Positions 1-64,000 of a stretch of 64,000 nt of DNA are shown here, piece by piece; position 1 is the stretch's first letter, and each line of letters begins with the position of its first letter. Under the pieces are notes generated by a model. That model saw nothing but the letters and a program-made list of their open reading frames with translations, made no database searches and had not been told where the DNA came from. Where the stretch lies: assembly GCF_000143885.2 (NCBI RefSeq), contig NC_018581.1, positions 3,224,001 through 3,288,000 of the forward strand, given 5' to 3'. The stretch is from Gordonia sp. KTR9. Lineage in GTDB: Bacteria > Actinomycetota > Actinomycetes > Mycobacteriales > Mycobacteriaceae. The translations under genes and the position numbers were made by a program.

Positions 1-718
1 CCGGCCACCATCGGGCGCAGATAGCTCACGACCCCCGCGACATGCCCCGGGGGGAAGGACACCAGCTGCACGGCGTCGGGTTCGGCCGCCATCACCGCTG
101 GAGCGGAGTTCAGTTCCGCGAGCAGTGTGCGGTGGGAATGCAGAACCCCTTTGGGTGACGAGGTGGTACCGGAGGTGTAGATCAGTAAGCACACGTCATC
201 GGCGTCAGCCTCCGAGGCGGCGAGCGGCGCCGGGGTGGTGGCGATCAGATCAGACCAGGCCACGCACCCGGCCGGCGCGGCGCCGACCACGACCACATCC
301 CGCAAGGTGCGGACGTCCCGATACCCGCTGATGCGGTCGAGGTAGGACTCCGAGCGCCATCTCTCCTTTGTCACGAGGACGCGCGCCCGGGACTGCCGCA
401 GGATGAAGTCGACCTCGGCGGGGCCGTAGACGTGGACGATCGGAACGAGTGTGGCGCCCAGCAGGAATACCGCCTGATAGGCGATCGCCGCTGTACGCCA
501 CCCGGAAGCTGAACCGCCACCGAGTCATCTGGTCGAACCCCCAGGCGAGCGAGCCCGGCGGCCACGGACCGTGCCGCGAGGTGGAGCTCGCGGACAGTCA
601 GGAGACGGGTCCCGTCGAACCCGGCGTATACGACGGGGACCTCATCGTGGCGGTCCAGCGCCGTCCGAAAGACGTCTGCGAGGTTCGTCGACGTCGATTC
701 GTGATCACCGGCGTTCAT
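1..718 (-). pseudogene. AMP-forming acyl-CoA synthetase (FadD-like), partial and frameshifted
   Basis: This is the N-terminal part of an adenylate-forming CoA ligase that runs off the left edge. The ATP-binding signature YTSGTTSSPKGV is readable near positions 160-195, followed by family-typical sequence. The N-terminus from the ATG at 718 (MNAGDHEST) reads well to VAVQLPG, then the frame is lost near position 503. The expected continuation (WRTAAIAYQAVFLLGA) is in another frame, which fits loss of one base beside a GGG run. An in-frame ATG at 730 is an alternative start. The gene overlaps the stop of the acyl-CoA dehydrogenase upstream, so the two form one operon. It would activate a carboxylic acid to its CoA thioester. 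The break may be a true mutation or a sequencing error. Confidence 0.75.
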
Positions 719-3026
719 CTGAGTACCCATGGTCGAGCCGGTCCACGAGAAGCTGCGCAGCGCTGTCACGCAGCTGTTCGGGACGACCGACGAGCACCTG
801 ATTCGAGACCGCACGACGCAGCAGCAGGTGAGCCGTATGCTCCCACGTAAATCCGATACCGCCATGGACCTGTATGCAATCCTCCGACACCGAGACGGCC
901 GCATCGAGCGCTGCCGAGGTGGCGAGGTGGGCGGCCAGCGTAGCGTCGGGGTCGTCCGGTGGCATGTCCGCAGCCGCGAAGACCTGACTCCTGGCCCCTT
1001 CGGAAGCAACGAGCATGTCTGCACAGCGATGCGAGATCGCCTGGTACGAGCCGATCTTGCGACCGAACTGTTCGCGTTGCCCCGCCCAGTCCACGGCCAT
1101 CGCCAATGCTCGATTCGCCACGCCGACCGAGTCGGCGGCCATCACCAGCTCCGCGATTCGGCGGGCTTCGGCCAACGACCGTCGAGCGTCGTCGCCCCGC
1201 GCCAGCACCTCGACCTCGGTCGCTTCGAAGTCAACGGTCCCGATGGTGGCGGTCAGATCCAGAGCCTCCTGCACCGAGATCGACGCCGCCGCGGCATTGC
1301 AGGTCACAATGACCGGCCCGACGCCGTCGTGCGCGACGACTACCAGCTGATCGGCAACCGGAGCCCCGGGCACCTCGCCGACGCTGCCGGTCAACCGGTT
1401 CCCGTCGAGAATGGGCAACCGACCTGATTCCATGGACCAACCGCGGTCCGACAACGGGACGACCAGCGCCGCGGTCGCCCCGGCACAGATCGCGGAAACC
1501 ACCTCACGGCCCTGCGCGGCGACAGCCACCTCGAGGGCGATCACGGTCGGGACGAGCGGGACCGGCGCGAGATTGAATGCAGCCTCCTCGACGGCCGCGC
1601 ACAGCAGGCGCACACCCGCGCCTCCGCCGCCGAGGTCTTCGGCGGCAGCGAGCCCGGGCAGGCCGAACTTGACCAGTTCGTCCCAGAGCCCGATGTCGTA
1701 GTCGTCGTGAGTCTCCGCTCGGGACATCAGCGCCGCTGTGGTCACCGACGTAGAGACGGCCTTGCCGAGGACGGCGCGAAGGTCAGCCTCGTTCTCGTCG
1801 GACACGGTCAAGGGTCGGCCGGGAGTGATCGACGCGGAGCGGGTGCCCTCACCCCGATGCGACGGTAGCCCGAGTACCGATTCAGCGATCGTGTTGCGCT
1901 GGATCTCGGCTGTCCCGGCGCCGATCGTCGATGCGCGCGTCATGAGGTAGCCGTACGTCCATCGACCACCGTCAACCGCGCCCGGCGACCGGTTGCCGAG
2001 CGCTGCGCCGGGTCCCGTCAGGCGCAGGGCGAGCCGATGCAACCGCTGCTCGAACTCGGACTTGACCAGTCTGTTGACCGAGGCCACGGCGCCCGGATCC
2101 TCCCCGCGCAAGACCGCCGCCAGCGCTCGCGAGCTGTTGGCTGCGATAACTCTGACACCGGCCTCCATCTCGGCGATCTCCTGCCGGACGATGGGGTCGT
2201 CGGCTCTTCCACGACCGATCGCGAGTCGGATGACCTTGTCGACCAGGGTTCGGTAGCGGAACTCGTCGGCGAGGAAGGCAGTGGCTCGTTCATGCCCGAG
2301 CGAGGTGCGCATCACGCTCCATCCCTCGCCCTCCTCGCCGACCCGGTTGGCCATCGGGACCACCACGTCGTCGAGGAAGACCTCTGCAAAGTGCGCCGCG
2401 CCGGACGCGTCACGCAGCGGTCGCACGTCGATTCCCGGGGACTTCATGTCAATGAGGAGATAGCTGATGCCTGCTGTACTCCGGCCGGCGGGGCCGGTGC
2501 GGACCAGCGCGAACATCCAGTCCGCGTGGTCGCCCTGCGAGGTCCAGATCTTCTGTCCGGTGACCCGATAGTTGTCGCCGTCGCGGACCGCTCTCGTTGA
2601 CAGCGACGCCAGGTCGCTACCCGCACCCGGCTCCGAGAACCCCTGACACCAGATCTCGTCCGCACGCAACAGCGGTTCGAGAAAGCGGTCCTTCTGTTCT
2701 TGCGTCCCATAGACGATGAGGGTGGGCGCCACGATGAACGAGATACTGCTCGGGTGCTTCGGCACCCCCGCCGAGGTGGTCATTCGGTAGTAGTCCAGTT
2801 GGTCTTCGAGCTCGAGTTCCATGCCGCCCGCGGACCGGGGCCAGCCTGGCGCCGCGAGACCTGCGTCGACCAGCTCCGACTGCCACCGACGTGCGGCGGC
2901 AGCACGCTCCTTCGACGTCGCCGGGCGAGGTCGGCGAGCGTAGTCCGCCATCAGCTGCGTCAATCGCTCTCGCCAGTCGGTGATCTCGCCGGACGTTTGT
3001 CCTGCTTCCATCGCTTTATTGGCCAC
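705..3026 (-). CDS. Double-domain acyl-CoA dehydrogenase (FadE34-like fusion)
   Basis: The 773-residue protein contains two acyl-CoA dehydrogenase units in tandem, about twice the usual length. Unit 1 (about 15-390) has the FAD/substrate loop GFSEPGAGSDL (about 129-139), a GHER segment whose Glu (about 246) sits where isovaleryl-type enzymes carry the catalytic base, and GAGTAEIQR (about 369). Unit 2 (about 410-760) has RxQFGRKIGSYQAI and QVHGGIGFTWEH. Mycobacterial FadE34 has this fused layout and acts on steroid or bile-acid side-chain CoA esters. By analogy this enzyme would alpha,beta-desaturate a bulky acyl-CoA. The GTG start at 3026 follows a GAGGAGG ribosome site. It heads an operon with the CoA ligase at the left edge and diverges from the flavoprotein gene across a TAAC-N3-GTTA palindrome. 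Confidence 0.9.
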   Translation of the reverse strand: MANKAMEAGQTSGEITDWRERLTQLMADYARRPRPATSKERAAAARRWQSELVDAGLAAPGWPRSAGGMELELEDQLDYYRMTTSAGVPKHPSSISFIVAPTLIVYGTQEQKDRFLEPLLRADEIWCQGFSEPGAGSDLASLSTRAVRDGDNYRVTGQKIWTSQGDHADWMFALVRTGPAGRSTAGISYLLIDMKSPGIDVRPLRDASGAAHFAEVFLDDVVVPMANRVGEEGEGWSVMRTSLGHERATAFLADEFRYRTLVDKVIRLAIGRGRADDPIVRQEIAEMEAGVRVIAANSSRALAAVLRGEDPGAVASVNRLVKSEFEQRLHRLALRLTGPGAALGNRSPGAVDGGRWTYGYLMTRASTIGAGTAEIQRNTIAESVLGLPSHRGEGTRSASITPGRPLTVSDENEADLRAVLGKAVSTSVTTAALMSRAETHDDYDIGLWDELVKFGLPGLAAAEDLGGGGAGVRLLCAAVEEAAFNLAPVPLVPTVIALEVAVAAQGREVVSAICAGATAALVVPLSDRGWSMESGRLPILDGNRLTGSVGEVPGAPVADQLVVVAHDGVGPVIVTCNAAAASISVQEALDLTATIGTVDFEATEVEVLARGDDARRSLAEARRIAELVMAADSVGVANRALAMAVDWAGQREQFGRKIGSYQAISHRCADMLVASEGARSQVFAAADMPPDDPDATLAAHLATSAALDAAVSVSEDCIQVHGGIGFTWEHTAHLLLRRAVSNQVLVGRPEQLRDSAAQLLVDRLDHGYSDERR

Positions 3027-3054
3027 CTTTGCCTCCTCGATCCCTCTACCAAGC

Positions 3055-3065
3055 TAACTTAGTTA
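3055..3065. promoter_or_regulatory. Candidate operator TAACTTAGTTA (TAAC-N3-GTTA)
   Basis: This 11-bp palindrome lies in the 83-bp gap between two divergent starts (3026 minus, 3110 plus). A TATACT hexamer at 3064-3069 overlaps it and could be a -10 box for the rightward gene. Exact or near copies sit at 17111, 19975, 11333 and 21821, all in promoter gaps, suggesting one regulator for these operons. Confidence 0.55.
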
Positions 3066-3109
3066 TACTGCAAAGCAAGGTAGCTTTCGTCGATCGAGGA
3101 GAAGAAGAC

Positions 3110-4090
3110 GTGCAAATTCCGTGGAGCGGGCTGCGGATCCCTGTCATGGCCGCACCCATGTTCATCGTGTCGAGCCTGGACCTGGTGATCGCATCGTGCC
3201 ACGCCGGCGTCATCGGCGCATTCCCTTCCGCCAATCCGCGATCGCCGCACTCGCTGGAGACCTGGCTCGACGCGATTCGTACCGCCGAGGCCGAAACCCT
3301 GTCACAAGGAGGCACGTTCGCACCGTTCTGCGTGAACATGCTCGCCTCGTCCGCCGTTGACAAAGAGGCACGAGATGCAGCCCTCGCGACGCTCCGCAAG
3401 TACGAAGCACCGCTGATCTTGACCAATATGGGGGATCCTCGCGAGGTCGTCGACGCCGCCCACGGGTGGGGCGGCAAAGTGTTCCACGACGTGACCACGG
3501 TCCGGCACGCAGAGAAGGCGATCGAGTCCGGGGCCGACGGACTGATGCTGGTATGCGCCGGCGCCGGTGGACACGCCGGCACGCTGTCGCCATTCGCATT
3601 CCTGCCGAAAGTGCGCACGTTCTTCGATGGCCCGATCATGCTCGCGGGTGGCATCGCCGACGGCGCCGGCATCGCCGCCGGCCTCGCCCTCGGCGCCGAC
3701 CTGGTGGTGATGGGCACCCGATTCATCGCCAGCGCCGAGTCGGGGGCATCGCCGGACCACAAAGAGATGCTGGTGTCCTCTAGAAGCGAGGATGTGCTGT
3801 TCACCGAAGCGATCGCCGGGCTCCCCGCCAACTTCCTCACGCAGTCGATCGTTGCGAACGGTCTGGATCCCGCCGACCTGCCGGCGCCGACCGGGCGCCA
3901 TCGGCCGAATCTCCCGGCCGGAGTCAAGCCGTGGAAGACCGTCTACAGCGGCGGACATTCCACCGCGCTCGTCGATGACATTCCCAGTGTCGAGGCCGCC
4001 GTCGACCGACTCGCAACCGAACTCGCAACGGCGTCGAGCAAAGCCGACTGGCGCACCAACCTCGAGCAGCGGGTGGGCATGAACGGATGA
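3110..4090 (+). CDS. Nitronate monooxygenase/FabK-family flavin oxidoreductase
   Basis: This 326-residue FMN-binding TIM-barrel protein belongs to the 2-nitropropane dioxygenase-like family. Visible hallmarks are PVMAAPMF at the N-terminus, the phosphate/flavin segment GAGGHAG near residue 155 and LAGGIADGAGIAAGLALGAD followed by MGTRFIA near 180-210. Family members oxidise nitronates or act as enoyl-CoA or hydroxyacyl-CoA flavin oxidoreductases; IpdC of steroid ring degradation is a distant relative. In this CoA-rich setting a role on a CoA thioester is more likely than nitronate detoxification, but that is inference. A GTG at 3110 preceded by GAGGAG is preferred over the upstream ATG at 3029, which would run through the operator at 3055. 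Confidence 0.85.
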   Translation: MQIPWSGLRIPVMAAPMFIVSSLDLVIASCHAGVIGAFPSANPRSPHSLETWLDAIRTAEAETLSQGGTFAPFCVNMLASSAVDKEARDAALATLRKYEAPLILTNMGDPREVVDAAHGWGGKVFHDVTTVRHAEKAIESGADGLMLVCAGAGGHAGTLSPFAFLPKVRTFFDGPIMLAGGIADGAGIAAGLALGADLVVMGTRFIASAESGASPDHKEMLVSSRSEDVLFTEAIAGLPANFLTQSIVANGLDPADLPAPTGRHRPNLPAGVKPWKTVYSGGHSTALVDDIPSVEAAVDRLATELATASSKADWRTNLEQRVGMNG

Positions 4091-4167
4091 CCGGTCGACC
4101 GGTGGCGTATCAGCCAGAGCCAGAAGACATGGATACGGATCTGCGAATCCGCGAACACGCCGATAGT

Positions 4168-4177
4168 TAGTGCACTA
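4168..4177. promoter_or_regulatory. Palindrome TAGTGCACTA upstream of the AveC-like locus
   Basis: A perfect 10-bp palindrome stands in the 231-bp gap before the AveC-like reading frame. The same TAGTGCAC core occurs at 21809 and, on the minus strand, at 37750-37757. A one-base variant, TAGTGTACTAGG, is at 39323. All are in promoter gaps. The regulator is unknown. Confidence 0.35.
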
Positions 4178-4321
4178 GGTTGTCGAAGTATCGCCTCTTC
4201 TCTGACCTGAGCAGCGCGATGGTATGGCCAGATTTCGGTCGGCACCGCATGCCACTGTTCGGTGATCGAAAAAAAGTGACTCTGCGGCATCCGCTCGACA
4301 ACGTGCGAAAGAGAGGCAGCA

Positions 4322-5132
4322 ATGCTGGTGGCCGACGAACTGGTACCCCCATCGGTGATGGATCTCCTTCGGGTACGTGGTTCTTCAACTGGGTGGTCAC
4401 CGCCATCGGCGCGGTGTTCATCGTCCTGGCGATCGTCGACGTGATCCGGCGGCGCCGACTGACGTGGGGTTTCTGTTTCTTTTCAACAGTCTCGCCGTGT
4501 ACTGGATGGAGACCATCGGCGACTGGGGCCAGATGCTCTTCTACAGCCCGGCGTTCGCCGAACATCATCTCCTCGACTGGCTCCCGCTCAAGACACCATA
4601 CGATCCGCTTTTCATGCCTTTCGCCTACGCGGTGTACTGGGGCATCCACGCGCTGCTCGTGTTGTGGCTGAGCCAGTGGGTGTCATCGCGATTCGGCTGG
4701 AGCATGCTCAAATCGATGGTGGTGCTGGCGATTCCGGTCAACTATGTCTGGGACTTCGTCGTCGAGGGTACCGCCACCGCGATGGGTTGGTGGACGTACG
4801 ACCCCGGCATCGGGCCCGTGCTCGAGTGGGGGGATGGCGGTGGCCGCATCACCCTTCTGTGGACCATCGGGCTGATGTGTGTGTGGCCCAACCTCATCGC
4901 CTACTGGGCCGGCAAGCCTCCGATCCGCGGTCTCAATCACTTTGAGCGGTTCTGCCGACCGGAGCGGTTCACCGCGCCGAAAGCGGATATACAGTCGTCA
5001 ACAGATGCAGCAGGATCCGCTGAGACCGTCATGACCGCCGTTTCCGTCGATCACGAGCGCAGGACGAAGAAGCAAGAGTTCGACGACCACCTCAACTACG
5101 ACGCACCATCGCTCGATGGAAATTCGAGCTGA
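4322..5132 (+). pseudogene. AveC-like (spirocyclase family) multipass membrane protein, frame broken
   Basis: Three frames together encode one hydrophobic protein of about 270 residues. A well-placed ATG at 4322 (after GAGAGG) reads MLVADELVPPSVMDLL. The next frame gives GTWFFNWVVTAIGAVFIVLA, and a third, from about 4470, gives FLFLFNSLAVYWMETIGDW with a further set of aromatic-rich membrane segments ending near GLNHFERFCRPERF. Both switches fit one-base losses, the second at the GGGG near 4468. The pattern resembles actinobacterial proteins annotated as the AveC spirocyclase family, named after avermectin spiroketal formation and often found beside lipid or steroid catabolic genes; this assignment is from memory and moderate. 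Two tiny membrane ORFs follow in apparent translational coupling, which hints that the true gene may be intact. Confidence 0.6.
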
Positions 5133-5245
5133 TGCGACTGGGCGCGTGGTTCATCAGTTTCCAAGTCACGTTCTTCGTCCTCCTGGTCGTCCCGCTCGTG
5201 CTGTTACGCGCGCTGACCGGTGCCGAATCCGTCTATATCCCGTGA
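5132..5245 (+). CDS. Small single-pass membrane protein, 37 aa
   Basis: The start codon overlaps the upstream stop as TGATG, a classic translational-coupling arrangement. The product begins MRLGAWFISFQ, has one strongly hydrophobic span (about residues 8-25, rich in Phe, Val and Leu) and ends GAESVYIP. It is too short for usual gene calling. Its position between the AveC-like protein and a second small membrane ORF suggests a subunit or assembly partner for that protein. No family was recognised. Confidence 0.5.
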   Translation: MRLGAWFISFQVTFFVLLVVPLVLLRALTGAESVYIP

Positions 5246-5261
5246 TCATCAAGGAGTCCAG

Positions 5262-5414
5262 GTGAAAGATTTGCCCGATGAATTCTTCCTTCCGCCGCAA
5301 TCCGACGAGGGGTTGCGCAGGGAAACCGCTCGACTGCTCGCAGGATGCTTCGCGTTCATCGTGGTGCTCGGCATCATCGTCGCCCTGACCCAGAACATCG
5401 TCATCACGGTGTGA
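5262..5414 (+). CDS. Small single-pass membrane protein, 50 aa
   Basis: A GTG at 5262 is preceded by an excellent AAGGAG at 5251-5256. The product opens with an acidic, soluble stretch (VKDLPDEFFLPPQSDEG) and ends with one transmembrane segment (about residues 26-45, FAFIVVLGIIVAL). It lies 16 bp after the 37-aa ORF and is the last gene before a strong hairpin terminator, so it closes the AveC-like transcription unit. Function is unknown. Confidence 0.6.
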   Translation: MKDLPDEFFLPPQSDEGLRRETARLLAGCFAFIVVLGIIVALTQNIVITV

Positions 5415-5464
5415 TGCGTGGTTGCGTCGAGGTCACAACGCTTCAGACGATTCCCAGTCCTGGT

Positions 5465-5518
5465 ACAACCATCCCCTCCCGCGATCTCGCCTCATGGGGT
5501 GCGGAAGGGGATGGTTGT
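5465..5518. terminator. Long hairpin between convergent genes
   Basis: ACAACCATCCCCT at 5465-5477 is the exact inverse complement of 5506-5518, a 13-bp perfect stem. CCGC/GCGG pairing just inside it shortens the loop. It sits between the convergent AveC-like unit and the crotonase at 5574, so it could end transcription in both directions. No T run follows, as is common in G+C-rich actinobacteria. Confidence 0.75.
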
Positions 5519-5573
5519 TCGCGTGAATCTGCCGACTGGGCGTCGGGGGGTTGGGCGGGGCGGGAAACGTTGT

Positions 5574-6377
5574 TCACTCCTGCAGGCTGGCCGCGGACCG
5601 CTCCGACGCCTTCGCGACCCTGGCCGACTGGCGTTTGTCATACCGGGCACCGATGTCTTTGTTGTCCGGCTTGAATGTTGCGGAAGCCTCGGCCTCAAGA
5701 CCCAGCGCATGAGCGGTGGAGGCTCCTGCCCCCTCTTTGAGGAGCCGTAGCATCCGCTGCACCGCGCCGGGGTGACTCTCCGCGATCGAGCCCGCGATCT
5801 CGAGTGTCCGCTCCAGCAGGTGCTCATGGTCCACGACTTCGTTCGCCAGACCGATACGAAGCGCTGTGGCGGAATCGACCGGGTCACCCGACAAAATGAT
5901 TTGGATGGCCGCAGGCAGCCCCACAGCCCGCGGCAGCATCGCACTCCCACCCCACCCGTTGAGCAGTCCGATCTTTGCGTGCGTATCGGAGAACACAGCA
6001 CGGTCCGAGGCGACGATGAACGAGCAGTTCGTCGCAAACTCGAACGCCCCGGTGTAGCACGGACCGTTCACCGCAGCGATGACCGGTTTACTCACCGCAC
6101 GGAGAACCTGGGTCGGTGTGGTGCCCTCGGTCCGGGGGGCGGGACCCGACAGCGCCTCGGGCAGATCGACCCCCGACGAGAATGCGCTGCCCGCCCCGGT
6201 GATGACGATGACCCGCACCTCGGGGTCCGCGTCGGCCTTCCACAATTCACTCTTGATGGCCTTACGCATCGCGCGATTGATCGCGTTCCGCCGGTCCGGC
6301 CGATTGAGGGTCAACAGCGCCACGTGCCCGTGTCGTTCGACCAACAACGGACTCTCGGTTTCGACCTGTTCACTCAT
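5574..6377 (-). CDS. Enoyl-CoA hydratase/isomerase family protein (crotonase fold)
   Basis: This 267-residue crotonase has LTLNRPDRRNAIN and the oxyanion-hole segment AFSSGVDLPEAL. Of the two glutamates of true hydratases, the first is kept (TGAFEFATN) but the second is replaced by His (FSDTHAKIGLLNGWGG). This points to an isomerase, hydrolase or other crotonase reaction rather than simple hydration. The ATG at 6377 follows AAGGATG. It is the distal gene of a minus-strand group of crotonases, thiolase, dehydrogenase and ligase (5574-11203), 88 bp after the preceding crotonase. Confidence 0.85.
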   Translation of the reverse strand: MSEQVETESPLLVERHGHVALLTLNRPDRRNAINRAMRKAIKSELWKADADPEVRVIVITGAGSAFSSGVDLPEALSGPAPRTEGTTPTQVLRAVSKPVIAAVNGPCYTGAFEFATNCSFIVASDRAVFSDTHAKIGLLNGWGGSAMLPRAVGLPAAIQIILSGDPVDSATALRIGLANEVVDHEHLLERTLEIAGSIAESHPGAVQRMLRLLKEGAGASTAHALGLEAEASATFKPDNKDIGARYDKRQSARVAKASERSAASLQE

Positions 6378-6465
6378 ACGTCATCCTTCCGAACTGACTG
6401 GCTCGACCAGGTTCCCGGAACCATGCCCCGCCGCGGCTCCGCGATCGGGGACATCGTCCTCGAGG

Positions 6466-7269
6466 TCACTGGGCCTTCCACACCGGTGCACGCTTCTCGG
6501 CGAATGCCAACGGCCCTTCCCTGGCGTCTTCGGAGCCCATGAGATTCTGCCACTCCCTCTCGGAGAGAGCCCATTTCGACTTCTCGGCGACGATCTCACC
6601 GTTCTCAACCCCCAGTGCGACGCGTTTGCTTGCCTGGACCGACAGCGGCGCGTTCGCAGAGATGCGTTCGGCCAGGGCCAGCGCGGCATCGAGAAGCTCG
6701 GCATCGGGCACGACTCGGTTGACGAGTCGGTACTCCTCGGCGGTCGCGGCAGAGATCGGGTCACCGGTGAGCATCATCTCCATCGCGAGTCGATGGGGAA
6801 TCTGGGCCGGCAGCCGGAACACGCCGCCGGCACCCGCGATGAGACCTCGCTTGACCTCGGGCAGACCGAAGGACGCGCTCTCTGCGGCGACGATCAGGTC
6901 AGCCGCCAGCGCCAACTCGGTGCCGCCTCCCAGTGCGGTACCGTTCACCGCAGCGATGGTCGGCTTCGAGACGAAGTGGTTCACGAAGCCGGCGAAACCC
7001 CAATGCTCCTTGCCGGGAGCATGCAATCCCTCACCGCGCGAGATGGCCTTCAGGTCGGCACCAGCACAAAACGACTTGTTGCCTGCACCGGTCAGTACGA
7101 TGACACGGATCTCGGGATCGTTCTCCGCCTCCTCCAGCGCGCCGCCGACGGCGATACTGACGGACGCATTCACCGCATTGCGTGCCTCCGGGCGGTTGAG
7201 GGTGATGACGAGAACGTTGTCGCGCCGTTCGACGAGCGCGCCGGGCGTAATCGTTTCCGCTGTCGACAT
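6466..7269 (-). CDS. Enoyl-CoA hydratase (crotonase family)
   Basis: This 267-residue protein has both canonical catalytic glutamates: one in ALGGGTELALAAD and one in FGLPEVKRGLIAGAGG. Hydration of a trans-2-enoyl-CoA to the 3-hydroxyacyl-CoA is therefore plausible. The ATG at 7269 is chosen over an upstream extension because it overlaps the thiolase stop by one base (TGATG), indicating coupled translation. The pair would supply hydration and thiolytic cleavage in a beta-oxidation-like cycle. Confidence 0.9.
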   Translation of the reverse strand: MSTAETITPGALVERRDNVLVITLNRPEARNAVNASVSIAVGGALEEAENDPEIRVIVLTGAGNKSFCAGADLKAISRGEGLHAPGKEHWGFAGFVNHFVSKPTIAAVNGTALGGGTELALAADLIVAAESASFGLPEVKRGLIAGAGGVFRLPAQIPHRLAMEMMLTGDPISAATAEEYRLVNRVVPDAELLDAALALAERISANAPLSVQASKRVALGVENGEIVAEKSKWALSEREWQNLMGSEDAREGPLAFAEKRAPVWKAQ

Positions 7270-8414
7270 CACTTCACCAGCTCGAGGATCGTGGCGTTGG
7301 CCTGCCCGCCACCTTCGCACATCGTCTGCAGACCGTACCGGATATTGTTGCGGCGCATGTGATGTACGAGATCGGTGAGGATACGGGCACCAGATCCGCC
7401 GAGCGGGTGGCCCAGCGCGATCGCACCTCCGTTGGGATTGAGGACCTCGTCGGCGACACCGAGCTCCTTCTGCCAGGCCAGCGGCACCGGCGCGAACGCC
7501 TCGTTGACCTCGAAGACACCGATGTCGGAGACCGAAAGACCCGAACGCTGCAGGACCTTCTCGGTCGCGGGAATCGGCGCCGCGAGCATCATGACGGGGT
7601 CGGCGCCCACAACGGCCGCAGTGTGAACCCGTGCGATCGGGTTCAGTCCGTGCTTCTCAGCTGCCTCTTCGCTCATGACCAGCAACGCGGCTGCGCCGTC
7701 GGAGATCTGAGAGGCGTTGCCGGCGTGGATGACACCGTCTTCTTTGAACACCGTCTTGAGTCCGGCGAGCTTCTCTATGGTGGTCCCGCGGCGGATGCCC
7801 TCATCCTTGGTGACGGTCCCGTCCGCGTTGGGGACGGCGACAATCTGGCCGTCGAAGTAGCCCGCATCCTGAGCAGCGGCCGCCCGCTCATGCGACCTGG
7901 CGGCAAAAGTGTCGACGTCCGTCCGGCTCAGACCCCACTTCTCGGCCATCATCTCTGCTCCGATCCCCTGGTTCGGGTCGACGCCGTAGCGCTCCTGGAA
8001 CTTCGGTCCGTTCGGACTTCCGCCGACCGAACCCGACAGTCCCATGGTGATCCGCGACATGGACTCCACACCTCCGGCGACGACCACGTCGTAGTGGCCG
8101 GCCATGACGGACGCGACGGCGAAGTTGAGCGATTGCTGTGACGAGCCGCATTGACGATCGACGGTGACGCCCGGAACGGTCTCAGGCCATCCGGCCGAGA
8201 GCACCGCGGTGCGGGCGATGTCGAACCCCTGCTCGCCCACCTGTCCGACGCATCCCCAGATCACGTCGTCGACCGCGTCGGCCGAGACGCCGGCGCGGGT
8301 CACCAATTCGTTCAGTACGAGTGCCGAGAGATCTGCCGGGTGGATTCCCGACAGGCCGCCATTACGCTTGCCGACCGGCGTCCGGACGGCTTCTACGATC
8401 ACTGCGTTTGTCAT
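7269..8414 (-). CDS. Acetyl-CoA C-acyltransferase (thiolase, FadA-like)
   Basis: A full-length (381 aa) thiolase-family enzyme. The acyl-accepting Cys is in DRQCGSSQQS (about residue 87), the catalytic His in GHPLGGSGAR and the second Cys in CEGGGQANA near the C-terminus. It would cleave a 3-ketoacyl-CoA with CoA to release acetyl- or propionyl-CoA. AGAAGGACC precedes the ATG. The neighbouring crotonases and dehydrogenase make it part of a complete beta-oxidation module. It resembles the FadA5/FadA6 class of actinobacterial thiolases, but substrate specificity cannot be read from sequence here. Confidence 0.93.
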   Translation of the reverse strand: MTNAVIVEAVRTPVGKRNGGLSGIHPADLSALVLNELVTRAGVSADAVDDVIWGCVGQVGEQGFDIARTAVLSAGWPETVPGVTVDRQCGSSQQSLNFAVASVMAGHYDVVVAGGVESMSRITMGLSGSVGGSPNGPKFQERYGVDPNQGIGAEMMAEKWGLSRTDVDTFAARSHERAAAAQDAGYFDGQIVAVPNADGTVTKDEGIRRGTTIEKLAGLKTVFKEDGVIHAGNASQISDGAAALLVMSEEAAEKHGLNPIARVHTAAVVGADPVMMLAAPIPATEKVLQRSGLSVSDIGVFEVNEAFAPVPLAWQKELGVADEVLNPNGGAIALGHPLGGSGARILTDLVHHMRRNNIRYGLQTMCEGGGQANATILELVK

Positions 8415-8465
8415 GACTGGTCCTTCTGGTTGTATTCGTGTCCCTCAGGCAAGATCGTCTGTCGG

Positions 8466-9614
8466 TCACAGACCAAGCGAACGTCCGATGATTTCCTTCA
8501 TGATCTGGGTCGAGCCACCGTAGATCGTCTGTATGCGCGCATCCGCGTATGCGCGAGCCACCGGGTACTCCGTCATGAAACCGTAACCGCCGTGCATCTG
8601 CTGGCACTGATAGATGAGCTTCTGCTGCAGTTCGGTGGTCCACCACTTGGCTTTTGCCGCGTCGGTCACATCCAGTCTCTTGTTGTTCAGGAGCAGGATG
8701 CAGCGGTCGACGTAAACCTGGGCCATGTCGACCTCGGTCTCTAGTTCGGCGAGCGTGAAGCGATTGGCCTGGAAGGACCCGATCGGGGAACCGAAAGCCT
8801 TGCGGTCCTTCACATAGGTGAGCGTGTAGTCGAGAACGGTGCGACAGGAAGCGACCGCCGAGACCGCGATGGACAGCCGTTCCATGGGAAGGTTGTGCAT
8901 CAGGTGGATAAAACCTTTACCCACTTGACCGATGACATTCTCATCGGGCACCCGGACGTCATCGAAGTTGAGTTCGGCAGTGTCCTGCGAATGCAGACCG
9001 AGCTTGTCGAGATTGCGGCCACGGGTGAATCCGGGCATCGCCCGCTCCACGGCAAACAGCGTGAACGCGGAGCTCGCCTTCGCCTCGGGGTCAGTACGTG
9101 CCACCACCACGACGAGGTCGGCGTGGATTCCGGATGAGATGAATGTCTTGGCGCCGTTGAGAATCCATCCGTCGCCCTCTCGGCGGGCAGTGGTTTTGAT
9201 GCCCTGCAGATCGCTTCCGGTGCCGGGCTCGGTCATCGCCACCGCGACGATCAGTTCGCCGGCCGCGAATTTCGGCAACCACCGGGCCTTCTGCTCGTCG
9301 TTGGTCAGTTCCAGCAGGTACGGCGCGATGATGTCGTTCTGCAGGGTGAACGCCGGCGCGTCCGAGTCCATGCGGCTAAGTTCCTCGGCGACAATCGCGT
9401 TGTACCGGAAATCGTCGGCTACGCCCGCACCGCCGAAGGCCTCGGGTACCGAAAACCCCATCAATCCGAATTTCGCGGCCTCGGTGTAGATGCTCCGGTC
9501 GACGATGCCTTCTTGCGACCACCGCCTCAGGTTGGGCACGGCGTAGCGGGTCAGGAACTCGCGAACGGACGCGCGGAACTGATCGTGCTCGGACTCGAAG
9601 ATTTCTCGCTGCAT
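8466..9614 (-). CDS. Acyl-CoA dehydrogenase, long-chain/isovaleryl-like
   Basis: This 382-residue single-domain acyl-CoA dehydrogenase has the FAD/substrate loop AMTEPGTGSDLQGI (about 130-143), a PMERLSIAVSAV segment placing the catalytic Glu at the isovaleryl/long-chain position, RKAFGSPIGSFQANRF, QMHGGYGFMTEYPVAR and the C-terminal YGGSTQIMKEIIGRSLGL. It introduces the alpha,beta double bond and passes electrons to ETF. It lies 51 bp upstream of the thiolase and follows a CoA ligase on the same strand, giving the order ligase, dehydrogenase, thiolase, hydratases. Confidence 0.92.
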   Translation of the reverse strand: MQREIFESEHDQFRASVREFLTRYAVPNLRRWSQEGIVDRSIYTEAAKFGLMGFSVPEAFGGAGVADDFRYNAIVAEELSRMDSDAPAFTLQNDIIAPYLLELTNDEQKARWLPKFAAGELIVAVAMTEPGTGSDLQGIKTTARREGDGWILNGAKTFISSGIHADLVVVVARTDPEAKASSAFTLFAVERAMPGFTRGRNLDKLGLHSQDTAELNFDDVRVPDENVIGQVGKGFIHLMHNLPMERLSIAVSAVASCRTVLDYTLTYVKDRKAFGSPIGSFQANRFTLAELETEVDMAQVYVDRCILLLNNKRLDVTDAAKAKWWTTELQQKLIYQCQQMHGGYGFMTEYPVARAYADARIQTIYGGSTQIMKEIIGRSLGL

Positions 9615-9652
9615 GTCATCTCATTTCTTGCACTGATGCGTCGGAAACGCCT

Positions 9653-11203
9653 TCAGGCGAGCCGGGCACCGACGGACGATTGGTCTTTATGGGCACCTTC
9701 AAGAAGCTCCAACTCGGCGATCAGCTCGAGGAGTCGACGACGATCGACCTTCAACGACACGTTCCGCGGTAGTTCCGGGAGAACGAAAATCCGTGTCGGT
9801 ACCTCGTAGGGCGTCAGATGTCCGCGGCAGAACGTCTTGACCTCATCCTCGTCGAACGCCGTTTCGCCGTCGACGAGCTGCACCACCGCCACGGGGACTT
9901 GCCCGAGTCGCTCGTCGGCGCGGCCGTATACGGTGGCGTCGAGGACGGCGTCATGATTCCTCAGGGTGGCGGCCACGAGTTCCGGCTGTACCTTGAACCC
10001 GCCCCGGACGATGGCGTCGTCGACCCGACCTTCGATGTACAAGAACCCGTCGTGGTCGAGGCGTGCGAGGTCGCTGGTCCGAATCCACTCCCTCCCGCCG
10101 GTACCGGCCTGGCCCGAGCGGACCTCGAGACGACCTGACTCGTTGTCCCCCAGGACTTTCCCGTCCTCGGCCACAACTCTCAAGTTCACACCGGGGAAAG
10201 CCTTCCCGACACTGCCACGCTTCTGCGTCCACCACTCCCGATACAGGGGCATCGTCCATCCGGCGATGGCGCCGGAAAACTCAGTCGCTCCGTACATGAC
10301 CAACACCGCGCAATCGAACCGCCGCGTGAACTCATCGGCAAGATCGGGATCGACCACTGTGGTCCCGGCCGTGATCGCGGACAGACTCGAGAGGTCGGCG
10401 GGATCGACATCGGCCTGCAGGAGCGATCGCATGGCCGCCGGCGGAAGGCCGGCGACTTTCGGCTTGTGTTCGCGAACGGCGTCGACCCACCCCTCGATCG
10501 TGAATCTGTGCAGCATCACGAAAGGTCTGGCCTCGGCGATGTTCTGCAGGACCCCCCAGAGCCCGCCGATATGCACGATCGGCAGGGTCACCAGGGCGAT
10601 GCGACCCGTGAACATTTCACGCCCCGCCCGGCCTCCCTTACCCGTGTAGCCGTGGACCGCATTGAGGGCGGACTCGAGCTGACGCCAGGTGAGCGGAATG
10701 CGCTTCGGGGGGCCCGTTGTCCCTGAGGTAAACATCTCGATCGCGACCGACTCGGTCGGAGGTGTCGCTTGTGGCCGCGGATCGCCGGAGACGGTCTGCG
10801 TGACAGACCGACCATCGATGTCGAAACCGGCGGCACCGCACCTTGTCACGGCGCTCGTGAACTCGTCATGGCCCCAGAACGCGTGTCCGGCCAACACACA
10901 GTCGGCCGCAGCGTTGGCCAGATCAGAAGACAGCCGCGGAATCGGTTGCATCGGATTGAGGGTGATGATGGTTCGACCTGCGCGCAGAACCGCGATCAGC
11001 GCCGCGATCGACGCCGGCCTGTTCTCCAGCACCACCCCGATTCGTGCGTCTTCGCCGCAGCCGATCCGGGTCAGTTGAGAGTCGATCGCCTCGGCGAGCA
11101 CACGCACGTCGCCCCAGGTCGTCCAACGCCCGTCCTGCTGAATCATCGGCATCTGGTCATCGGCAGCCCACAGCCCGTCCAGTGCGTCTCTAATTGTGGT
11201 CAT
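9653..11203 (-). CDS. AMP-forming acyl-CoA synthetase (FadD-like)
   Basis: This adenylate-forming ligase (516 aa from the ATG at 11203) has MFTSGTTGPPKRIPLTW, VMYGATEFSG and the hinge region YIEGRVDDAIVRGGFKV. The C-terminal lysine motif is atypical (PRNVSLKVDRRRL) with Leu where most members have Gly before the catalytic Lys. The chosen start follows GGGAAGGG; the longer frame to 11329 would cross the promoter palindromes. It is the first gene of the 5574-11203 minus-strand unit and diverges from the dehydrogenase pair at 11391. It likely activates the acid entering this module. Confidence 0.88.
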   Translation of the reverse strand: MTTIRDALDGLWAADDQMPMIQQDGRWTTWGDVRVLAEAIDSQLTRIGCGEDARIGVVLENRPASIAALIAVLRAGRTIITLNPMQPIPRLSSDLANAAADCVLAGHAFWGHDEFTSAVTRCGAAGFDIDGRSVTQTVSGDPRPQATPPTESVAIEMFTSGTTGPPKRIPLTWRQLESALNAVHGYTGKGGRAGREMFTGRIALVTLPIVHIGGLWGVLQNIAEARPFVMLHRFTIEGWVDAVREHKPKVAGLPPAAMRSLLQADVDPADLSSLSAITAGTTVVDPDLADEFTRRFDCAVLVMYGATEFSGAIAGWTMPLYREWWTQKRGSVGKAFPGVNLRVVAEDGKVLGDNESGRLEVRSGQAGTGGREWIRTSDLARLDHDGFLYIEGRVDDAIVRGGFKVQPELVAATLRNHDAVLDATVYGRADERLGQVPVAVVQLVDGETAFDEDEVKTFCRGHLTPYEVPTRIFVLPELPRNVSLKVDRRRLLELIAELELLEGAHKDQSSVGARLA

Positions 11204-11306
11204 ACGCCCTTCCCAACTCGGTGAAGCGCTACGCACGGCAGCGCGCCGGTACGAACGGGCACGGGCTCGGAGAGGACTTCCGTGCCCCAATGACGCCCGG
11301 GTACGC

Positions 11307-11343
11307 TCTATCTGAAAGATAGATGACATGGTTAACTAGGTCA
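11307..11343. promoter_or_regulatory. Two palindromes in a divergent promoter
   Basis: TCTATCT-GAA-AGATAGA (11307-11323) is a perfect 7-bp inverted repeat. Ten bases on, TAACTAGGTCA (11333-11343) matches TAAC-N3-GTTA with one mismatch. Both lie between the ligase start at 11203 and the dehydrogenase start at 11391. Confidence 0.5.
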
Positions 11344-11390
11344 ATGTTGACAGGCGCCTCACGCGGTTGCCGACGTCTCGGAAGGAACAG

Positions 11391-12491
11391 ATGGACTTCG
11401 CACTCAGCCCCGAGCAGACCGCCCTGGCCACCAATGAACGCAACTGGCTGGCAAAGAACGATCCCATCGCCATCCGGCGCCCCGAGATCGACTCCGAACC
11501 GGCACGCGTGGACCCGCGCGCGCTCGCCCACGTGACCGAATCCGGTTTCGTAGGACTGCTCATGGACGACATAGGCGGCAGCTACGTCGACCTACTCGTC
11601 CTCGTCGAGGAACACGGACGTGCCGCGAGTTCGGTACCCGTGGCCGAGTTGGCGTTGGCCACCAAGCTGCTGGCCGGAACCGGTACGTTCAGGTCCGTTG
11701 CCGAGCAGGCCGCCGAGGGCGAAGCGTTCGTGACTCCCGTCATCGGGTCGCCAGAGGGTCCGGCACTGACGGCCGGCACAACGAGTCGCGGACTGCACAT
11801 CTCGGGAACGGCGGCGCCGGGGCCGGGACGCTCCGATGCAACCGGGTACGTCGCACTCGCAGACCTATGCGACGGTCGGCGAGTGGCGGCCCATGTGCCT
11901 GCAGAGACTGCGGGCGTGTCGATTCGAACGATGGACACCCTGGATCTCACACGGGACTGGACTGCGGTTCACCTCGACGTCGAGCTGGACGAAGGTCAGT
12001 GGTGTGTCGTCGACCACGACGTCGCCGACGAGCTACGCGACGCGATGGCACTGTTCCGCGCAGTCGACGCACTCGGTGCGGCCGACCGGTTGTTGGAGGG
12101 AACCGTCGAATACGCCCTCTCGCGTACGCAGTTCGGACAGTCGATCGGGAGCTTCCAGGCCATCAAACATCATTGCGCCAACATGGCCGTGGCGATCGAG
12201 TCCTCGCGTGCCGCGGCGTGGGCCGCAGCAGTCGCGCTGGACGGGTCCGATTCCGCTACACGCCGTCGAGCCGTGTCAGCCGCGGCCGCGCACGTCGGGA
12301 CACACGCCAGCGAGACGGCACAGCTCGCACTCCAGGTGCATGGCGGCATCGGCTTCACCTGGGAACACGATTTGCACCTGCTTCTGCGCCGGATCAAGGT
12401 CGATGAGGCGCTGGACGGCTCGGTCGCTTACCACCGCCGTCGATTGATCACGACCCGACCTGGGACCGATACGACGACGGAGGAACAATGA
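11391..12491 (+). CDS. Acyl-CoA dehydrogenase, beta-type partner subunit
   Basis: This 366-residue protein has degenerate N-terminal and middle domains (no clear TEPxxGSD loop) but a conserved C-terminal domain with RTQFGQSIGSFQAIKHH and QVHGGIGFTWEH. This pattern is typical of the smaller partner in heterotetrameric alpha2beta2 dehydrogenases of steroid side-chain catabolism (FadE26/27, FadE28/29 types). The partner is probably the dehydrogenase at 13340. GGAAGGA precedes the ATG at 11391. Its stop overlaps the next crotonase start (ATGA), so translation is coupled. Confidence 0.85.
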   Translation: MDFALSPEQTALATNERNWLAKNDPIAIRRPEIDSEPARVDPRALAHVTESGFVGLLMDDIGGSYVDLLVLVEEHGRAASSVPVAELALATKLLAGTGTFRSVAEQAAEGEAFVTPVIGSPEGPALTAGTTSRGLHISGTAAPGPGRSDATGYVALADLCDGRRVAAHVPAETAGVSIRTMDTLDLTRDWTAVHLDVELDEGQWCVVDHDVADELRDAMALFRAVDALGAADRLLEGTVEYALSRTQFGQSIGSFQAIKHHCANMAVAIESSRAAAWAAAVALDGSDSATRRRAVSAAAAHVGTHASETAQLALQVHGGIGFTWEHDLHLLLRRIKVDEALDGSVAYHRRRLITTRPGTDTTTEEQ

Positions 12492-13300
12492 CATCGAACG
12501 AATGGTTCTCAGCGGATCTGAATCTGGGCGATCTGAAGACGGTCATCGCCGAACTGACCGACAACGTCCTGACCATCACGCTCAACCGACCCGAACGGAT
12601 GAATTCCTTCACCGATGAGATGAGGGTGGAGTTCAGGGCGCTCTGGAAGTTCGCCGGCCTCGCCGACGACGTGCACGCCGTCGTGCTCCGTGCGGCAGGT
12701 GACCGCGCATTCAGCACCGGTGTCGACGTCCAGGAGGGGACCTTCATCTCCGACAACCCCTTCAGTCAGCGCGATCCCGGCGAGGACTTGTCCCCCAAAC
12801 AGAACGGTTGCTGGAAGCCCGTGGTGGTGGCCGCGCACGGCCTCGTCGCCGGCGGTGCGCTCTACTGGCTCAACGAGGCCGACATCATCATCTGCAGTGA
12901 CGACACCCAGTTCTTCGACCCGCACGTGTCGTACGGAATGGTCGCCGCGCTCGAACCCATCGGCCTCGTCCGCAGAATGCCCCTGGGGGAAGTGCTCCGG
13001 TTGGTGCTGACCGGCTTGGACGAGAGGATGTCTGCGACCCGCGCACTTCAAGTCGGGTTGGTGAGCGAGGTTGTCGAACGCAACCAACTGTGGGGTCGCG
13101 CGGCGCACTTGGCTCACCGGATCGCCAGCAAGCCGCCTGCAGCCATCCAGGGCAGCATCCGGGCGGTGTGGGAATCATTGGACACGGGGCGCAACCAGGC
13201 GCTCGCGACAGCCATGTCCTACACCGTGATCGGAAATCCGCTCGGCACCACCCAGGTGGACCGATCCGCGGTTCCCACCCGCGAATACGAAGTGCGCTAG
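12488..13300 (+). CDS. Crotonase-family protein lacking both hydratase glutamates
   Basis: The 270-residue protein keeps the crotonase framework (ITLNRPERMNSF, AFSTGVDVQEG), but the first hydratase Glu position reads Leu (VAGGALYWLNEAD) and the second reads His (FFDPHVSYGM). A standard syn-hydration mechanism is therefore unlikely. Crotonases without these residues include isomerases, hydrolases, retro-aldolases and decarboxylases. It is sandwiched between the two subunits of an acyl-CoA dehydrogenase and overlaps the first by four bases, so it probably acts on the immediate desaturation product. Confidence 0.85.
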   Translation: MTSNEWFSADLNLGDLKTVIAELTDNVLTITLNRPERMNSFTDEMRVEFRALWKFAGLADDVHAVVLRAAGDRAFSTGVDVQEGTFISDNPFSQRDPGEDLSPKQNGCWKPVVVAAHGLVAGGALYWLNEADIIICSDDTQFFDPHVSYGMVAALEPIGLVRRMPLGEVLRLVLTGLDERMSATRALQVGLVSEVVERNQLWGRAAHLAHRIASKPPAAIQGSIRAVWESLDTGRNQALATAMSYTVIGNPLGTTQVDRSAVPTREYEVR

Positions 13301-13339
13301 TCCTGTGCCCAAGCAATGTCATTCGTCCGAGGAGTCACC

Positions 13340-14527
13340 GTGGATTACGGCATGAGCGCCGAACTCGAACAATTCCGCGAGGAGGTTCGTGCCTTCGTCG
13401 CCGAGAACGCACCACCCATCGCCCCCAAGGCCGGAGTCCGCACGCCCGAGAACCGCGAAGAACTCGAGCTGTTCAAGAAATGGACTGGCGCACTCTTCAC
13501 CGCCGGCTACGCCGGCGCCGGATGGCCTGAAGAGTTCGGCGGCAAGGGGATAGCCCACTCGCTCGAACGCGACATCGTCGTCGACGAGGAGATCGCGCGG
13601 GCACGGGCGCCGCAGGGCACCGGCGCCGGGAGTCTGGTCGCCAACGCGCTCATCGACTTCGGGACAGCCGAACAACGTGCTACGTTCCTGCCGCCCATGC
13701 GTACCGGTGAAGTTATCTGGTGCCAGCTGTTCAGCGAACCCAGTTCGGGCAGCGACCTTGCGTCGCTGCGCACCCGCGCCGTCCTCCAGGAAGACGGTAG
13801 CTTCCGGGTCAACGGCCAGAAGGTGTGGACCACCAACGGCCACTGGGCCGATTTCGGCTATCTTCTGGCTCGCACCGATCAAGATGCGCCGAAGCACAAA
13901 GGGATCAGTGCCTTCATCGTCGACATGACCCTTCCCGGCGTCGACGTCAGACCCCTGCGGGAGATGACCGGTACCTCCGACTTCAACGAGGTGTTCCTCG
14001 ATGACGTGGTGCTGTCGCCGGACGCGTTGATCGGCAACCCCGGTGAGGGGTGGAAGATCGCGAACTCGAGCCTCGCTCACGAACGAACCGGTGTGGCGAC
14101 GAGCGCAGTCACCCAGCGACAGAATGTCGACGCGCTGATCGAACTCGCGCGTACGACGACCCGGGGAGGACGTCCGCTCATCGAGAACGCCCGGATCGTC
14201 GACGAACTCGGCCGGTTGGATGCTGCGGTGGAATCCTTGTCGGCGCTGGTCTATGCCAACGTGAGCCGGTGGTCCCATGGCCACGAGCGGGTGCAGGACG
14301 CGCCGATTGCCAAGCTGATGTTCAGTGAGCTGGGGGTAGAGATCGCCGAAGTCGCGCTGGACATTCTCGGCGAATCTGCCGTCCTCGCCGAGACCGATCC
14401 GGACGTCGTCGATCACGGCCGTTGGCAGGACGAATTTCTCTATGCACGCGCCTACACCATCGCGGGCGGCAGCTCGGAGATCATGCGCAACATCATCGCC
14501 GAGCGGGGTCTGGGTCTGCCCCGCTAA
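13340..14527 (+). CDS. Acyl-CoA dehydrogenase, alpha-type catalytic subunit
   Basis: This 395-residue dehydrogenase carries the expected loop LFSEPSSGSDLASL, LREMTGTSDFNEVFLDDV and an AHERTGVATSAV segment that places a Glu at the isovaleryl-type catalytic position. IAGGSSEIMRNIIAERGLGL closes the protein. The GTG at 13340 follows GAGGAG with 5-nt spacing and is preferred to the ATG at 13316. It ends a three-gene unit (11391-14527). It likely pairs with the 11391 product, the larger subunit supplying the base and FAD contacts. Confidence 0.88.
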   Translation: MDYGMSAELEQFREEVRAFVAENAPPIAPKAGVRTPENREELELFKKWTGALFTAGYAGAGWPEEFGGKGIAHSLERDIVVDEEIARARAPQGTGAGSLVANALIDFGTAEQRATFLPPMRTGEVIWCQLFSEPSSGSDLASLRTRAVLQEDGSFRVNGQKVWTTNGHWADFGYLLARTDQDAPKHKGISAFIVDMTLPGVDVRPLREMTGTSDFNEVFLDDVVLSPDALIGNPGEGWKIANSSLAHERTGVATSAVTQRQNVDALIELARTTTRGGRPLIENARIVDELGRLDAAVESLSALVYANVSRWSHGHERVQDAPIAKLMFSELGVEIAEVALDILGESAVLAETDPDVVDHGRWQDEFLYARAYTIAGGSSEIMRNIIAERGLGLPR

Positions 14528-14594
14528 CCGGCAGCCCGACCAGCGGCTCCAGTCGAACTCTCCAGCCTACTAATCGGCGCCCACGGCCTTCTTT

Positions 14595-14620
14595 TATAAC
14601 TTAGTGTGGTAAGTGTTATA
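14595..14620. promoter_or_regulatory. Imperfect inverted repeat upstream of the GntR gene
   Basis: TATAACTTA (14595-14603) and TAAGTGTTATA (14610-14620) form an imperfect inverted repeat about 100 bp before the GntR start. Its left arm continues as TAACTTAGTGT, a degenerate match to TAAC-N3-GTTA. This is a reasonable place for autoregulation and links this regulator to the shared palindrome, though only weakly. Confidence 0.4.
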
Positions 14621-14720
14621 CACCGGCTCCACCCTGGCCTTCGCGACAGTGGTGAGATCCGCTGCACGGTATTCAACTCATACACGAACGAGACGTATCA
14701 GCCTGAAGTGAGGTCCAGCT

Positions 14721-15527
14721 GTGACGGATGAGGCACTGGCTCCCGTTTTCGACTCGCGCAATCACGCCGCACGCACTATCAGGACGCCGAAGACCGCCGA
14801 ACTGGTCGCCCGGAGGCTTCGCCGCATGATCGTAGACGGCGAACTGAAGGATGGCGACCACCTCCCCCATGAGGCCGAACTCATGGAGCACTACTCGGTG
14901 AGCCGCCCGACACTTCGAGAGGCAGTTCGCGTCCTTGAGTCAGAACGGTTGGTGGAGGTCCGCCGCGGGTCGCGGTCGGGCGCCAGAATCTGCGTCCCCG
15001 GGCCGGAGATCGTTGCCCGGCCCGCCTCACTGCTGCTCGAGTTGAGCAATGCGACGGTCGCGGATGTCTTCGTGGCACGCGAGGCGATCGAACCCGCTGC
15101 CGCTCGCATACTCGCCGAGCAAGGTACCGATGCGGATTTCGACGAACTCGAGCGAATCGTCGACGAGGACTTACCGACCGCTTTTGCCGCCGATGCACTC
15201 GGCCCGGGCGCGGCCAGGTTCCACCTCAGGATGGTCGAGATGTCGCGCAACGCCACGCTCGGTTTGATCGCGGGCATGCTCGACGAGATCACCGAGCGTC
15301 ACATGACCGTGGTCACCACGGAGAAGGCACACTCGAACATCGCCGACGTGACCGAGTACCAGGACAGTTACAAGCTGCTCATCCGATCCCTCCGTCGCCT
15401 GATCAAGCTGTTGCGGGCGCGCGACGGGGACGGCGCATTCATTCACTGGCAGAACCACATGGTCGCCGCCCGCGACTCGCTGCTCCGCGGGAACGAACAG
15501 GTCGAGGTGCGGGACATCCTGGATTGA
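14721..15527 (+). CDS. GntR-family regulator, FadR/FCD subfamily
   Basis: This 268-residue regulator has an N-terminal winged helix-turn-helix (about 30-100; SVSRPTLREAVRVLESERLV then EVRRGSRSG) and an all-helical FCD effector domain. The FCD domain includes the acidic/His metal-site region around VFVAREAIEPAAARIL and ARFHLRMVEMSRN. FCD regulators sense acids or acyl-CoAs. The GTG at 14721 follows AGGTCC. It sits amid the catabolic operons and is the best in-window candidate to bind the shared palindromes, although FadR-type sites usually read GT-N3-AC, so this is unproven. Confidence 0.9.
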   Translation: MTDEALAPVFDSRNHAARTIRTPKTAELVARRLRRMIVDGELKDGDHLPHEAELMEHYSVSRPTLREAVRVLESERLVEVRRGSRSGARICVPGPEIVARPASLLLELSNATVADVFVAREAIEPAAARILAEQGTDADFDELERIVDEDLPTAFAADALGPGAARFHLRMVEMSRNATLGLIAGMLDEITERHMTVVTTEKAHSNIADVTEYQDSYKLLIRSLRRLIKLLRARDGDGAFIHWQNHMVAARDSLLRGNEQVEVRDILD

Positions 15528-15600
15528 TCGAGGAGTTCTTAGACGTAGCCTTCACACAGGCAGCGAGTACGCGCCGATCGACGGCTGCCAAGCGGCAGCG

Positions 15601-15636
15601 AGTAGGCCCGGTCGGATGACTCCGACCGGGCCTACT
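15601..15636. terminator. Strong hairpin terminator
   Basis: AGTAGGCCCGGTCGGA (15601-15616) pairs perfectly with 15621-15636 across a TGAC loop, giving a 16-bp stem. It lies between the convergent GntR gene and the double-hotdog dehydratase and can serve both. Confidence 0.85.
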
Positions 15637-15666
15637 CTGGTGTGAGAGGGTCTAAAGTTCAAAGGG

Positions 15667-16965
15667 TCAAGCGTTCAGGCCTGCACGCCGCTTCTCCGCA
15701 CGTAGCTCACCGTTGCGCGAGAGAATCTGCACGGCAATACGGCTCAGATCCTCAGGCGCCGTCGGTAGGACAACCTGGCCGGACTTTCTGCTCGGCAGCG
15801 CAATGGTCGCTGTCGCCGGACAGGTCACTTCTCCGCGTTGGCTGGTGCCGCGCAGCTCGACGTCGACAAGGTAGCGGTCGCCTTCGACCCGCTTGTCGGT
15901 GACCTCACCGGTGAACGTATGGGTATCGCCCTGGTAATTGAATTTGCGCATTTGACTCGACTGGCGGACAAGCCAACCCTCGTCCCCCATCCAGTCGGTG
16001 AGGTAGTGACTGATCCAACAGTCGCGCATCATGCCGTAGTCGTACGCGGCCGGCAGACCGATCGATCGAGCGTACTCACTATCCCAGTGGATTCGCTGAG
16101 CGACATCGGGGATGCCGCTCTCGTTCGGGATGTAGAAAGCGCCGATCCGCTGGCGATTCTGGTACGCGAGCCGACCCGTGCACGGGGTGTACGGCGCAAA
16201 ACCGTATCCGCCCGAATGGAACACGACCATGTCGGTCGTGGTGAGCGGCCCCTTGGCCATGGTGCCCAGACTGTCACCGACGTTGACGTCTTCCCAGTAC
16301 CGCGTCTCGCTGCCGCGGCAGACCTCCGCGGCATAGATCTCGTCGATGCGCGCAATGTCGTCCTCAGAATACGTCGCCGGGCTGATGGCGTCGTACTTCT
16401 TGCGCTTCTTCGACTCGTGACGCTCAGTGTGGATCGTGATCACGCGTTGAATCTGCACGATTTCAGCACGTTGGTTCATCTGCACATGCGAGCGGGTGAC
16501 GATCAGTGATTTGCCGGCGAACTCGGACTGCTTCTCCTCGACACTCTCGAACCCCTGGAAGGAGTACAGCGTGTCGCCGTCATAGACAGGCCGGTACCAA
16601 TCGGTGGTGGTTCCGGAAACGAACACATGGATACCCCGAAACGACGGCTTGCGCATTTCCCTCGGAATCGGGTCGGCCAGTAGCGATTGCGAAAGCGCGA
16701 TGTTGATCATCGGAGGCGCAATCTGTCCGCCCCAACGGGTGTCGAGGCCATAATTCTCGTCGCAGAACAGCGGGTTGTCATCCCCATAGCTACGCGCGAA
16801 GTTCCGCATGATGTCGGGGGAAGCACGCGTGTACTGCTCTCGCTGCGTCACCGCGTGGTAGACACCGACCAGATCGTGAGCGCGCTGCACATCAGAGTCT
16901 TTGAAGGTGTAGATGGCCGCATCTTCGGCCACCGCGGGTGGCGCCTCTTTTTGTGGGACTGTCAT
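15667..16965 (-). CDS. Double-hotdog MaoC-like acyl-CoA dehydratase
   Basis: The 432-residue protein looks like two hotdog domains in tandem. The N-terminal one carries ARSYGDDNPLFCDENYG, reminiscent of the R-hydratase motif (D-x-N-P) but without its usual His. The C-terminal one has LPAAYDYGMMRDCW and a final strand set around FTGEVTDKRVEGDRYLV. Such proteins hydrate bulky enoyl-CoAs in steroid-type pathways. GGAGG stands 10 nt before the ATG at 16965; a longer frame from 17079 lacks a comparable site. A perfect TAAC-N3-GTTA palindrome at 17111 is the likely control element. Substrate is unknown. Confidence 0.8.
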   Translation of the reverse strand: MTVPQKEAPPAVAEDAAIYTFKDSDVQRAHDLVGVYHAVTQREQYTRASPDIMRNFARSYGDDNPLFCDENYGLDTRWGGQIAPPMINIALSQSLLADPIPREMRKPSFRGIHVFVSGTTTDWYRPVYDGDTLYSFQGFESVEEKQSEFAGKSLIVTRSHVQMNQRAEIVQIQRVITIHTERHESKKRKKYDAISPATYSEDDIARIDEIYAAEVCRGSETRYWEDVNVGDSLGTMAKGPLTTTDMVVFHSGGYGFAPYTPCTGRLAYQNRQRIGAFYIPNESGIPDVAQRIHWDSEYARSIGLPAAYDYGMMRDCWISHYLTDWMGDEGWLVRQSSQMRKFNYQGDTHTFTGEVTDKRVEGDRYLVDVELRGTSQRGEVTCPATATIALPSRKSGQVVLPTAPEDLSRIAVQILSRNGELRAEKRRAGLNA

Positions 16966-17110
16966 TCGAATCGAACCTCCGTGATTGTGAGCCTGCCTCG
17001 ACCCGGGGCGCCGCCCCGGGTGGACCGGCAGCCGATGGCGCTCGTGGCCGAACGTGCACGCGAAGAAGGGGAATCTCACTCTGCGAACGAGTTCACCGTA
17101 TCAACAAAGA

Positions 17111-17121
17111 TAACTAAGTTA
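17111..17121. promoter_or_regulatory. Candidate operator TAACTAAGTTA
   Basis: A perfect TAAC-N3-GTTA palindrome lies 146 bp before the dehydratase start and just past the stop of the ligase at 17140. It is the exact inverse complement of the site at 3055-3065. Confidence 0.55.
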
Positions 17122-17139
17122 AAGAGGACGGCGCAAGGT

Positions 17140-18648
17140 TCACACCGTGGACGTCTCGGTCAGCCTAGCCAAGACATTTCGGCGGATCAGCTTTCCTGTC
17201 TCGGTACGCGGTAGTTCGTCCCAATAGACGATGCGATCGGGAGTTTTGCTGCCGCGAAGGATGGTCCGTACATGGGAACGCAACTCGTCGACCCCGACGT
17301 TCACACCCGGTCGTACCACGACGACCGCCTCGATACGCTGGCCCCACTCTTCGTCGGGCACCCCGACCACGGCAACGTCCAGGACTGCGGGATGCCGGTA
17401 GAGGACCTCCTCGATCTCCGCAGGAGCAATGTTTTCCGCACCACGGATGATCGTGTCGTCCACTCGACCGCCGATGTAGAGGAATCCGTTGTCGTCGACA
17501 TAACCTTTGTCCCGGGTGTCGAAGAAACCCCCATCGTCCACAGCTCGACCGATTCCGGCATACTCCGCAGACACCTGTTCGCCGCGTACGCAGATTCTTC
17601 CCACGACTCCGACGTCGACGCGGTTGTCGTCTTCATCCCTGATCTCGAGGTCGATACCCGGAAGGACGCGTCCTACGGAGGACAGGCGCGCCCGGACGGA
17701 AGGTTCGTCGCTCGCCAGGGCTTCGCGATGGTCGTCGGGACCGAGCACCGCAACGGTTGAACTGGTTTCGGTGAGTCCGTACGCGTTCGCGAATCCCACC
17801 TCCGGCCACATCTCCAGAGCGCGTTCGATGATGGCTCCCGGCATCGGGGCCCCGCCGTAGGCGAGGTTGCGCAACGTTGGGAGATGTTTGTCCTCGTCGC
17901 TGTCGACGATCCGCGCGAGCATGGTCGGAACCACCAGAGCATTGGTCACATTCTCCGACCTGGCGACCTCTAGCCACTGCTGCGGCGTGAACTGCTCGAG
18001 CACCAGTGTCCGCCGTCCGGCGAACAGGTTCGAGATCACGTTCGCAACCGCGGCAATGTGGTACGGGGGGACGCTGACCAGCGCTGCGTCCTCCGCCGCG
18101 GCCGAGGCGAACTCGACCGACCCGAACACATACGACGTCAGGTTCTCATGGCGCAAGAGCACACCCTTGGGCGCCGAGGTGGTTCCACTCGTGTAGATGA
18201 CGACTGCCGGCCCCCCGGTGTCGGCGACCTCTCCCGCCTCCACCTCGGGATCGGTCAGGGGTTCCCCGGAAACAGCAGCGAGGAAGTCGTCGACGGCCAT
18301 CGCATCGATGCCGACTCGGGCGAGCGTCGCCACAGATTCCGGGCCCACAATCCCCAGAGCGCGAGGATGATTGGCGAGCACCCCTTCGATCTGTTCGGCA
18401 CCGAGTCGGTAGTTGACCGGAACGAGCGGAACGCCAGCTCGGGCGGCGGAGAACAACGCGATCGGGAACGACGGACCGTTCAACGACAGGTACACGACCG
18501 CGTCCGCGTTGGCCTTCCGGATCAGATCGGCTCCACGTATCGACCTGTCTCGGAGCCCGCGTGCGGTGATACCGCAATCCCTGGGACCGATGAGCACGCG
18601 GTCGCCGAAGCCGTCCACGGCCATGTCGAGCAGCATCGTGAGATTCAT
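17140..18648 (-). CDS. AMP-forming acyl-CoA synthetase
   Basis: A complete 502-residue ligase from the ATG at 18648 (MNLTMLLDMAVDGF). Motifs in order are VIYTSGTTSAPKGVLLRHEN, YGLTETSSTV, the hinge YIGGRVDDTIIRGAENI and the canonical C-terminal lysine motif PRTETGKLIRRNVL. It has the normal catalytic Lys, unlike the ligase at 9653. It lies 37 bp downstream of the 101-aa gene on the same strand. It likely activates a second acid intermediate in the pathway. Confidence 0.92.
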   Translation of the reverse strand: MNLTMLLDMAVDGFGDRVLIGPRDCGITARGLRDRSIRGADLIRKANADAVVYLSLNGPSFPIALFSAARAGVPLVPVNYRLGAEQIEGVLANHPRALGIVGPESVATLARVGIDAMAVDDFLAAVSGEPLTDPEVEAGEVADTGGPAVVIYTSGTTSAPKGVLLRHENLTSYVFGSVEFASAAAEDAALVSVPPYHIAAVANVISNLFAGRRTLVLEQFTPQQWLEVARSENVTNALVVPTMLARIVDSDEDKHLPTLRNLAYGGAPMPGAIIERALEMWPEVGFANAYGLTETSSTVAVLGPDDHREALASDEPSVRARLSSVGRVLPGIDLEIRDEDDNRVDVGVVGRICVRGEQVSAEYAGIGRAVDDGGFFDTRDKGYVDDNGFLYIGGRVDDTIIRGAENIAPAEIEEVLYRHPAVLDVAVVGVPDEEWGQRIEAVVVVRPGVNVGVDELRSHVRTILRGSKTPDRIVYWDELPRTETGKLIRRNVLARLTETSTV

Positions 18649-18685
18649 AAGCACTCCATAGTGATTGCGATCGGCGCCAGGACTG

Positions 18686-18991
18686 TCAGTCCGAGGCGGG
18701 CAGTGGCTTGGCCGTCTTCTCCGGCAACACCTTGCCGCCGAACGCCAGGGCGCCGTCGCCGGCTTTGGTGCACAACAGTTCCAACCCGCTGTCGACATCG
18801 ACATACCGCTTGCCCAGCTTCGCTCCACCGCGATGGGCCGGGTCGATCTCGCCACTGCCGCCAGGGCCCTTGCCCTCGACCATCTCGACCCCACCACATG
18901 TCAAGGACGCCGACGTCTTCGGCGCGCTGATGACAATGGCCGTGGTCGAGTCCACGACGCTGGCCAGCAATTGACCGACCTTGAGGTCCAT
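18686..18991 (-). CDS. Small conserved-looking protein, 101 aa, function unknown
   Basis: The product starts MDLKVGQLLASVVDSTTAIV after an excellent GGAGGAGAA site. It contains a single TCGGVEMVEG segment, a LELLCTKAG stretch and a basic, Lys/Pro-rich tail (LPEKTAKPLPASD). Two isolated cysteines could bind a metal or form a disulfide. I have an impression of similar proteins next to acyl-CoA ligases and dehydrogenases in actinobacteria but cannot name a family. It is the first gene before the ligase at 17140 and diverges from the SDR at 19134, so it is probably a pathway accessory protein. Confidence 0.75.
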   Translation of the reverse strand: MDLKVGQLLASVVDSTTAIVISAPKTSASLTCGGVEMVEGKGPGGSGEIDPAHRGGAKLGKRYVDVDSGLELLCTKAGDGALAFGGKVLPEKTAKPLPASD

Positions 18992-19048
18992 GATTTCTCC
19001 TCCATGAATTGTGACGCAATGCACTCGCCACCTCGCGTCATCACTATG

Positions 19049-19078
19049 GCAGACCATGAGGTCTGCATCACATAGTTA
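19049..19078. promoter_or_regulatory. Inverted repeat and degenerate operator in a divergent promoter
   Basis: GCAGACC-ATGA-GGTCTGC (19049-19066) is a perfect 7-bp inverted repeat. Immediately to the right, the minus strand reads TAACTATGTGA (19078-19068), a two-mismatch version of TAAC-N3-GTTA. Both are between the divergent 101-aa gene and SDR gene. Confidence 0.4.
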
Positions 19079-19133
19079 GCATAGTACTATAAGTCGGGGC
19101 CGAACAAGCTGCCCGCCAGACAAGGAGATGACA

Positions 19134-19892
19134 GTGAAAATCCAGGGCAAGAAAGCCGTCGTTGTCGGGGGAGCATCCGGGATGGGCCGCGCTAGCGCCG
19201 AGGCGCTCGCGTCGGCAGGTGCAACCGTCGCAATTCTCGATCGCGACGGCAGTGACGGGAAAGAGATCGCCAACGCAATCGGAGGCAGTTTCGCCGCAGT
19301 CGACATCCTCGACTACGAGGGTACCGAGCAGCAGCTTGCGGGGGCGGTCGCCGAGCTCGGCGGTCTGCACATCGCGATCAACACTGCGGGCGGTGGCACG
19401 GTAAAGAAGACGCTGGGCCGAAGCGGACCACACGACCTGGAGTCATTCCGCAGCGTCGTCGATCTGAATCTGATCTCCACGTTCAACCTCAATCGCCTTC
19501 AGGCTCAACACATGAGTGCCAACGACGCCGAGGACGACGAGCGCGGCGTCATCATCAACACATCGTCCATCGCAGCATTCGAGGGGCAGATCGGCCAGGT
19601 CGCATACACCGCGTCCAAGGCAGCGATCGCCGGCATGGCCCTGGTGATGGCCCGCGACCTGGGACCGCTCGGCATCCGCGCGATGGCGATCGCGCCAAGC
19701 CTCTTTGCGACCGGCGCGACCGCCGGCCTCACCGAGGAGCAAATCGCCCCACTGGTCGCCGACGCCGCCTTCCCCAAGCGCATGGGCCGCCCGGAGGAAT
19801 ACGCAAAACTTGCTCTTGCGATCGTCGACAACCCGATGCTCAACGGCCAGTGCCTTCGCCTGGATGCCGGGCAGCGTTTCGCCCCACGGTGA
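19134..19892 (+). CDS. Short-chain dehydrogenase, 3-hydroxyacyl-CoA dehydrogenase type
   Basis: This 252-residue SDR has a classical cofactor motif GGASGMGRA, NTAGG, an active-site Ser region (IINTSSIAAFEGQ) and the catalytic YTASK. The overall form resembles HSD17B10-type 3-hydroxyacyl-CoA dehydrogenases, which oxidise the hydration product to the 3-ketoacyl-CoA. The GTG at 19134 is favoured because AAGGAG abuts the ATG at 19128 too closely. It would fill the third step of the beta-oxidation-like cycle, which is otherwise missing from this region. Confidence 0.88.
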   Translation: MKIQGKKAVVVGGASGMGRASAEALASAGATVAILDRDGSDGKEIANAIGGSFAAVDILDYEGTEQQLAGAVAELGGLHIAINTAGGGTVKKTLGRSGPHDLESFRSVVDLNLISTFNLNRLQAQHMSANDAEDDERGVIINTSSIAAFEGQIGQVAYTASKAAIAGMALVMARDLGPLGIRAMAIAPSLFATGATAGLTEEQIAPLVADAAFPKRMGRPEEYAKLALAIVDNPMLNGQCLRLDAGQRFAPR

Positions 19893-19974
19893 GCGAGGGC
19901 TCGCCGGCATCGCGAGCTTGCCTCGCGTCCGGCGGGCGGGCCGCCCAGTTCGCCGGGGTCTCGGGATTCATATC

Positions 19975-19988
19975 TAACTGGGTTATCT
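19975..19988 (+). promoter_or_regulatory. Operator TAACTGGGTTA overlapping a leaderless promoter
   Basis: The third perfect TAAC-N3-GTTA palindrome (19975-19985) overlaps a TTATCT -10-like hexamer (19983-19988). This hexamer ends 7 nt before the ATG at 19996, and no Shine-Dalgarno is visible. A leaderless transcript, repressed by occupancy of the -10 box, is the simplest reading. Confidence 0.5.
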
Positions 19989-19995
19989 TTGTAAG

Positions 19996-20892
19996 ATGTC
20001 ATCGACCCCAGAGCTCGACCAGACCGTGGCGGGAGCCTGTCGACCGCCCCTCCGACAGGTGCTCGACCTCGAACAAATCGACAGTGACACCTCTCTTGGC
20101 CACTCGTTTGTCGAAGCATCACGGATCTACGGGGGCCAGGCGGTAGGACAGGCCGTGGTCGCGGCGGCCCGGACCGCGCCCGCGGATCGTCCCGTGCACT
20201 CGGTGCATGGGAGTTTCCTGCACCCAGGTGACCCTTCTGTACCTGTGCAGTACAACGTGAATCGGCTTCGCGACGGCGGTAGTTTCACTACCCGCGGAGT
20301 CTTGGCGGAGCAGTCCGACCGACCGATCTTCACTGCAACGGTCTCGTTTCAGCGGGTGGAGGGCGGCCTGACCCACCAGGTCCCCGTAAGTGCGCCCGCG
20401 CGATCGCCGGAAGACCTGCCCGAGTTCGACGACAGCCTGACCGCCGAGGACGCAGCGGCCGTCCCCTGGTTGTCGCACCTCCGCGGCAACGTCGCTGCGG
20501 ACTTCAAGTTTCCGGAAGAGTACCCGCGCCTGGCCAACGCGCGCGGCGAGTCGCGTCCTCCGGTTCAGCGAGCGTGGATTCGCGCATCGGAACCCTTGGG
20601 TGACGATCCCGTGGTTCACGCGGCGGCGTTCGCTTACCTCTCCGACCTGTTCTTGCTGTCGTCCGCACTCTCCCCGCACACGGTCACCATCGAGGACGAC
20701 CGACTGCAGCTGGCCAGCCTCGACCACACGGTCTGGTTTCACGAACAGTTCCGCATCGACGAATGGCGCCTCTACGAGCAAGAGGGGTCGTGGATGGGCC
20801 ACGGCCGAGGGTTGTGCCGCGGCCACCTGTATGACCGCAACGGATTGCTCCTTGCCAGCACCAGCCAGGAAGGTCTACTGCGCCTGCGCTGA
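19996..20892 (+). CDS. Acyl-CoA thioesterase II (TesB family)
   Basis: This 298-residue double-hotdog thioesterase matches the TesB layout. SRIYGGQAVGQAV is near the N-terminus, the catalytic Asp is in AFAYLSDLFLL, the Thr is in SLDHTVWFHE and the Gln is in ASTSQEGLLR. It hydrolyses medium- or long-chain acyl-CoA, freeing CoA. Such enzymes relieve CoA trapping when a pathway intermediate accumulates. It starts directly under the 19975 palindrome and its end overlaps the convergent thioesterase-like gene by 18 bp. Confidence 0.9.
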   Translation: MSSTPELDQTVAGACRPPLRQVLDLEQIDSDTSLGHSFVEASRIYGGQAVGQAVVAAARTAPADRPVHSVHGSFLHPGDPSVPVQYNVNRLRDGGSFTTRGVLAEQSDRPIFTATVSFQRVEGGLTHQVPVSAPARSPEDLPEFDDSLTAEDAAAVPWLSHLRGNVAADFKFPEEYPRLANARGESRPPVQRAWIRASEPLGDDPVVHAAAFAYLSDLFLLSSALSPHTVTIEDDRLQLASLDHTVWFHEQFRIDEWRLYEQEGSWMGHGRGLCRGHLYDRNGLLLASTSQEGLLRLR

Positions 20893-21753
20893 GCGCACCT
20901 GCGGGACTCGCAAGACTCCAATCGAATCGAAGGTGGCCACAGTGCGGCCACCGGCATCGGCGACCACTCCCCTACCCAGCTGGCGGCCGCTGCCGACGAA
21001 CACGTTGGCGATACTCATGCGGTGCCAATCGGCGAGGTCTGACGGTGCGGTGAAGGTAACCGTGTGCGCCAGAATGTTTCCCGGAACAGTCCCGCCCGCG
21101 GGTACGGCGATGCCGCGGGCTGCGACGGCGCTGTGGATCGCGGGAATCTCGGACGCGTGCGCGATCAAGGCGCGTCCCAGTGTCGCGTCGCCACGCGCCT
21201 CGGGGACTCGCATCCAGGCCTCATAATCGGCCGCATCGGCAGTGACCGATTCGCGGATCGCCCATGGGATCAACGCCCTTCTCACCTCCGACGCATGTTC
21301 GACGGACTTCGCCTCGGCGGGCGGTACGTCCCGTCGAAAATCATCCGCTTCATCGATCGTCAACATCACCGAAGCCGTGGTGAGAACGTCACCGTCCTGA
21401 CGGAACACAAGAGCCACGAACGCGAATGAGCGCCCGCTGTGGTGTCGAATGATCTCGACGTCGATTGGACGGTTCCATCGCCCGCCACGGACAAACTGCG
21501 TCTGCAGGCTCTGCACGCGCTTGCCGGGTTCACTGCGCTCGGCCAGAACGACCTGCTGTGCCAGCAGCTGACTCCCGAGGACGCCGCCGTGGCCCGAGGG
21601 AACACTGTCCACAGCAGTACGACCACCACTCGGCGGGAACCGTACATCGAGAACACGGCGAAGATCGTCCAGATCAAAAAGGGTCGGCAGCCAGCCCGGG
21701 CGATAGGGTACATCGGTCGTCGCCGCGCGGCCCGGGTGTTGAACTGTCGTCAT
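20875..21753 (-). CDS. TesB-like thioesterase family protein
   Basis: This 292-residue protein looks like a double-hotdog acyl-CoA thioesterase relative. It has GGVLGSQLLAQQVVLAE (the GG-x-x-x-Q helix region), QTQFVRGGRWNRPIDVEI and a second half ending VFVGSGRQLGRGVVADAGG. The strict TesB Asp/Thr/Gln triad is not obvious, so chemistry is uncertain. It converges on and overlaps the TesB gene by 18 bp; together they form a convergent thioesterase pair under separate promoters, each with a related palindrome upstream. Confidence 0.7.
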   Translation of the reverse strand: MTTVQHPGRAATTDVPYRPGWLPTLFDLDDLRRVLDVRFPPSGGRTAVDSVPSGHGGVLGSQLLAQQVVLAERSEPGKRVQSLQTQFVRGGRWNRPIDVEIIRHHSGRSFAFVALVFRQDGDVLTTASVMLTIDEADDFRRDVPPAEAKSVEHASEVRRALIPWAIRESVTADAADYEAWMRVPEARGDATLGRALIAHASEIPAIHSAVAARGIAVPAGGTVPGNILAHTVTFTAPSDLADWHRMSIANVFVGSGRQLGRGVVADAGGRTVATFDSIGVLRVPQVRSAQAQ

Positions 21754-21808
21754 ATTTCATATCTCCTTGGTTCTTGGAACGGTTCGACGAGGGCGACGAA
21801 CATCCTGA

Positions 21809-21833
21809 TAGTGCACATAGTAAACTATGTTTA
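21809..21833. promoter_or_regulatory. Overlapping palindromes upstream of the thioesterase-like gene
   Basis: TAGTGCAC (21809-21816) runs into CATAGT-AA-ACTATG (21816-21829), which overlaps TAAAC-TAT-GTTTA (21821-21833). The last has the AAC-N3-GTT core shared with the other sites. All lie about 60-80 bp upstream of the start at 21753. Confidence 0.5.
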
Positions 21834-21900
21834 GTTTCTCCGTACTATGCGCGAGTGGGCCGACCACCAACCCCCAGCATCAGACCCGTAGACCCGATAA

Positions 21901-23301
21901 TCACCCGTGATAGATCACTCGACCGCGGATGATGGTGCAGCGCACGGCATCCGATCCAATCGTCAGCGCTCGGTCAAGCGAACCCGCGAGCACAACCAAG
22001 TCTGCGGGCCGGCCCACCGCGACGGTTCGCGGCGGGCTCTGTGGGTGCGACAACGGGGCCAGATACATCCGCAGCGCAGCCCTCCGGTCGATGCGTTCGG
22101 CGGCTCCGACGATCCGGCCGTCGGGCGCCACCCGTGTCGCCGCGGCCGCGATGACCGACCACGGGTCGGTGGGACCGTACGGGGCATCGCTCGACAACGC
22201 AACTGCCACACCTGATTCCATCAGTGTGCGGCACCGGTACAGATCGTGGACATCGTGCGCGTCCAACCTGTCGAGGTAGTCGTCCCCACGGTCGGCGATG
22301 AACCCGGGCTGGGTGACGACGGGGATGGCGCGCCGACTCAGTTCGAGTGCGGTCTCTTCGGCAACGATCGCACCGTGCTCGATCCGGTCATCCGGATGCG
22401 CACCGACCTCGTCGAGAGCCGCCAGCAGCAGCAACAACGACTCCCGGGTGACGCAGTGCACGGCGACCCCGCGCCGGTGCTCGCGGATCTTGCGGATCTG
22501 ACGACACAGCGTCGGGAAGTCCGGCAGATCGGAATCGGCCAGCACGATCTTGCAGGGCCCGACGGTGACCGTCGGAGCTGATCCGGTGACCTCCGGTTCC
22601 ACACCCAGCAAGTGAAGGCCTTGTGGGAGCGCACCGTTCGCATGCTCGGCCAGCAGGTGGGCCAGACTGTCGTCGGGGAGGTCCGGAGTCGCGTCGGTGA
22701 CCCCGGTGATGCCGAACTGGGCGAGTTCTGCGCCCACTGCCGCCAACCCGGGTGGCCCGGCGCCGCCGATCCGCTCGCGAAGCCAGGTGTCGGCCCGCCA
22801 CACACGCCCGGTGGGTGCACCCAATGCATCTCGTTCGATCCCGGGGTGGTCACCGGAAGACAGATTCACGATCGCCGCAGCCGCCGAGTTGAAGAACCAG
22901 ACGGCGCCGCTTCGGTGCTGGAGGCGGACCGGGCGCCGGTCGTGCAGACGGTCGAGAGACGTTCGATCGAGCATACCGGCAACGGTTTCCACATAGCCGA
23001 ACCCGCGTACCCACCCGGCGTCCCCGGCGGTCGGCGCCGCAGCAAGGGCTGTCGCGAGCTCCGCAGCGCTCGTGACCTGCGGCGGCCCGCATCGCACCGA
23101 GGACGTGGCTGCCGCCAGCGCGTGGAGGTGGAGGTGATGATCGTGAAGTCCGGGAATGAGGGCACCCCCGCGGCCATCGACGACGTCAGACCCCGCCGGG
23201 TGCAATTCCTCGGCGATCTCGGTGATGACACCGTCCGTGATCGCGACGTCCCGGATACCCTCGGGAAGAGTCACATTCACGATGACCAACCGCGTCACCA
23301 C
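21901..23301 (-). CDS. Amidohydrolase 3 family metal-dependent hydrolase
   Basis: This 466-residue protein of the amidohydrolase superfamily has an N-terminal beta-sandwich/entry strand and the metal-binding HDHHLHLH (about residue 54), consistent with binding by the H-x-H motif. Further conserved points are VAVHCVTRES, RIEHGAIV and LSSDAPYGPTDPW near the C-terminal Asp. The YtcJ-like subgroup has broad substrates, so the hydrolysed bond is unknown. It overlaps the CoA-transferase gene upstream by 7 bp, so the two form an operon. Ring opening or amide/ester hydrolysis in the pathway is possible. Confidence 0.85.
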   Translation of the reverse strand: MVTRLVIVNVTLPEGIRDVAITDGVITEIAEELHPAGSDVVDGRGGALIPGLHDHHLHLHALAAATSSVRCGPPQVTSAAELATALAAAPTAGDAGWVRGFGYVETVAGMLDRTSLDRLHDRRPVRLQHRSGAVWFFNSAAAAIVNLSSGDHPGIERDALGAPTGRVWRADTWLRERIGGAGPPGLAAVGAELAQFGITGVTDATPDLPDDSLAHLLAEHANGALPQGLHLLGVEPEVTGSAPTVTVGPCKIVLADSDLPDFPTLCRQIRKIREHRRGVAVHCVTRESLLLLLAALDEVGAHPDDRIEHGAIVAEETALELSRRAIPVVTQPGFIADRGDDYLDRLDAHDVHDLYRCRTLMESGVAVALSSDAPYGPTDPWSVIAAAATRVAPDGRIVGAAERIDRRAALRMYLAPLSHPQSPPRTVAVGRPADLVVLAGSLDRALTIGSDAVRCTIIRGRVIYHG

Positions 23302-24527
23302 GGTATCCCGAGGCGAGCGAGGACGTCGACGGTGTCGCGTCCCGATGCGGGGGCCGCCGAGATCGCCGCCCGAGGCGTCGGCGCGAGCACATCAACGGCC
23401 CCCCACTCGGACTCGACGATCCACCGCTCGCGGTATCGGCGAACAGGAGGAGGCGCGGGACCGCCGATCGTGGCCGCCACGGTCGCGCGCATCGATACAT
23501 CCCACAGGACGCCGCCATTGGTCGCGCACATCGCCAGCGCGGCGGCGGTCAGTCCCGACAACGGGTCGGCGATCGCATCACCCACGAACATCATTCCGGC
23601 ATCGTCACCGACGACGAGACCCGCCGACGCCGCGACGTCATCGCCGAAACCGATGCGATCCGAATCCCGCCCCGCCGCGGTGATCGATATCCACGTGCCG
23701 CCCGAGGCCACGAACTCGGCACTGTCGAGGCCGAATCGACGCAACGCGCGCGGCCGGGAGGCCTCGATGACGATGTCGGCGGCTGCAACGAGGCGGTGCA
23801 ATGCGTCGCGTTCGCCGGGAAGGGCCGGGTCCAGGACGACGGATTCGTGACCACCATGCAGCAGCCGATAGAACCCGGCGTTGCCACGACGGGCGCCATC
23901 GGGTCGTTGCGGGGTCTCGACCTTGACAACACGCGCTCCCGCCAGTCCCAGCAGATGTGCGCACAACGGACCCGACCACAGTGCACTGAAGTCGACGACC
24001 AGCATCCCGGCGACCTCCCGCACCGCACCGGCCGGACGCTGAACCCCCCGCGACGCCGCAACGATCTCCTCGTCCCGCGCGACGCCGCCGCCGGCGATGC
24101 CGAGTAGCGTCGCCCGTTCGTCGAACTCGGCGCGGGTATGTCCGCCAACCCATTCCTGCACGGCAGGCCAGGGGTCGTCGCCGACATCCCGGCCGACCAG
24201 GGCGCCGAGCAGGGCAGGATCGTCGGGGCGGGCGCAGCTCACCGCAACCCATCCGTCAGTGGCGGGTAACAACCGTCCCGAACCGCCGGGCGTGACGGCA
24301 CCGCACCGGCGAAATCCGGTGAGCGCCGCCCGTTCGGCGAGCAGGGCGGCTCCGTCGAGATCCACCGACCCGCCGCTCGCCGCGCGCACCCAGTCCGTCA
24401 GGCGACGCGCCTGTACCGCCGCGTCGCCGAGGGGCAGGATCGGTGGCCCGTCGGACCGACCGGTCAGATGCGGTATCCCGCTTGCGGCCCAAGCACCCAA
24501 GGGGTCATGAGAAGCATCGCCGGGCAC
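23295..24527 (-). CDS. CoA-transferase family III (CaiB/BaiF) with permuted domain order
   Basis: In standard family III proteins the Rossmann-like motif comes first. Here it is in the middle: VVDFSALWSGPLCAHLLGLA at about 177-196, followed by RVVKVE. The first 150 residues (GSGRLLPATDGWVAVS, TRAEFDERATLLGIAG) resemble the segment usually found near the C-terminus. The GTG start is at 24527. Members transfer CoA between carboxylates or racemise 2-methylacyl-CoA. I recall other actinobacterial members with this order, so it is probably a subfamily trait. The gene is divergent from the crotonase at 24573 across only 45 bp. Confidence 0.8.
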   Translation of the reverse strand: MPGDASHDPLGAWAASGIPHLTGRSDGPPILPLGDAAVQARRLTDWVRAASGGSVDLDGAALLAERAALTGFRRCGAVTPGGSGRLLPATDGWVAVSCARPDDPALLGALVGRDVGDDPWPAVQEWVGGHTRAEFDERATLLGIAGGGVARDEEIVAASRGVQRPAGAVREVAGMLVVDFSALWSGPLCAHLLGLAGARVVKVETPQRPDGARRGNAGFYRLLHGGHESVVLDPALPGERDALHRLVAAADIVIEASRPRALRRFGLDSAEFVASGGTWISITAAGRDSDRIGFGDDVAASAGLVVGDDAGMMFVGDAIADPLSGLTAAALAMCATNGGVLWDVSMRATVAATIGGPAPPPVRRYRERWIVESEWGAVDVLAPTPRAAISAAPASGRDTVDVLARLGIPW

Positions 24528-24572
24528 AGGGAGATGTTACCGTCCGCACGGACAACCAGGAGGGCAACGGAT

Positions 24573-25631
24573 ATGGACACCCGCCGCATCTCAATCGACG
24601 AGCTCGCCGGCGCACCGATCATGGCGGGCGGCGAACTCTTCGGGTCGGAGGCCACGATTGCCGACCCGGTGGTAGTGGTGGATCTCGACATCCCTGTCGG
24701 GGTGAGCGGGCACATCGCGCAAGCCGCGCAGCGCGCATGCGCTTCAGAGGTCATCCTCGTGGGGACCTCTCGCCGACCGATCGACGACGCGATCCACCCC
24801 GTGGTGTCGGCGCTAGATCTCACCTACGCACCGGAAGCGGACCACCGTGAAGTCGTCGGCGCTGAGGACGTGGATCTCGCACTCGCCGGTTTCCTCGACG
24901 CCGTCCGACAATGCCCGACGGCGGCTCTGGTTGTCGCACAGGTGATTCGCGTAGCCGAACCACTCGACCCGATCCGTGCCCTCGATGTCGAGTCGTTTGC
25001 TTACTCGACACTGCAAGGAGGTCCCGAGTTCGGCCGCTGGCTGGCCGCGCGACGCGCCCAGAACCGGCCACTCCCGCCGCCCGCGCTCGACCCCGTCCTG
25101 CTCGACCGCGTCGACGACACCTTGCGCATTACCTTGAACCGGCCCGAGCGCCGCAATGCTTACGGCACGGCGCTGCGCGATGCGCTCGTGGAAGCGTTGC
25201 GGGTTGCGATCGCCGACGCGACGATCGGCCGTTTGGTCCTCGACGGGGCGGGCACCTCGTTCTGCGCCGGGGGGGACCTCGACGAATTCGGTCACATGCC
25301 CGACGCGACCACCGCGCATCTCGTCCGCACCCGCGGTGGGGCAGGTCGGCTGATGGCTGCGCTGGCCGATCGCGTCGAGGTACGGCTACACGGTCACTGC
25401 GTGGGTGCCGGTATCGAGATCCCGTCGTTCGCGACCCGCGTCGTCGCGACCCCGGACACGCATCTCCTGCTCCCCGAGGTGTCGATGGGCCTGATCCCCG
25501 GCGCCGGCGGCACCGTGAGCGTGCCCCGCCGGATCGGGCGATGGCGGGCGCTTCACCTATTCGTCACCGGCGCCGACATCGATGCCTCGCAAGCACTGTC
25601 CTGGGGGCTGATCGATGCCATCGAGGATTGA
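24573..25631 (+). CDS. Crotonase-family enoyl-CoA hydratase with N-terminal extension
   Basis: This 352-residue protein has an unassigned N-terminal region (about 1-175) and a crotonase domain after it. The crotonase domain has both catalytic glutamates (VGAGIEIPSFAT and LPEVSMGLIPGAGG), so hydration is plausible. The extension contains SRRPIDDAIHPVVSALDL and LVVAQVIRVAEPLDPIRALD and may be a degenerate crotonase-like or dimerisation module. AGGAGGG precedes the ATG by 8 nt. A GTCCG-CA-CGGAC palindrome (24542-24553) is in the short divergent gap. A deleted copy of this gene lies at 34.4 kb. Confidence 0.85.
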   Translation: MDTRRISIDELAGAPIMAGGELFGSEATIADPVVVVDLDIPVGVSGHIAQAAQRACASEVILVGTSRRPIDDAIHPVVSALDLTYAPEADHREVVGAEDVDLALAGFLDAVRQCPTAALVVAQVIRVAEPLDPIRALDVESFAYSTLQGGPEFGRWLAARRAQNRPLPPPALDPVLLDRVDDTLRITLNRPERRNAYGTALRDALVEALRVAIADATIGRLVLDGAGTSFCAGGDLDEFGHMPDATTAHLVRTRGGAGRLMAALADRVEVRLHGHCVGAGIEIPSFATRVVATPDTHLLLPEVSMGLIPGAGGTVSVPRRIGRWRALHLFVTGADIDASQALSWGLIDAIED

Positions 25632-26089
25632 GCCTCTAGTAACCGGGTCACTGCGGGGTTGCGAGGAATTTGGGTCAGCCGGGTTCAACGCCCCGGCTTG
25701 GCCTCGCCCCACTTCCCCGCTGCGAACGGCCGCTCGCCAAGAGGAGCACTGACCGGCACCGTGATACCGCCGACCCGCACCGAACGTCAATGGGGAGCGC
25801 CTGTTGTAACCGGTGACCACAACCAGACGGACGCGAAGGGCTAGCACCATCGGTCTACCCAGCATAGAGCAACCCCGACCGCCATGGGGACCGGAGTCTG
25901 CTTTCAAATAGAGGTCCTGGTCGGCGGTCCGGTACCTGGCAAGTCGCATGGGCTTGTCCCGCCGCACCGGGTGCCGTAGATGCCGACGTAGCGATTGAGC
26001 GTGACTGGTCAGTCGGCTGGGCCGAGACCCATCACGAGGCCCTAGTGCGCACAGCAACAGCCCGACCGACTCTGCGGTCGTCAGGTCGA
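25632..26089. other. 458-bp gap without a supported gene
   Basis: No convincing gene was found. A minus-strand open frame (MIDLTTAESVGLLLCALG...) runs through the gap but becomes Arg/Ser-rich and unlike a folded protein, so it is at most a relic. No clear terminator hairpin was seen. Confidence 0.5.
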
Positions 26090-26746
26090 TCAAGCCGCGG
26101 ATGGATCGGGTCCGTGGTCTGCGACTAGTCCTTCGTCAGCACGTACGGCTGTGAGCAAGAAGTCGACGAGTCTCCGCGCGTAGTCATCGATCTCGGCAAG
26201 GATGTGGTGTCTCATACGCGGCGGGGTTGCCTGAACGTGCATCGTGGTGGCCCCGCACAACAGATCGAGGAGCAGCGTCACAGATGTGGATTCTGGCAGC
26301 TGGCCGCGATCGATCGCGTTGCGGACGAGACGGCGCGCGGCCAAGATCTGCGACTCTCGCAGCTTGCTCCACGCTTCGGCCACGGCCGGAATCTGCTCTG
26401 TCTCAACGGCTAGTCGCATTGCTGCGTGTCCCTCGTCACTGAGGTACTGCTGTAGCAATTGCGTCGCGAGGCTCAACAGATCGCTTCGAACATCGCCGGT
26501 TTCGACATACTTCGAGCTACCCAGCTGGTGGAGGGCGTCGACGAGAAGGTCCTCCTTCGTCGGCCATCGCAGGTAGATCGATGCCTTACCGGCGCCGGCC
26601 TGCTTGGCGACGGCCTCGACGCTGAAACCGCCCCAGCCGCGCTTCCCGTAGGTTTCCAAGGCCGCTGCCAACACCCGCCGGTCGACGTCGGGATCCCGAC
26701 GACGACCACTGGGAACACCGCTCTTCATAGAGACCGATCTTGCCAT
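26090..26746 (-). CDS. TetR-family transcriptional regulator
   Basis: The 218-residue protein has an N-terminal TetR helix-turn-helix (about 20-65; FSVEAVAKQAGAGKASIYLR, then WPTKEDLL). The helical ligand domain that follows is typical (LLDLLCGATTMHVQ). It diverges from the aldehyde dehydrogenase at 26932. The 185-bp gap holds two identical-arm palindromes, so autoregulation and control of the downstream four-gene unit are likely, with release by a pathway acid, aldehyde or CoA ester. Confidence 0.92.
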   Translation of the reverse strand: MARSVSMKSGVPSGRRRDPDVDRRVLAAALETYGKRGWGGFSVEAVAKQAGAGKASIYLRWPTKEDLLVDALHQLGSSKYVETGDVRSDLLSLATQLLQQYLSDEGHAAMRLAVETEQIPAVAEAWSKLRESQILAARRLVRNAIDRGQLPESTSVTLLLDLLCGATTMHVQATPPRMRHHILAEIDDYARRLVDFLLTAVRADEGLVADHGPDPSAA

Positions 26747-26767
26747 GATCTCAACTCGTGTATTGCC

Positions 26768-26819
26768 GAACGTATGCGTTCAGTATAGCGTTGTGAACAC
26801 ATCCCGAACGTCAGCGTTC
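26768..26819. promoter_or_regulatory. Tandem TetR operators, GAACG-N4-CGTTC twice
   Basis: Site 1 (26768-26781) and site 2 (26806-26819) share identical perfect arms GAACG/CGTTC with different 4-bp spacers. Both are flanked by CC on the left and AG on the right, and centres are 38 bp apart. They sit between the TetR start and the aldehyde dehydrogenase, as expected for cooperative binding by a TetR dimer pair. Confidence 0.8.
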
Positions 26820-26931
26820 AGTAATGACGAACCCCGGCGGTCGCCACCGTCGCGGACCTTCCGGCTCATGTTGGGCCCAGAACGAATTGCGATTCCGCGA
26901 GCGCCGAGCTCGAGCAAAGGATTGATCTTTT

Positions 26932-28425
26932 ATGACCGCTGTCGACGAGACCGCTGGCTGGATGCACGATCCTTCCCCGCAAGCGCTCGGCGAGGCCCTG
27001 TCCGGGTTGCGCGCCGGGTTCCGGGAAGAAGGTCCACCCACGTTGCAGACGCGACTCGACCGTATCGACCGATTCGTGGGTGCGGTGTTGGGCGCCGCCG
27101 ACGAGATCGCCGAAGCTCTCCATGCCGACTTTGGCAATCGCTCTCGGTTGGCCAATCTCGCCAATGACATCGTGGGTGCCATCCGGACCGCTTCAATTGT
27201 GCGCGCCAACCTTGTCGACTGGATGCAGGATCGCGCCGTCGAGGGATCTGACAGCGCGGGCACCCCGACATTCATCCAGTCCCGTCCCAAAGGAGTGGTT
27301 GGTGTCATCGGACCGTGGAACTTCCCGGTCGGCTTGGTGACGGCGCCGACGATCGAGGCTCTGGGAGCCGGCAACCGGGTCATGATCAAGTTCTCCGACA
27401 TTCCTGAACGCACAGCGGAGGCGTTCGCGCGTGCTGTTGCCGGCTCGATGGACCCTTCAGAGGTCACTGTGGTCACCGGAGGGATCGGAACGGCACAGGC
27501 CTTCTCCAACCTTCGATTCGACCACATCTTGTTCACCGGTTCACCAGGGGTCGGCGCGATGGTCGCGGAGTCGGCGGGCCGGAATCTCGTTCCGGTGACC
27601 CTCGAGCTCGGCGGCAAGAACCCGGTGGTCATCTCTCCCGACGCCGATCTTGAGCAAGCCGCGACCCGCATAGCCTCCTTTCGTCTCCTCAACGGCGGAC
27701 AGGTGTGCCTGTGTCCGGACTACGTCTTCGTGCCGCGTGACCTCATGGATTCCTTCGTCGACGAGTACACCCGCGTCGTCAGGCGTTTCTTCGCCACGTT
27801 CGCCGATGATCCTGCAGTGACATCGCTCATCAACGAACGGAACTTCGACCGAATCCGAGGCCTTGTCGATGACGCAGTCGCGAAAGGAGCGACCGGCATC
27901 ACCATCTGCGACGCCACTGAGTCGGATAGGCTCCCCGATCGCGAAACCCGGCGGATCGCGCCGACGATCCTGCTCGACGTGACCGCCGACATGGCAATCG
28001 CAGAAGACGAGATTTTCGGACCGGTCATCGTTGTCTACCCGTACGACGACCTCGATGAGGCAATCAACTACATCGTGCACAAACCCAGCCCACTTGCGGC
28101 CTACTGGTTCGGACCCGACGACGCCTCTTACCGCAGGTACATCGAGCGCACGACCTCAGGTGGCGTAACCCGCAACGACATCGGAGCGCACTGGGGGGTC
28201 GAAGGCGCCCCGTCGGGAGGCATAGGGCGCAGCGGCCTGGGCGCCTACACCGGATACACCGGATTCACCACCTTCAGTCATCTTCGCACCATCGCGACGA
28301 GTGAACGCGCCCGTGGCACAGCCGAATTCGCCATGCCACCCGCCGGCGAGGTGGAGGCCGACGCACTCGCAGCGATGATTTCGCAGGCCAAGGTCGAGAT
28401 CGAGATGCGCACCGCATCTTCGTGA
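26932..28425 (+). CDS. Aldehyde dehydrogenase, coniferyl-aldehyde-dehydrogenase-like
   Basis: This NAD(P)-dependent aldehyde dehydrogenase (497 aa) has the cofactor region GVIGPWNFPVGLV, catalytic Glu in LELGGKNP (about 225) and nucleophilic Cys in GGQVCLCPDYV (about 258). The CLCPDY context and short N-terminus are typical of the coniferyl aldehyde dehydrogenase branch, which oxidises aryl or allylic aldehydes. It is the first gene right of the TetR operators and would convert the aldehyde made by the adjacent alcohol dehydrogenase to an acid. Confidence 0.92.
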   Translation: MTAVDETAGWMHDPSPQALGEALSGLRAGFREEGPPTLQTRLDRIDRFVGAVLGAADEIAEALHADFGNRSRLANLANDIVGAIRTASIVRANLVDWMQDRAVEGSDSAGTPTFIQSRPKGVVGVIGPWNFPVGLVTAPTIEALGAGNRVMIKFSDIPERTAEAFARAVAGSMDPSEVTVVTGGIGTAQAFSNLRFDHILFTGSPGVGAMVAESAGRNLVPVTLELGGKNPVVISPDADLEQAATRIASFRLLNGGQVCLCPDYVFVPRDLMDSFVDEYTRVVRRFFATFADDPAVTSLINERNFDRIRGLVDDAVAKGATGITICDATESDRLPDRETRRIAPTILLDVTADMAIAEDEIFGPVIVVYPYDDLDEAINYIVHKPSPLAAYWFGPDDASYRRYIERTTSGGVTRNDIGAHWGVEGAPSGGIGRSGLGAYTGYTGFTTFSHLRTIATSERARGTAEFAMPPAGEVEADALAAMISQAKVEIEMRTASS

Positions 28426-28565
28426 CCTCCCGAAACCCCGGTCTCATCCCGTGTCCAGCAGCGCGTCCGAGACAGAAGATGACACCCGAAATTCATGGCC
28501 GCTCGGCCTGCGCCGGTCAGCGGCAACGTCGCGGCCCCGTCAACGACACCGAGGAAGAAGCTCAT

Positions 28566-29654
28566 ATGCGCACAATCGCGGCACTTTCCCACGGTCCGGG
28601 AACGCCTTTCGTTCTCTCCGAAGTCGACCTCGCCTCCCTGCAGGACACGGAAGTGCTGGTTCGCATCGAAGCAGCAGGCATCTGCCATACGGACGTGTCG
28701 TTCAAAGAGTTCTCAGCAGTGAACTCGCCTGCCCTCTACGGACACGAGGGCGCCGGGATCGTCGAGGCGGTCGGCGCCGCGGTCACCGATGTCACCGTCG
28801 GCGCCAAGGTTCTCGTCAGCTACAACAGTTGCGGAACCTGCCCACAGTGCATCGCCGGAAACCGGGCATACTGCGAGAACTTCCTTGTCCTCAACGCTTC
28901 TGGTTCCCGTACCGACGGCACCAGCACCGTGAGCGTTGACGGGTCTCCCGTCTACTCCTCGTTCTTCGGGCAGTCGAGCTTCGCCCGTCACGCGATCGCC
29001 ACCCGCGAGAACGTCGTAGTCGTTGCCGATGAAGTGGATCTGACCATCGCGGCGCCGATGGGTTGCGGATTTCAGACGGGTGCGGGATCGGTCGTCAACG
29101 TACTCAGGCCCGACTCTTCCTCTGCGGTAGTGGTCTTCGGGGCCGGCGGTGTCGGGATGGCAGCGATCATGGCAGCCCGGGCCGTAGGAGCGCCGACGGT
29201 CGTCGCAGTGGACTTGTCACAGCGTCGCCGAGAGATCGCCCTGGACGTCGGCGCCACCCATGTACTCGACGGCGCCGATGGCAATCTGGTCGATCAGATC
29301 GTCGAGATCACCGGCGGCGGTGCGACGCACGCCCTCGACACCACCGCTGTCCCTACAGTCATCGCGAGCGCCGCTGCCGCTCTCCGTGCCTTGGGAACGC
29401 TGGTAACTGTCGGTATCGGTACGCCTGAGATCACCATCAACATCGCCGACTTGATCAACAGTGGCAAGTCAATCCGGGGGTCCATCGAAGGGGACTCCGA
29501 TCCTCACTCGATGATCCCTCTACTACTCGCCTGGCATGGAGAGGGAAAGTTCCCAGTCGAAAAACTCATCGACGTGTTCCCGTTCGAGCAGATCAACGAC
29601 GCGATCACAGGAATGCGCGATGCGGTGATCAAGCCAGTTCTGACATTCACCTGA
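28566..29654 (+). CDS. Zinc-dependent alcohol dehydrogenase, aryl/allylic-alcohol type
   Basis: This 362-residue medium-chain dehydrogenase has catalytic-zinc ligands (GICHTD and GHEGAGIVE), the four structural-zinc cysteines (CGTCPQCIAGNRAYC) and the Rossmann glycine motif GAGGVGMAA. It is of the benzyl/geranyl alcohol dehydrogenase kind, with CGFQTGAGS. GAGGAAG precedes the ATG at 28566; the upstream in-frame ATG at 28422 lacks such a site. With the aldehyde dehydrogenase it gives a two-step alcohol-to-acid oxidation under TetR control. Confidence 0.9.
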   Translation: MRTIAALSHGPGTPFVLSEVDLASLQDTEVLVRIEAAGICHTDVSFKEFSAVNSPALYGHEGAGIVEAVGAAVTDVTVGAKVLVSYNSCGTCPQCIAGNRAYCENFLVLNASGSRTDGTSTVSVDGSPVYSSFFGQSSFARHAIATRENVVVVADEVDLTIAAPMGCGFQTGAGSVVNVLRPDSSSAVVVFGAGGVGMAAIMAARAVGAPTVVAVDLSQRRREIALDVGATHVLDGADGNLVDQIVEITGGGATHALDTTAVPTVIASAAAALRALGTLVTVGIGTPEITINIADLINSGKSIRGSIEGDSDPHSMIPLLLAWHGEGKFPVEKLIDVFPFEQINDAITGMRDAVIKPVLTFT

Positions 29655-29730
29655 GTCACCGATGTAGATCAATCTAAAATGTCATCAATGCTCGGGCGTC
29701 GACAAACGTCCAGCAGGAGGGACTTGCCCA

Positions 29731-31842
29731 ATGTCTCGAACTCCCATCACCCCTGATCGGTTACGATCCCTGTTCCGGCCGCAAACCGTGGCACTCGTCG
29801 GCGCATCCGACAAGTCAGGATTTTCCGCGTCCGCCTACCGCAACCTTGTCGAATTCGGGTACAGCGCAAACACTTTTCTCGTCAATCGCCGAGGCGTGGA
29901 AGTCCACGGTCGCCCTTCGGTGCGGAGCTGCAAAGACATCGGCGAAGACGTTGACGTCGCATTCTTGATGGTTCCTCAGGCCGCGACCCTCGATGCCATG
30001 ACCGAGGCGGCCGAGGCAGGGATCAGCAACGCGGTGATCCTCAGCTCCGGTTACGGCGAGGCGGGTCTGTCCGGCCGTGCGGCGGAGGCCGTACTCGTCC
30101 AGCACGCTGAGGACCTGGGCATGGTCCTGCTGGGCCCAAATCACCTCGGCTTCGCCAACCTGATCGATCAGGTGCCTGTCACACCTATACCCAACCTGCC
30201 GCGCGTCGCCGGCCACGTGGGTCTGCTGTCCCAGTCGGGCGCCAGCGCCAGCGCAATGGTCGATTTCGCACATCAGGCGGATGCCGACCTGTCCTACTTG
30301 GTCACGCTCGGCAACGAGGCGATGATCACCGCCGGCCATGCCCTGGACTTCCTCGTCGACGACGATCACACCAAGGCGATCGCAATCTTCCTCGAGACAG
30401 TCCGAGACCCCGTCGTGTTCGCTGAGGCGGCACGTCGGGCGGCCGTTGCCAGCAAACCGGTTGTCGTGCTCAAAGCAGGCAGCAGCGAACTCTCCGCCCG
30501 TACCGCGGCGGCCCATACAGGCGCACTCGTCGGGGATGACCGCACCATCGACGCGGTGTTTCGCGAGCTCGGCGTGATCAGAGTCGACTCCATCGAAGAC
30601 ATGATGATCGTCGCAGGTACCGCCGCGAGAACTGGCCGACTTCGCGCGCCCGGTATCGGAGTCGTCTCGATCTCCGGAGGGGCCTGCGACATCGTGGCAG
30701 ATCGTGCACAGGACGTCGGCGCCACGCTGCCCGCCCTCAGCAAGGACACCGAAACGGCCTTGCAACGAATTATGCCGGACTACGGCACTGTGCAGAACCC
30801 ATTGGATGTCACAGGAGCGGCGGTGTTCGACCCGAGCATCTTCACCCGAGCAATCGAGGCGATGTCGGCGGACGCGAGCATCGGTGCAGTGGCGGTCATC
30901 ACCGGACTCCCGTGGGAGGATACGAACGGGCCCTACGCCGGGGGTCACATGCTGGAGGCGATCGGCGCAGCGCAGTCCGACACCCCCGTGGTCGTGGTGA
31001 ACCAGGTCATGCAACCGATCACCGACATCACTCGGACGGTGATGACCAAGACCGGGATTTCGACCGCTGTCGGCGGCCTGCGACAGGCAGTGGTGGCGCT
31101 GCAGAGGATTGCGTGGTGGTCGCAGGCTACCGCCGCGAAGGAAGAAGAACCCGCTGCGATCCCGAAGGTCGACGTACGCGGGGAGCGAGTCGGTTCCTGG
31201 TCAGAAGCCGCTGCGCGCGCCGTATTGGCTGATGCCGGTATACCGGTGGTCCCTTCACACCTCGTCACAAGCGCCGACGAGGCAGTCGAGGTCGCGCGGG
31301 AACTCGCAGCTCCGGTAGCGATCAAGATCGTTTCGCCCGACATTCTCCACAAGACCGACATCGGCGGCGTCCGTCTGTCCATCCTGGGTGACAACGATGT
31401 CGCCGAAGCATTCGCCGCAGTGAGCAACGCCGCCCGGGAGGTGCCCGACGCCGCTATCGAGGGGGTCTTCATTTCCCCCATGCGTTCTGCGGCAACGGAG
31501 CTACTCGTCGGCGTCGTGCGCGACCCACAGTGGGGGCCGATTCTCGCCGTGGCCATCGGCGGCATCTTCGTCGAGGTTCTCGCCGATTCTGCGCTGGCGA
31601 CCCTCCCGATCTCTGTCGACCGGGCCCGCGCATTACTGAGCAGCCTGCGCGGATCCGCCATTTTCGACGGTGTGCGTGGCGCTGCTCCTGCGGACCTGGA
31701 CGCATTGGCTGCGGTGGTGGCCGACATCGGCAATCTGGCCTATGCACTCGGCGACGACCTCGAGTCGCTCGAGGTCAATCCACTGCGTGTGGACGGGGAC
31801 ACCATCGAGGCACTTGATGCCGTAATCACCTGGCGAGCCTGA
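29731..31842 (+). CDS. ADP-forming acyl-CoA synthetase (acetate-CoA ligase-like, fused alpha/beta)
   Basis: This 703-residue protein fuses the CoA-binding, ligase-CoA and ATP-grasp parts of NDP-forming acyl-CoA synthetases. Visible are TVALVGASDKSGF (CoA-binding), GLLSQSGASASAMVDFA, the probable phosphohistidine in AAHTGALVGDD (about residue 262) and an ATP-grasp region with VAIKIVSPDILHKTDIGGV. It would activate the acid made by the upstream dehydrogenases, forming ADP rather than AMP, unlike the FadD-type ligases in the left part of the window. Confidence 0.9.
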   Translation: MSRTPITPDRLRSLFRPQTVALVGASDKSGFSASAYRNLVEFGYSANTFLVNRRGVEVHGRPSVRSCKDIGEDVDVAFLMVPQAATLDAMTEAAEAGISNAVILSSGYGEAGLSGRAAEAVLVQHAEDLGMVLLGPNHLGFANLIDQVPVTPIPNLPRVAGHVGLLSQSGASASAMVDFAHQADADLSYLVTLGNEAMITAGHALDFLVDDDHTKAIAIFLETVRDPVVFAEAARRAAVASKPVVVLKAGSSELSARTAAAHTGALVGDDRTIDAVFRELGVIRVDSIEDMMIVAGTAARTGRLRAPGIGVVSISGGACDIVADRAQDVGATLPALSKDTETALQRIMPDYGTVQNPLDVTGAAVFDPSIFTRAIEAMSADASIGAVAVITGLPWEDTNGPYAGGHMLEAIGAAQSDTPVVVVNQVMQPITDITRTVMTKTGISTAVGGLRQAVVALQRIAWWSQATAAKEEEPAAIPKVDVRGERVGSWSEAAARAVLADAGIPVVPSHLVTSADEAVEVARELAAPVAIKIVSPDILHKTDIGGVRLSILGDNDVAEAFAAVSNAAREVPDAAIEGVFISPMRSAATELLVGVVRDPQWGPILAVAIGGIFVEVLADSALATLPISVDRARALLSSLRGSAIFDGVRGAAPADLDALAAVVADIGNLAYALGDDLESLEVNPLRVDGDTIEALDAVITWRA

Positions 31843-31862
31843 GACCGAGGTAAGGAGCTGTA

Positions 31863-34235
31863 ATGCAATCGCTGGAATCACTCGATCCGCGCACACCCGT
31901 GATAGTCGGCGTCGGCCAGTTCGCAGAGCGCATCGACGACGGGAACTATCAAGGGTTGTCCGCAGTCGGTCTCGCCGCCGCGGCCGCAGCTGCCGCGCTC
32001 GACGACGCCGGATGCGACCAGCGCTCCCTGATCGACCGGATCGGCACGGTGGCCGGTATTCGGCAGTTCGAGAACTCGACGCCGAGAGCACCGGCACCGC
32101 TCGGACGATCTGACAACTTTCCGCGATCGGTCGCCGATCGGATCGGGGCGGACCCTGCTCACGCGATCCTCGAGGTGGGCGGCGGCCAGTCGCCCCAACA
32201 CCTCGTCACCGAGCTCAGTCGCGCCATCGCGCTCGAGGAACTCAGCGATGTCGCGCTGATCGTGGGATCCGAAGCAATCTCCACGGTGCGTCAACTCGCC
32301 ACCGCAGAGAACAAGCCGGACTTCAGCGAGCGCCGCGGCGGGCAGCTTGAAGATCGAGGCTACGGCCTGAGCGGCCTTGTTCGCCGATACCACAGCACGC
32401 ACGGACTCACCGATGCACCCAGTCAGTACGCCCTCTTCGAGAATGCCCGCCGAGCCCGGTTGGGCATGTCGACCCGTGAGTATGCGGGTGCAATGGGTGA
32501 GCTTTTCGCCCCGTTCTCGCGAGTGGCTGCCAGGAACCCGCTTTCGGCCGCGCCCGTCGAACGTACTGCCGACGAATTGGCGACTGTGTCAGATCGCAAC
32601 CGAATGATCGCCGACCCGTACCCCCGGTTCGTCGTTGCACGCGACCAGGTCAATCAGGCGGCCGCCGTGATCATCACCTCCGTGGAGGCGGCACGCGAGT
32701 TGCACATCCCCTCTGAGAAGTGGGTGTTTATCCACGGGCACGCCGACCTCGTGGAGAAGCCGCTTCTCGAGCGACCCGATCTCAGTCGCAGCCCGGCGGC
32801 CACGCGGGCCTCCGAGCACGCGTTGGAACTAGCGGGTATCGACGTCGGCGGGCTGGCTACCATCGACCTGTACAGCTGCTTTCCGATCGCGGTCTTCAAC
32901 GTCATCGATCGGCTCGGGATCGATCCCGACGATCCTCGTGGACTCACTGTCACCGGTGGCCTGCCCTTTTTCGGCGGTGCCGGGAACAACTATTCGATGC
33001 ACGCGCTCGCCGAGACCGTGATTCGGCTACGCCGCGAGCCCGGAAGCTTCGGTTTCGTCGGCGCCAACGGCGGCACCTTGAGCAAATACTCCGCGGCCGT
33101 GTACTCCACAACGCCTACGGCCTGGCGAGAAGACAGCAGCGCGCGGATCCAATCTGAACTCGACGAAGCCCGCGGAGTTGACGTGGCGACCGTCGCCGAT
33201 GGGGCGGTCACCATCGAGACGTACACCATCAAGCACGGTCGCGCAGGAAAACTCGGTGTCGTCGTCGGACGCCTCGTCGACGGTCGGCGCTTCCTCGCCA
33301 CCACCCTCGACGGCGACGAAGCGATGTTGTCGTTACTCGAGTCCGGTGAAGCGATAGGACAAGCGGCATACGTCAGATCCATCGCTCAGGGAAACCGCAT
33401 CACCACCGATCGCGCCGCCGCGGATAAATGGCTACCGCACCGGAAGGCACGACTGCGATCGGATTATGAGTTCGTGACCGTACACCGCGACGAGCACGTC
33501 CTCGAGGTCACCATCGATAGACCCGAAGCGCGAAATGCGCTGACGCCGCGGGCGAACGACGAACTCGACGAGGTCTTCACCGCGTTCTTCGACGATCCTG
33601 CTCTATGGGTGGCGATTCTCACCGGCGCCGGAGACAAGGCGTTCAGCGCCGGCAACGACCTGCGCTACTCGGCGAGCGGGAAGCCGATGTGGGTTCCCAA
33701 GAACGGCTTCGCCGGCCTCACATCCCGCCGCCATATGACCAAACCGGTTATCGCCGCCGTCAACGGTTTCGCCATGGGTGGCGGGTTCGAGATCGTTCTG
33801 GCTTGCCACCTGGTCGTGGCCGACCCATCAGCACGCTTCGCCCTGTCCGAGGTGAATGTCGGACTCGTCGCCGGCGCCGGAGGACTTGTGCGGTTGCCGA
33901 GGATGGTGCCCGAAAAGCTCGCGACCGAGATGATTCTCACCGGTAAGCAGATCACCGCGGAAACAGGCCTCGCGTACGGCGTGATCAACCGTGTCTCATC
34001 TCCCGGGTCGGTGCTTGACGAGGCCCGCGCACTCGCGCGAGAGATCATGGCAGGTTCGCCGACATCTGTCAGGGTCTCCCTGGCGGTCATGAACGACACC
34101 GCCGCGATCCCGGATACGCTCGACGCCGTCGCACACCACTGCAACGCAATGGACGAACTGATGGTCAGCGAAGACATGTTCGAGGGAGTGGCCGCGTTCG
34201 GCGAGAAGCGCAGGCCACAATGGCGAAACCGGTAA
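31863..34235 (+). CDS. Thiolase-like/crotonase fusion protein
   Basis: The 790-residue protein joins a SCP2-type thiolase-like unit (about 1-510) to a crotonase (about 533-790). In the thiolase part the nucleophile region reads VGGGQSPQHLV (about 104-114) with no Cys, so ordinary thiolysis is unlikely; retro-aldol or Claisen-type chemistry or a scaffold role is possible. LYSCFPIAV and GGLPFFGGAGNNY are later conserved segments, followed by an OB-like tail. The crotonase keeps both glutamates (MGGGFEIVLAC, LSEVNVGLVAGAGG). It ends the TetR-controlled unit, starts 20 bp after the synthetase and has AAGGAG. Fusion suggests channelling between hydration and C-C cleavage. Confidence 0.88.
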   Translation: MQSLESLDPRTPVIVGVGQFAERIDDGNYQGLSAVGLAAAAAAAALDDAGCDQRSLIDRIGTVAGIRQFENSTPRAPAPLGRSDNFPRSVADRIGADPAHAILEVGGGQSPQHLVTELSRAIALEELSDVALIVGSEAISTVRQLATAENKPDFSERRGGQLEDRGYGLSGLVRRYHSTHGLTDAPSQYALFENARRARLGMSTREYAGAMGELFAPFSRVAARNPLSAAPVERTADELATVSDRNRMIADPYPRFVVARDQVNQAAAVIITSVEAARELHIPSEKWVFIHGHADLVEKPLLERPDLSRSPAATRASEHALELAGIDVGGLATIDLYSCFPIAVFNVIDRLGIDPDDPRGLTVTGGLPFFGGAGNNYSMHALAETVIRLRREPGSFGFVGANGGTLSKYSAAVYSTTPTAWREDSSARIQSELDEARGVDVATVADGAVTIETYTIKHGRAGKLGVVVGRLVDGRRFLATTLDGDEAMLSLLESGEAIGQAAYVRSIAQGNRITTDRAAADKWLPHRKARLRSDYEFVTVHRDEHVLEVTIDRPEARNALTPRANDELDEVFTAFFDDPALWVAILTGAGDKAFSAGNDLRYSASGKPMWVPKNGFAGLTSRRHMTKPVIAAVNGFAMGGGFEIVLACHLVVADPSARFALSEVNVGLVAGAGGLVRLPRMVPEKLATEMILTGKQITAETGLAYGVINRVSSPGSVLDEARALAREIMAGSPTSVRVSLAVMNDTAAIPDTLDAVAHHCNAMDELMVSEDMFEGVAAFGEKRRPQWRNR

Positions 34236-34296
34236 GTGGCATCCGCCGGCGCCACGATCCGACGGCAGGACGCCGCGGCGGACCCGTCCGCGGCCG

Positions 34297-34333
34297 GTAA
34301 GAGACTGGTGCCAGTCGCTACAGCGACTCTTAC
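34297..34333. repeat. Branched inverted repeat (three-way-junction geometry)
   Basis: An outer stem GTAAGAG/CTCTTAC (34297-34303 with 34327-34333) encloses two small perfect hairpins, ACTGG-TG-CCAGT (34304-34315) and CGCT-AC-AGCG (34316-34325). It lies 62 bp after the fusion gene. It may be a terminator for that operon, a structured RNA or a recombination scar, since a gene relic begins about 100 bp later. Confidence 0.55.
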
Positions 34334-34439
34334 ACCGGTCTTTGTGGAGTGCCGCGCAGAGGTAATCCCTGGGTGGTGACAGGGCTGAGTCGTCGAGCTG
34401 GCCACACCTCCGTAAGTCCGTTCGGCGTTCTGGCGATGG

Positions 34440-34740
34440 TGGCTACAGTCCTCGTGGAGACCTCCCGCCGGCGGCCAATCGACGACGTGACCCACCCCGT
34501 GGTGTCGGCACTCGATCTCATTCATGTGCACCGGAAGCAAACCGATTCGAACCACCGCTCTTGTACTCGCGGTGACGCCGGTCGGTTGATGGCAGCGCTC
34601 GCCGATCGCGTCGAGGTCCGGTCACACGGCCGCTGCGTGGGTGTCGGCACCGAGATCACGGCGTTTGCGACCCGCGTCGTCGCGACCCCGGACACGCCTC
34701 CGACTCCCCGAGGTGTCGATCGGTTGGTTGCCCTCGAGTC
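34440..34740 (+). pseudogene. Internally deleted relic of the 24.6-kb extended crotonase
   Basis: Two blocks match the gene at 24573. Block 1 reads RRPIDDVTHPVVSALDL (parent: RRPIDDAIHPVVSALDL). Block 2 reads AGRLMAALADRVEVR then RCVGVG and FATRVVATPDT (parent: AGRLMAALADRVEVR, HCVGAG, FATRVVATPDT). In the parent these are separated by about 470 bp that the relic lacks. After VATPDT the frame degenerates, so the active-site Glu region LPEVSMG is lost. It is a decayed duplicate, not a functional gene. Confidence 0.8.
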
Positions 34741-35267
34741 TGCTGATCCACAGTCCTCGCGCAGATCGATCGCCATCTTGTGTGCCGGCTCACAACGGAG
34801 CCGTATTCAATTCGGACTGATCCGTGATATCTGGGTCCTGCAGCACCCGCCCTCGGTCACCGCTCACGTCACTTTGACCGCCGCTTTCGCCACCGTCGTC
34901 CACGCAGCTGGTCGCTGAAGTCGCAGCGGATCAGCAGGGACAGGTTCACTAGGTGATCGGCGTCGAGCGGACCAGACACCGAGGCCGCGTCCTCGATCGT
35001 CACAGCGGACCCGCTGATCGCGGCAGGACACGCGACCATGTTCCGACGACCTAGAACCATGTGCACCAAATGCATCCTGATGCGGTCATTTTCGCTCGGC
35101 GACGACCACGCCAGAGGCTGCATCGGCACCGATAGCCAAATTCGGCCCGACCCTGCTCAACATGGACCAGCCGTCGGCGGCAGCCAAAAGGGGCGGCTCG
35201 GCGTCGCGGGGTGGTGAGATCGACCACCACCGGGGCCATCTACGTGAGCCCTGGACGGTTGGCGCGA
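34741..35267. other. Degenerate gap before the rhamnosidase
   Basis: About 500 bp without a supportable gene. Short frames on both strands are broken and of atypical composition. Given the adjacent crotonase relic, this is probably decayed coding DNA, but no family was recognised. Confidence 0.4.
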
Positions 35268-37619
35268 TTATGGGGCATCTCGCGAGTTGACAAGTGTGCC
35301 GTGGATTGTGACGTGGAGGTCGTGCTCACCCTCTGTGAGCAGGTGTGACTCGCTGGATATTTCGAGTTTCCCGAGCGCCCCTGGAGGTACGACAACATGT
35401 ACCGAAAAGTGTCCGACGGTTTTGCGCCAAGCGATCGACGCGGTACCGCGGGGCGTTCCGACCGCGGCTGCGGCGGAGGTCAGTCCACTTTCGAGACCGG
35501 GCCGAAACTCGATTGTTTCGAATCCTGCTTTCCCCGGGGCGACGCCGGCAACGTGTTCAACCAGGAATCGTGCCACTGCGCCGAAGCTGTAGTGATTGTG
35601 GCTGTTTGCCGCACTACCTCTCTTCGTGTAGCCCTCCCAGGTTTCCCAGGTGGTGGTCGCGCCGCGGTTAACTTGGTCGAGCCACGACGGGGTGGTCTCC
35701 TGCAGCAACAGTCGGTAAGCGACGTCCGCGTAACCGTTGTCTCTAAGTGTGTCCAACAACATCGGAGTCGATAGAAAGCCGGTTCCGAGGTGGTAGTCCG
35801 CTGCGATGACCAGTCCGGCGAGCCGGGCAGCTGCCGCGGGCCTCTCCTGTTCGTCGAGGAGTCCGAAGGCGAGGGCGCGGACGTAATCGTCCTGACGGTC
35901 AATGCCGATTCGACCGTCAGGTCCGAGGTATGCCTCTCGCCATGCGAGGCGAATGCTGTCTGCAAGGTCAGTATACCGGCGTTCGTCGTCTGTGCGTTCC
36001 AGCACGCCCGCTATCTTTCCCAGGACGCGGGCGGAATGCTCGTAATACGCGGTAGCGACGGTCGCGCCGGAACGGCGAAAAGAATCGACTGCCGATGAAA
36101 GGAAAGACTCGCCGGGGCGCATCCATTCTCCCCAGTCGAACCCTTTCTCCACGATAAACTGCTCATGGTGGGCCGACACTCGGCCTCGGCGACCACGCTT
36201 TCTGCGGCTCGGCGCCGCCGCCCGGTTGCCCAGGAAGTCAATCCAGCGCTGGGCGGCCGGGTAGGAGGACTCAAGCACAGTGGTGTCGCCATAGTAGGAG
36301 TACAGAGTCCAAGGGATGAGGACGATAGCGTCGCCCCAGCCGGCAGAACCGGACAACATGCGGGTGGTTCTGGCCATGCCGCCGGAGAATTCCGAAGCTT
36401 CGGCTGGGGCATATATCGGCATGCGCCCGTCGGGCAGCTGCTCGGCTGCGAGGTTTCGTAAGAATCGACGGAAATACGCGTCGATATCCGCAAAGACGGT
36501 CCCCGCAGCGGCGAAGACCTGTGCGTCACCGGTCCAGCCGGACCGCTCTCTCGTTGGACAATCGGTCGGTGTGTCAGTGAAATTGGAGCGCATCGACCAG
36601 CGCACGTTCTCATACAGCTTCTGTAACCGCGGGTCGGACGCCGTGAACGACCCGGTCTCTTCCAATGCCGTCGAGAGCACGACAAATTCGATATCTTCCG
36701 AGGTGAGGTTCGCGTCGAGACCCTCCACTTCTACGAACCTGAATCCGTGGATTGTAAACCAAGGCTGCCACCACATGGTCCGCCCGTCCAATGTGACCTG
36801 ATCGGTTTGCGGCTTGTGGGGCCAGGCGCGAAACGGAGTCAGATATTTGATATCGAGTTCACCGTCGGCGCCTTTGATCTCGCCATGGTTTAGGCGGACC
36901 ACTCGTCCCGGCGGCCCAGAGAGCCTGATACGCACCACGCCAGACGCGTTCTGACCGAAATCGACCAACTGCTTCCCAGACGGCGTGCGAATAATCGATG
37001 CCGCGGAAAGCCGACCGATCTCGGTGACGCGCTCCACCTCCTCGGCGATCAGCTGGCGCGCCCCGCTCGGCGTGACCGCCGCATGCGGAAACCCCCCGAT
37101 AACCGTTGCCGGGTCGAGCGCGCTGGGCACGCGAAGGTCTACGACTTCTCCTGCCATGGGGTCACTGCGCACAATCGGTCCCGCGCCCACCTTCCAGGTG
37201 GTGTCCGTAACGTATTCGTCCCGTGTCCCGTCGACGTACTCGATTGTCAGCTGGGCCCATCCGGCAAGGCGATCGCCGTAAACACTGTCGTGCTGGAACG
37301 CGCCTAGACCGCCTCTGTACCGTCCGTCGCCGAGGACTAGTCCGATCCGGTTGTTTCCCGTCACCAGAGTGGTGGTGACGTCGTAGTCCTGGAATTCGAC
37401 GTACTGGTCAAACGGAGTCCATCGAGGTACGAGTGCCGGACCGGTCTGATCGTCGCCGTTGACAAACGCCCGATACCACCCGAGCGCCGAAGCGCGAAGG
37501 CGTGCCGTTCGGACCTGCCCACGCACAGATATGTCCCTGACAAAGTAAATCGCTCGCCGTTCGCCCCCAGCCGCCGATCGCGTATCGATGATCCAGCGCG
37601 GTTCACTTTGCACGTTCAT
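35268..37619 (-). CDS. Alpha-L-rhamnosidase (GH78), cytoplasmic
   Basis: This 783-residue glycoside hydrolase shows the GH78 layout. The N-terminal beta domains include ALGWYRAFVNG and LGDGRYRGG, then an (alpha/alpha)6 catalytic barrel. The barrel carries DCPTRERSGWTGDAQ (about 350-363), where the general-acid Glu of the family lies, and later RGATTTWETWEGY and SFGAVARFLVEHVAG. There is no signal peptide, so it acts on imported rhamnosides. AGGAGG places the ATG at 37619 rather than 37643. It stands alone on the minus strand, divergent from a mycofactocin-type SDR, and is the only carbohydrate-active gene in the window. It would release rhamnose from a glycosylated catabolic substrate. Confidence 0.92.
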   Translation of the reverse strand: MNVQSEPRWIIDTRSAAGGERRAIYFVRDISVRGQVRTARLRASALGWYRAFVNGDDQTGPALVPRWTPFDQYVEFQDYDVTTTLVTGNNRIGLVLGDGRYRGGLGAFQHDSVYGDRLAGWAQLTIEYVDGTRDEYVTDTTWKVGAGPIVRSDPMAGEVVDLRVPSALDPATVIGGFPHAAVTPSGARQLIAEEVERVTEIGRLSAASIIRTPSGKQLVDFGQNASGVVRIRLSGPPGRVVRLNHGEIKGADGELDIKYLTPFRAWPHKPQTDQVTLDGRTMWWQPWFTIHGFRFVEVEGLDANLTSEDIEFVVLSTALEETGSFTASDPRLQKLYENVRWSMRSNFTDTPTDCPTRERSGWTGDAQVFAAAGTVFADIDAYFRRFLRNLAAEQLPDGRMPIYAPAEASEFSGGMARTTRMLSGSAGWGDAIVLIPWTLYSYYGDTTVLESSYPAAQRWIDFLGNRAAAPSRRKRGRRGRVSAHHEQFIVEKGFDWGEWMRPGESFLSSAVDSFRRSGATVATAYYEHSARVLGKIAGVLERTDDERRYTDLADSIRLAWREAYLGPDGRIGIDRQDDYVRALAFGLLDEQERPAAAARLAGLVIAADYHLGTGFLSTPMLLDTLRDNGYADVAYRLLLQETTPSWLDQVNRGATTTWETWEGYTKRGSAANSHNHYSFGAVARFLVEHVAGVAPGKAGFETIEFRPGLESGLTSAAAAVGTPRGTASIAWRKTVGHFSVHVVVPPGALGKLEISSESHLLTEGEHDLHVTIHGTLVNSRDAP

Positions 37620-37749
37620 AAAACCTCCTCGAGGTTTGCCCATCGAGCCAACCTCTCATCCGATGCATCACTCTTCATTGGCGAGACGCCAGAGGCAGCG
37701 ACGCCGTTATACGGGGCCACGGCGCGTCCGAGCGTCGTCATATTACTAC

Positions 37750-37771
37750 GTGCACTATCTATACTGAGTAT
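37750..37771. promoter_or_regulatory. Palindromic elements in a divergent promoter
   Basis: ATACT-G-AGTAT (37761-37771) is a small palindrome. Next to it the minus strand carries TAGTGCAC (37757-37750), the core also seen at 4168 and 21809. Both lie between the rhamnosidase and SDR starts. Confidence 0.35.
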
Positions 37772-37857
37772 GGCGCTGACGGCGCCGCGGTCGTAGCGCA
37801 CGTCGCTGGGCACAAGCGCCGGCGAAGTTTGATGGCGCGGTTGCGAGAGGAGCATCA

Positions 37858-38682
37858 ATGGCACATCCATCAAAGCGGCTGGTTGGCAAGGTCGCATTCA
37901 TCACCGGCGCAGCCCGTGGTCAGGGACGGGCGCACGTGGTTCGACTCGCGAGCGAAGGCGCGCATATCGTCGGCGTCGACCTCGCGGGCCCACTGCCCGG
38001 TGTGCCGTATGACTCGGCAACCGAGGACGACCTCGACGAGACCCGGCGCCTGGTCGAGGAACAGGGCGTGGAAGCACTGCTGTCTCGCTGCGACACTCGC
38101 GACCTCGAAGGCCTGAAGCGTGCCGTCGCCGACGGAGTCGCCGCTCTCGGACGTCTGGACGTGGTTGTTGCCAACGCCGGGATCTGCATCCCGGAGACCT
38201 GGGACGAAGTGACCCCGAGGAGCTTTCAGGACGTCATGGACATCAATGTGACCGGCGTGTGGAACACGGTCACCGCATCGGCACAACATCTCATCGACGG
38301 CGGGGGCGGTTCTATCGTCCTGATCAGTTCCCTGGCAGGAAAGAAGGTGCAGCCCTTTATGGTTCACTACTCGACGAGCAAACACGCACTCGTGGGAATG
38401 TCCCGGGCATTCGCAGCCGAACTCGGCCAGTACGACATCCGCGTCAACACAGTCCACCCCGGGGCGGTGAACACTCCGATGGGGTCGGGGCAGATGATTG
38501 CGCGCATCGAGCAGACCAATGAGGCGAACCCGCGACTCGCAGGCATGGGAACGACGTTCCTGAACCGGTTCTCTGCCGAGGCCGAGGAGATCTCAGGTGT
38601 CGTCGCGTTCCTCGCGTGCGACGAGGCGTCGTTCGTCACTGCCGAGGAAATCTCCGTCGACGGCGGGACACAGCACTTCTGA
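37858..38682 (+). CDS. Mycofactocin-type SDR oxidoreductase
   Basis: The 274-residue SDR has the signature N-terminus TGAARGQGRAHVVRLA, the insertion after the second strand (ATEDDLDETRRLVEEQG) and the catalytic YSTSK. These are hallmarks of the mycofactocin-associated SDR subfamily (carveol-dehydrogenase-like), whose tightly held NAD is re-oxidised through mycofactocin. Substrates in the family are secondary alcohols of terpenoids or similar compounds. GAGAGGAG precedes the ATG. A second member lies at 41787. Mycofactocin biosynthesis genes are not in this window. Confidence 0.9.
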   Translation: MAHPSKRLVGKVAFITGAARGQGRAHVVRLASEGAHIVGVDLAGPLPGVPYDSATEDDLDETRRLVEEQGVEALLSRCDTRDLEGLKRAVADGVAALGRLDVVVANAGICIPETWDEVTPRSFQDVMDINVTGVWNTVTASAQHLIDGGGGSIVLISSLAGKKVQPFMVHYSTSKHALVGMSRAFAAELGQYDIRVNTVHPGAVNTPMGSGQMIARIEQTNEANPRLAGMGTTFLNRFSAEAEEISGVVAFLACDEASFVTAEEISVDGGTQHF

Positions 38683-38859
38683 TATCGGGCACCATCCCGG
38701 GAATGTCTGTTTCCCGTGCGGTCGGACGCGCGGCAGCACGGGAAAGACCGTTCGACTGATCCGACTGTCAACGTGCTGTCCCCACGCGCAAGCCCAACTC
38801 GGACCCACTCCCCACTTAGTCGGTCACTTCGCAGCTCCACTGCGGTTCACCCGATGCCG

Positions 38860-39240
38860 TCGGCGTCGAATTCCGTAGTGCCAGCTGAACCCGTCGTTCA
38901 TGATCTCCCCTCTTGCGGCGATGTGATGCCCCCGACCGCACGCGCGGTGATGGCTTGTGTCTAGTTGCGATCGGGGTGCCTTCGGGATAGATGATCGGAT
39001 CGGTAACCCGCCCAATCGGCGATCGACCGGCCCCTCCAGCTCGTAAGCCTGTTTGACGCCTCCCAGTTCGAAGTTCACCAGACCGGGACAGACGGCGTTG
39101 CGACGGATGCCCTTGTGCGCATGGTCCACGTCCAGGTAACGAGTGAACATGACGACACCCCGTGGCCGCGGGTCAGGCATACAGACTCTTGGCGGCACCG
39201 ATTCCCGACGCCGCGGCGGGCACGACCGCGGCCCTTCCCT
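38860..39240 (-). pseudogene. SDR relic
   Basis: On the minus strand a glycine-rich SDR N-terminus (AVVPAAASGIGAAKSLYA, about 39235-39175) stops in frame. A second frame then gives an SDR-like C-terminal piece, GIRRNAVCPGLVNFELGG (about 39111-39060), running toward MNDGFSWH. The middle, with the catalytic Tyr-x3-Lys, is missing. This is a deleted and frameshifted SDR. Confidence 0.6.
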
Positions 39241-39275
39241 GATGCCGATCCACATCCACGCGAAGCCGTTTTGCA

Positions 39276-39335
39276 ATACGAGCGACCGCTCGTATCGCAG
39301 AACACGGTTGCCTATCCACACATAGTGTACTAGGT
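39276..39335. promoter_or_regulatory. Perfect 9-bp inverted repeat and TAGTGTACTAGG element
   Basis: ATACGAGCG-AC-CGCTCGTAT (39276-39295) is a 20-bp near-continuous palindrome of TetR-operator style. TAGTGTACTA (39323-39332) follows and continues GGT, matching the 4168 element but for one base. They stand before the DoxX gene and after an SDR relic on the other strand, so the target gene is unclear. Confidence 0.45.
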
Positions 39336-39545
39336 ATCATATGACGATGCGACGGACCGGCGAGGACACGAACTGCCGACCGCAGGTTGCACCCTGCACT
39401 CGAAGCCAACGGTCCGCGGCGGCGTGCGATCACAACATCTGACGGAAGCACAATGCAGACAATGTGTTTCATTCGTCCGGCCACCGTCACACCGGGCGGC
39501 GTTCGACTCCTACGCATCAACCCAACCAAGGAACGGAACGGTGAC

Positions 39546-40061
39546 ATGCCGCTATTCTCGCCCAAGGCGTCAGATCGCCCGCTGGCCCAAATCCTCCTGC
39601 GGGTATCCATCGGCGGAACGATGATCGCTCATGGCGTAATGCATGGGCGCAGCCTGGCAGGAACATCCTCCTGGTTCGAGTCCATCGGCTTCCGCCTGCC
39701 CTCCGCCCAGGCCCGCACTTCCGCGGTCATCGAAACCGGAGCCGGAGCCGCCGTACTCGTCGGGGGCGCCACCCCGCTAGCCTGCTCGGCGGTCATTGGC
39801 ACCATGGCCGTAGCCGCACGCTCGGTCCACATGCAGAACGGCTTTTTCATCACGTCCGAAGGCTGGGAGTACGTTGCGAACCTTTCGTGTGCCGCAGCTG
39901 CACTGGCAGCCATCGGGCCCGGACGCCTGAGCATCGACCGAGCCTTGGGGATCGATGACAAGCTGAGGCCGGGTATATCCACTGCACTGGCTACCGGATT
40001 CGGACTCGCTGCAGCAGGTCTGCAGCTCGCCATTTTTCACCGGCCGCAATCAGGCCTGTGA
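39546..40061 (+). CDS. DoxX-family membrane protein
   Basis: This 171-residue protein has four hydrophobic segments and the DoxX-type start QILLRVSIGGTMIAHGVMHG, with alternating Gly/Ala-rich helices after it. DoxX proteins are small integral membrane proteins linked to quinone- or thiosulfate-related redox processes, with poorly defined roles. The ATG at 39546 is chosen because the protein aligns with family starts there; AAGGAACGG lies upstream. It is monocistronic, between an SDR relic and the kinase-like gene. Confidence 0.75.
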   Translation: MPLFSPKASDRPLAQILLRVSIGGTMIAHGVMHGRSLAGTSSWFESIGFRLPSAQARTSAVIETGAGAAVLVGGATPLACSAVIGTMAVAARSVHMQNGFFITSEGWEYVANLSCAAAALAAIGPGRLSIDRALGIDDKLRPGISTALATGFGLAAAGLQLAIFHRPQSGL

Positions 40062-40239
40062 TCGTCTGACCGAACCAAGGCGGGAGCCGTCGCCGGCGGA
40101 ACAGCGACATTTCCAGCCAACGTCTTCGACCATCAACCAACCAGCCCACGCGTTCGGACCCGGCAAGTGCGACTCATAGTTATATTGGTAATACATCTCG
40201 TGGTCGGCTGTCGGGCCGGTCCGCAAACGAAGGAGAACC

Positions 40240-41622
40240 GTGACCGGCCAAGCCAACCCAGACGACATCAGCCTTGATACGGCGCTTGTCTCCTGGATAA
40301 GCAGGATCACCGACTCCGAAGTGGTCAAGGTCGAACGCAGACCCGGCGGAGGCCGGCGCGAGGCCTGGTACGTGGACAGCGTCACCCACGATGGCCGCGC
40401 CATTCCCCTGTTCTTGCGCTACGACCGCGAGACCCCGGAGGAGAAAGGGGACCCTTTCACACTTCACCGGGAGGCGAAGCTCTACGAGGCGTTCAACGGT
40501 ACCGGGATACCGATGCCACACGTCATCGGAGTACATCCCACCGAGCAGGCCATTCTCTCCACACGGGTGACCGGCCACCCTTGGTTCTCCGCGCTGACCG
40601 ACGAAGGCGAACGGGTCTCGGTGGCCTCGGAGTTCATGAGGACACTCGCGGCAATGCACTGCGTGGATCCCCACCGACTCGACCTGCCCGACCAGAACGC
40701 CGATATGGATCTACGCGAACTGGTCGACCATGAGATCGATGTGTGGGAAGCCATCTATCGCGGAAGCAGTGCGGAGGACGACCCGCTGATCGATCTCGGC
40801 CTGGACTGGCTGCGCCGGAACAGGCCAGCAGCGTCCGGGCCGGTTGTCATCGTTCAGGGAGACACCGGCCCCGGAAACTTTCTGTACGAAAACGGCCGTG
40901 TCACCGCGGTACTCGACCTCGAGATGGGCCATCTCGGCGACCCCCACGACGACCTCGCGTGGGTGTCGCTGCGCGCGGTGCAGGAGCCTTTCACCAATTT
41001 GCGGGATCGCCTGACCGACTATGCCGATTGCGTATCATGGGACATCGATCTGTCGCGAATCCGTTACTACCGCGTGTTTGCCGAGCTGAGAGTCGTGATA
41101 CTCGGCCACAAACTCGACTCCGACCGCTCACCGCTGTCCGAGGTCGGCAATCAGCTCGCTTACGGACTGCTACACCGGCGACTACTCATCGAAGCCTTGA
41201 CCGACGTTCTCGGTCTGACTGTCGACGACCCCGCCGAGCTCGACGCACCGCCCGGACCCGACGACTGGCTGTATAACGCTGCGCTGGAACAGATTCGGCA
41301 GATCATCGTTCCGCGCAGCACCGATGACTTCGTCATCTCCCGCAGCAAGGGGCTGGCACGCATCCTCAAGTATCTGCGGCAATCCGACCGGTATAAGGAG
41401 GCCGAAGAAGCCGCCGATCTCGAAGACATCCGGCAGATCCTTCCGCAGGATCACGAGGATGTCGCCACCGCGATTGCCGCACTGGCGCAGGCCCATCAAG
41501 CCGGGTCGGTGACCGACGCGCAGATAGTCGGCTTCTTCGCCCGCCAGGTGGCCAGGAGCACCGAGGTCCTGCGCCCCGCCATGGGCGTGCTCGCGGACCG
41601 CCATTTCGACCCACTGGATTGA
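40240..41622 (+). CDS. APH-fold phosphotransferase with helical C-terminal extension
   Basis: The 460-residue protein has the aminoglycoside-phosphotransferase/choline-kinase fold. The catalytic loop is VIVQGDTGPGNFLYENG (about 204-220, Asp and Asn retained) and the metal-binding DLEMGHLGDPHDDLAW follows. Bacterial relatives in catabolic gene clusters phosphorylate hydroxyl groups; the LvaA and ACAD10/11 kinase domains act on 4-hydroxyacyl substrates before elimination. A C-terminal segment of about 120 residues (from LEQIRQIIVPRS) is helical and not part of the usual kinase. AAGGAG precedes the GTG at 40240. A role in phosphorylating a hydroxylated intermediate is inferred from context. Confidence 0.8.
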   Translation: MTGQANPDDISLDTALVSWISRITDSEVVKVERRPGGGRREAWYVDSVTHDGRAIPLFLRYDRETPEEKGDPFTLHREAKLYEAFNGTGIPMPHVIGVHPTEQAILSTRVTGHPWFSALTDEGERVSVASEFMRTLAAMHCVDPHRLDLPDQNADMDLRELVDHEIDVWEAIYRGSSAEDDPLIDLGLDWLRRNRPAASGPVVIVQGDTGPGNFLYENGRVTAVLDLEMGHLGDPHDDLAWVSLRAVQEPFTNLRDRLTDYADCVSWDIDLSRIRYYRVFAELRVVILGHKLDSDRSPLSEVGNQLAYGLLHRRLLIEALTDVLGLTVDDPAELDAPPGPDDWLYNAALEQIRQIIVPRSTDDFVISRSKGLARILKYLRQSDRYKEAEEAADLEDIRQILPQDHEDVATAIAALAQAHQAGSVTDAQIVGFFARQVARSTEVLRPAMGVLADRHFDPLD

Positions 41623-41696
41623 CTTCCAGCCGCGAAAGCGAGCTATCACGCCGTGCCCTATTCACAAGCTCTCTCTCGTTCGCTACAGTGAGGTAG

Positions 41697-41711
41697 AGCA
41701 CATGGTGTGCT
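41697..41711. promoter_or_regulatory. Inverted repeat AGCACA-TGG-TGTGCT
   Basis: A perfect 6-bp inverted repeat with 3-bp spacer is located 75 bp before the SDR at 41787. The adjacent TTAGTTAG, read on the minus strand, gives TAACTAAGCAC, a partial match to TAAC-N3-GTTA. Confidence 0.45.
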
Positions 41712-41786
41712 TAGTTAGATACGTCAGCGAACCACTGGCTCGGCTAGCCTCTCGCTCGCTCGCACCAGCAGCCATAAGGAATCGAC

Positions 41787-42650
41787 ATGGGAAAACTCGA
41801 CGGCAAGGTCGCCCTCATCACCGGCGCGGCCCGGGGCCAGGGCCGAAGCCACGCGATCGCGCTCGCGGCACAGGGAGCCGACATCATCGCGGTGGACCTC
41901 TGCGAGAACATCGCAACAAACGAATATCCGTTGGCGGCACCGGAAGACCTCGATGAAACCCAGCGTCTGGTCGAGAAGGAAGAACGGCGATGCGTGGCCG
42001 TCCGGGCCGATGTACGCGAACCGTCGCAGTTGCGGGATGCGGTAGACGCCGGAATCGCCGAACTCGGACGGATCGACATCGTCGTGGCGAACGCCGGTAT
42101 CTGCCCAATGGGCGCGGAGATCTCGAAGGGAGCCTTCCTCGATGCCGTCAACGTCGACCTGGTCGGCGTGATCAACACCGTCAGCGCGGCGTATCCCCAT
42201 TTGTCTGCCGGCGCCTCGATCATCGCGACCGGATCCGTGGCGGCGATGGTCAAGGGTGCCACCGACAGCCCTGCCATGGGACCCGGTGGTGCCGGATACT
42301 CACACGCCAAACAGGGTGTGGCCCGATTCGTGCACGACCTCGCCCTCCAGTTGGCACCCGAGTCGATTCGCGTCAACGCAGTCCATCCGACGAACTGCAA
42401 CACCGACATGCTGCAGAGCGACCCGATGTACCGCGTGTTCCGACCGGATCTCGAAGCACCGACTCGCGACGACGCCGAAGTCGCCTTCCCCGCCATGCAG
42501 CCGATGCCGATCGGCTACATCGAGCCTGTCGATGTCAGCAACGCCGTCGTCTTTCTGGCGTCCGATGAGTCGCGCTATGTGACTGGTCTGCAGCTGAAGG
42601 TCGACGGTGGAGCCCTCCTACCGCACACCGCACCGTACGCGAGCGCATAA
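41787..42650 (+). CDS. Mycofactocin-type SDR oxidoreductase
   Basis: This 287-residue SDR shares the subfamily start TGAARGQGRSHAIALAAQG, the insertion LAAPEDLDETQRLVEKEERR and NAGICPMG. The Tyr/Lys active site is seen as GAGYSHAKQGVARF. It is a paralogue of the 37858 gene but clearly distinct in sequence. It likely oxidises a secondary alcohol formed by the P450. AAGGAATCGAC precedes the ATG. It leads a probable unit with aldehyde dehydrogenase, ferredoxin and P450 (41787-45821). Confidence 0.9.
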   Translation: MGKLDGKVALITGAARGQGRSHAIALAAQGADIIAVDLCENIATNEYPLAAPEDLDETQRLVEKEERRCVAVRADVREPSQLRDAVDAGIAELGRIDIVVANAGICPMGAEISKGAFLDAVNVDLVGVINTVSAAYPHLSAGASIIATGSVAAMVKGATDSPAMGPGGAGYSHAKQGVARFVHDLALQLAPESIRVNAVHPTNCNTDMLQSDPMYRVFRPDLEAPTRDDAEVAFPAMQPMPIGYIEPVDVSNAVVFLASDESRYVTGLQLKVDGGALLPHTAPYASA

Positions 42651-42721
42651 CACCCGCCCTCAGCATCTGGACCTGTCACCGAGCCACAGCAGCACGTGTC
42701 GGCATTCTTTGGAGGATCATC

Positions 42722-44191
42722 ATGACAAAAGACTTTTCCAATCTGTACATCAACGGCGAATGGGTCCCTCCGTCCTCAGGCGAGACCCTCCCGGTAATCA
42801 ATCCGGCGACCGAAGAGGTCATCGGAACCGCTCCACGAGGTACACGTACCGACATGGTGCGGGCCATCGACGCCGCGCGCACCGCGTTCGATGAGGGTCC
42901 GTGGCCCCAGATGTCGATGCAGGAGCGGTCGATTGTCATGCGACGCATGGCTGAGTTGATGGAGAAGCGTTTCGATGACCTCGTCGAACTGAACATCGCC
43001 GAGACCGGTGGGACGCGGGCGGTTGCAGAATCGGTGCAGGTCGGCTTTCCGATACAGCACTTCCGAGACATGGTCGAGCGAGTGATGCCCTCGTATCCGC
43101 TGGCGAAGCCCATCGCCCCACACATCGGTACCGGAATGGAACAAGGAGTCATACTCCGGGAGCCGTGGGGGGTCGCCGCACTGATCTCGGCTTACAACTT
43201 TCCCTTCTTCCTCAACATCATGAAGATCGCGCCCGCGCTGGCATCGGGATGCACCACGGTACTCAAACCGGCGCCGACGACTCCTCTGGAGGCACTTGTC
43301 ATCGCAGAGATCGCAGAAGAGGCAGGACTGCCGGCAGGTGTGTTGAACGTCGTGCACGGGGATCTCGACGGTGCCGTGGAGCTCACCACCAATCCGAAGG
43401 TCGATCTGGTGAGCTTCACGGGATCGGACACAGTCGGCAGGAAAGTCATGGAGCAGGCATCGCCCACGCTCAAGAAGGTCGTCCTCGAACTCGGGGGCAA
43501 ATCGGCCAACATCATCTGCGACGACGCCGACCTACAGAAAGCCATTCCGAGCGTGGTCGGCGGCATGATTGTTCATGCTGGCCAAGGCTGCGCACTGCTG
43601 ACCCGTACGTTGGTCCATCGATCCCGCTACGACGAACTCGTCGCGATCCTCAAGGGCGCTCTTGCGGGCGTGAAGGTTGGCGACCCCGCCGAGCCGGACA
43701 CCGCCATGGGCCCATTGGGTAGCGAGGCGCAACGCCACAAAGTTGAGGACCTCATCCGCATCGGTGTCGAAGAAGGGGCATCGATTGCCTTCGGTGGAGG
43801 CCGGCCCCAGGGATTGGACAAAGGGTTCTTCGTCGAACCCACCCTGTTTGTCGACGTCGACAACTCAATGACCATCGCGCAGCGTGAGTTCTTCGGTCCC
43901 GTGGGCGTGGTCATCCCGTTCGACGATGATGACGAGGCCGTGCGCATTGCCAACGACAGCGATTACGGACTGGCAGCCGGCATCTGGGCAAACAGTCCAG
44001 CACGTGCGTACGGCATCGCAAAGCGCATTCGCACCGGATTCGTGAACGTCAACGGCGGTAGTGGCGGTATCAGCCCCCATGCGGCTTTCGGTGGCTACAA
44101 ACAGAGCGGGCTGGGTCGTGAGTGGGGCGAGGCGGGCCTCGACGAGTTCTTGCAGACCAAAACCGTCTCCTGGGCCGTCGCATCCGGTTAG
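42722..44191 (+). CDS. NAD(P)-dependent aldehyde dehydrogenase
   Basis: The 489-residue enzyme has the classical aldehyde dehydrogenase features. These are ISAYNFPFFLNIMK (the cofactor/oxyanion Asn region), the catalytic Glu in LELGGKSANI (about 256), the nucleophilic Cys in HAGQGCALLTR (about 288) and FFGPVGVVIPF. GGAGGATCATC precedes the ATG. It lies 71 bp after the SDR and 105 bp before the ferredoxin gene. It would oxidise an aldehyde produced by P450 or alcohol-dehydrogenase steps to the acid that is then CoA-activated. Confidence 0.93.
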   Translation: MTKDFSNLYINGEWVPPSSGETLPVINPATEEVIGTAPRGTRTDMVRAIDAARTAFDEGPWPQMSMQERSIVMRRMAELMEKRFDDLVELNIAETGGTRAVAESVQVGFPIQHFRDMVERVMPSYPLAKPIAPHIGTGMEQGVILREPWGVAALISAYNFPFFLNIMKIAPALASGCTTVLKPAPTTPLEALVIAEIAEEAGLPAGVLNVVHGDLDGAVELTTNPKVDLVSFTGSDTVGRKVMEQASPTLKKVVLELGGKSANIICDDADLQKAIPSVVGGMIVHAGQGCALLTRTLVHRSRYDELVAILKGALAGVKVGDPAEPDTAMGPLGSEAQRHKVEDLIRIGVEEGASIAFGGGRPQGLDKGFFVEPTLFVDVDNSMTIAQREFFGPVGVVIPFDDDDEAVRIANDSDYGLAAGIWANSPARAYGIAKRIRTGFVNVNGGSGGISPHAAFGGYKQSGLGREWGEAGLDEFLQTKTVSWAVASG

Positions 44192-44296
44192 AAGCCAATT
44201 CGGCTTGGAGGTTGCATCGATACTCGCTGACGAGGGCCAGCGGCAGACGCTAAATCACCGGATTCGTCCGCACACCCTACGAGGAAAGAATAGTAC

Positions 44297-44488
44297 ATGA
44301 AGGCACACATCGATTTGGACAAATGTTCAGGGCACGCACGCTGCTACCAGGTTGATCCAGACCTGTTCGACATCGACGCCAGCGGTTACGCCCTACGCGC
44401 TGAGGTCGATCTGCCGTCAGATGCCGAGGCCAAGGGCCACGAAGCTGTCGCCGCCTGCCCGGAGCGAGCCATCGCCCTGGTGCGCTGA
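44297..44488 (+). CDS. 3Fe-4S-type ferredoxin, His-variant
   Basis: The 63-residue protein has the ligand pattern C10-S-G-H13-A-R-C16 and C54-P. The second Cys of the usual 4Fe-4S motif is therefore His, as in many mycobacterial and rhodococcal ferredoxins that serve P450s. GAGGAAAG precedes the ATG. It is encoded 139 bp upstream of a P450 and is its likely electron donor. Reduction could come from the FprB-like protein at 56386, since no reductase is adjacent. Confidence 0.93.
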   Translation: MKAHIDLDKCSGHARCYQVDPDLFDIDASGYALRAEVDLPSDAEAKGHEAVAACPERAIALVR

Positions 44489-44627
44489 CCCACCAAAATC
44501 GACCGCTTCTTCTCGGCGGCCTCTTCCACCACTCACCTATCAGCCAGGTTCGAGGCGAACGTGGTGGCTGTCCCAACCTCATGACCCGTGGCGAATCCGA
44601 CGACTTCGCCTTACGCAAAGGAAGACC

Positions 44628-45821
44628 ATGACCAGCGTAGAGAAACCCGGCACTTGCCCCGTACACTCCATCAACCCATTTGAGGCGCGACCGGCGGGCG
44701 AATGGATAGCCCAGTTCGACCAGCTCCGCGATGAGGCGCCGCTTATCAGCAACGAGTTCGGCGTGCCCCACTACATCGTGACCCGGTACGAGGACATGAT
44801 GGCTGTCTACCAAGATGCGAAGACGTTCTCGAGTAGGGCGGTCAGCGTTTTCGATCCCGAACCCGGGTACAAATGGATTCCGGAGATGCTCGACGGCGAC
44901 GAACATCGTCAATGGCGTAAGCAGTTGGGTCCACTGTTCTCGCCCAAAGAAGCTGACAAGCTCGAAGACAAAATCCGCGCGCGCGCCATCGAGCTCATCG
45001 AGCCGATCGTCAACGGCACCGAGTGCGACTTCATGGAAGCCTTCGCCTTCAAGTACCCGACATCGATCTTCCTCGAACTGATGGGCCTGCCCGTCGAGGA
45101 TCTCGACAAGCTCATGGTGTGGGAACACGACATCCTGCATGCGACGGGTGACACCGAGGAAGTGACCCGGACTCGGATGGCTGCGATGAACGCGGTGATC
45201 GAATACTTCGGGTCGATCATCGAAGCCCGCCGCGAGCACCCGCAGGACGACCTCATCAGCCAGGCGCTGGCGTTCGAGATCGACGGCGAACCGGTGAGCG
45301 CGGACGACATGAACTCCTTCTGTCTCCTCATGTTCATGGCAGGTATGGACACCGTGTCGGCGACACTAGGACTGATCTTCCATCACCTGGCTGCCAATCC
45401 AGATCATCGGCAGATGATCCTCGACGATGAAGAGCTAATCCCTTCGGCGATCGAGGAGTTCATCCGGGCCTACGCAATTGTGGTTCCCGCGCGGCAGGCC
45501 ACAAAAGACACCGAAGTCGCCGGCTGCCCCATCCGTAAGGGCGAGATGTTGTCACTTCCACTCAACGCGGCCACTCGCGATGGCAACGTCTACGACGACG
45601 CGACCGAAATCATCCTTGACCGAAGCCCGAACAATCACATCGGGTTCGGCGCAGGACCCCATCGCTGCCTCGGTTCGCACCTCGCCCGCCGCGAGCTACG
45701 CATCGCACTCGAGGAGTGGCACAAGCGCATCCCGCACTACCGCCTCGCAGAGAACGCTGCACCGATGGAAATGGGTTCTCAGCTCGGGCTCAACTCGGTC
45801 CCCATCGTCTGGGACCGCTGA
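44628..45821 (+). CDS. Cytochrome P450 (bacterial class I)
   Basis: This 397-residue P450 has the I-helix FMAGMDTVSAT, the ExxR motif in EEFIRAY and the heme loop HIGFGAGPHRCLGSHLARRE with Cys near 347. The start MTSVEKPGTCPVHSINPFE follows AAAGGAAG. The composition recalls terpene-hydroxylating P450s such as P450cam and P450terp relatives, whose proteins also begin around CPVH. It forms a unit with the ferredoxin and lies with a mycofactocin-type SDR and aldehyde dehydrogenase: hydroxylation followed by oxidation. Substrate is not evident. Confidence 0.94.
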   Translation: MTSVEKPGTCPVHSINPFEARPAGEWIAQFDQLRDEAPLISNEFGVPHYIVTRYEDMMAVYQDAKTFSSRAVSVFDPEPGYKWIPEMLDGDEHRQWRKQLGPLFSPKEADKLEDKIRARAIELIEPIVNGTECDFMEAFAFKYPTSIFLELMGLPVEDLDKLMVWEHDILHATGDTEEVTRTRMAAMNAVIEYFGSIIEARREHPQDDLISQALAFEIDGEPVSADDMNSFCLLMFMAGMDTVSATLGLIFHHLAANPDHRQMILDDEELIPSAIEEFIRAYAIVVPARQATKDTEVAGCPIRKGEMLSLPLNAATRDGNVYDDATEIILDRSPNNHIGFGAGPHRCLGSHLARRELRIALEEWHKRIPHYRLAENAAPMEMGSQLGLNSVPIVWDR

Positions 45822-45839
45822 ACCGCTAGAAGCGACGAA

Positions 45840-45889
45840 CGAGAGTCCCTGGGTGAGACGGCAGGGCGGCATCCCGCCAGAGACTCTCG
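45840..45889 (+). terminator. Hairpin after the P450 gene
   Basis: CGAGAGTC (45840-45847) pairs with GACTCTCG (45882-45889), and an inner GGCGG-CATC-CCGCC stem lies within (45865-45878). It starts 18 bp after the P450 stop. Confidence 0.7.
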
Positions 45890-46056
45890 CAAGCAGCCGA
45901 CTATCGCGACGTTGCTCTGCGCAGTGACGCAGCTACTTGATCAACCGAAAACGATCTCAATCGACACCGGGCCGACACCCACTCTCGCCGTTGATCATTC
46001 GGCATACCGAATGGTGCGCGGTAGGTGTGCTCACCATGTGAGACACGTGGAGGATC

Positions 46057-46571
46057 AGATGAGTGAATCGCCCGCGGAAGTGGTCGTTGTCGGCGCGAGT
46101 TTCGCCGGTGGTGAGGTCCCTGCGTACGCGCCGTCTCGTGGACTGTCGGAGAGTCCGGTCGAACCGGCATCGATGCCGCTCGCAGAGGCGCTCGCTGAGC
46201 AGGTTGGCGGGCTTATCTCGCACCGTGCTGCGTACAAAACGGACACCCCGATCAGGACGACGCGCTGCTCTATCAACTTTCGCACCGTCGGCATCGGCGT
46301 ACCGACCAACTCTTCGACCCCGACGCAACGGACGGGCCGACCCGACGCACTTTCGCCGACGGCTTCACCGAAGACCTGGGCATGCTCAGAAGCCAGCCAG
46401 GCGCAGATCGGCATGAAACTCGATGACACCGGCTGGAACACGGCGTGGTCAGGCAACTACGGATTCGACTACCTGATACGAGCCACCACAACTTCGTCGG
46501 ACTCGGCGGAAACGTGCGAGACGAGTAAACCGACTTCACCGCCTTCATCGACGGAACCGGTGCCCCGCTGA
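46057..46571 (+). pseudogene. Degraded gene, possible DUF1254-type tail
   Basis: An ORF beginning MSESPAEVVVVGASFAGG quickly loses protein-like character. Another frame reads DQDDALLYQLSHRRHRRTDQ then FADGFTEDLGML. The original frame later gives DTGWNTAWSGNYGFDYLIRA. The last resembles the start of the conserved region in DUF1254/DUF1214 proteins. The switching frames indicate several indels in a once-functional gene. Assignment is tentative. Confidence 0.45.
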
Positions 46572-47064
46572 TCGGCGGGGGTTCCCTAGCGAGTACAACG
46601 TGAATGGCTGCCGAACCGAGGACAGCAGCGGACACCAGAACCGCGAACGGGACGGCCGTGAGGAACAGTCCGAGGTCGGGAATACAGAACCCGGAGTCGG
46701 AACACACGTACTGCTGGCCAGCGTATTCGCGGACTTGAAGGATGGACAGCGTGAGCGCGATTGCCCACAGTATTGCGAAGGGGACTGTGGCGGCCACGCT
46801 TCTGCCGGAGATGCGTAGTAGTACCGAGCTGACCAGCAGTGCAGCCGCCGCGAACGCTGCTTTCGTGTGGTAGTCCACCACCAGGTGGACACTGTCGGTC
46901 AGAGTCTTGTTCGGCGCTGTCCAGCTGTCAGTCGTCGGGGACAGGACCGAGAACACGGTGAGCCAACGATGAGAAATCCGCGCACTGAAGTCGTTGACCC
47001 TGTCGGCACCGAGATGTCCCGGCTGACGCAGCCAACGGCGAAAATCAGCATCGCAAGCCAGCAT
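46273..47064 (-). CDS. Hypothetical membrane protein, probably 3'-truncated
   Basis: The minus-strand frame has three good hydrophobic segments: AAFAAAALLVSSVLLRI, ATVPFAILWAIALTLSIL and LGLFLTAVPFAVLVSAAVL. A VCSDSGFCIPDLG loop with two cysteines precedes the third. Beyond about 46557 it runs antisense through the relic at 46057-46571 and no longer looks like protein, so the natural end appears lost. No ribosome site precedes the ATG at 47064. Family not recognised. Confidence 0.45.
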   Translation of the reverse strand: MLACDADFRRWLRQPGHLGADRVNDFSARISHRWLTVFSVLSPTTDSWTAPNKTLTDSVHLVVDYHTKAAFAAAALLVSSVLLRISGRSVAATVPFAILWAIALTLSILQVREYAGQQYVCSDSGFCIPDLGLFLTAVPFAVLVSAAVLGSAAIHVVLAREPPPISGAPVPSMKAVKSVYSSRTFPPSPTKLWWLVSGSRIRSCLTTPCSSRCHRVSCRSAPGWLLSMPRSSVKPSAKVRRVGPSVASGSKSWSVRRCRRCES

Positions 47065-47070
47065 ACGGGG

Positions 47071-47087
47071 CCGAAGGCCGCCTTCGG
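47071..47087 (-). terminator. Hairpin after the ABC transporter operon
   Basis: CCGAAGG-CCG-CCTTCGG is a perfect 7-bp hairpin 12 bp beyond the stop of the last ABC transporter gene. Confidence 0.6.
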
Positions 47088-47099
47088 TTAACAGGGAAG

Positions 47100-47831
47100 C
47101 TACGACGCGGACGCCGTGCGTCCGGCGGGGACATAGTGCTCCTCAACCGCCTGGGTCGCACCTTCGGCTGGACCCTGCCAGGCCAAGCTGCCGCGTCGGA
47201 TGACCAGGGCGGAGTCGGCCATCTCCAGACTCCGATGTACGAACTGCTCGATCATCAGGACGGCCGTGCCGGCCGCAGCCGCCGATTTGAGTCCCTCAAA
47301 GACCATGTCCACCATCTTCGGGGCCAGACCCAGCGACATCTCGTCAGCGATCACGAGTGGTGGTCGCAACGCCAACGCCCTTGCGAGCGAAAGCATCTGC
47401 TGCTCTCCGCCGGAGAGGGTCCCGGCCCGCTGGCCGAGGCGCTGAGCCAGCACGGGGAAGTACTGGACCGCGCGGTCGATGCACTCTGAACGTTGGCTGC
47501 GTGGCCGGCTCACCGTGGCGATGCGGAGGTTGTCGCCGACACTTAAACCAGGAAAGATACCGCGGCCCTCCGGCAGGTACATCAGTCCCGCTCGCGCGAT
47601 CTTGTCCGCCCGCATGCCGACCACCTCGGAACCGGCGAAGACGATCGAGCCCTCGCTCGGACGGACGAGTCCGCACAGTGCCCGGGCCAGCGTCGTCTTG
47701 CCCGCTCCGTTGGTGCCCAGGACGGCGGTCACGGAACCGGTGCGGACGTCGAACGACACGTCGTGCACTGCCAGTGCCGGTCCATAGCGGACGGAGAGGT
47801 TCCTTACTTCGAGGACGTGATCGGTGGTCAT
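47100..47831 (-). CDS. livF: ABC transporter ATP-binding protein, LivF type
   Basis: The 243-residue ATPase has Walker A GTNGAGKTT, the LivF-typical MYLPEGRGIFPGLSVGDNL, signature LSGGEQQML and Walker B LVIADEMSLGLAP. It is the second nucleotide-binding subunit of a hydrophobic-amino-acid-type uptake transporter. Its start overlaps the LivG-type stop (ATGA). In catabolic islands such transporters often import aromatic or other organic acids rather than amino acids, so the symbol denotes family, not substrate. Confidence 0.9.
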   Translation of the reverse strand: MTTDHVLEVRNLSVRYGPALAVHDVSFDVRTGSVTAVLGTNGAGKTTLARALCGLVRPSEGSIVFAGSEVVGMRADKIARAGLMYLPEGRGIFPGLSVGDNLRIATVSRPRSQRSECIDRAVQYFPVLAQRLGQRAGTLSGGEQQMLSLARALALRPPLVIADEMSLGLAPKMVDMVFEGLKSAAAAGTAVLMIEQFVHRSLEMADSALVIRRGSLAWQGPAEGATQAVEEHYVPAGRTASAS

Positions 47832-48694
47832 TGGTGAAGTCCTGCCGGTTCGGAAACGGGTGTGTCGGACGTGGGCGTGTCGGGGGTCGCGATCTCGGTG
47901 GCGTCACCGAGATATGCAGCCCGAACGGTCGGGTCGCGCCGGATCTCCGCCGGCGTGCCGTGCGCGATGAGCTTGCCGAAGTCGAGAACGTAGACCTCGT
48001 CGGACATACCCAACACCAGGTCGACGTCATGCTCGACCAGTACCAGAGCGACCGAGTGTCTGGTCCGCGCGTCCCGCAACACCCTTGCCAGATCCCGTGT
48101 TTCGGACTCGTCCAACCCCGACGACGGTTCGTCGAGGAGGACCACCCGGGGATCGGTGATCAGCGCTCTGCCCACCTCCACCCGGCGGGCCACGCCGAGG
48201 GGGAGACCAACTGCGAGTCGGTCGGCGTCGTCGGTCAACGACAGATCGTCGAGAAGCGTGTCCACCGCCGCGTCATCGCTCGTCGTCGACATCCGCAGCC
48301 CGGCTCCGCGCAACAGGTCGGTCCACAGCCGCCGGGGAGCCGATCGGACCCGTTTGGCCAGGATCAGGTGTTCGCGAATCGTCAGATCCGAGAACAATTC
48401 CGGATGTTGAAAAGTCCGCGCAACGCCCATCGTCGCGCGGTGCTGGGGCCCGCTGTGGCGGGTCTGTTCGACGCCATCGAGGAACACCGAACCCGACGAG
48501 GGTCGCAAGTACCCCGACATCACATTGAACAATGTGCTCTTGCCGGCACCGTTGGGTCCGACCAGGCCGACGATGGAACTGGGCGCGACCTGCACGCTCA
48601 CGTCCGCGAGCGCCACCAGTCCACCGAACCTCTTCGTGATGTCGACGGTGGACAACACGGGACCATCGGCCGTCCGGCTCTCGGCGTGCTTCAC
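47828..48694 (-). CDS. livG: ABC transporter ATP-binding protein, LivG type
   Basis: The 288-residue ATPase has Walker A GPNGAGKSTLF, RTFQHPELF and Walker B VVLLDEPSSGLDESE. The signature is degenerate: LPLGVARRVEVGRAL lacks the usual Gly-Gln pair. EHDVDLVLGMSDEVYVLDFG supplies the H-loop. The GTG start overlaps the permease stop. It pairs with the LivF-type subunit. Confidence 0.9.
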   Translation of the reverse strand: MKHAESRTADGPVLSTVDITKRFGGLVALADVSVQVAPSSIVGLVGPNGAGKSTLFNVMSGYLRPSSGSVFLDGVEQTRHSGPQHRATMGVARTFQHPELFSDLTIREHLILAKRVRSAPRRLWTDLLRGAGLRMSTTSDDAAVDTLLDDLSLTDDADRLAVGLPLGVARRVEVGRALITDPRVVLLDEPSSGLDESETRDLARVLRDARTRHSVALVLVEHDVDLVLGMSDEVYVLDFGKLIAHGTPAEIRRDPTVRAAYLGDATEIATPDTPTSDTPVSEPAGLHQ

Positions 48695-50709
48695 CGTGCC
48701 ACCTCTCCCTGTGCCTGTTGCGCTGTCGGCGTGATCATGTCATCACCAGGTGGCGACGTGGTGGACGGGCGGCGGCCAGCACTGCGCCCCAATTGTTTTA
48801 CGAGACCAGTGATCTGGCGGGACTGAGTCGCGACTACCCCCTCGGGATCGCGGGCGACGAGGATTGCGCCGACGCCGAACAGGACGGTGGGCACGTCACC
48901 GAGCGAGTGTGGGAGGTAGGTCGAGAAGATGCCAGGGAAGACAGTGAGCGCCATCCCGGCGAACAGTGCGGCGATGTTCGAACGTACGCCCATGGTGACA
49001 AGCACTGCGAGCCAGACCATTCCGAGGATCGCCGAGTAGGTGAGCGGGGTGGCCGCTCCCGCATACAGAGCCATCATGCCGCCGCCGACTCCCGCTGTTG
49101 CCGAGGCCAGTACGGCGACCATCAGCTTTGCCTGCACCACGTTGATCGCGATCGATCGCGCACCCGCTTCGCTGGAGCGGACCGCCGCGAGGGCCAACCC
49201 CGCAGTCGAGCGTCGAAAGTTGAGTACCACCAGTGCGGCGAGACTGAAGACCACGAGCCCGAAGTAGAGGAAGTCGGCATCGGTGCGCAGCCAGTCCGGT
49301 CGCAGCACGGCGATTCCGGCGCCGTTGTTCTCGATCCATTCGCGCGTGAACATCATCGTCTGGATCAACAACGCAAAACTCAGCGTGACCAACGCTATGT
49401 ACAGGTTACCCAGCCGTATGGTGACGAGGCCGATGACGAGTCCGAACAGCGACGTGACCACCGCTGCGGCGAGCAAGGACGGGATGACGGGCCAGCCGAA
49501 CTCGGTCACTAGTTGGGCGGTGGTCACCGCGCCGATGCCGGCCAGCGCAGCCTGACACAACCACACCATGCCGCCCTGACCGGTGAGCAGGGTGAAAGAC
49601 AAGAACACGATCGCCATGCAGATGCCCTGCGCGACGAGGCCGACCCAGTAATTGGGCAAGACCTGCGGCAGCACAGCGACGCACACGAGCGCGATCAGTA
49701 CGCCCGGCGCGATGAGCGGACCCCGGGATCCTTGGGAGATGCGGCGCACGCTGCCTCCCACGGTCTTTGCGGTACCCGTGTCGACAACCGCGATCGCCCG
49801 GTCCAGTGCCCCGCCGACACCGGTGTCCTCGTCGGCGCCCCGGCCGGTGACGCGGTAATAGAGCAACACCATGAGCATCAGGGCGAACGGCGTGCTTGCG
49901 ACGACGGCGGTGGTCCAACTGCTGTCGGATGGCAACTGACTCTGGATCACGGTGGTGAGCCATCCGATGAGCAGGCCGGCGACAATGGCGACGCCGACAC
50001 TGACGAATCGGGCGATCACCACCGCGGCGAACGCGGCGCTCACCAGGAGGATGAATTGATCCGACGACAACCCGACGGTTGGCGCCACGAGGACACCGGC
50101 GACGCCGGCGAGGAATGAGCTGAACGCCCAGACCCCCACCGACACCAGCCGAGTGTTGACCCCGACGAGCTGAGACATCGCTTCCGTGTCGACCATCCCC
50201 CGCACCACCAGGCCGACCTGGGTGAACTTCAATGCCAATCCGCCGACGACCACGAGCAGCACCAGCGCACCCATCATCAACACCTGATTGAGGTTGATGG
50301 CGACGCCGCCGACTCGGTAGACCGCTACTGGCTCGGGAGCAAGGCCGGGGACCACGGTGACCGCGAGGTCTCCGAAGATGAGCCTGCTGGCCGCGGGCAG
50401 GGCCACCGAGAGCCCGATGGTTGCGACTATCTTGATGAGTGTCGATGACCGCCGGATATGTTGAAACAACGCGAAATAGAGCGCGACGCCCAGCAGCGGG
50501 CCGCCGATCAACACCGCTATGACGAACGCCGGGAGGATTCCCATGCTTTGCTCGCTGTGCAGGAAATAGTAGAAGCGTGCCAGGAAGAAAGCCATCGGAC
50601 CGAACGCGAAGTTCAGTACGCCGGCGGATACGTAGGTGATGACCAATCCCGAGGCGACGATCGCATAGATCGAGCCCAGGGCGAGTCCGGCCACCGTGAA
50701 TTCAAGCAT
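48691..50709 (-). CDS. Fused LivH-LivM permease
   Basis: This 672-residue protein joins both inner-membrane permeases of a branched-chain-amino-acid-type ABC transporter. The N-terminal half (about 1-290) begins GLALGSIYAIVASGLVITY and has LNFAFGPMAF, as in LivH. The C-terminal half (about 330-640) has LVTIRLGNLYIALVTLSFALL and GGMMALYAGAATPL, as in LivM. The halves are joined by a charged linker. A single fused subunit is less common than two separate genes. It ends with a 4-bp overlap to the LivG-type gene. Confidence 0.9.
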   Translation of the reverse strand: MLEFTVAGLALGSIYAIVASGLVITYVSAGVLNFAFGPMAFFLARFYYFLHSEQSMGILPAFVIAVLIGGPLLGVALYFALFQHIRRSSTLIKIVATIGLSVALPAASRLIFGDLAVTVVPGLAPEPVAVYRVGGVAINLNQVLMMGALVLLVVVGGLALKFTQVGLVVRGMVDTEAMSQLVGVNTRLVSVGVWAFSSFLAGVAGVLVAPTVGLSSDQFILLVSAAFAAVVIARFVSVGVAIVAGLLIGWLTTVIQSQLPSDSSWTTAVVASTPFALMLMVLLYYRVTGRGADEDTGVGGALDRAIAVVDTGTAKTVGGSVRRISQGSRGPLIAPGVLIALVCVAVLPQVLPNYWVGLVAQGICMAIVFLSFTLLTGQGGMVWLCQAALAGIGAVTTAQLVTEFGWPVIPSLLAAAVVTSLFGLVIGLVTIRLGNLYIALVTLSFALLIQTMMFTREWIENNGAGIAVLRPDWLRTDADFLYFGLVVFSLAALVVLNFRRSTAGLALAAVRSSEAGARSIAINVVQAKLMVAVLASATAGVGGGMMALYAGAATPLTYSAILGMVWLAVLVTMGVRSNIAALFAGMALTVFPGIFSTYLPHSLGDVPTVLFGVGAILVARDPEGVVATQSRQITGLVKQLGRSAGRRPSTTSPPGDDMITPTAQQAQGEVAR

Positions 50710-50740
50710 GGGTCAACCCAATCCGTCGATTGTCCATCGA

Positions 50741-51961
50741 TCAGTCGATGTTGTCGCCGCAGTAGGGCGTGTCGACGACCGGTGTAAAGCTCTCCCCGCG
50801 GAGTTCGGACACGTACATGCAATTGCCGTAGTTCAAGCCTGGTCCCGCCGGGACGAACTCGGGAAACGAGGCGGTGCCCGCCATCAGACCGTCAGCGTTC
50901 CATCCGGTGTCGTCTCGCAGCTTGGTGACGAAGTTCTCGCGGGTGAGGTCGTCACCGGTTAGCCGCAGGCCGTACGCGAAGAGGTCGACGTCGGTGTAAC
51001 CGCCGGCGACGGCGAACCCCGGTGACCCGGTGAAGCCTTGCCCCTCGAGTGCCGACACCATCGCCTTTGTCGCGTTCGTGCCGAGCTCCTTGGGCTGGTA
51101 GTGCATGACGAACTGCATGCCCTCGGCGCCTTGTCGTGCGGACGGGTTGTCGAGGAGCTCCTGACCGTAGCCGGTGCCTGCCATGGCGAGCTTGAGATTG
51201 ACGCTCTGCTGCTTCAATGCCGCTGCGAGGGCGTAGATGCCGTTGGGGGCGAGGGCGACATAGAGGCCGTCGACGCCGGAGTTCTTGATGGCGAGCGCGG
51301 TGGGGCCGAAGTCGGCGGTGGTCTGGTCGATCGATGTGTTGACCAGCGGGACGTCGATACCACCCGACTTGATCGATTCCGCCACCTTCTCGGCGGCAGT
51401 CTTGCCCGAAGCAGTGTTCAGCCCGATGGCCGCGGCCTTCGTCACGCCAGCCTTCTTGAACCAATTGCCATACGTTGTGACCACCGAAGCCTCGGTGTTC
51501 GCGGGCTGCGTGCCGAAGAAGTTCTCGCCGTGGGCCCACTGCGGTGCTGAATCCCAACTGCCGCCGATCACAGGAACGCCCTGCTGCTCGAGGTAGGCCG
51601 CTGCGGCATTGGCGGTGTAGGTCCACGTCATGACGGCGAATACCCCGCGCTGTTCGACAAGAGTCTTGGCAGCCGACTGTGCCCCAGCAGGGGTGGAGGC
51701 GGAGTCTCCGATCACCAGTTCGAGTTTGCGCCCGTTCACACCCCCGGCAGCGTTGATCGCATCAATCCGGGCCTTCGCACCGATGTCGGCTCCGACGCTT
51801 CCGGCCGCTGCGGGGCCGGTCACGTCATACATCAAGCCGACCTTGACAGTATCGCCCGCGCTGACCGAGCTTCCATCCCCACTGCCGGCATCGGCACACC
51901 CGGCCGCGAGCATAGCGGCGACGACGATCGCCCCCGTAGAGCTGATGAGTTTGCGCTTCAA
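50741..51961 (-). CDS. ABC transporter substrate-binding lipoprotein (LivJ/K type)
   Basis: The product is a type I periplasmic-binding-fold protein of about 406 residues. The N-terminus MKRKLISSTGAIVVAAMLAA with lipobox Cys at 22 is a lipoprotein signal, followed by VKVGLMYDVTGPAAA. The TTG at 51961 with upstream GAGG at 5-nt spacing is preferred to the ATG at 51985, where AGGAG abuts the codon. It is the first gene of the 47100-51961 operon and captures the substrate outside the membrane; the ligand is unknown. Confidence 0.88.
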   Translation of the reverse strand: MKRKLISSTGAIVVAAMLAAGCADAGSGDGSSVSAGDTVKVGLMYDVTGPAAAGSVGADIGAKARIDAINAAGGVNGRKLELVIGDSASTPAGAQSAAKTLVEQRGVFAVMTWTYTANAAAAYLEQQGVPVIGGSWDSAPQWAHGENFFGTQPANTEASVVTTYGNWFKKAGVTKAAAIGLNTASGKTAAEKVAESIKSGGIDVPLVNTSIDQTTADFGPTALAIKNSGVDGLYVALAPNGIYALAAALKQQSVNLKLAMAGTGYGQELLDNPSARQGAEGMQFVMHYQPKELGTNATKAMVSALEGQGFTGSPGFAVAGGYTDVDLFAYGLRLTGDDLTRENFVTKLRDDTGWNADGLMAGTASFPEFVPAGPGLNYGNCMYVSELRGESFTPVVDTPYCGDNID

Positions 51962-52011
51962 CAGAACCTCACTCGTGAAGTGCATCTCCTCCAGGAGACG
52001 CGGTGATCTGA

Positions 52012-52028
52012 ATCACGTAGATAGTGAT
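52012..52028. promoter_or_regulatory. Inverted repeat upstream of the ABC operon
   Basis: ATCAC-N7-GTGAT lies 51 bp before the TTG start, beside an AT-rich stretch (TATTTATTTAA). It may be the operator/promoter of the transporter operon. Confidence 0.35.
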
Positions 52029-52595
52029 ATTTATTTAACGCATTGTCAAGCCACCAGAAGCAAGGGCCTCGAACGACGCCCCCATGGGTCAGGACGGTCC
52101 AGGTCTAGTCGGGACCTTGGCACGGCGAACACGGATGCTCGAGTACAACGAGCTGCAACCGCGGCCTGTCAACATGCCATTGGCCCAACTCCCGCGGGTC
52201 CACAACAGAACGCGCGCCTGCTGACCGCCATGCAGACGAAGGGGAAGCGGTTCCAACATTTTCAGGCGCCGGTGACCGGTAGCCGAGGCAGGCCGTCCAC
52301 CCAAGCGCCAGTCGGCAAAGTGGTCGTCACGCTACCTATACGTGTCCGACCCGTCTCGTTGTGTCCCGCGCCAGGACCTGATGCATCCGATGTACTGGCC
52401 AGGCGACGAGGCCATCATGGCCCTGCAGTTGAACAGTCGAAAGGTGGCTCGCGAATCCCGACCTGAAACGCGCCGGGCCAGATGACATCCTGGTGATGCG
52501 CCGAATCCCCGGGTGACAACAAAGGCGCACGCGACGTTTCGCGACCCCGACCAGGAATCCTCGATCGTTGCATCGTGGCACGTCATGGGATTATC
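52029..52595. other. Gap without a supported gene
   Basis: About 570 bp upstream of the ABC operon hold several short frames on both strands with stops and no recognisable motif. Nothing supports a functional gene; decayed coding sequence is possible, given the truncated TetR next to it. Confidence 0.4.
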
Positions 52596-52915
52596 TCACG
52601 ACGCGTTTCGTGCGACGAGAAGGCCGTCGAGCAGGACATCGACGAACCGGACCATCGGCTCGTAATCCTCTGCAAAATAAGTGATTCCGTTGAGAAGCAT
52701 CAGTAGGTCGAGTGTGCTGATGTCGTCGCGAACTACCTTTTCTCCCGAGTCGGCGAGTAACAGATCCGCTGCGGCAACGAGACGATGCTTGATTTCACTG
52801 TGAGACGGCTTATGTTCGCCGAGAACTGGTTTCAGCGCTTGGGGCATACCACGCTTCTCGCCGACGAACTTAACGAACTCGATGGCCCACTGCCGCAGCG
52901 CGTCGCCACGATCCT
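52596..52915 (-). pseudogene. TetR-family regulator relic, DNA-binding end deleted
   Basis: The minus-strand frame ends with a typical TetR effector domain (ALRQWAIEFVKFVGEK, LVAAADLLLADSG, LLMLLNGITYFAED). Upstream of this the frame becomes Arg/Pro-rich because it is antisense to an MFS relic. The N-terminal helix-turn-helix is absent. The break point coincides with the truncated start of the MFS relic on the other strand. Confidence 0.75.
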
Positions 52916-53731
52916 GGCCGGAAGCGCGGCGGTTTTCTCGACTTCGTCGGGGCTGCGGCCTCGTCGGCCGGCTTGGTCGCTTTGCTGCTCGGAGTGTCCA
53001 AGGGAGCCGACTGTGGATGGACCTCGGCACCCACCGTCACTGCTCTCGTGATCGCGGTCGTGGTTCTGCTCTACTGGGGGTGGTGGGAGCTCCGAACCGA
53101 TCGACCACTCGTCGATCTCGAGGTCTCCGCGCATCGTCAGGTACTGCTGACCAACGCCGCGTCGGTGGTCTTTTCCTTTGCGATGTTCGCCGCGATGATG
53201 GTGTTCCCGCAGGTTGTTCAGCTGCCAGCAGCAACAGGCTATGGCCTGGGCGGCTAACTGCTGACAGCCGGACTGGTCATGGCACCCTTTGGCGCCATGC
53301 TCCTCGTCTCTGCGCCGATCTCGGCGAGAATCACCACCGCCCGCGGACCACGAGTCAGCCTCATGTTGGGTGCCGTGATCGTCGCCGCAGGCTACGGCAT
53401 CGGCGTTGTCATGCTCAATGCGATCTCGGAACTGGTACTCATCGGCGCCGTCATCGGTGTCGGAATCGGTGTGGCATTCGGCGCCATTCCTGCGCTGATC
53501 ATGGCGGCGGTACCACCGGAACAGACCGCAGCTGCCAACAGCTTCAACGCCCTGATGCGCGCCTTGGGCACCGCGGGCGCCAGCGCTGTGGCCGGTCTGA
53601 TCCTGTCACAGTTGACGACGACCACTGGGCCTGTGGTTCTACCCAGTTCGGAGGCATTCCGGGCGATCATGGCCCTAGGCGCTGTAGGCTCACTGCTGGC
53701 CCCTGGCTCTTGCCGCGTTCCTGCCCCGTAA
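52916..53731 (+). pseudogene. MFS transporter relic, 5' end deleted, with stop and frameshifts
   Basis: The sequence from GGFLDFVGAAASSAGLVALL onward is the C-terminal part of a DHA2-type MFS transporter. Early on the frame shifts. YGLGG is followed by an in-frame TAA at 53255-53257 and then LLTAGLVMAPFGAM resumes. Near 53700 a further frame change separates LGAVGSLLA from ALAAFLPRNN. The N-terminal helices are missing. With the TetR relic it forms a former divergent regulator-exporter pair. Confidence 0.8.
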
Positions 53732-54057
53732 CAACGTTTCCGCAGTGCATACTGTCAGCTGGACGCCTGACGCCGTACGACCGTCTGCGCCGTTCAAGAT
53801 GTGAGTTCAAAGTCGCTTTGTGCAGCAGCATTGATGCAATCAACGCCTCATCGACGGGAGCTGACAGGGCCGGCATGTCAGCTCGCTCGATCCGATGTGT
53901 CGACCGGCGGCGAAGTTCGGCCTCGAGGGCGTGCTCACCGAGCGGGTGTAGTCGGGTACCTGAAGGTTCGGCGCCTACGAAGATTCCCAGAGTGGATCGG
54001 AGGGCCCGCCGTTCTGGCGGCACCTCATCAGCGATGGGTGTCGGCGGCGACCGGATG
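53732..54057. other. Gap between MFS relic and hydrolase gene
   Basis: This 326-bp stretch has no supported gene. A minus-strand frame (ALEAELRRRSTHRIERADMP) could be a helical fragment of another regulator, but evidence is too thin to name it. Confidence 0.35.
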
Positions 54058-54933
54058 TCATCGTGATGACAGTTGGTGGAGCGTCAGCAGGAATCGGGGC
54101 AGTTGCTCATCAAAGGTGGCGTTATCGTCACCGACCACCATATGACCAGCATCAACGACCTCGACCTGGGCGTGCGGTATGAGTGCCGCAAGGTCGCGCA
54201 GTCCCTGTTCGGTGACTATGTCCGAGTGTGCACCTCGCACAGCAAGGGTTGGCACCGTGACCTTCCTTGCCGCAGCCGCCACGCGATCCGGATCGGTCCG
54301 TCGCGCCGGCGGATCCGGAAGAAAGCTCGGATCCCAATGCCAATGCCAACGATCCTCGCGCCAGCGAAGGATTCGTCGGAGTCCATCCGTCGAGGACGCT
54401 CGTGGTCGGTGCGGGTTGTAGACCGCAATAGCGTCGGCTGCTGCATCGAGCGATCGAAATCCTTCTCGATGCGCCGCCATGAATTCCATGACGCGCAATG
54501 CACCGGCCTCATCGACACGAGGTACCACGTCGACGAGCACGATGGCCCGGACGGTCTCGTGCCCTTCGCCGTCCAGCAAAACCGCTAGTAGTCCGCCCAG
54601 CGAGGCTCCGACCACGACGGGGGGCCGCGACAATTGCCCGACCACCGCTCGGAGGTCCGCGATCATCGCATCGGTCGAATAGTCGCCGTCGGGCGCCCAG
54701 TCACTCTCCCCATGACCGCGGAGGTCGAAGGCAAGGGTGGACCAACCCGCGGACGCGACACGCCTCGCCGTGCGTCGCCACGAGTGGCGCGTCTGCCCGC
54801 CCCCATGAACGAACACCACATCCCCGTAGCTCTGGGGCACGATCGTGTGCTCGCCTCGAATTGCTGTTCCCTCACAACATAGTTCGAGGGCGACTGACGA
54901 CGCGCGTCCCGTTGCTGAGGAGTAGTTGTCCAT
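54058..54933 (-). CDS. Alpha/beta hydrolase
   Basis: The 291-residue protein has the oxyanion-hole segment FVHGGGQTRHSWR, LAFDLRGHGESDW, the nucleophile elbow VVGASLGGLLA (Ser 111) and a C-terminal His in DAGHMVVGDDN. The acid is probably the Asp in RGAHSDIV. It may hydrolyse an ester, a lactone or a C-C bond; the type cannot be set. It lies 10 bp after the MFS exporter gene and is the last of a minus-strand group (54058-59011). Confidence 0.88.
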   Translation of the reverse strand: MDNYSSATGRASSVALELCCEGTAIRGEHTIVPQSYGDVVFVHGGGQTRHSWRRTARRVASAGWSTLAFDLRGHGESDWAPDGDYSTDAMIADLRAVVGQLSRPPVVVGASLGGLLAVLLDGEGHETVRAIVLVDVVPRVDEAGALRVMEFMAAHREGFRSLDAAADAIAVYNPHRPRASSTDGLRRILRWREDRWHWHWDPSFLPDPPARRTDPDRVAAAARKVTVPTLAVRGAHSDIVTEQGLRDLAALIPHAQVEVVDAGHMVVGDDNATFDEQLPRFLLTLHQLSSR

Positions 54934-54943
54934 CTACTGTTCC

Positions 54944-56359
54944 CTACTTTCGATTCCGAGCGGCGTCGAAACCGCCCCCGCGCCGACGCGGTAAGAACAC
55001 GACGGCGCAAAACGAGACCGCGGTCGCGGCGACGGCCAGCACGCCAAAGCCGACGGAGAAGCCACCCGCGGGGCTCATCGGAGAGGCCACCGACATCAGT
55101 CCGGTCACGGCCACAGTCCCCACAGCGCCTCCGATGGTGCGCAGGTTCGCGTTGACGCCCCCCGCCTGCCCGGTGTCCGCAGGGTCGACAGACATCACGA
55201 CAACCGTGGAGATGGCCGGAAAGCAGCCACCGAAGCCGAGACCCATCACCAGGGTCAGGCACCACACCGCGATCGGCGATACGTTCCACAGTCCGAGCGC
55301 GAGGAGCGCAAGACCGACCGCCATCGCGCCGATTGCCACCATCCACCTCGAACGCAGGACACGAATGAGTCGGCCCGCCAGGAAACCCACTGTAAACATG
55401 CCGAGACTCAACGCCACCATGTAAAAGCCGACGGTCGCACTCGCCAGGCCGAAACCGGCTTGTGCATCCTGGAGGAAAGCGGGAAGAAGCGCGAAGACAC
55501 CGAAAAGCGTGAATCCGAGAAGCAGCGAGATCGCATGCGAAGCCGCCACGGCCTGGTGCGAGACCATGAGCCGCAGGTCGATCAGCGGACTGGATGACCT
55601 GAGTTCCACGGCGATCCAGATCGCACATGTCACGACAGCGATCGCGGTCGCCATGATGACTTGCGACGACATCCAACCCCAGGTGCTCCCCTGTCCGAGT
55701 GTTATCAGCAGGGTCGACAACCAAGCGCAGAAGAGCAGGCCGGCCACGACATTGATCTTTGCCTCGGAACGAGGGGCGACGGTGGGCACCACGGTCGCAA
55801 CAAGGATTCCCGAAACGATGCAGAAAGCAGCAGGAATCAAGAACAACCATGCATACCCGAGATACTGCAGGATCGGTCCGGCGAGAACCGTTCCGATCGC
55901 ATTGCTGATCCCAGCGACGCCGCCTACCACGCCGATCATCGTCGGAAGTCGCCGGCTCGGAAGGATCGCCCTCAGGATGCCGTAGGCCAGCGGGATCACA
56001 CCGCCACCGACCCCTTGGAGGACCCGTCCGGCGATAGCCACTGCCGATGTCGACGCGAAGGCTGCGATGACAGCTCCGGCCGTCAAGAAGTACAAGGCAG
56101 TGAGATACGTTCGCTTCAGTCCGCGTATGTCCCCAATCCGCCCCATCATCGGCGTGCTGACCGCCGACGACAGCAGGAAGCCTGTCAGTATCCACGCCGC
56201 GTCCGGAGTACTCACCTCGAACTTGTCGCGGAGCGCCGGGAGTACGGGCACGAGCATGGACTGCAGGAGCGAGTAGGCGACAACCCCCGCGATCACGGCC
56301 GCGACCGCGAGATGGGTACCGCCCGACGGACGTTCGGTCTCGGACTCGTCAGACACCAT
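54944..56359 (-). CDS. MFS transporter, DHA2-like
   Basis: This 471-residue protein is a major facilitator transporter of the drug:H+ antiporter type. It begins with a soluble acidic stretch, then AAVIAGVVAYSLLQSMLVPVL. Motif C-like sequence is seen in GGVAGISNAIGTVLAGP and motif A in GRIGDIRGLKRTY. About 14 hydrophobic segments are visible. It may export or import a pathway compound. The gene follows the FprB-like gene by 26 bp and precedes the hydrolase by 10 bp. Confidence 0.9.
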   Translation of the reverse strand: MVSDESETERPSGGTHLAVAAVIAGVVAYSLLQSMLVPVLPALRDKFEVSTPDAAWILTGFLLSSAVSTPMMGRIGDIRGLKRTYLTALYFLTAGAVIAAFASTSAVAIAGRVLQGVGGGVIPLAYGILRAILPSRRLPTMIGVVGGVAGISNAIGTVLAGPILQYLGYAWLFLIPAAFCIVSGILVATVVPTVAPRSEAKINVVAGLLFCAWLSTLLITLGQGSTWGWMSSQVIMATAIAVVTCAIWIAVELRSSSPLIDLRLMVSHQAVAASHAISLLLGFTLFGVFALLPAFLQDAQAGFGLASATVGFYMVALSLGMFTVGFLAGRLIRVLRSRWMVAIGAMAVGLALLALGLWNVSPIAVWCLTLVMGLGFGGCFPAISTVVVMSVDPADTGQAGGVNANLRTIGGAVGTVAVTGLMSVASPMSPAGGFSVGFGVLAVAATAVSFCAVVFLPRRRGGGFDAARNRK

Positions 56360-56385
56360 CGGCAGCCGCTCGGGCCGGCGGGCCC

Positions 56386-58062
56386 TCAGTGCGCATCGCC
56401 GGTGGCAGCGGTCTCGAGATCGGTCAGCCGCACGAGCTTGAGCCGGCGGCGGCCTGCAGCCTTACCTGCGCCCTTCTCCACGGCGTCGATGTTCTTCCAG
56501 CCCGTCAGATCGATGCGACGGGCTCCCCGATCGGCGACGAGGTCGGCAACATCAGCGCGGGCGGTGGCCGGAGCGCTGAGCTTGCCGTCGACAAAGTCCG
56601 CCAGGACGGCTGCGGCGGTCTCCTGACCGCAGCTGCGATTCATGCCGATGCCGCCGGACGCGCCACGCTTGATCCAGCCGGCGACATACACCCCGCCGAT
56701 CACCTCGCCGCCGGCCTCGGTCAGGACCCGGCCCTCGGAGTTGGGCACCACGGTCCGCAGCTCGTCGAACGGCAGGTCGGTGACCGGCACGCCTCGGTAC
56801 CCGATGGCGCGCAGCACCAGCCCCGCCTCGATCTCGGTGTGCTGATCGGTCGGCGCAACGCCGACCGCACCGGCTCCCGACGTGTATTCGTTACGCACGA
56901 GCGACACCGTCTCGACCACCCGGCCGCCGCCCAGGGCGATGGGCGAGGTCAGGAACCGGAAGACGATGCGCCGGTTGCCCTCGGTCGTCGGCTTCTCCGC
57001 GAACTCGCGCGCGAGTCGGATCTTGGTGGCGATCGTGGAGTCCAGGGAATCATCGTCGAGTCCGGCCCGGGTCGCCTCGTCGAAGACCAGATCGGCGGGG
57101 TCGATGACCACGTCGACGCCGTCGACCTCACTTAGTGCCAGGAATTCGCTGTTCGTGTACGCGGCGTGCGCGACACCACGACGCGCGACGAGCACGACCT
57201 CGCGCACGTTCGACTTACGCAGCTTCGCCAGGGCATGGTCAGCGATGTCGGTCTTCGCCAGGACCTCGGGGTCGGTGACCAGGATGCGCGCTACGTCAAG
57301 GGCGACGTTGCCGTTGCCGATGACCACGGCCCGCTCGGCGGAGAGGTCGACGTCGAGATCGGCGTAGTCCGGGTGGCCGTTGTACCAGGCCACGAACTGG
57401 GTGGCCGGGATCGAACCGTCCAGATCCTCACCGTCGACGCCGAGTCGCCTGTCGGTGGCCGCGCCGACGGCGTAAATCACCGCGTGATAGCGCGCTACCA
57501 ACTCGTCGTGGCTGATGTGTTTTCCCACCTCGACGTTGAGGTGGTAGTCGAAGTTCCGCTTGGCCGCGATCGAGGCGAAGGTCTTCTCGACGCCCTTGGT
57601 GAGCGCGTGGTCAGGAGCGACACCTGCCCGTACGAGACCGTATGGCGTCGGGAGGCGATCGAACATGTCGACCTTGACGCTCTGCCGCCGGACAAGCTCC
57701 TCGGCGGCGTAGAAGGCGGCCGGCCCGGCACCCACGATCGCGACGTGCAGTGGTTCGTCCGGCAGCGGCGGCGACTTCGTCGGCGACACCAGTCCGCCCT
57801 CGACGTCGTGGTCCGTGTAGTAATCCGCGTTGATCTGCAGATAAGGCTCTGTGTGAGAGTCGATCTGGTCGTCGGGCACGATGGCCTCGACTGGGCACTC
57901 GTCGATGCATGCACCGCAGTCGATGCACGTCTCGGGGTCGATGTACAACATCTCCGCCGTGAAGAATTCCGGCTCCCCCGGGGTCGGGTGGATGCAATTC
58001 ACCGGACACACGCTGACGCACGAGGCGTCGTTGCAGCATGGCCGGGTGATCACGTGCGCCAT
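56386..58062 (-). CDS. fprB: Ferredoxin-NADP reductase with N-terminal ferredoxin domain (FprB-like)
   Basis: The 558-residue protein begins MAHVITRPCCNDASC and has a 7Fe/8Fe-type ferredoxin domain (about 1-75) with CVSVCPVNC and CIDCGACIDECP. An adrenodoxin-reductase-like flavoprotein follows, with FAD motif VAIVGAGPAAFYAAEEL, TPYGLVRAGVAPDH, NADP motif VIGNGNVALDVARIL and YVAGWIKRGASGGIG near the C-terminus. This fusion corresponds to mycobacterial FprB. It could reduce the ferredoxin for the P450 at 44628. The ATG at 58062 matches the family start. Confidence 0.92.
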   Translation of the reverse strand: MAHVITRPCCNDASCVSVCPVNCIHPTPGEPEFFTAEMLYIDPETCIDCGACIDECPVEAIVPDDQIDSHTEPYLQINADYYTDHDVEGGLVSPTKSPPLPDEPLHVAIVGAGPAAFYAAEELVRRQSVKVDMFDRLPTPYGLVRAGVAPDHALTKGVEKTFASIAAKRNFDYHLNVEVGKHISHDELVARYHAVIYAVGAATDRRLGVDGEDLDGSIPATQFVAWYNGHPDYADLDVDLSAERAVVIGNGNVALDVARILVTDPEVLAKTDIADHALAKLRKSNVREVVLVARRGVAHAAYTNSEFLALSEVDGVDVVIDPADLVFDEATRAGLDDDSLDSTIATKIRLAREFAEKPTTEGNRRIVFRFLTSPIALGGGRVVETVSLVRNEYTSGAGAVGVAPTDQHTEIEAGLVLRAIGYRGVPVTDLPFDELRTVVPNSEGRVLTEAGGEVIGGVYVAGWIKRGASGGIGMNRSCGQETAAAVLADFVDGKLSAPATARADVADLVADRGARRIDLTGWKNIDAVEKGAGKAAGRRRLKLVRLTDLETAATGDAH

Positions 58063-58165
58063 TCGTCTGACCTTGTCTCTCACGGATTGCGGCGTCGGGA
58101 TACCACTTCCTACAAAATAGCTAAATGAACTAGACAAATCCAGCGGTGTACCCCGGCACCGCTGC

Positions 58166-59011
58166 TCACTCCATCCAGAAGTCCAGCTCGAGTTCTTCCT
58201 CACCAGGGGCGACTCGATAGCCCGACAGGTCGACGATGCCGTCGGCCGCCAGGACCTCGTCGTCGATGAAGCAGTTCCCGGTGGCCTCTGATGACGGGCG
58301 GGTGATGATGCTCATCGCGGCGTCGGCCATGATGCCCGGGGTGCGGCTGCGTGAGACCAGCTTCTCGCCCAGGATGTTCCGTACTGCAGCGGTGTCGATC
58401 GTGGTGCGCGGCCACAGCGAGTTCACCGCGATCCCGTCCTCCGCGAGCTCGGCCGACAAGCCGATGGTCACGAGCGACATCGCGAACTTCGAGATGGTGT
58501 ACGCGGTTCCGATCTCCCCGAACCATTTCGGGTCGAGGTTGATCGGCGGCGACAAGGTCAGCACGTGCCCGTTGGCCGAGCGTCGCAGATGCGGGATCGC
58601 GGTCTTCGTCAGCAGGAAGGCGCCCCGAGCATTGATGTCCTGCATCAGGTCGTACTTCTTCATGCTGATGTGTTCGGTCGGTGTCAGGTCCAGGGCGCTG
58701 GCGTTGTTGACAACGATGTCGATCCCGCCGAACTCTGCGGCCGTGCGTGCAACCGCGTCTGCCACGGAGTCATCGTCACGGATGTCACCGACCAGCGGCA
58801 GAGCCTTGCCACCGGCCTCCTCGACTGCCGCAGCGGCGGTGTAGATGGTGCCCGGCAGTTTCGGATGAGGCTCGGTCGTCTTGGCGATCATCGCCACGTT
58901 GGCGCCGCGACGGGCCGCTCGAACAGCGATGGCTTCGCCGATACCCCGACTTCCGCCCGACATGATGACGGTGCGCCCTTCGAGCGACCGGTCCTCAGAT
59001 GCAGGGTTCAT
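58166..59011 (-). CDS. SDR oxidoreductase, HSDL2-like
   Basis: This 281-residue SDR has SGGSRGIGEAIAVRAARRGA, the HSDL2-type stretch AKTTEPHPKLPGTIYTAAA, NNASALDLTP and the catalytic YTISK. Members related to hydroxysteroid dehydrogenase-like protein 2 are linked to lipid metabolism, with uncertain substrate. AAGGAATCGTC precedes the ATG at 59011. It is the first gene of the minus-strand group with the FprB-like protein, MFS and hydrolase, and is divergent from the TRAP transporter. Confidence 0.88.
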   Translation of the reverse strand: MNPASEDRSLEGRTVIMSGGSRGIGEAIAVRAARRGANVAMIAKTTEPHPKLPGTIYTAAAAVEEAGGKALPLVGDIRDDDSVADAVARTAAEFGGIDIVVNNASALDLTPTEHISMKKYDLMQDINARGAFLLTKTAIPHLRRSANGHVLTLSPPINLDPKWFGEIGTAYTISKFAMSLVTIGLSAELAEDGIAVNSLWPRTTIDTAAVRNILGEKLVSRSRTPGIMADAAMSIITRPSSEATGNCFIDDEVLAADGIVDLSGYRVAPGEEELELDFWME

Positions 59012-59485
59012 GACGATTCCTTCCGTTGGTGTCGCCACCCGGCGCAACTGCTCTGGAATGGGCTCTCCGAGAGTCGCCGCCACGCATTCCAAGTCGCCCC
59101 TCCGTGCAGCGTGCGAGACGCCATCAGTGGCATACCGAAATCATAAATCATATTAATCTTCAACCTAATGCCGACCTGGCGATCACGACCTCCCGCCTCA
59201 CGGGCGCTCCCGACAGCATCCACGACAGGTCGGGTACGGAATCCGGCCGTCGCGGAACTGCCATGTCGTCGTCGATGCACGCGGTGTGACACCTGACCAC
59301 GTATCACACCCCCAGCCCATCCCCCACTCTCCGCTGCGGGCCGAATTCTTCTGCGCAGAAACAGGATTGAACAGAGCGCCCTCAGCCTTTCGATATCACC
59401 CGGCGGTTTGGGACAACCGGCACCTTCTTGTCGATGCATTCGACGGTAGGTCTTGACATCGAGGAGATCGGTGAGTTAGATCACT

Positions 59486-59506
59486 TTAAATAGTAGACCT
59501 ATTTAA
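59486..59506. promoter_or_regulatory. AT-rich operator upstream of the TRAP genes
   Basis: TTAAATAG (59486-59493) and CTATTTAA (59499-59506) form a perfect 8-bp inverted repeat with a 5-bp spacer. A further CTATTTA-like repeat overlaps to the right. It stands 94 bp before the TRAP start and in an otherwise G+C-rich 588-bp gap, the rest of which shows no gene. Confidence 0.6.
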
Positions 59507-59599
59507 CTATTTACTGTGGGCTGGCCGGTGCTCGCATCTGCACCGAGCCGGCAGTGGCGACCCGCCGAGGACATCAGACGACAGAGGAGGAGTTGCGAT

Positions 59600-60877
59600 A
59601 TGCCCTCACCCGGGCGAGGCAAACGGATATCGGCGCACATGGTCATCGCGGTGGTGGTGGCCGTTGTCCTGGCATCGTGCGCCGAAACACGCAGCGGGAT
59701 AGGCGGTTCCGGCCCCGCGGTGCCCTACGGTGCGAACGCGGACGATTATCGGTCGGCCCTCGCCGACACCGAGCCGGTCACGATCTATGTCCAGGCGACC
59801 AACCCCGCCGGCTCGCTGAACATCTCTGATCTGGAGATGTACATGAAGACGGTCACCGAGTGGTCCGGCGAGAAGATCACCTTCGATGTGGCGTACTCGA
59901 ATGCGATCGCCAAAGCCGAGGACGCCGACGACGCGCTCGAGGACGGTCGTATCGACATGGCACTGGTCATACCCGGCTACGAGCCGTCGGAGTTCCCGGT
60001 CAGCAACGCCATGGCGAAGGCCACCCTGTTCGCCGACCAGAGCCCGATCGAAGGCACATTGTCGGCCACGAGTTGGATGACCGAGTTCGCCTTCTCCTCG
60101 CCCGAGCTGACCGAGGAATTCGAAGAAAAGCGCCTGAAGATTCTCAATCCGGCAAACTTCGTCGGCGGCCCACTGATGTTCTGCCCCCAGTCACGGACCG
60201 ACCTGTCGGCCTTCAAGGGCACTACGGTGTCCTCCGGATCGACAGAACACAGCGCGCAGGTTTCGGCCCTCGGCGCCTCCCCCGTGTCCATCCCCTACTC
60301 CGATGTCTACGAAGGCGTCCAGCGTGGCGTCGTCGATTGCGTCGTCACCGCGGCGACCGGGGCCATCGCGACCAACGTCGTCGACGTCGCGCCACAGGTG
60401 ACCTTCTCGCCGGATCTCCCGGCGACGTCCAACCCGGCGGTCTGGGCCTTCTCGGCCGACACGTGGAATTCACTGCCGCTGGCAGCGCAACAACTGCTCT
60501 GGGACAAGTTGAGCGTTCTGTATGCGGTCCAACTGGAGAAGAGCATGAAGCTGTACGCCGAGGTGTCGCAACAGATCGCCGAAGCCGGTGGCTCGGTGAA
60601 GCCGTACACACCGGGCGCCAGGCGATCGATCGAACAAGCGAGTACGGCGCTGTTGGCAGAGTTCGCCGAGTCCGATGCGGTGCCGGATCCGTCGACCTTC
60701 CTGGCCGGGGCCAGGGCCGCAGCGGAGAAGTGGAAGCCGATCCCCGCAGAGAGCGGGTACCGAAACGAGGCGGACCTCGCCGGATTCTCCGAATGGTTCA
60801 CAACGGCGGATCTCGACTTCACCGAGTACGCAGACCGCGTCCACCGCGACGTCTACTTGCCGCACAGGCCGTCATAG
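59600..60877 (+). CDS. TRAP transporter substrate-binding lipoprotein (DctP-like)
   Basis: The 425-residue protein has a lipoprotein signal (hydrophobic VIAVVVAVVLASC, lipobox Cys 27) and a DctP-fold body. It includes NPAGSLNISDLEMYMKTV, FKGTTVSSGSTEHSAQV and PYSDVYEGVQRGVVDCVVT, the last typical of TRAP binding proteins. GGAGGAG precedes the ATG at 59600. It starts a three-gene TRAP cluster for ion-driven uptake of carboxylates; the substrate may be an organic acid of this pathway. Confidence 0.92.
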   Translation: MPSPGRGKRISAHMVIAVVVAVVLASCAETRSGIGGSGPAVPYGANADDYRSALADTEPVTIYVQATNPAGSLNISDLEMYMKTVTEWSGEKITFDVAYSNAIAKAEDADDALEDGRIDMALVIPGYEPSEFPVSNAMAKATLFADQSPIEGTLSATSWMTEFAFSSPELTEEFEEKRLKILNPANFVGGPLMFCPQSRTDLSAFKGTTVSSGSTEHSAQVSALGASPVSIPYSDVYEGVQRGVVDCVVTAATGAIATNVVDVAPQVTFSPDLPATSNPAVWAFSADTWNSLPLAAQQLLWDKLSVLYAVQLEKSMKLYAEVSQQIAEAGGSVKPYTPGARRSIEQASTALLAEFAESDAVPDPSTFLAGARAAAEKWKPIPAESGYRNEADLAGFSEWFTTADLDFTEYADRVHRDVYLPHRPS

Positions 60878-60905
60878 CCCAACGCTGACAACACGATTGA
60901 GGAAC

Positions 60906-61469
60906 ATGAGCAGACCATCCCTGGCCGGGCGCGCTCTGACCCTGGCCGAAACACTCGCTGCCGCAACGTTGATACTGATGATGCTGCACGTGACCCTGAA
61001 CGCCATCACACGATCGTTCTTCTCCGCTCCGGTGCCGAACACACTCGAGATCACCGAGTACTGGTACATGCCGATCCTCGCGCTCATCGGGTTCGTCACG
61101 GCGCAGGCACGTAGAGAGCACGTTTCCATCGACCTCCTGTTCCGCCGGATTCCTCGAGCCGCACAGCGATGGGTCATCGTCGGATCGCACCTGCTGTCGG
61201 CGATGGTCTTCGCGGGATTCGCGTGGTACGGCGCGAGCGAGGCACTACACGCCTACGACATCGAGCTCACCGGCGGCGTGTCGGCGCTGACGATCTGGCC
61301 GGTCTGGATTCTGGTGCCGGTCTCGTTCGCCGTCCTTGCCGCGCAATTCCTCACCACGGCGGTCCGGTCGATCGCCTCCGCAGAGTACGCCGGCCAGGTC
61401 GACCCCGACGATGACGAACTGACTCCCGCCAGTGGCACCACGAGAAGGGCGACGGATGACCATCACTAA
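60906..61469 (+). CDS. TRAP transporter small permease (DctQ-like)
   Basis: The 187-residue protein has four hydrophobic segments and the DctQ-type EYWYMPILALIGFVTAQARR followed by EHVSIDLLF. Its start 28 bp after the binding protein and the 14-bp overlap with the large permease fit a TRAP operon. It ends with an acidic, soluble tail. Confidence 0.9.
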   Translation: MSRPSLAGRALTLAETLAAATLILMMLHVTLNAITRSFFSAPVPNTLEITEYWYMPILALIGFVTAQARREHVSIDLLFRRIPRAAQRWVIVGSHLLSAMVFAGFAWYGASEALHAYDIELTGGVSALTIWPVWILVPVSFAVLAAQFLTTAVRSIASAEYAGQVDPDDDELTPASGTTRRATDDHH

Positions 61470-62955
61470 CAACGAGATGGCCCGGGAGGACTCCTCGGCA
61501 AGCGCCCCCGAGTCCGGCGGCAGACCACCGGGACGACGCTCTTGGACCGCCGTCGGTGTCTCGACGACCCTGTTGGCCTGCTTCACCGTTGCGCTCTTCC
61601 TCCCCCTGCCCTCGATCACCATCGGTGTGCTCGCGATCTGCACGATGCTCACGCTGATGTTCCTGCGCGTCCCGGTGGCAGTCGCGATGATCGTGCCGTC
61701 GCTGATCGCCATGTACAACCTGCGCGGTCCACGTGCAGCGACGGGCGCCCTTGGCTCGTTGCCGTTCGACGCGATCGCGAGCTGGACGCTGAGCGTCGTG
61801 CCGATGTTCGTGCTGATGGGCATGCTGCTGTCACAGTCCGGTGTCGCCTCGTCGGTCTACAGCGCGGCACGTCAATGGCTCGGTTGGCTCCCCGGGGGTC
61901 TCGCGGTGGGTACCACGGGCGCGGGCGCGGGCCTGGCCGCGGTGTCCGGGTCGTCGGTGGCAACCACCTACACGCTCACCAAAATCGGTGTGCCCGAGAT
62001 GCTCCGGGCAGGATATGACAAGCGACTCGCCCTCGGGGCCGTCATGGTGGCGGGGCTACCCGGTCAGCTGATCCCGCCGAGCATCCTGCTGATCATCTAC
62101 GCGGGCGTCGCCGAAGTACCGGTGGGCAAACAGCTCTTGGCGGGTCTGGGTCCCGGACTCGTGGTGGCTGTCTTGTTCGCCCTGATCATCATCGCGGTGG
62201 TCGCCGTCACACCGCGACTCGCTGGTTCTCGTGAAGTTCAGAGCCCGGAAGTCACCTGGAAGAGTCGGTTCGCCAGCCTCATTCCGACATGGCCGATTCC
62301 GGCGCTCATCGCGATCATCGTGGTGGGCATGTTCACCGGTGTCGTCACCGCCACGGAAGCCGGCGCCTTCGCAGCGCTGTTCGCGATCGTCGTTCTCGTC
62401 GTCAACACCCGACACACGAACACCACCTGGCGTCAGCTCTCGGCCGCCTGTACAGGCACGGTCTCGACCGTAGGGGCGATCTTCCTGCTGCTCATCGGTG
62501 TCGAGATGCTCTCCCGGATGATGGCGTTGACCGGAATCAGTACCAAGTTCTCCGACGTCATCACCTCGTGGGATCTCTCCAGGGTCGAATTCCTGCTCCT
62601 GATGACCGTCGTGTATCTCGTCCTCGGCGCCTTCATGGAATCGCTCCCCATGATCCTGCTCACGGTCCCGATCCTGATCCCGACCTTGACCGCACTGGAC
62701 ATCTCGCTGCTGTGGTTCGGCGCGTTCGTGGTGCTGATGGGCGAGATCGCGATGCTCACACCGCCCGTCGGAATCCTGTCGATGATCGTCTATGCGATCG
62801 TCCGCGATCCGTCGGTCAACATGGGTCAGAAGATCACCATTCGGGACGTCTTCGTCTCGGTCGGCTGGTTCTTGCCCGGAGCCGCCGTCGTGGTCGGTGT
62901 GCTGATCGCGTTCCCTGAGATCTCGACGTGGCTGCCGGACAGGGGCAGCGGTTAG
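61456..62955 (+). CDS. TRAP transporter large permease (DctM-like)
   Basis: The 499-residue membrane protein has the DctM pattern: VPMFVLMGMLLSQSGVASSV, AAVSGSSVATTYTLTKIGVP, LPGQLIPPSILLIIYAGVA and GVVTATEAGAFAALFA. LTPPVGILSMIVYAI is near the C-terminus. An ATG at 61456, overlapping the DctQ end, is preferred. It completes the TRAP system. The C-terminus faces an SDR relic. Confidence 0.93.
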   Translation: MTITNNEMAREDSSASAPESGGRPPGRRSWTAVGVSTTLLACFTVALFLPLPSITIGVLAICTMLTLMFLRVPVAVAMIVPSLIAMYNLRGPRAATGALGSLPFDAIASWTLSVVPMFVLMGMLLSQSGVASSVYSAARQWLGWLPGGLAVGTTGAGAGLAAVSGSSVATTYTLTKIGVPEMLRAGYDKRLALGAVMVAGLPGQLIPPSILLIIYAGVAEVPVGKQLLAGLGPGLVVAVLFALIIIAVVAVTPRLAGSREVQSPEVTWKSRFASLIPTWPIPALIAIIVVGMFTGVVTATEAGAFAALFAIVVLVVNTRHTNTTWRQLSAACTGTVSTVGAIFLLLIGVEMLSRMMALTGISTKFSDVITSWDLSRVEFLLLMTVVYLVLGAFMESLPMILLTVPILIPTLTALDISLLWFGAFVVLMGEIAMLTPPVGILSMIVYAIVRDPSVNMGQKITIRDVFVSVGWFLPGAAVVVGVLIAFPEISTWLPDRGSG

Positions 62956-63034
62956 ATCTGACCGTGGCGGTCCCGGTCGCGTTGGTCTCTGACCATGCGA
63001 TCCGGGGCCGGTTCGGCATGTCTTGGACCGGGAC

Positions 63035-63645
63035 CTACTCGGCCAGAAGACGGATCGACGCCGCGAGACGTTGCGCCTCGCTGGTAGCGTCCGCGAACTG
63101 ATCTGCCTCCGCGGAGTCGACGATCCGCGCGATTGTCGCACCGACCGTCTCTGAGGCGGCACCACGGCTCACATCGTGGCCGATCTCGCTGGCTACCAAC
63201 GTGTTCCCCTCCGTGGCAACGAATTTCGTATCCACATTGAATGAGCGGATACCTCGGTCGGCGAACTCGGCCTGCAGGGTCGGACCCGCGTGACGCCCGT
63301 TGTGGACAGGACATCGACTCCGCCCCACTCTGCGGAGACCTGCTCGGCAGCTGCGTGCGCACGGTGGCGAGGTCGGTCAGATCCAACGGCACCAGGAGCG
63401 TCCGCACGCCGAACCGTCTCGCGAGCTCAGCCGTCTCGGCCGAACTGCCTGGCAGCTTTGCGCGTATCGGGGGGATGCACCGTGACACTGCTGTCCAACG
63501 ATTCATCGCCCGCCACCGGACGAGCCGCCAACGCCACGTCATAACCACGCGACGAAAGCGCCAACGCAGTCGCTTTCCCGATACCCCGGCTCGCTCCCGT
63601 TGTCAGATCTCGCCGCCGCGCAGGATGTATCGGTGTGATCGGCAC
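63035..63645 (-). pseudogene. Frameshifted SDR relic
   Basis: The start MPITPIHPARRRDLTTGAS continues RGIGKATALALSSRGYDV, a good SDR N-terminus. The frame then moves: FGVRTLLVPLDLTDLATV is in a second frame, and FADRGIRSFNVDTKFVATEG to the end (ASIRLLAE) in a third. The catalytic Tyr-x3-Lys segment is not found, so part of the middle is lost. It lies convergent to the TRAP operon. Confidence 0.75.
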
Positions 63646-63649
63646 CGGA

Positions 63650-63880
63650 CCGCGGCCGCTCGAGTTGCCGACCGAGCGGCTCGTCGCCGGAGAGCTCCCC
63701 GTCCGCGGCTCGGTCGCCTACACCGTGGTCGATTCCAGAACTGCGGTGGCCGTGCTCGCCGACGGCTACGCCGGAGCGGTGGTGACAACAGTCGTACCAC
63801 TCGCCGACGCCCCAGCCATGCTCGCGTCGAGCCTGTCAGGCGACAACAAGGAGCTCAAGATCCTTGTGGGACCCGGGTGA
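63650..63880 (+). pseudogene. C-terminal fragment of a zinc-type alcohol dehydrogenase
   Basis: LELPTERLVAGELPVRGSVA, then VVTTVVPLADAPAMLASSL and NKELKILVGPG, is the usual C-terminal end of a medium-chain dehydrogenase. Everything upstream, including zinc ligands and the Rossmann motif, is absent; the 5' side abuts the SDR relic. Confidence 0.7.
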
Positions 63881-64000
63881 GTGCCCGACCCAGTGCGACC
63901 GTCTGCACCCCGGCGAATTCCGTACTGCGCGTTCCCGGGAGCGAGGTGAAACCGTGGCAGACGTCCGGGACCACGTGCAACTCGGTCGGCACTCCGGCCT
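63855..64000 (-). CDS. Alpha/beta hydrolase (HSL-type esterase), C-terminal fragment
   Basis: The minus-strand frame entering from the right edge reads AGVPTELHVVPDVCHGFTSL, characteristic of the strand and catalytic His of hormone-sensitive-lipase-like esterases, and stops at 63855. The nucleophile region lies outside the window. It overlaps the 3' end of the alcohol dehydrogenase fragment by 26 bp. Confidence 0.65.
   Translation of the reverse strand, partial: AGVPTELHVVPDVCHGFTSLPGTRSTEFAGVQTVALGRALTRVPQGS

Follow-up and report, generated by a model that had tools for sequence, protein, structure and literature searches.

A nine-base-pair lattice of predicted GntR/FCD operator sites across an acyl-CoA catabolic cluster of Gordonia sp. 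KTR9

Operators of the FadR (FCD) subfamily of GntR regulators are described as TKGT...ACMA, with GT-N2-AC spacing for GntR, HpxS, HypR, MdcY, PrpR and UxuR (PMC4494728). In Escherichia coli, the GntR/FCD protein NanR has a direct-repeat operator that is filled cooperatively by three dimers, a mechanism which its authors consider unique among those reported for GntR proteins (PMC8012715). A literature search covering titles and abstract openings, with most subscription journals outside its scope, named neither the regulator nor the motif discussed here.

Within a 64,000-nucleotide stretch of the Gordonia sp. KTR9 genome (hereafter, the window), an initial annotation had noticed the palindrome TAAC-N3-GTTA in several promoters and proposed a single operator, perhaps of the GntR protein encoded at 14721. 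Judging from sequence, the palindrome is probably one register of the operator of this GntR/FCD protein, set in a 9-bp lattice across the acyl-CoA catabolic cluster. The candidate regulator and proposed target genes are as follows.

14721..15527, plus strand: GntR-family regulator with winged HTH and FCD domain, 268 aa; proposed repressor
705..3026, minus strand: fused acyl-CoA dehydrogenase; proposed target
9653..11329, minus strand: acyl-CoA ligase; proposed target, likely start ATG 11203
17140..18897, minus strand: acyl-CoA ligase; proposed target, likely start ATG 18804 or 18798
19128..19892, plus strand: SDR dehydrogenase; proposed target

The regulator belongs to the GntR family, FadR (FCD) subfamily: the product of 14721..15527 matches PF00392 (65.3 bits) and PF07729 (52.0 bits), both above cut-off, and its AF2 model has a mean pLDDT of 84.2, with FCD-family matches in the PDB.

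Scanning the window bore out the annotated exact copies of TAACNNNGTTA at 3055-3065, 17111-17121 and 19975-19985, and found no other exact copy in it. The expectation of well under one such 11-mer per 64 kb also held, shuffling giving a mean of 0.01 (at least three copies in 0 of 100 shuffles). The copies annotated at 11333-11343 (one mismatch) and 19068-19078 (degenerate) are present and both carry one mismatch; the degenerate copy at 14597 (14597-14607, TAACTTAGTGT) and the core copy at 21821-21833 (TAAACTATGTTTA) are as described. Further one-mismatch copies occur at 11324-11334 (overlapping 11333-11343 by 2 bp and missed previously), 25640 and 53729; with at most one mismatch, the 11-mer is found at 8 places in the window against 2.79 expected. 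Sites were scored with a matrix trained on 32 sites from Nocardia, Rhodococcus, Tomitella and Williamsia, applied out of sample with a threshold of >10 bits. The copies at 25640 and 53729 were rejected as operators, given that this matrix assigns them -1.9 and 1.5 bits, and look like chance. In the whole genome (5,885,710 bases, 5.89 Mb), the exact 11-mer occurs at 6 places, 3 of them inside a 17-kb stretch of the window, and the remaining three score 10.7, 7.2 and 11.3 bits against 24.3-27.5 for the window copies. Taken alone, the 11-mer shows no genome-wide enrichment (6 copies, and 7 of the reversed control); its signal is clustering, not the genome-wide total. The three exact copies do lie in promoter gaps, as had been stated of all copies, but sites extend beyond the annotated 3-22 kb range, both in the window (37743, 39318-39337 and 41698-41717) and ahead of it, some 10.6, 8.5 and 2.5 kb from its first base. 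The sites in the window are listed below.

3046..3065: predicted operator CTACCAAGCTAACTTAGTTA, the exact 11-mer 3055-3065 plus a degenerate left repeat, 24.3 bits; divergent promoter of the fused acyl-CoA dehydrogenase (minus strand) and an NMO-like gene (plus strand, likely GTG start 3110)
4165..4189: weak possible array AGTTAGTGCACTAGGTTGTCGAAGT, 11.8 bits at 4172; about 190 bp ahead of an AveC-like ORF (4377, plus strand)
11324..11343: full composite predicted operator TGACATGGTTAACTAGGTCA, two 11-mers that overlap at a 9-bp offset, 25.7 and 24.5 bits; gap of acyl-CoA ligase (minus strand) and acyl-CoA dehydrogenase (plus strand, likely ATG 11391)
14597..14616: predicted gntR-promoter operator TAACTTAGTGTGGTAAGTGT, WAGT twice in direct orientation at a 9-bp period, 17.1 bits
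17093..17121: predicted operator array ending in exact TAACTAAGTTA (17111-17121), 27.5 bits, with 11.9 at -9 and 10.5 at -18; upstream of a FAS1-dehydratase/MaoC-like gene (minus strand)
19068..19094: predicted operator TCACATAGTTAGCATAGTACTATAAGT, three WAGT repeats with 9-bp period; between acyl-CoA ligase (minus strand) and SDR (plus strand)
19975..19994: predicted operator TAACTGGGTTATCTTTGTAA, 24.3 bits; immediately before the ATG (19996) of an acyl-CoA thioesterase (plus strand)
21813..21832: predicted operator GCACATAGTAAACTATGTTT, 19.8 bits; upstream of a thioesterase-like gene (minus strand)
37743..37762: probable site, 12.5 bits; between a rhamnosidase-like gene (minus strand) and an SDR (plus strand)
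39318..39337: probable site ACACATAGTGTACTAGGTAT, 14.3 bits; upstream of a 165-aa ORF (minus strand), before a DoxX-like gene (plus strand)
41698..41717: probable site GCACATGGTGTGCTTAGTTA, 15.1 bits; upstream of SDR, aldehyde dehydrogenase and P450 genes (plus strand)

Read by eye, as were the likely start codons, -10-like hexamers are TATACT at 3064-3069 by the 3055 site, TACTAT at 19085-19090 in the 19068..19094 site, and TATCTT at 19984-19989 in the thioesterase promoter, the last of which, if used as the -10, would give the thioesterase a leaderless start.

The motif is concentrated between genes. The density of T.AC...GT.A in the window and 21 loci is 7.8-fold higher in intergenic than in coding DNA (53 in 85 kb versus 31 in 394 kb), against ratios of 1.43-1.95 for five same-letter control patterns, and the motif is not equally common inside genes, the outcome that had been named beforehand as grounds for rejection; intergenic and coding counts throughout rest on crude gene calls made from length and GC3, in which the initial 60 nt of a gene are taken as intergenic, and adjacent 9-bp registers of one array can be separate matches in matrix and site counts. 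The same pattern ranks first of 1152 gapped palindromes in L007-L029 (48 versus 9.6 expected) and in the window (9 versus 1.0), the expected values coming from dinucleotide shuffles of intergenic pieces (for the whole window, 41 pieces of 11,034 bases); in same-genus loci it is merely 34th of 1152 (29 versus 10.4), with some GC-rich patterns reaching similar z-scores. The matrix gives 14 intergenic versus 0 coding matches in window positions 1-26 kb, 90 in 85.8 kb of intergenic versus 15 in 523.9 kb of coding DNA in same-genus GntR loci, and 0 in 10.5 kb of intergenic and 1 in 89.4 kb of coding DNA in five control regions; locus L024 has 4 intergenic matches, yet 2 coding ones. Because AT content is higher between genes than within them, AT-rich patterns are favoured in intergenic DNA, but chance or promoter composition is an extremely improbable source of the sites considering the three exact copies where 0.01 are expected, the persistence of the enrichment against shuffles of the same intergenic pieces, the low ratios of the same-letter controls, and the empty intergenic DNA of the control regions.

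KstR of mycolic-acid actinobacteria, a TetR-family protein, has AAC/GTT arms and a link to lipid catabolism in common with the present sites; KstR sites have a 2-bp spacer and the full form T..AAC..GTT..A, and we know of no lattice for them. Despite the common arms, it is very improbable that the sites are a variant of the steroid-regulon site: the full form is absent from the window, and AACNNGTT shows no intergenic enrichment (ratio 1.15 in the window and 21 loci). The annotated distinction from KstR is supported by comparative evidence.

The initial annotation took TAAC-N3-GTTA as the unit, which is right for one register and incomplete as geometry. The palindrome accounts for just one portion of the site, best described as a lattice with the formula (AC-N3-GT-N2)n that repeats every 9 bp and in most cases comprises two to three units. 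Its WAGT half-sites are direct repeats; paired with their complements, they yield the AC-N3-GT palindrome as well as GT-N2-AC, the core of the FadR subfamily. Across 16 stretches of 12 genomes, counting the window, WAGT follows WAGT at 9 bp 23 times versus 0.3 expected from intergenic dinucleotide shuffles and at 18 bp 7 times versus 0.4; elsewhere, pairs at 9 and 18 bp number 3 and 3 in 252 kb of coding and 1 and 1 in 31.8 kb of control intergenic DNA. Among 48 sites, duplicates removed, AC...GT pairs occur 23 times at offset 9 versus 0-6 at other offsets; in coding DNA, the 15 pairs at offset 9 do not exceed those at offsets 12, 15, 21, 24 and 27. With 2-nt spacing, T.GT..AC.A is found 40 times versus 10.4 expected and 41 versus 11.8 in two locus sets, and TAGTNNACTA at 20 intergenic versus 2 coding places; the canonical 3-nt form TNGTNNNACNA was rejected, with 14 intergenic versus 36 coding matches in the window and 21 loci, a ratio of 1.77 like that of the controls. 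Sequence comparison indicates that Gordonia shares the lattice with Nocardia, Rhodococcus and Mycolicibacterium; a Streptomyces locus and an Actinomadura locus also have matches.

At 3055, 17111 and 19975, among the strongest sites of the window, one good 11-mer has only degenerate neighbours, as expected if the unit were a simple 11-bp palindrome with one dimer per site and the lattice fortuitous. We find this decidedly unlikely because the enrichment at offsets 9 and 18 extends across loci of several genera, because the exact 20-bp T.AC...GT..AC...GT.A occurs twice in the genome, both times in this cluster (once as 11324..11343), and because 24 of 27 columns, spanning three repeats, are invariant in the FadD2-SDR promoter (the 19068..19094 element) of 11 loci, which were chosen for already holding the element. 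The diverged form in the FadD2-SDR gap of L024 (= L140) was left out of that alignment; it sits 124 bases into the stretch that was matched, and the reading frame of that stretch contains a stop.

Totals of the patterns distinguish neither this genome nor the GntR carriers. Near-matches of the 20-mer number 37 in the genome (reversed control, 27), 11 of them within 70 kb around GntR. WAGT-N5-WAGT occurs at 169 places (656 for the reversed control); the 70-kb stretch holds 7 of them, against about 2 expected by length, among the matches listed. Also among the matches listed, the exact 20-mer averages 3.4 per genome in 16 relatives with an orthologue and 2.2 in 42 without. Genome totals of the 11-mer, 20-mer and 16-bp core were thus discarded as a presence/absence test for GntR, as was WAGT-N5-WAGT in the genome itself, being too noisy because coding sequence matches these patterns.

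The sites are tied to loci that hold this GntR. In the same genus, 15 of 17 orthologues are preceded by a site >10 bits (58-100% identity; the count includes the copy in the window, and the species are not independent of one another), compared with 1 of 12 paralogues (41-44%), and inspection of the 12 paralogue promoters resolved no related motif. In named records, 21 of 23 orthologues have an upstream site; 18 of the 23 are training loci, the other five giving 3 of 5, and L030, whose match starts at base 1, was left out. No site >10 bits precedes gntR in L024/L041 (one record), L047 and L029, and other exceptions are the paralogue L056 (16.4 bits) and the distant relative L035 (12.9), each with a site. 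FadD2-type promoters have a site >14 bits in 7 of 8 cases within a GntR-I cluster versus 1 of 22 others (30 of 39 matches had loci); L139 has none before FadD2. Among 20 FCD matches in the genome, the 14721 GntR is the only one in the 70-kb stretch. The annotated assignment to this regulator thereby gains comparative support, the link being one of association.

TetR repressors often bind palindromes of 11-20 bp, acyl-CoA clusters often carry TetRs, and the window has a TetR gene at 26090-26746. Since every link of the sites to GntR is an association, and loci gathered by GntR homology would be enriched in other factors of these clusters too, such a TetR, or a regulator encoded elsewhere, might bind the sites, GntR being merely a neighbour. 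We consider this unlikely: homologues of the 26090 TetR are found in 3 of 29 loci (L011, L014, L017) at 33-34% identity, the sites precede gntR in the majority of these genomes but do not precede its paralogues, and the embedded GT-N2-AC core fits FadR-subfamily sites (PMC4494728).

Under the preferred assignment to GntR, we propose that the protein itself would bind as neighbouring dimers, side by side on the predicted operator, which extends into the -10 region of the inspected promoters, and would repress transcription. Predicted sites are present in both gntR and target promoters: that of gntR and nine further promoter regions, or twelve with the weaker sites at 37.7, 39.3 and 41.7 kb. The putative regulon would comprise the roughly 70-kb acyl-CoA/acid catabolic cluster and gntR itself (autorepression), and a pathway intermediate, an acid or an acyl-CoA, may release GntR. 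More tentatively, and with somewhat less than even confidence, we suggest a NanR-like assembling GntR repressor outside proteobacteria, its dimers packed on the WAGT lattice, so that the number and quality of units per promoter might set the order and sharpness of induction across the ~70-kb regulon. An acyl-CoA catabolic island would thus become a predicted regulon with a candidate regulator, mapped predicted operators and a matrix that could be applied to other actinobacteria, marking out a putative jointly controlled gene set in soil actinobacteria.

Compared with described systems, the 14721 product resembles the FadR subfamily in its winged HTH and FCD domain and in the GT-N2-AC core of its predicted sites (PMC4494728), but here the core is placed inside a 9-bp lattice that also makes AC-N3-GT palindromes. 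Like GntR1 and GntR2 of Corynebacterium glutamicum, it is an actinobacterial FCD regulator with some sites, predicted ones here, overlapping promoters, whereas those proteins control a gluconate regulon and their sites fit TNGTNNNACNA with 1-2 mismatches (PMC2230225). In the PDB, NanR is among its best matches by both sequence and fold (TM-score against the model, 0.38-0.51), and NanR is also its best NCBIfam match, albeit below cut-off (NF003011, 92.5 bits against 260). Both are GntR/FCD proteins, and direct repeats make up the NanR operator and, at 9 and 18 bp, the one predicted here; they differ in half-site (GGTATA versus WAGT, with inverted symmetry as well in the present lattice) and in the extension before the HTH (32 residues versus about 20-25) (PMC8012715), and in context, sialic acid versus an acyl-CoA cluster. 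These parallels suggest that cooperative direct-repeat operators may recur in a second GntR group.

The initial annotation placed exact copies of the palindrome TAAC-N3-GTTA (TAACNNNGTTA) at 3055, 17111 and 19975; they are present as claimed, are the only ones in the 64-kb window and are as rare as supposed (0.01 expected). Among the copies with one mismatch are those at 19068, 11324 and 11333, the last two overlapping each other. The whole-genome scan that had been suggested gives a divided picture: of the 6 exact 11-mers in the genome of 5,885,710 bases, 3 fall inside the window, but the total is no higher than that of the reversed control (7), so that the 11-mer alone shows no excess over the genome as a whole. 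When scored with a matrix trained on sites from other genera, the three copies outside the window reach 7.2–11.3 bits versus 24.3–27.5 for those within.

The motif is not equally common inside genes. In the window and 21 orthologous loci (L007–L027), T.AC...GT.A occurs 53 times in 85 kb of intergenic and 31 times in 394 kb of coding DNA, a density ratio of 7.8, compared with 1.43–1.95 for five controls composed of the same letters. Among 1152 gapped palindromes ranked against dinucleotide shuffles, it is first both in the named records L007–L029 (48 vs 9.6 expected) and in the intergenic DNA of the window (9 vs 1.0). In the same-genus loci it comes 34th (29 vs 10.4) and is outranked by T.GT..AC.A (41 vs 11.8) and TAG....CTA (20 vs 1.8). 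The z-scores of some GC-rich patterns are about as large. This is a genuine motif, associated with promoters. In the same-genus GntR loci (L101–L131), the KstR-core-like AAC..GTT is likewise over-represented in intergenic DNA (33 vs 6.4 expected), and steroid-type regulation may therefore be close to some of these clusters.

The palindrome proposed as the operator is present but incomplete, given that the site extends into further copies offset by 9 bp. Between genes, two AC...GT cores most often follow each other at an offset of 9 bp (23 pairs, with 0–6 for each other offset between 3 and 30); within genes this offset (15) is on par with other multiples of three. A count of WAGT half-sites, which presupposes no palindrome, gives 23 pairs at 9 bp (0.3 expected) and 7 at 18 bp (0.4 expected) in a representative set of 16 stretches that covers 12 genomes, the window included. 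When both strands are counted and the window is set aside, the other 15 stretches hold 24 and 8 such pairs (0–6 elsewhere). The same count gives 4 and 2 for window positions 1–26 kb, 3 and 3 for coding DNA, and 1 and 1 for control intergenic DNA; in each of the last two, other offsets reach up to 4 pairs. These spacing peaks indicate that the predicted operator is a lattice, (AC-N3-GT-N2)n, larger than the palindrome. The exact 20-bp form T.AC...GT..AC...GT.A is found at two places in the genome, 11324–11343 and 2.5 kb before the window (reversed control, 0). A narrower form, with at most 2 mismatches allowed, matches at 37 places, compared with 27 for the reversed control; 11 of the 37 fall inside the 70-kb stretch around the GntR gene (C2:3,213,442–3,283,505), which is 1.2% of the genome. 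WAGT-N5-WAGT by itself shows no excess across the genome (86 on one strand and 83 on the other, vs 336 and 320 for the reversed control); among the matches listed, at least 7 places fall in the 70-kb stretch, where about 2 are expected by length.

The matrix (29 bp, from 32 Nocardia, Rhodococcus, Tomitella and Williamsia sites) was applied to unseen DNA.

Matrix matches above 10 bits (overlapping registers within one array each counted)
Window 1–26 kb: 14 intergenic, 0 coding
Window 26–64 kb: 6 in 7.8 kb intergenic, 2 in 30.2 kb coding
40 kb preceding the window: 5 in 6.9 kb intergenic, 2 in 33.1 kb coding
40 kb following the window: 1 in 6.3 kb intergenic, 1 in 33.6 kb coding
Same-genus GntR loci (31 stretches): 90 in 85.8 kb intergenic, 15 in 523.9 kb coding
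Mycolicibacterium, Streptomyces and Actinomadura loci (four): 20 in 14.4 kb intergenic, 0 in 68.5 kb coding
Locus L024: 4 in 3.1 kb intergenic, 2 in 17.6 kb coding
Five control regions: 0 in 10.5 kb intergenic, 1 in 89.4 kb coding

Further matches at 26–64 kb include 34946, 40181, 46031 and 59495; the evidence for the limits of the regulon is weaker at 37–42 kb and before the window. The match at 59495 (16.6 bits) is a partial lattice match within an AT-rich element, TTAAATAGTAGACCTATTTA (59486–59505), directly upstream of a TRAP transporter (DctP) gene, and may be the operator of another regulator.

The genes around the sites encode acyl-CoA dehydrogenases, enoyl-CoA hydratases, a thiolase, acyl-CoA ligases, an SDR, thioesterases, an amidohydrolase and a CoA-transferase, with another SDR, aldehyde dehydrogenase and P450 group at 41.8–45.8 kb. 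Before the window lie branched-chain-type ABC transport genes, a hydroxyisobutyrate-dehydrogenase-like gene and the gene of a thiolase-like protein that carries a ChsH2-type OB domain. At 26090–26932, a TetR gene (26090–26746) is divergent from aldehyde and alcohol dehydrogenase genes; the matrix detects nothing lattice-like above 9 bits in this gap.

The GntR/FCD protein at 14721–15527 (+), which the initial annotation put forward as a possible regulator, gains support from its association with the sites. A site above 10 bits, in the region from 450 bp upstream, precedes 15 of 17 same-genus orthologues (58–100% identity, the window's own included) versus 1 of 12 paralogues (41–44%; L056). In the named records L007–L029 the count is 21/23, with 18 of the 23 being matrix training loci, and 3/5 for the non-training orthologues; among distant relatives it is 1/5 (L035). 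Orthologues lacking a clear site are L024/L041, L047 and L029. For the acyl-CoA ligase FadD2 (17140–18897, − strand), 39 similar proteins were matched and loci obtained for 30: sites above 14 bits occur in 7 of 8 promoters inside clusters with a GntR orthologue (L139 is the exception) and in 1 of 22 outside, where four others score 10–14 and one locus, L148, starts close to the end of its contig and may be part of a cluster that is split. Gene order near GntR varies across genera, and the sites are retained. In the promoter between FadD2 and the SDR (19128–19892, + strand), 24 of 27 bp (TCACATAGTTnnnATAGTACTATAAGT) are invariant across 11 loci of four genera, chosen for holding this element, with mostly unconserved flanks. 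Exact 20-mer totals in 59 genomes barely separate carriers (mean 3.4, 16 relatives) from 42 non-carriers (2.2), many among the matches listed being GC-rich and coding-like.

Because the link to GntR is one of association, another regulator of the same clusters might bind the sites instead. Of the 20 FCD-domain matches in the genome, only the GntR at 14721 lies within the site cluster. A paralogue with 42% identity (C2:3313438–3314130), about 25 kb after the window, lacks the motif in its promoter (2.8 bits). Four loci (L008, L013, L014, L019) carry a second GntR (37–41% identity) near 12.5–13.2 kb, between FASDH-like and FadD2 genes; in the window, the corresponding gap is no more than 60 bp long. 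In this genome, TAACCTCGTTA or its complement occurs far from the cluster, at C2:1094043–1094053 (L001); it recurs in no fewer than 11 genomes of the same genus (G001, G003, G005, G008, G013, G015, G018, G020, G021, G022, G025), and is perhaps a conserved site of a different regulator.

The GntR at 14721 combines a winged HTH with an FCD domain, and its recognition-helix region (VSRPTLREAVRVLE) is nearly constant across orthologues. The AlphaFold2 model (mean pLDDT 84.2, very low confidence for residues 1–20) matches GntR/FCD-type regulators in PDB by fold, among them S. agalactiae GntR (TM-score 0.61), C. glutamicum CGL2915 (0.60–0.62) and NanR, alone and on DNA (0.38–0.51). In an alignment of 34 sequences, H168 is invariant and H246 nearly so; this would be consistent with a metal-dependent FCD pocket.

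By eye, −10-like hexamers coincide with or adjoin several sites.

Hexamers resembling −10 elements
3064–3069: TATACT, within or at the edge of the operator
17107–17112, minus strand: TATCTT
19085–19090: TACTAT, within or at the edge of the operator
19984–19989: TATCTT, would put the start at ATG 19996

Since a protein on such an operator, over the −10 region, would block RNA polymerase, the most likely mode appears to be repression that an acid or acyl-CoA of the pathway relieves. Judging from sequence comparison, the sites are a real operator of a catabolic regulon that is probably under GntR control; as far as our literature searches went, the details of operator and regulon are new. We propose that the lattice could be filled by several dimers. 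NanR binds its (GGTATA)3 operator cooperatively as three dimers, and the lattice predicted here is likewise a direct repeat (PMC8012715). The site architecture departs from the usual FadR-subfamily palindrome. The subfamily sites with 2-nt spacing described in PMC4494728 match the GT-N2-AC embedded in the lattice.
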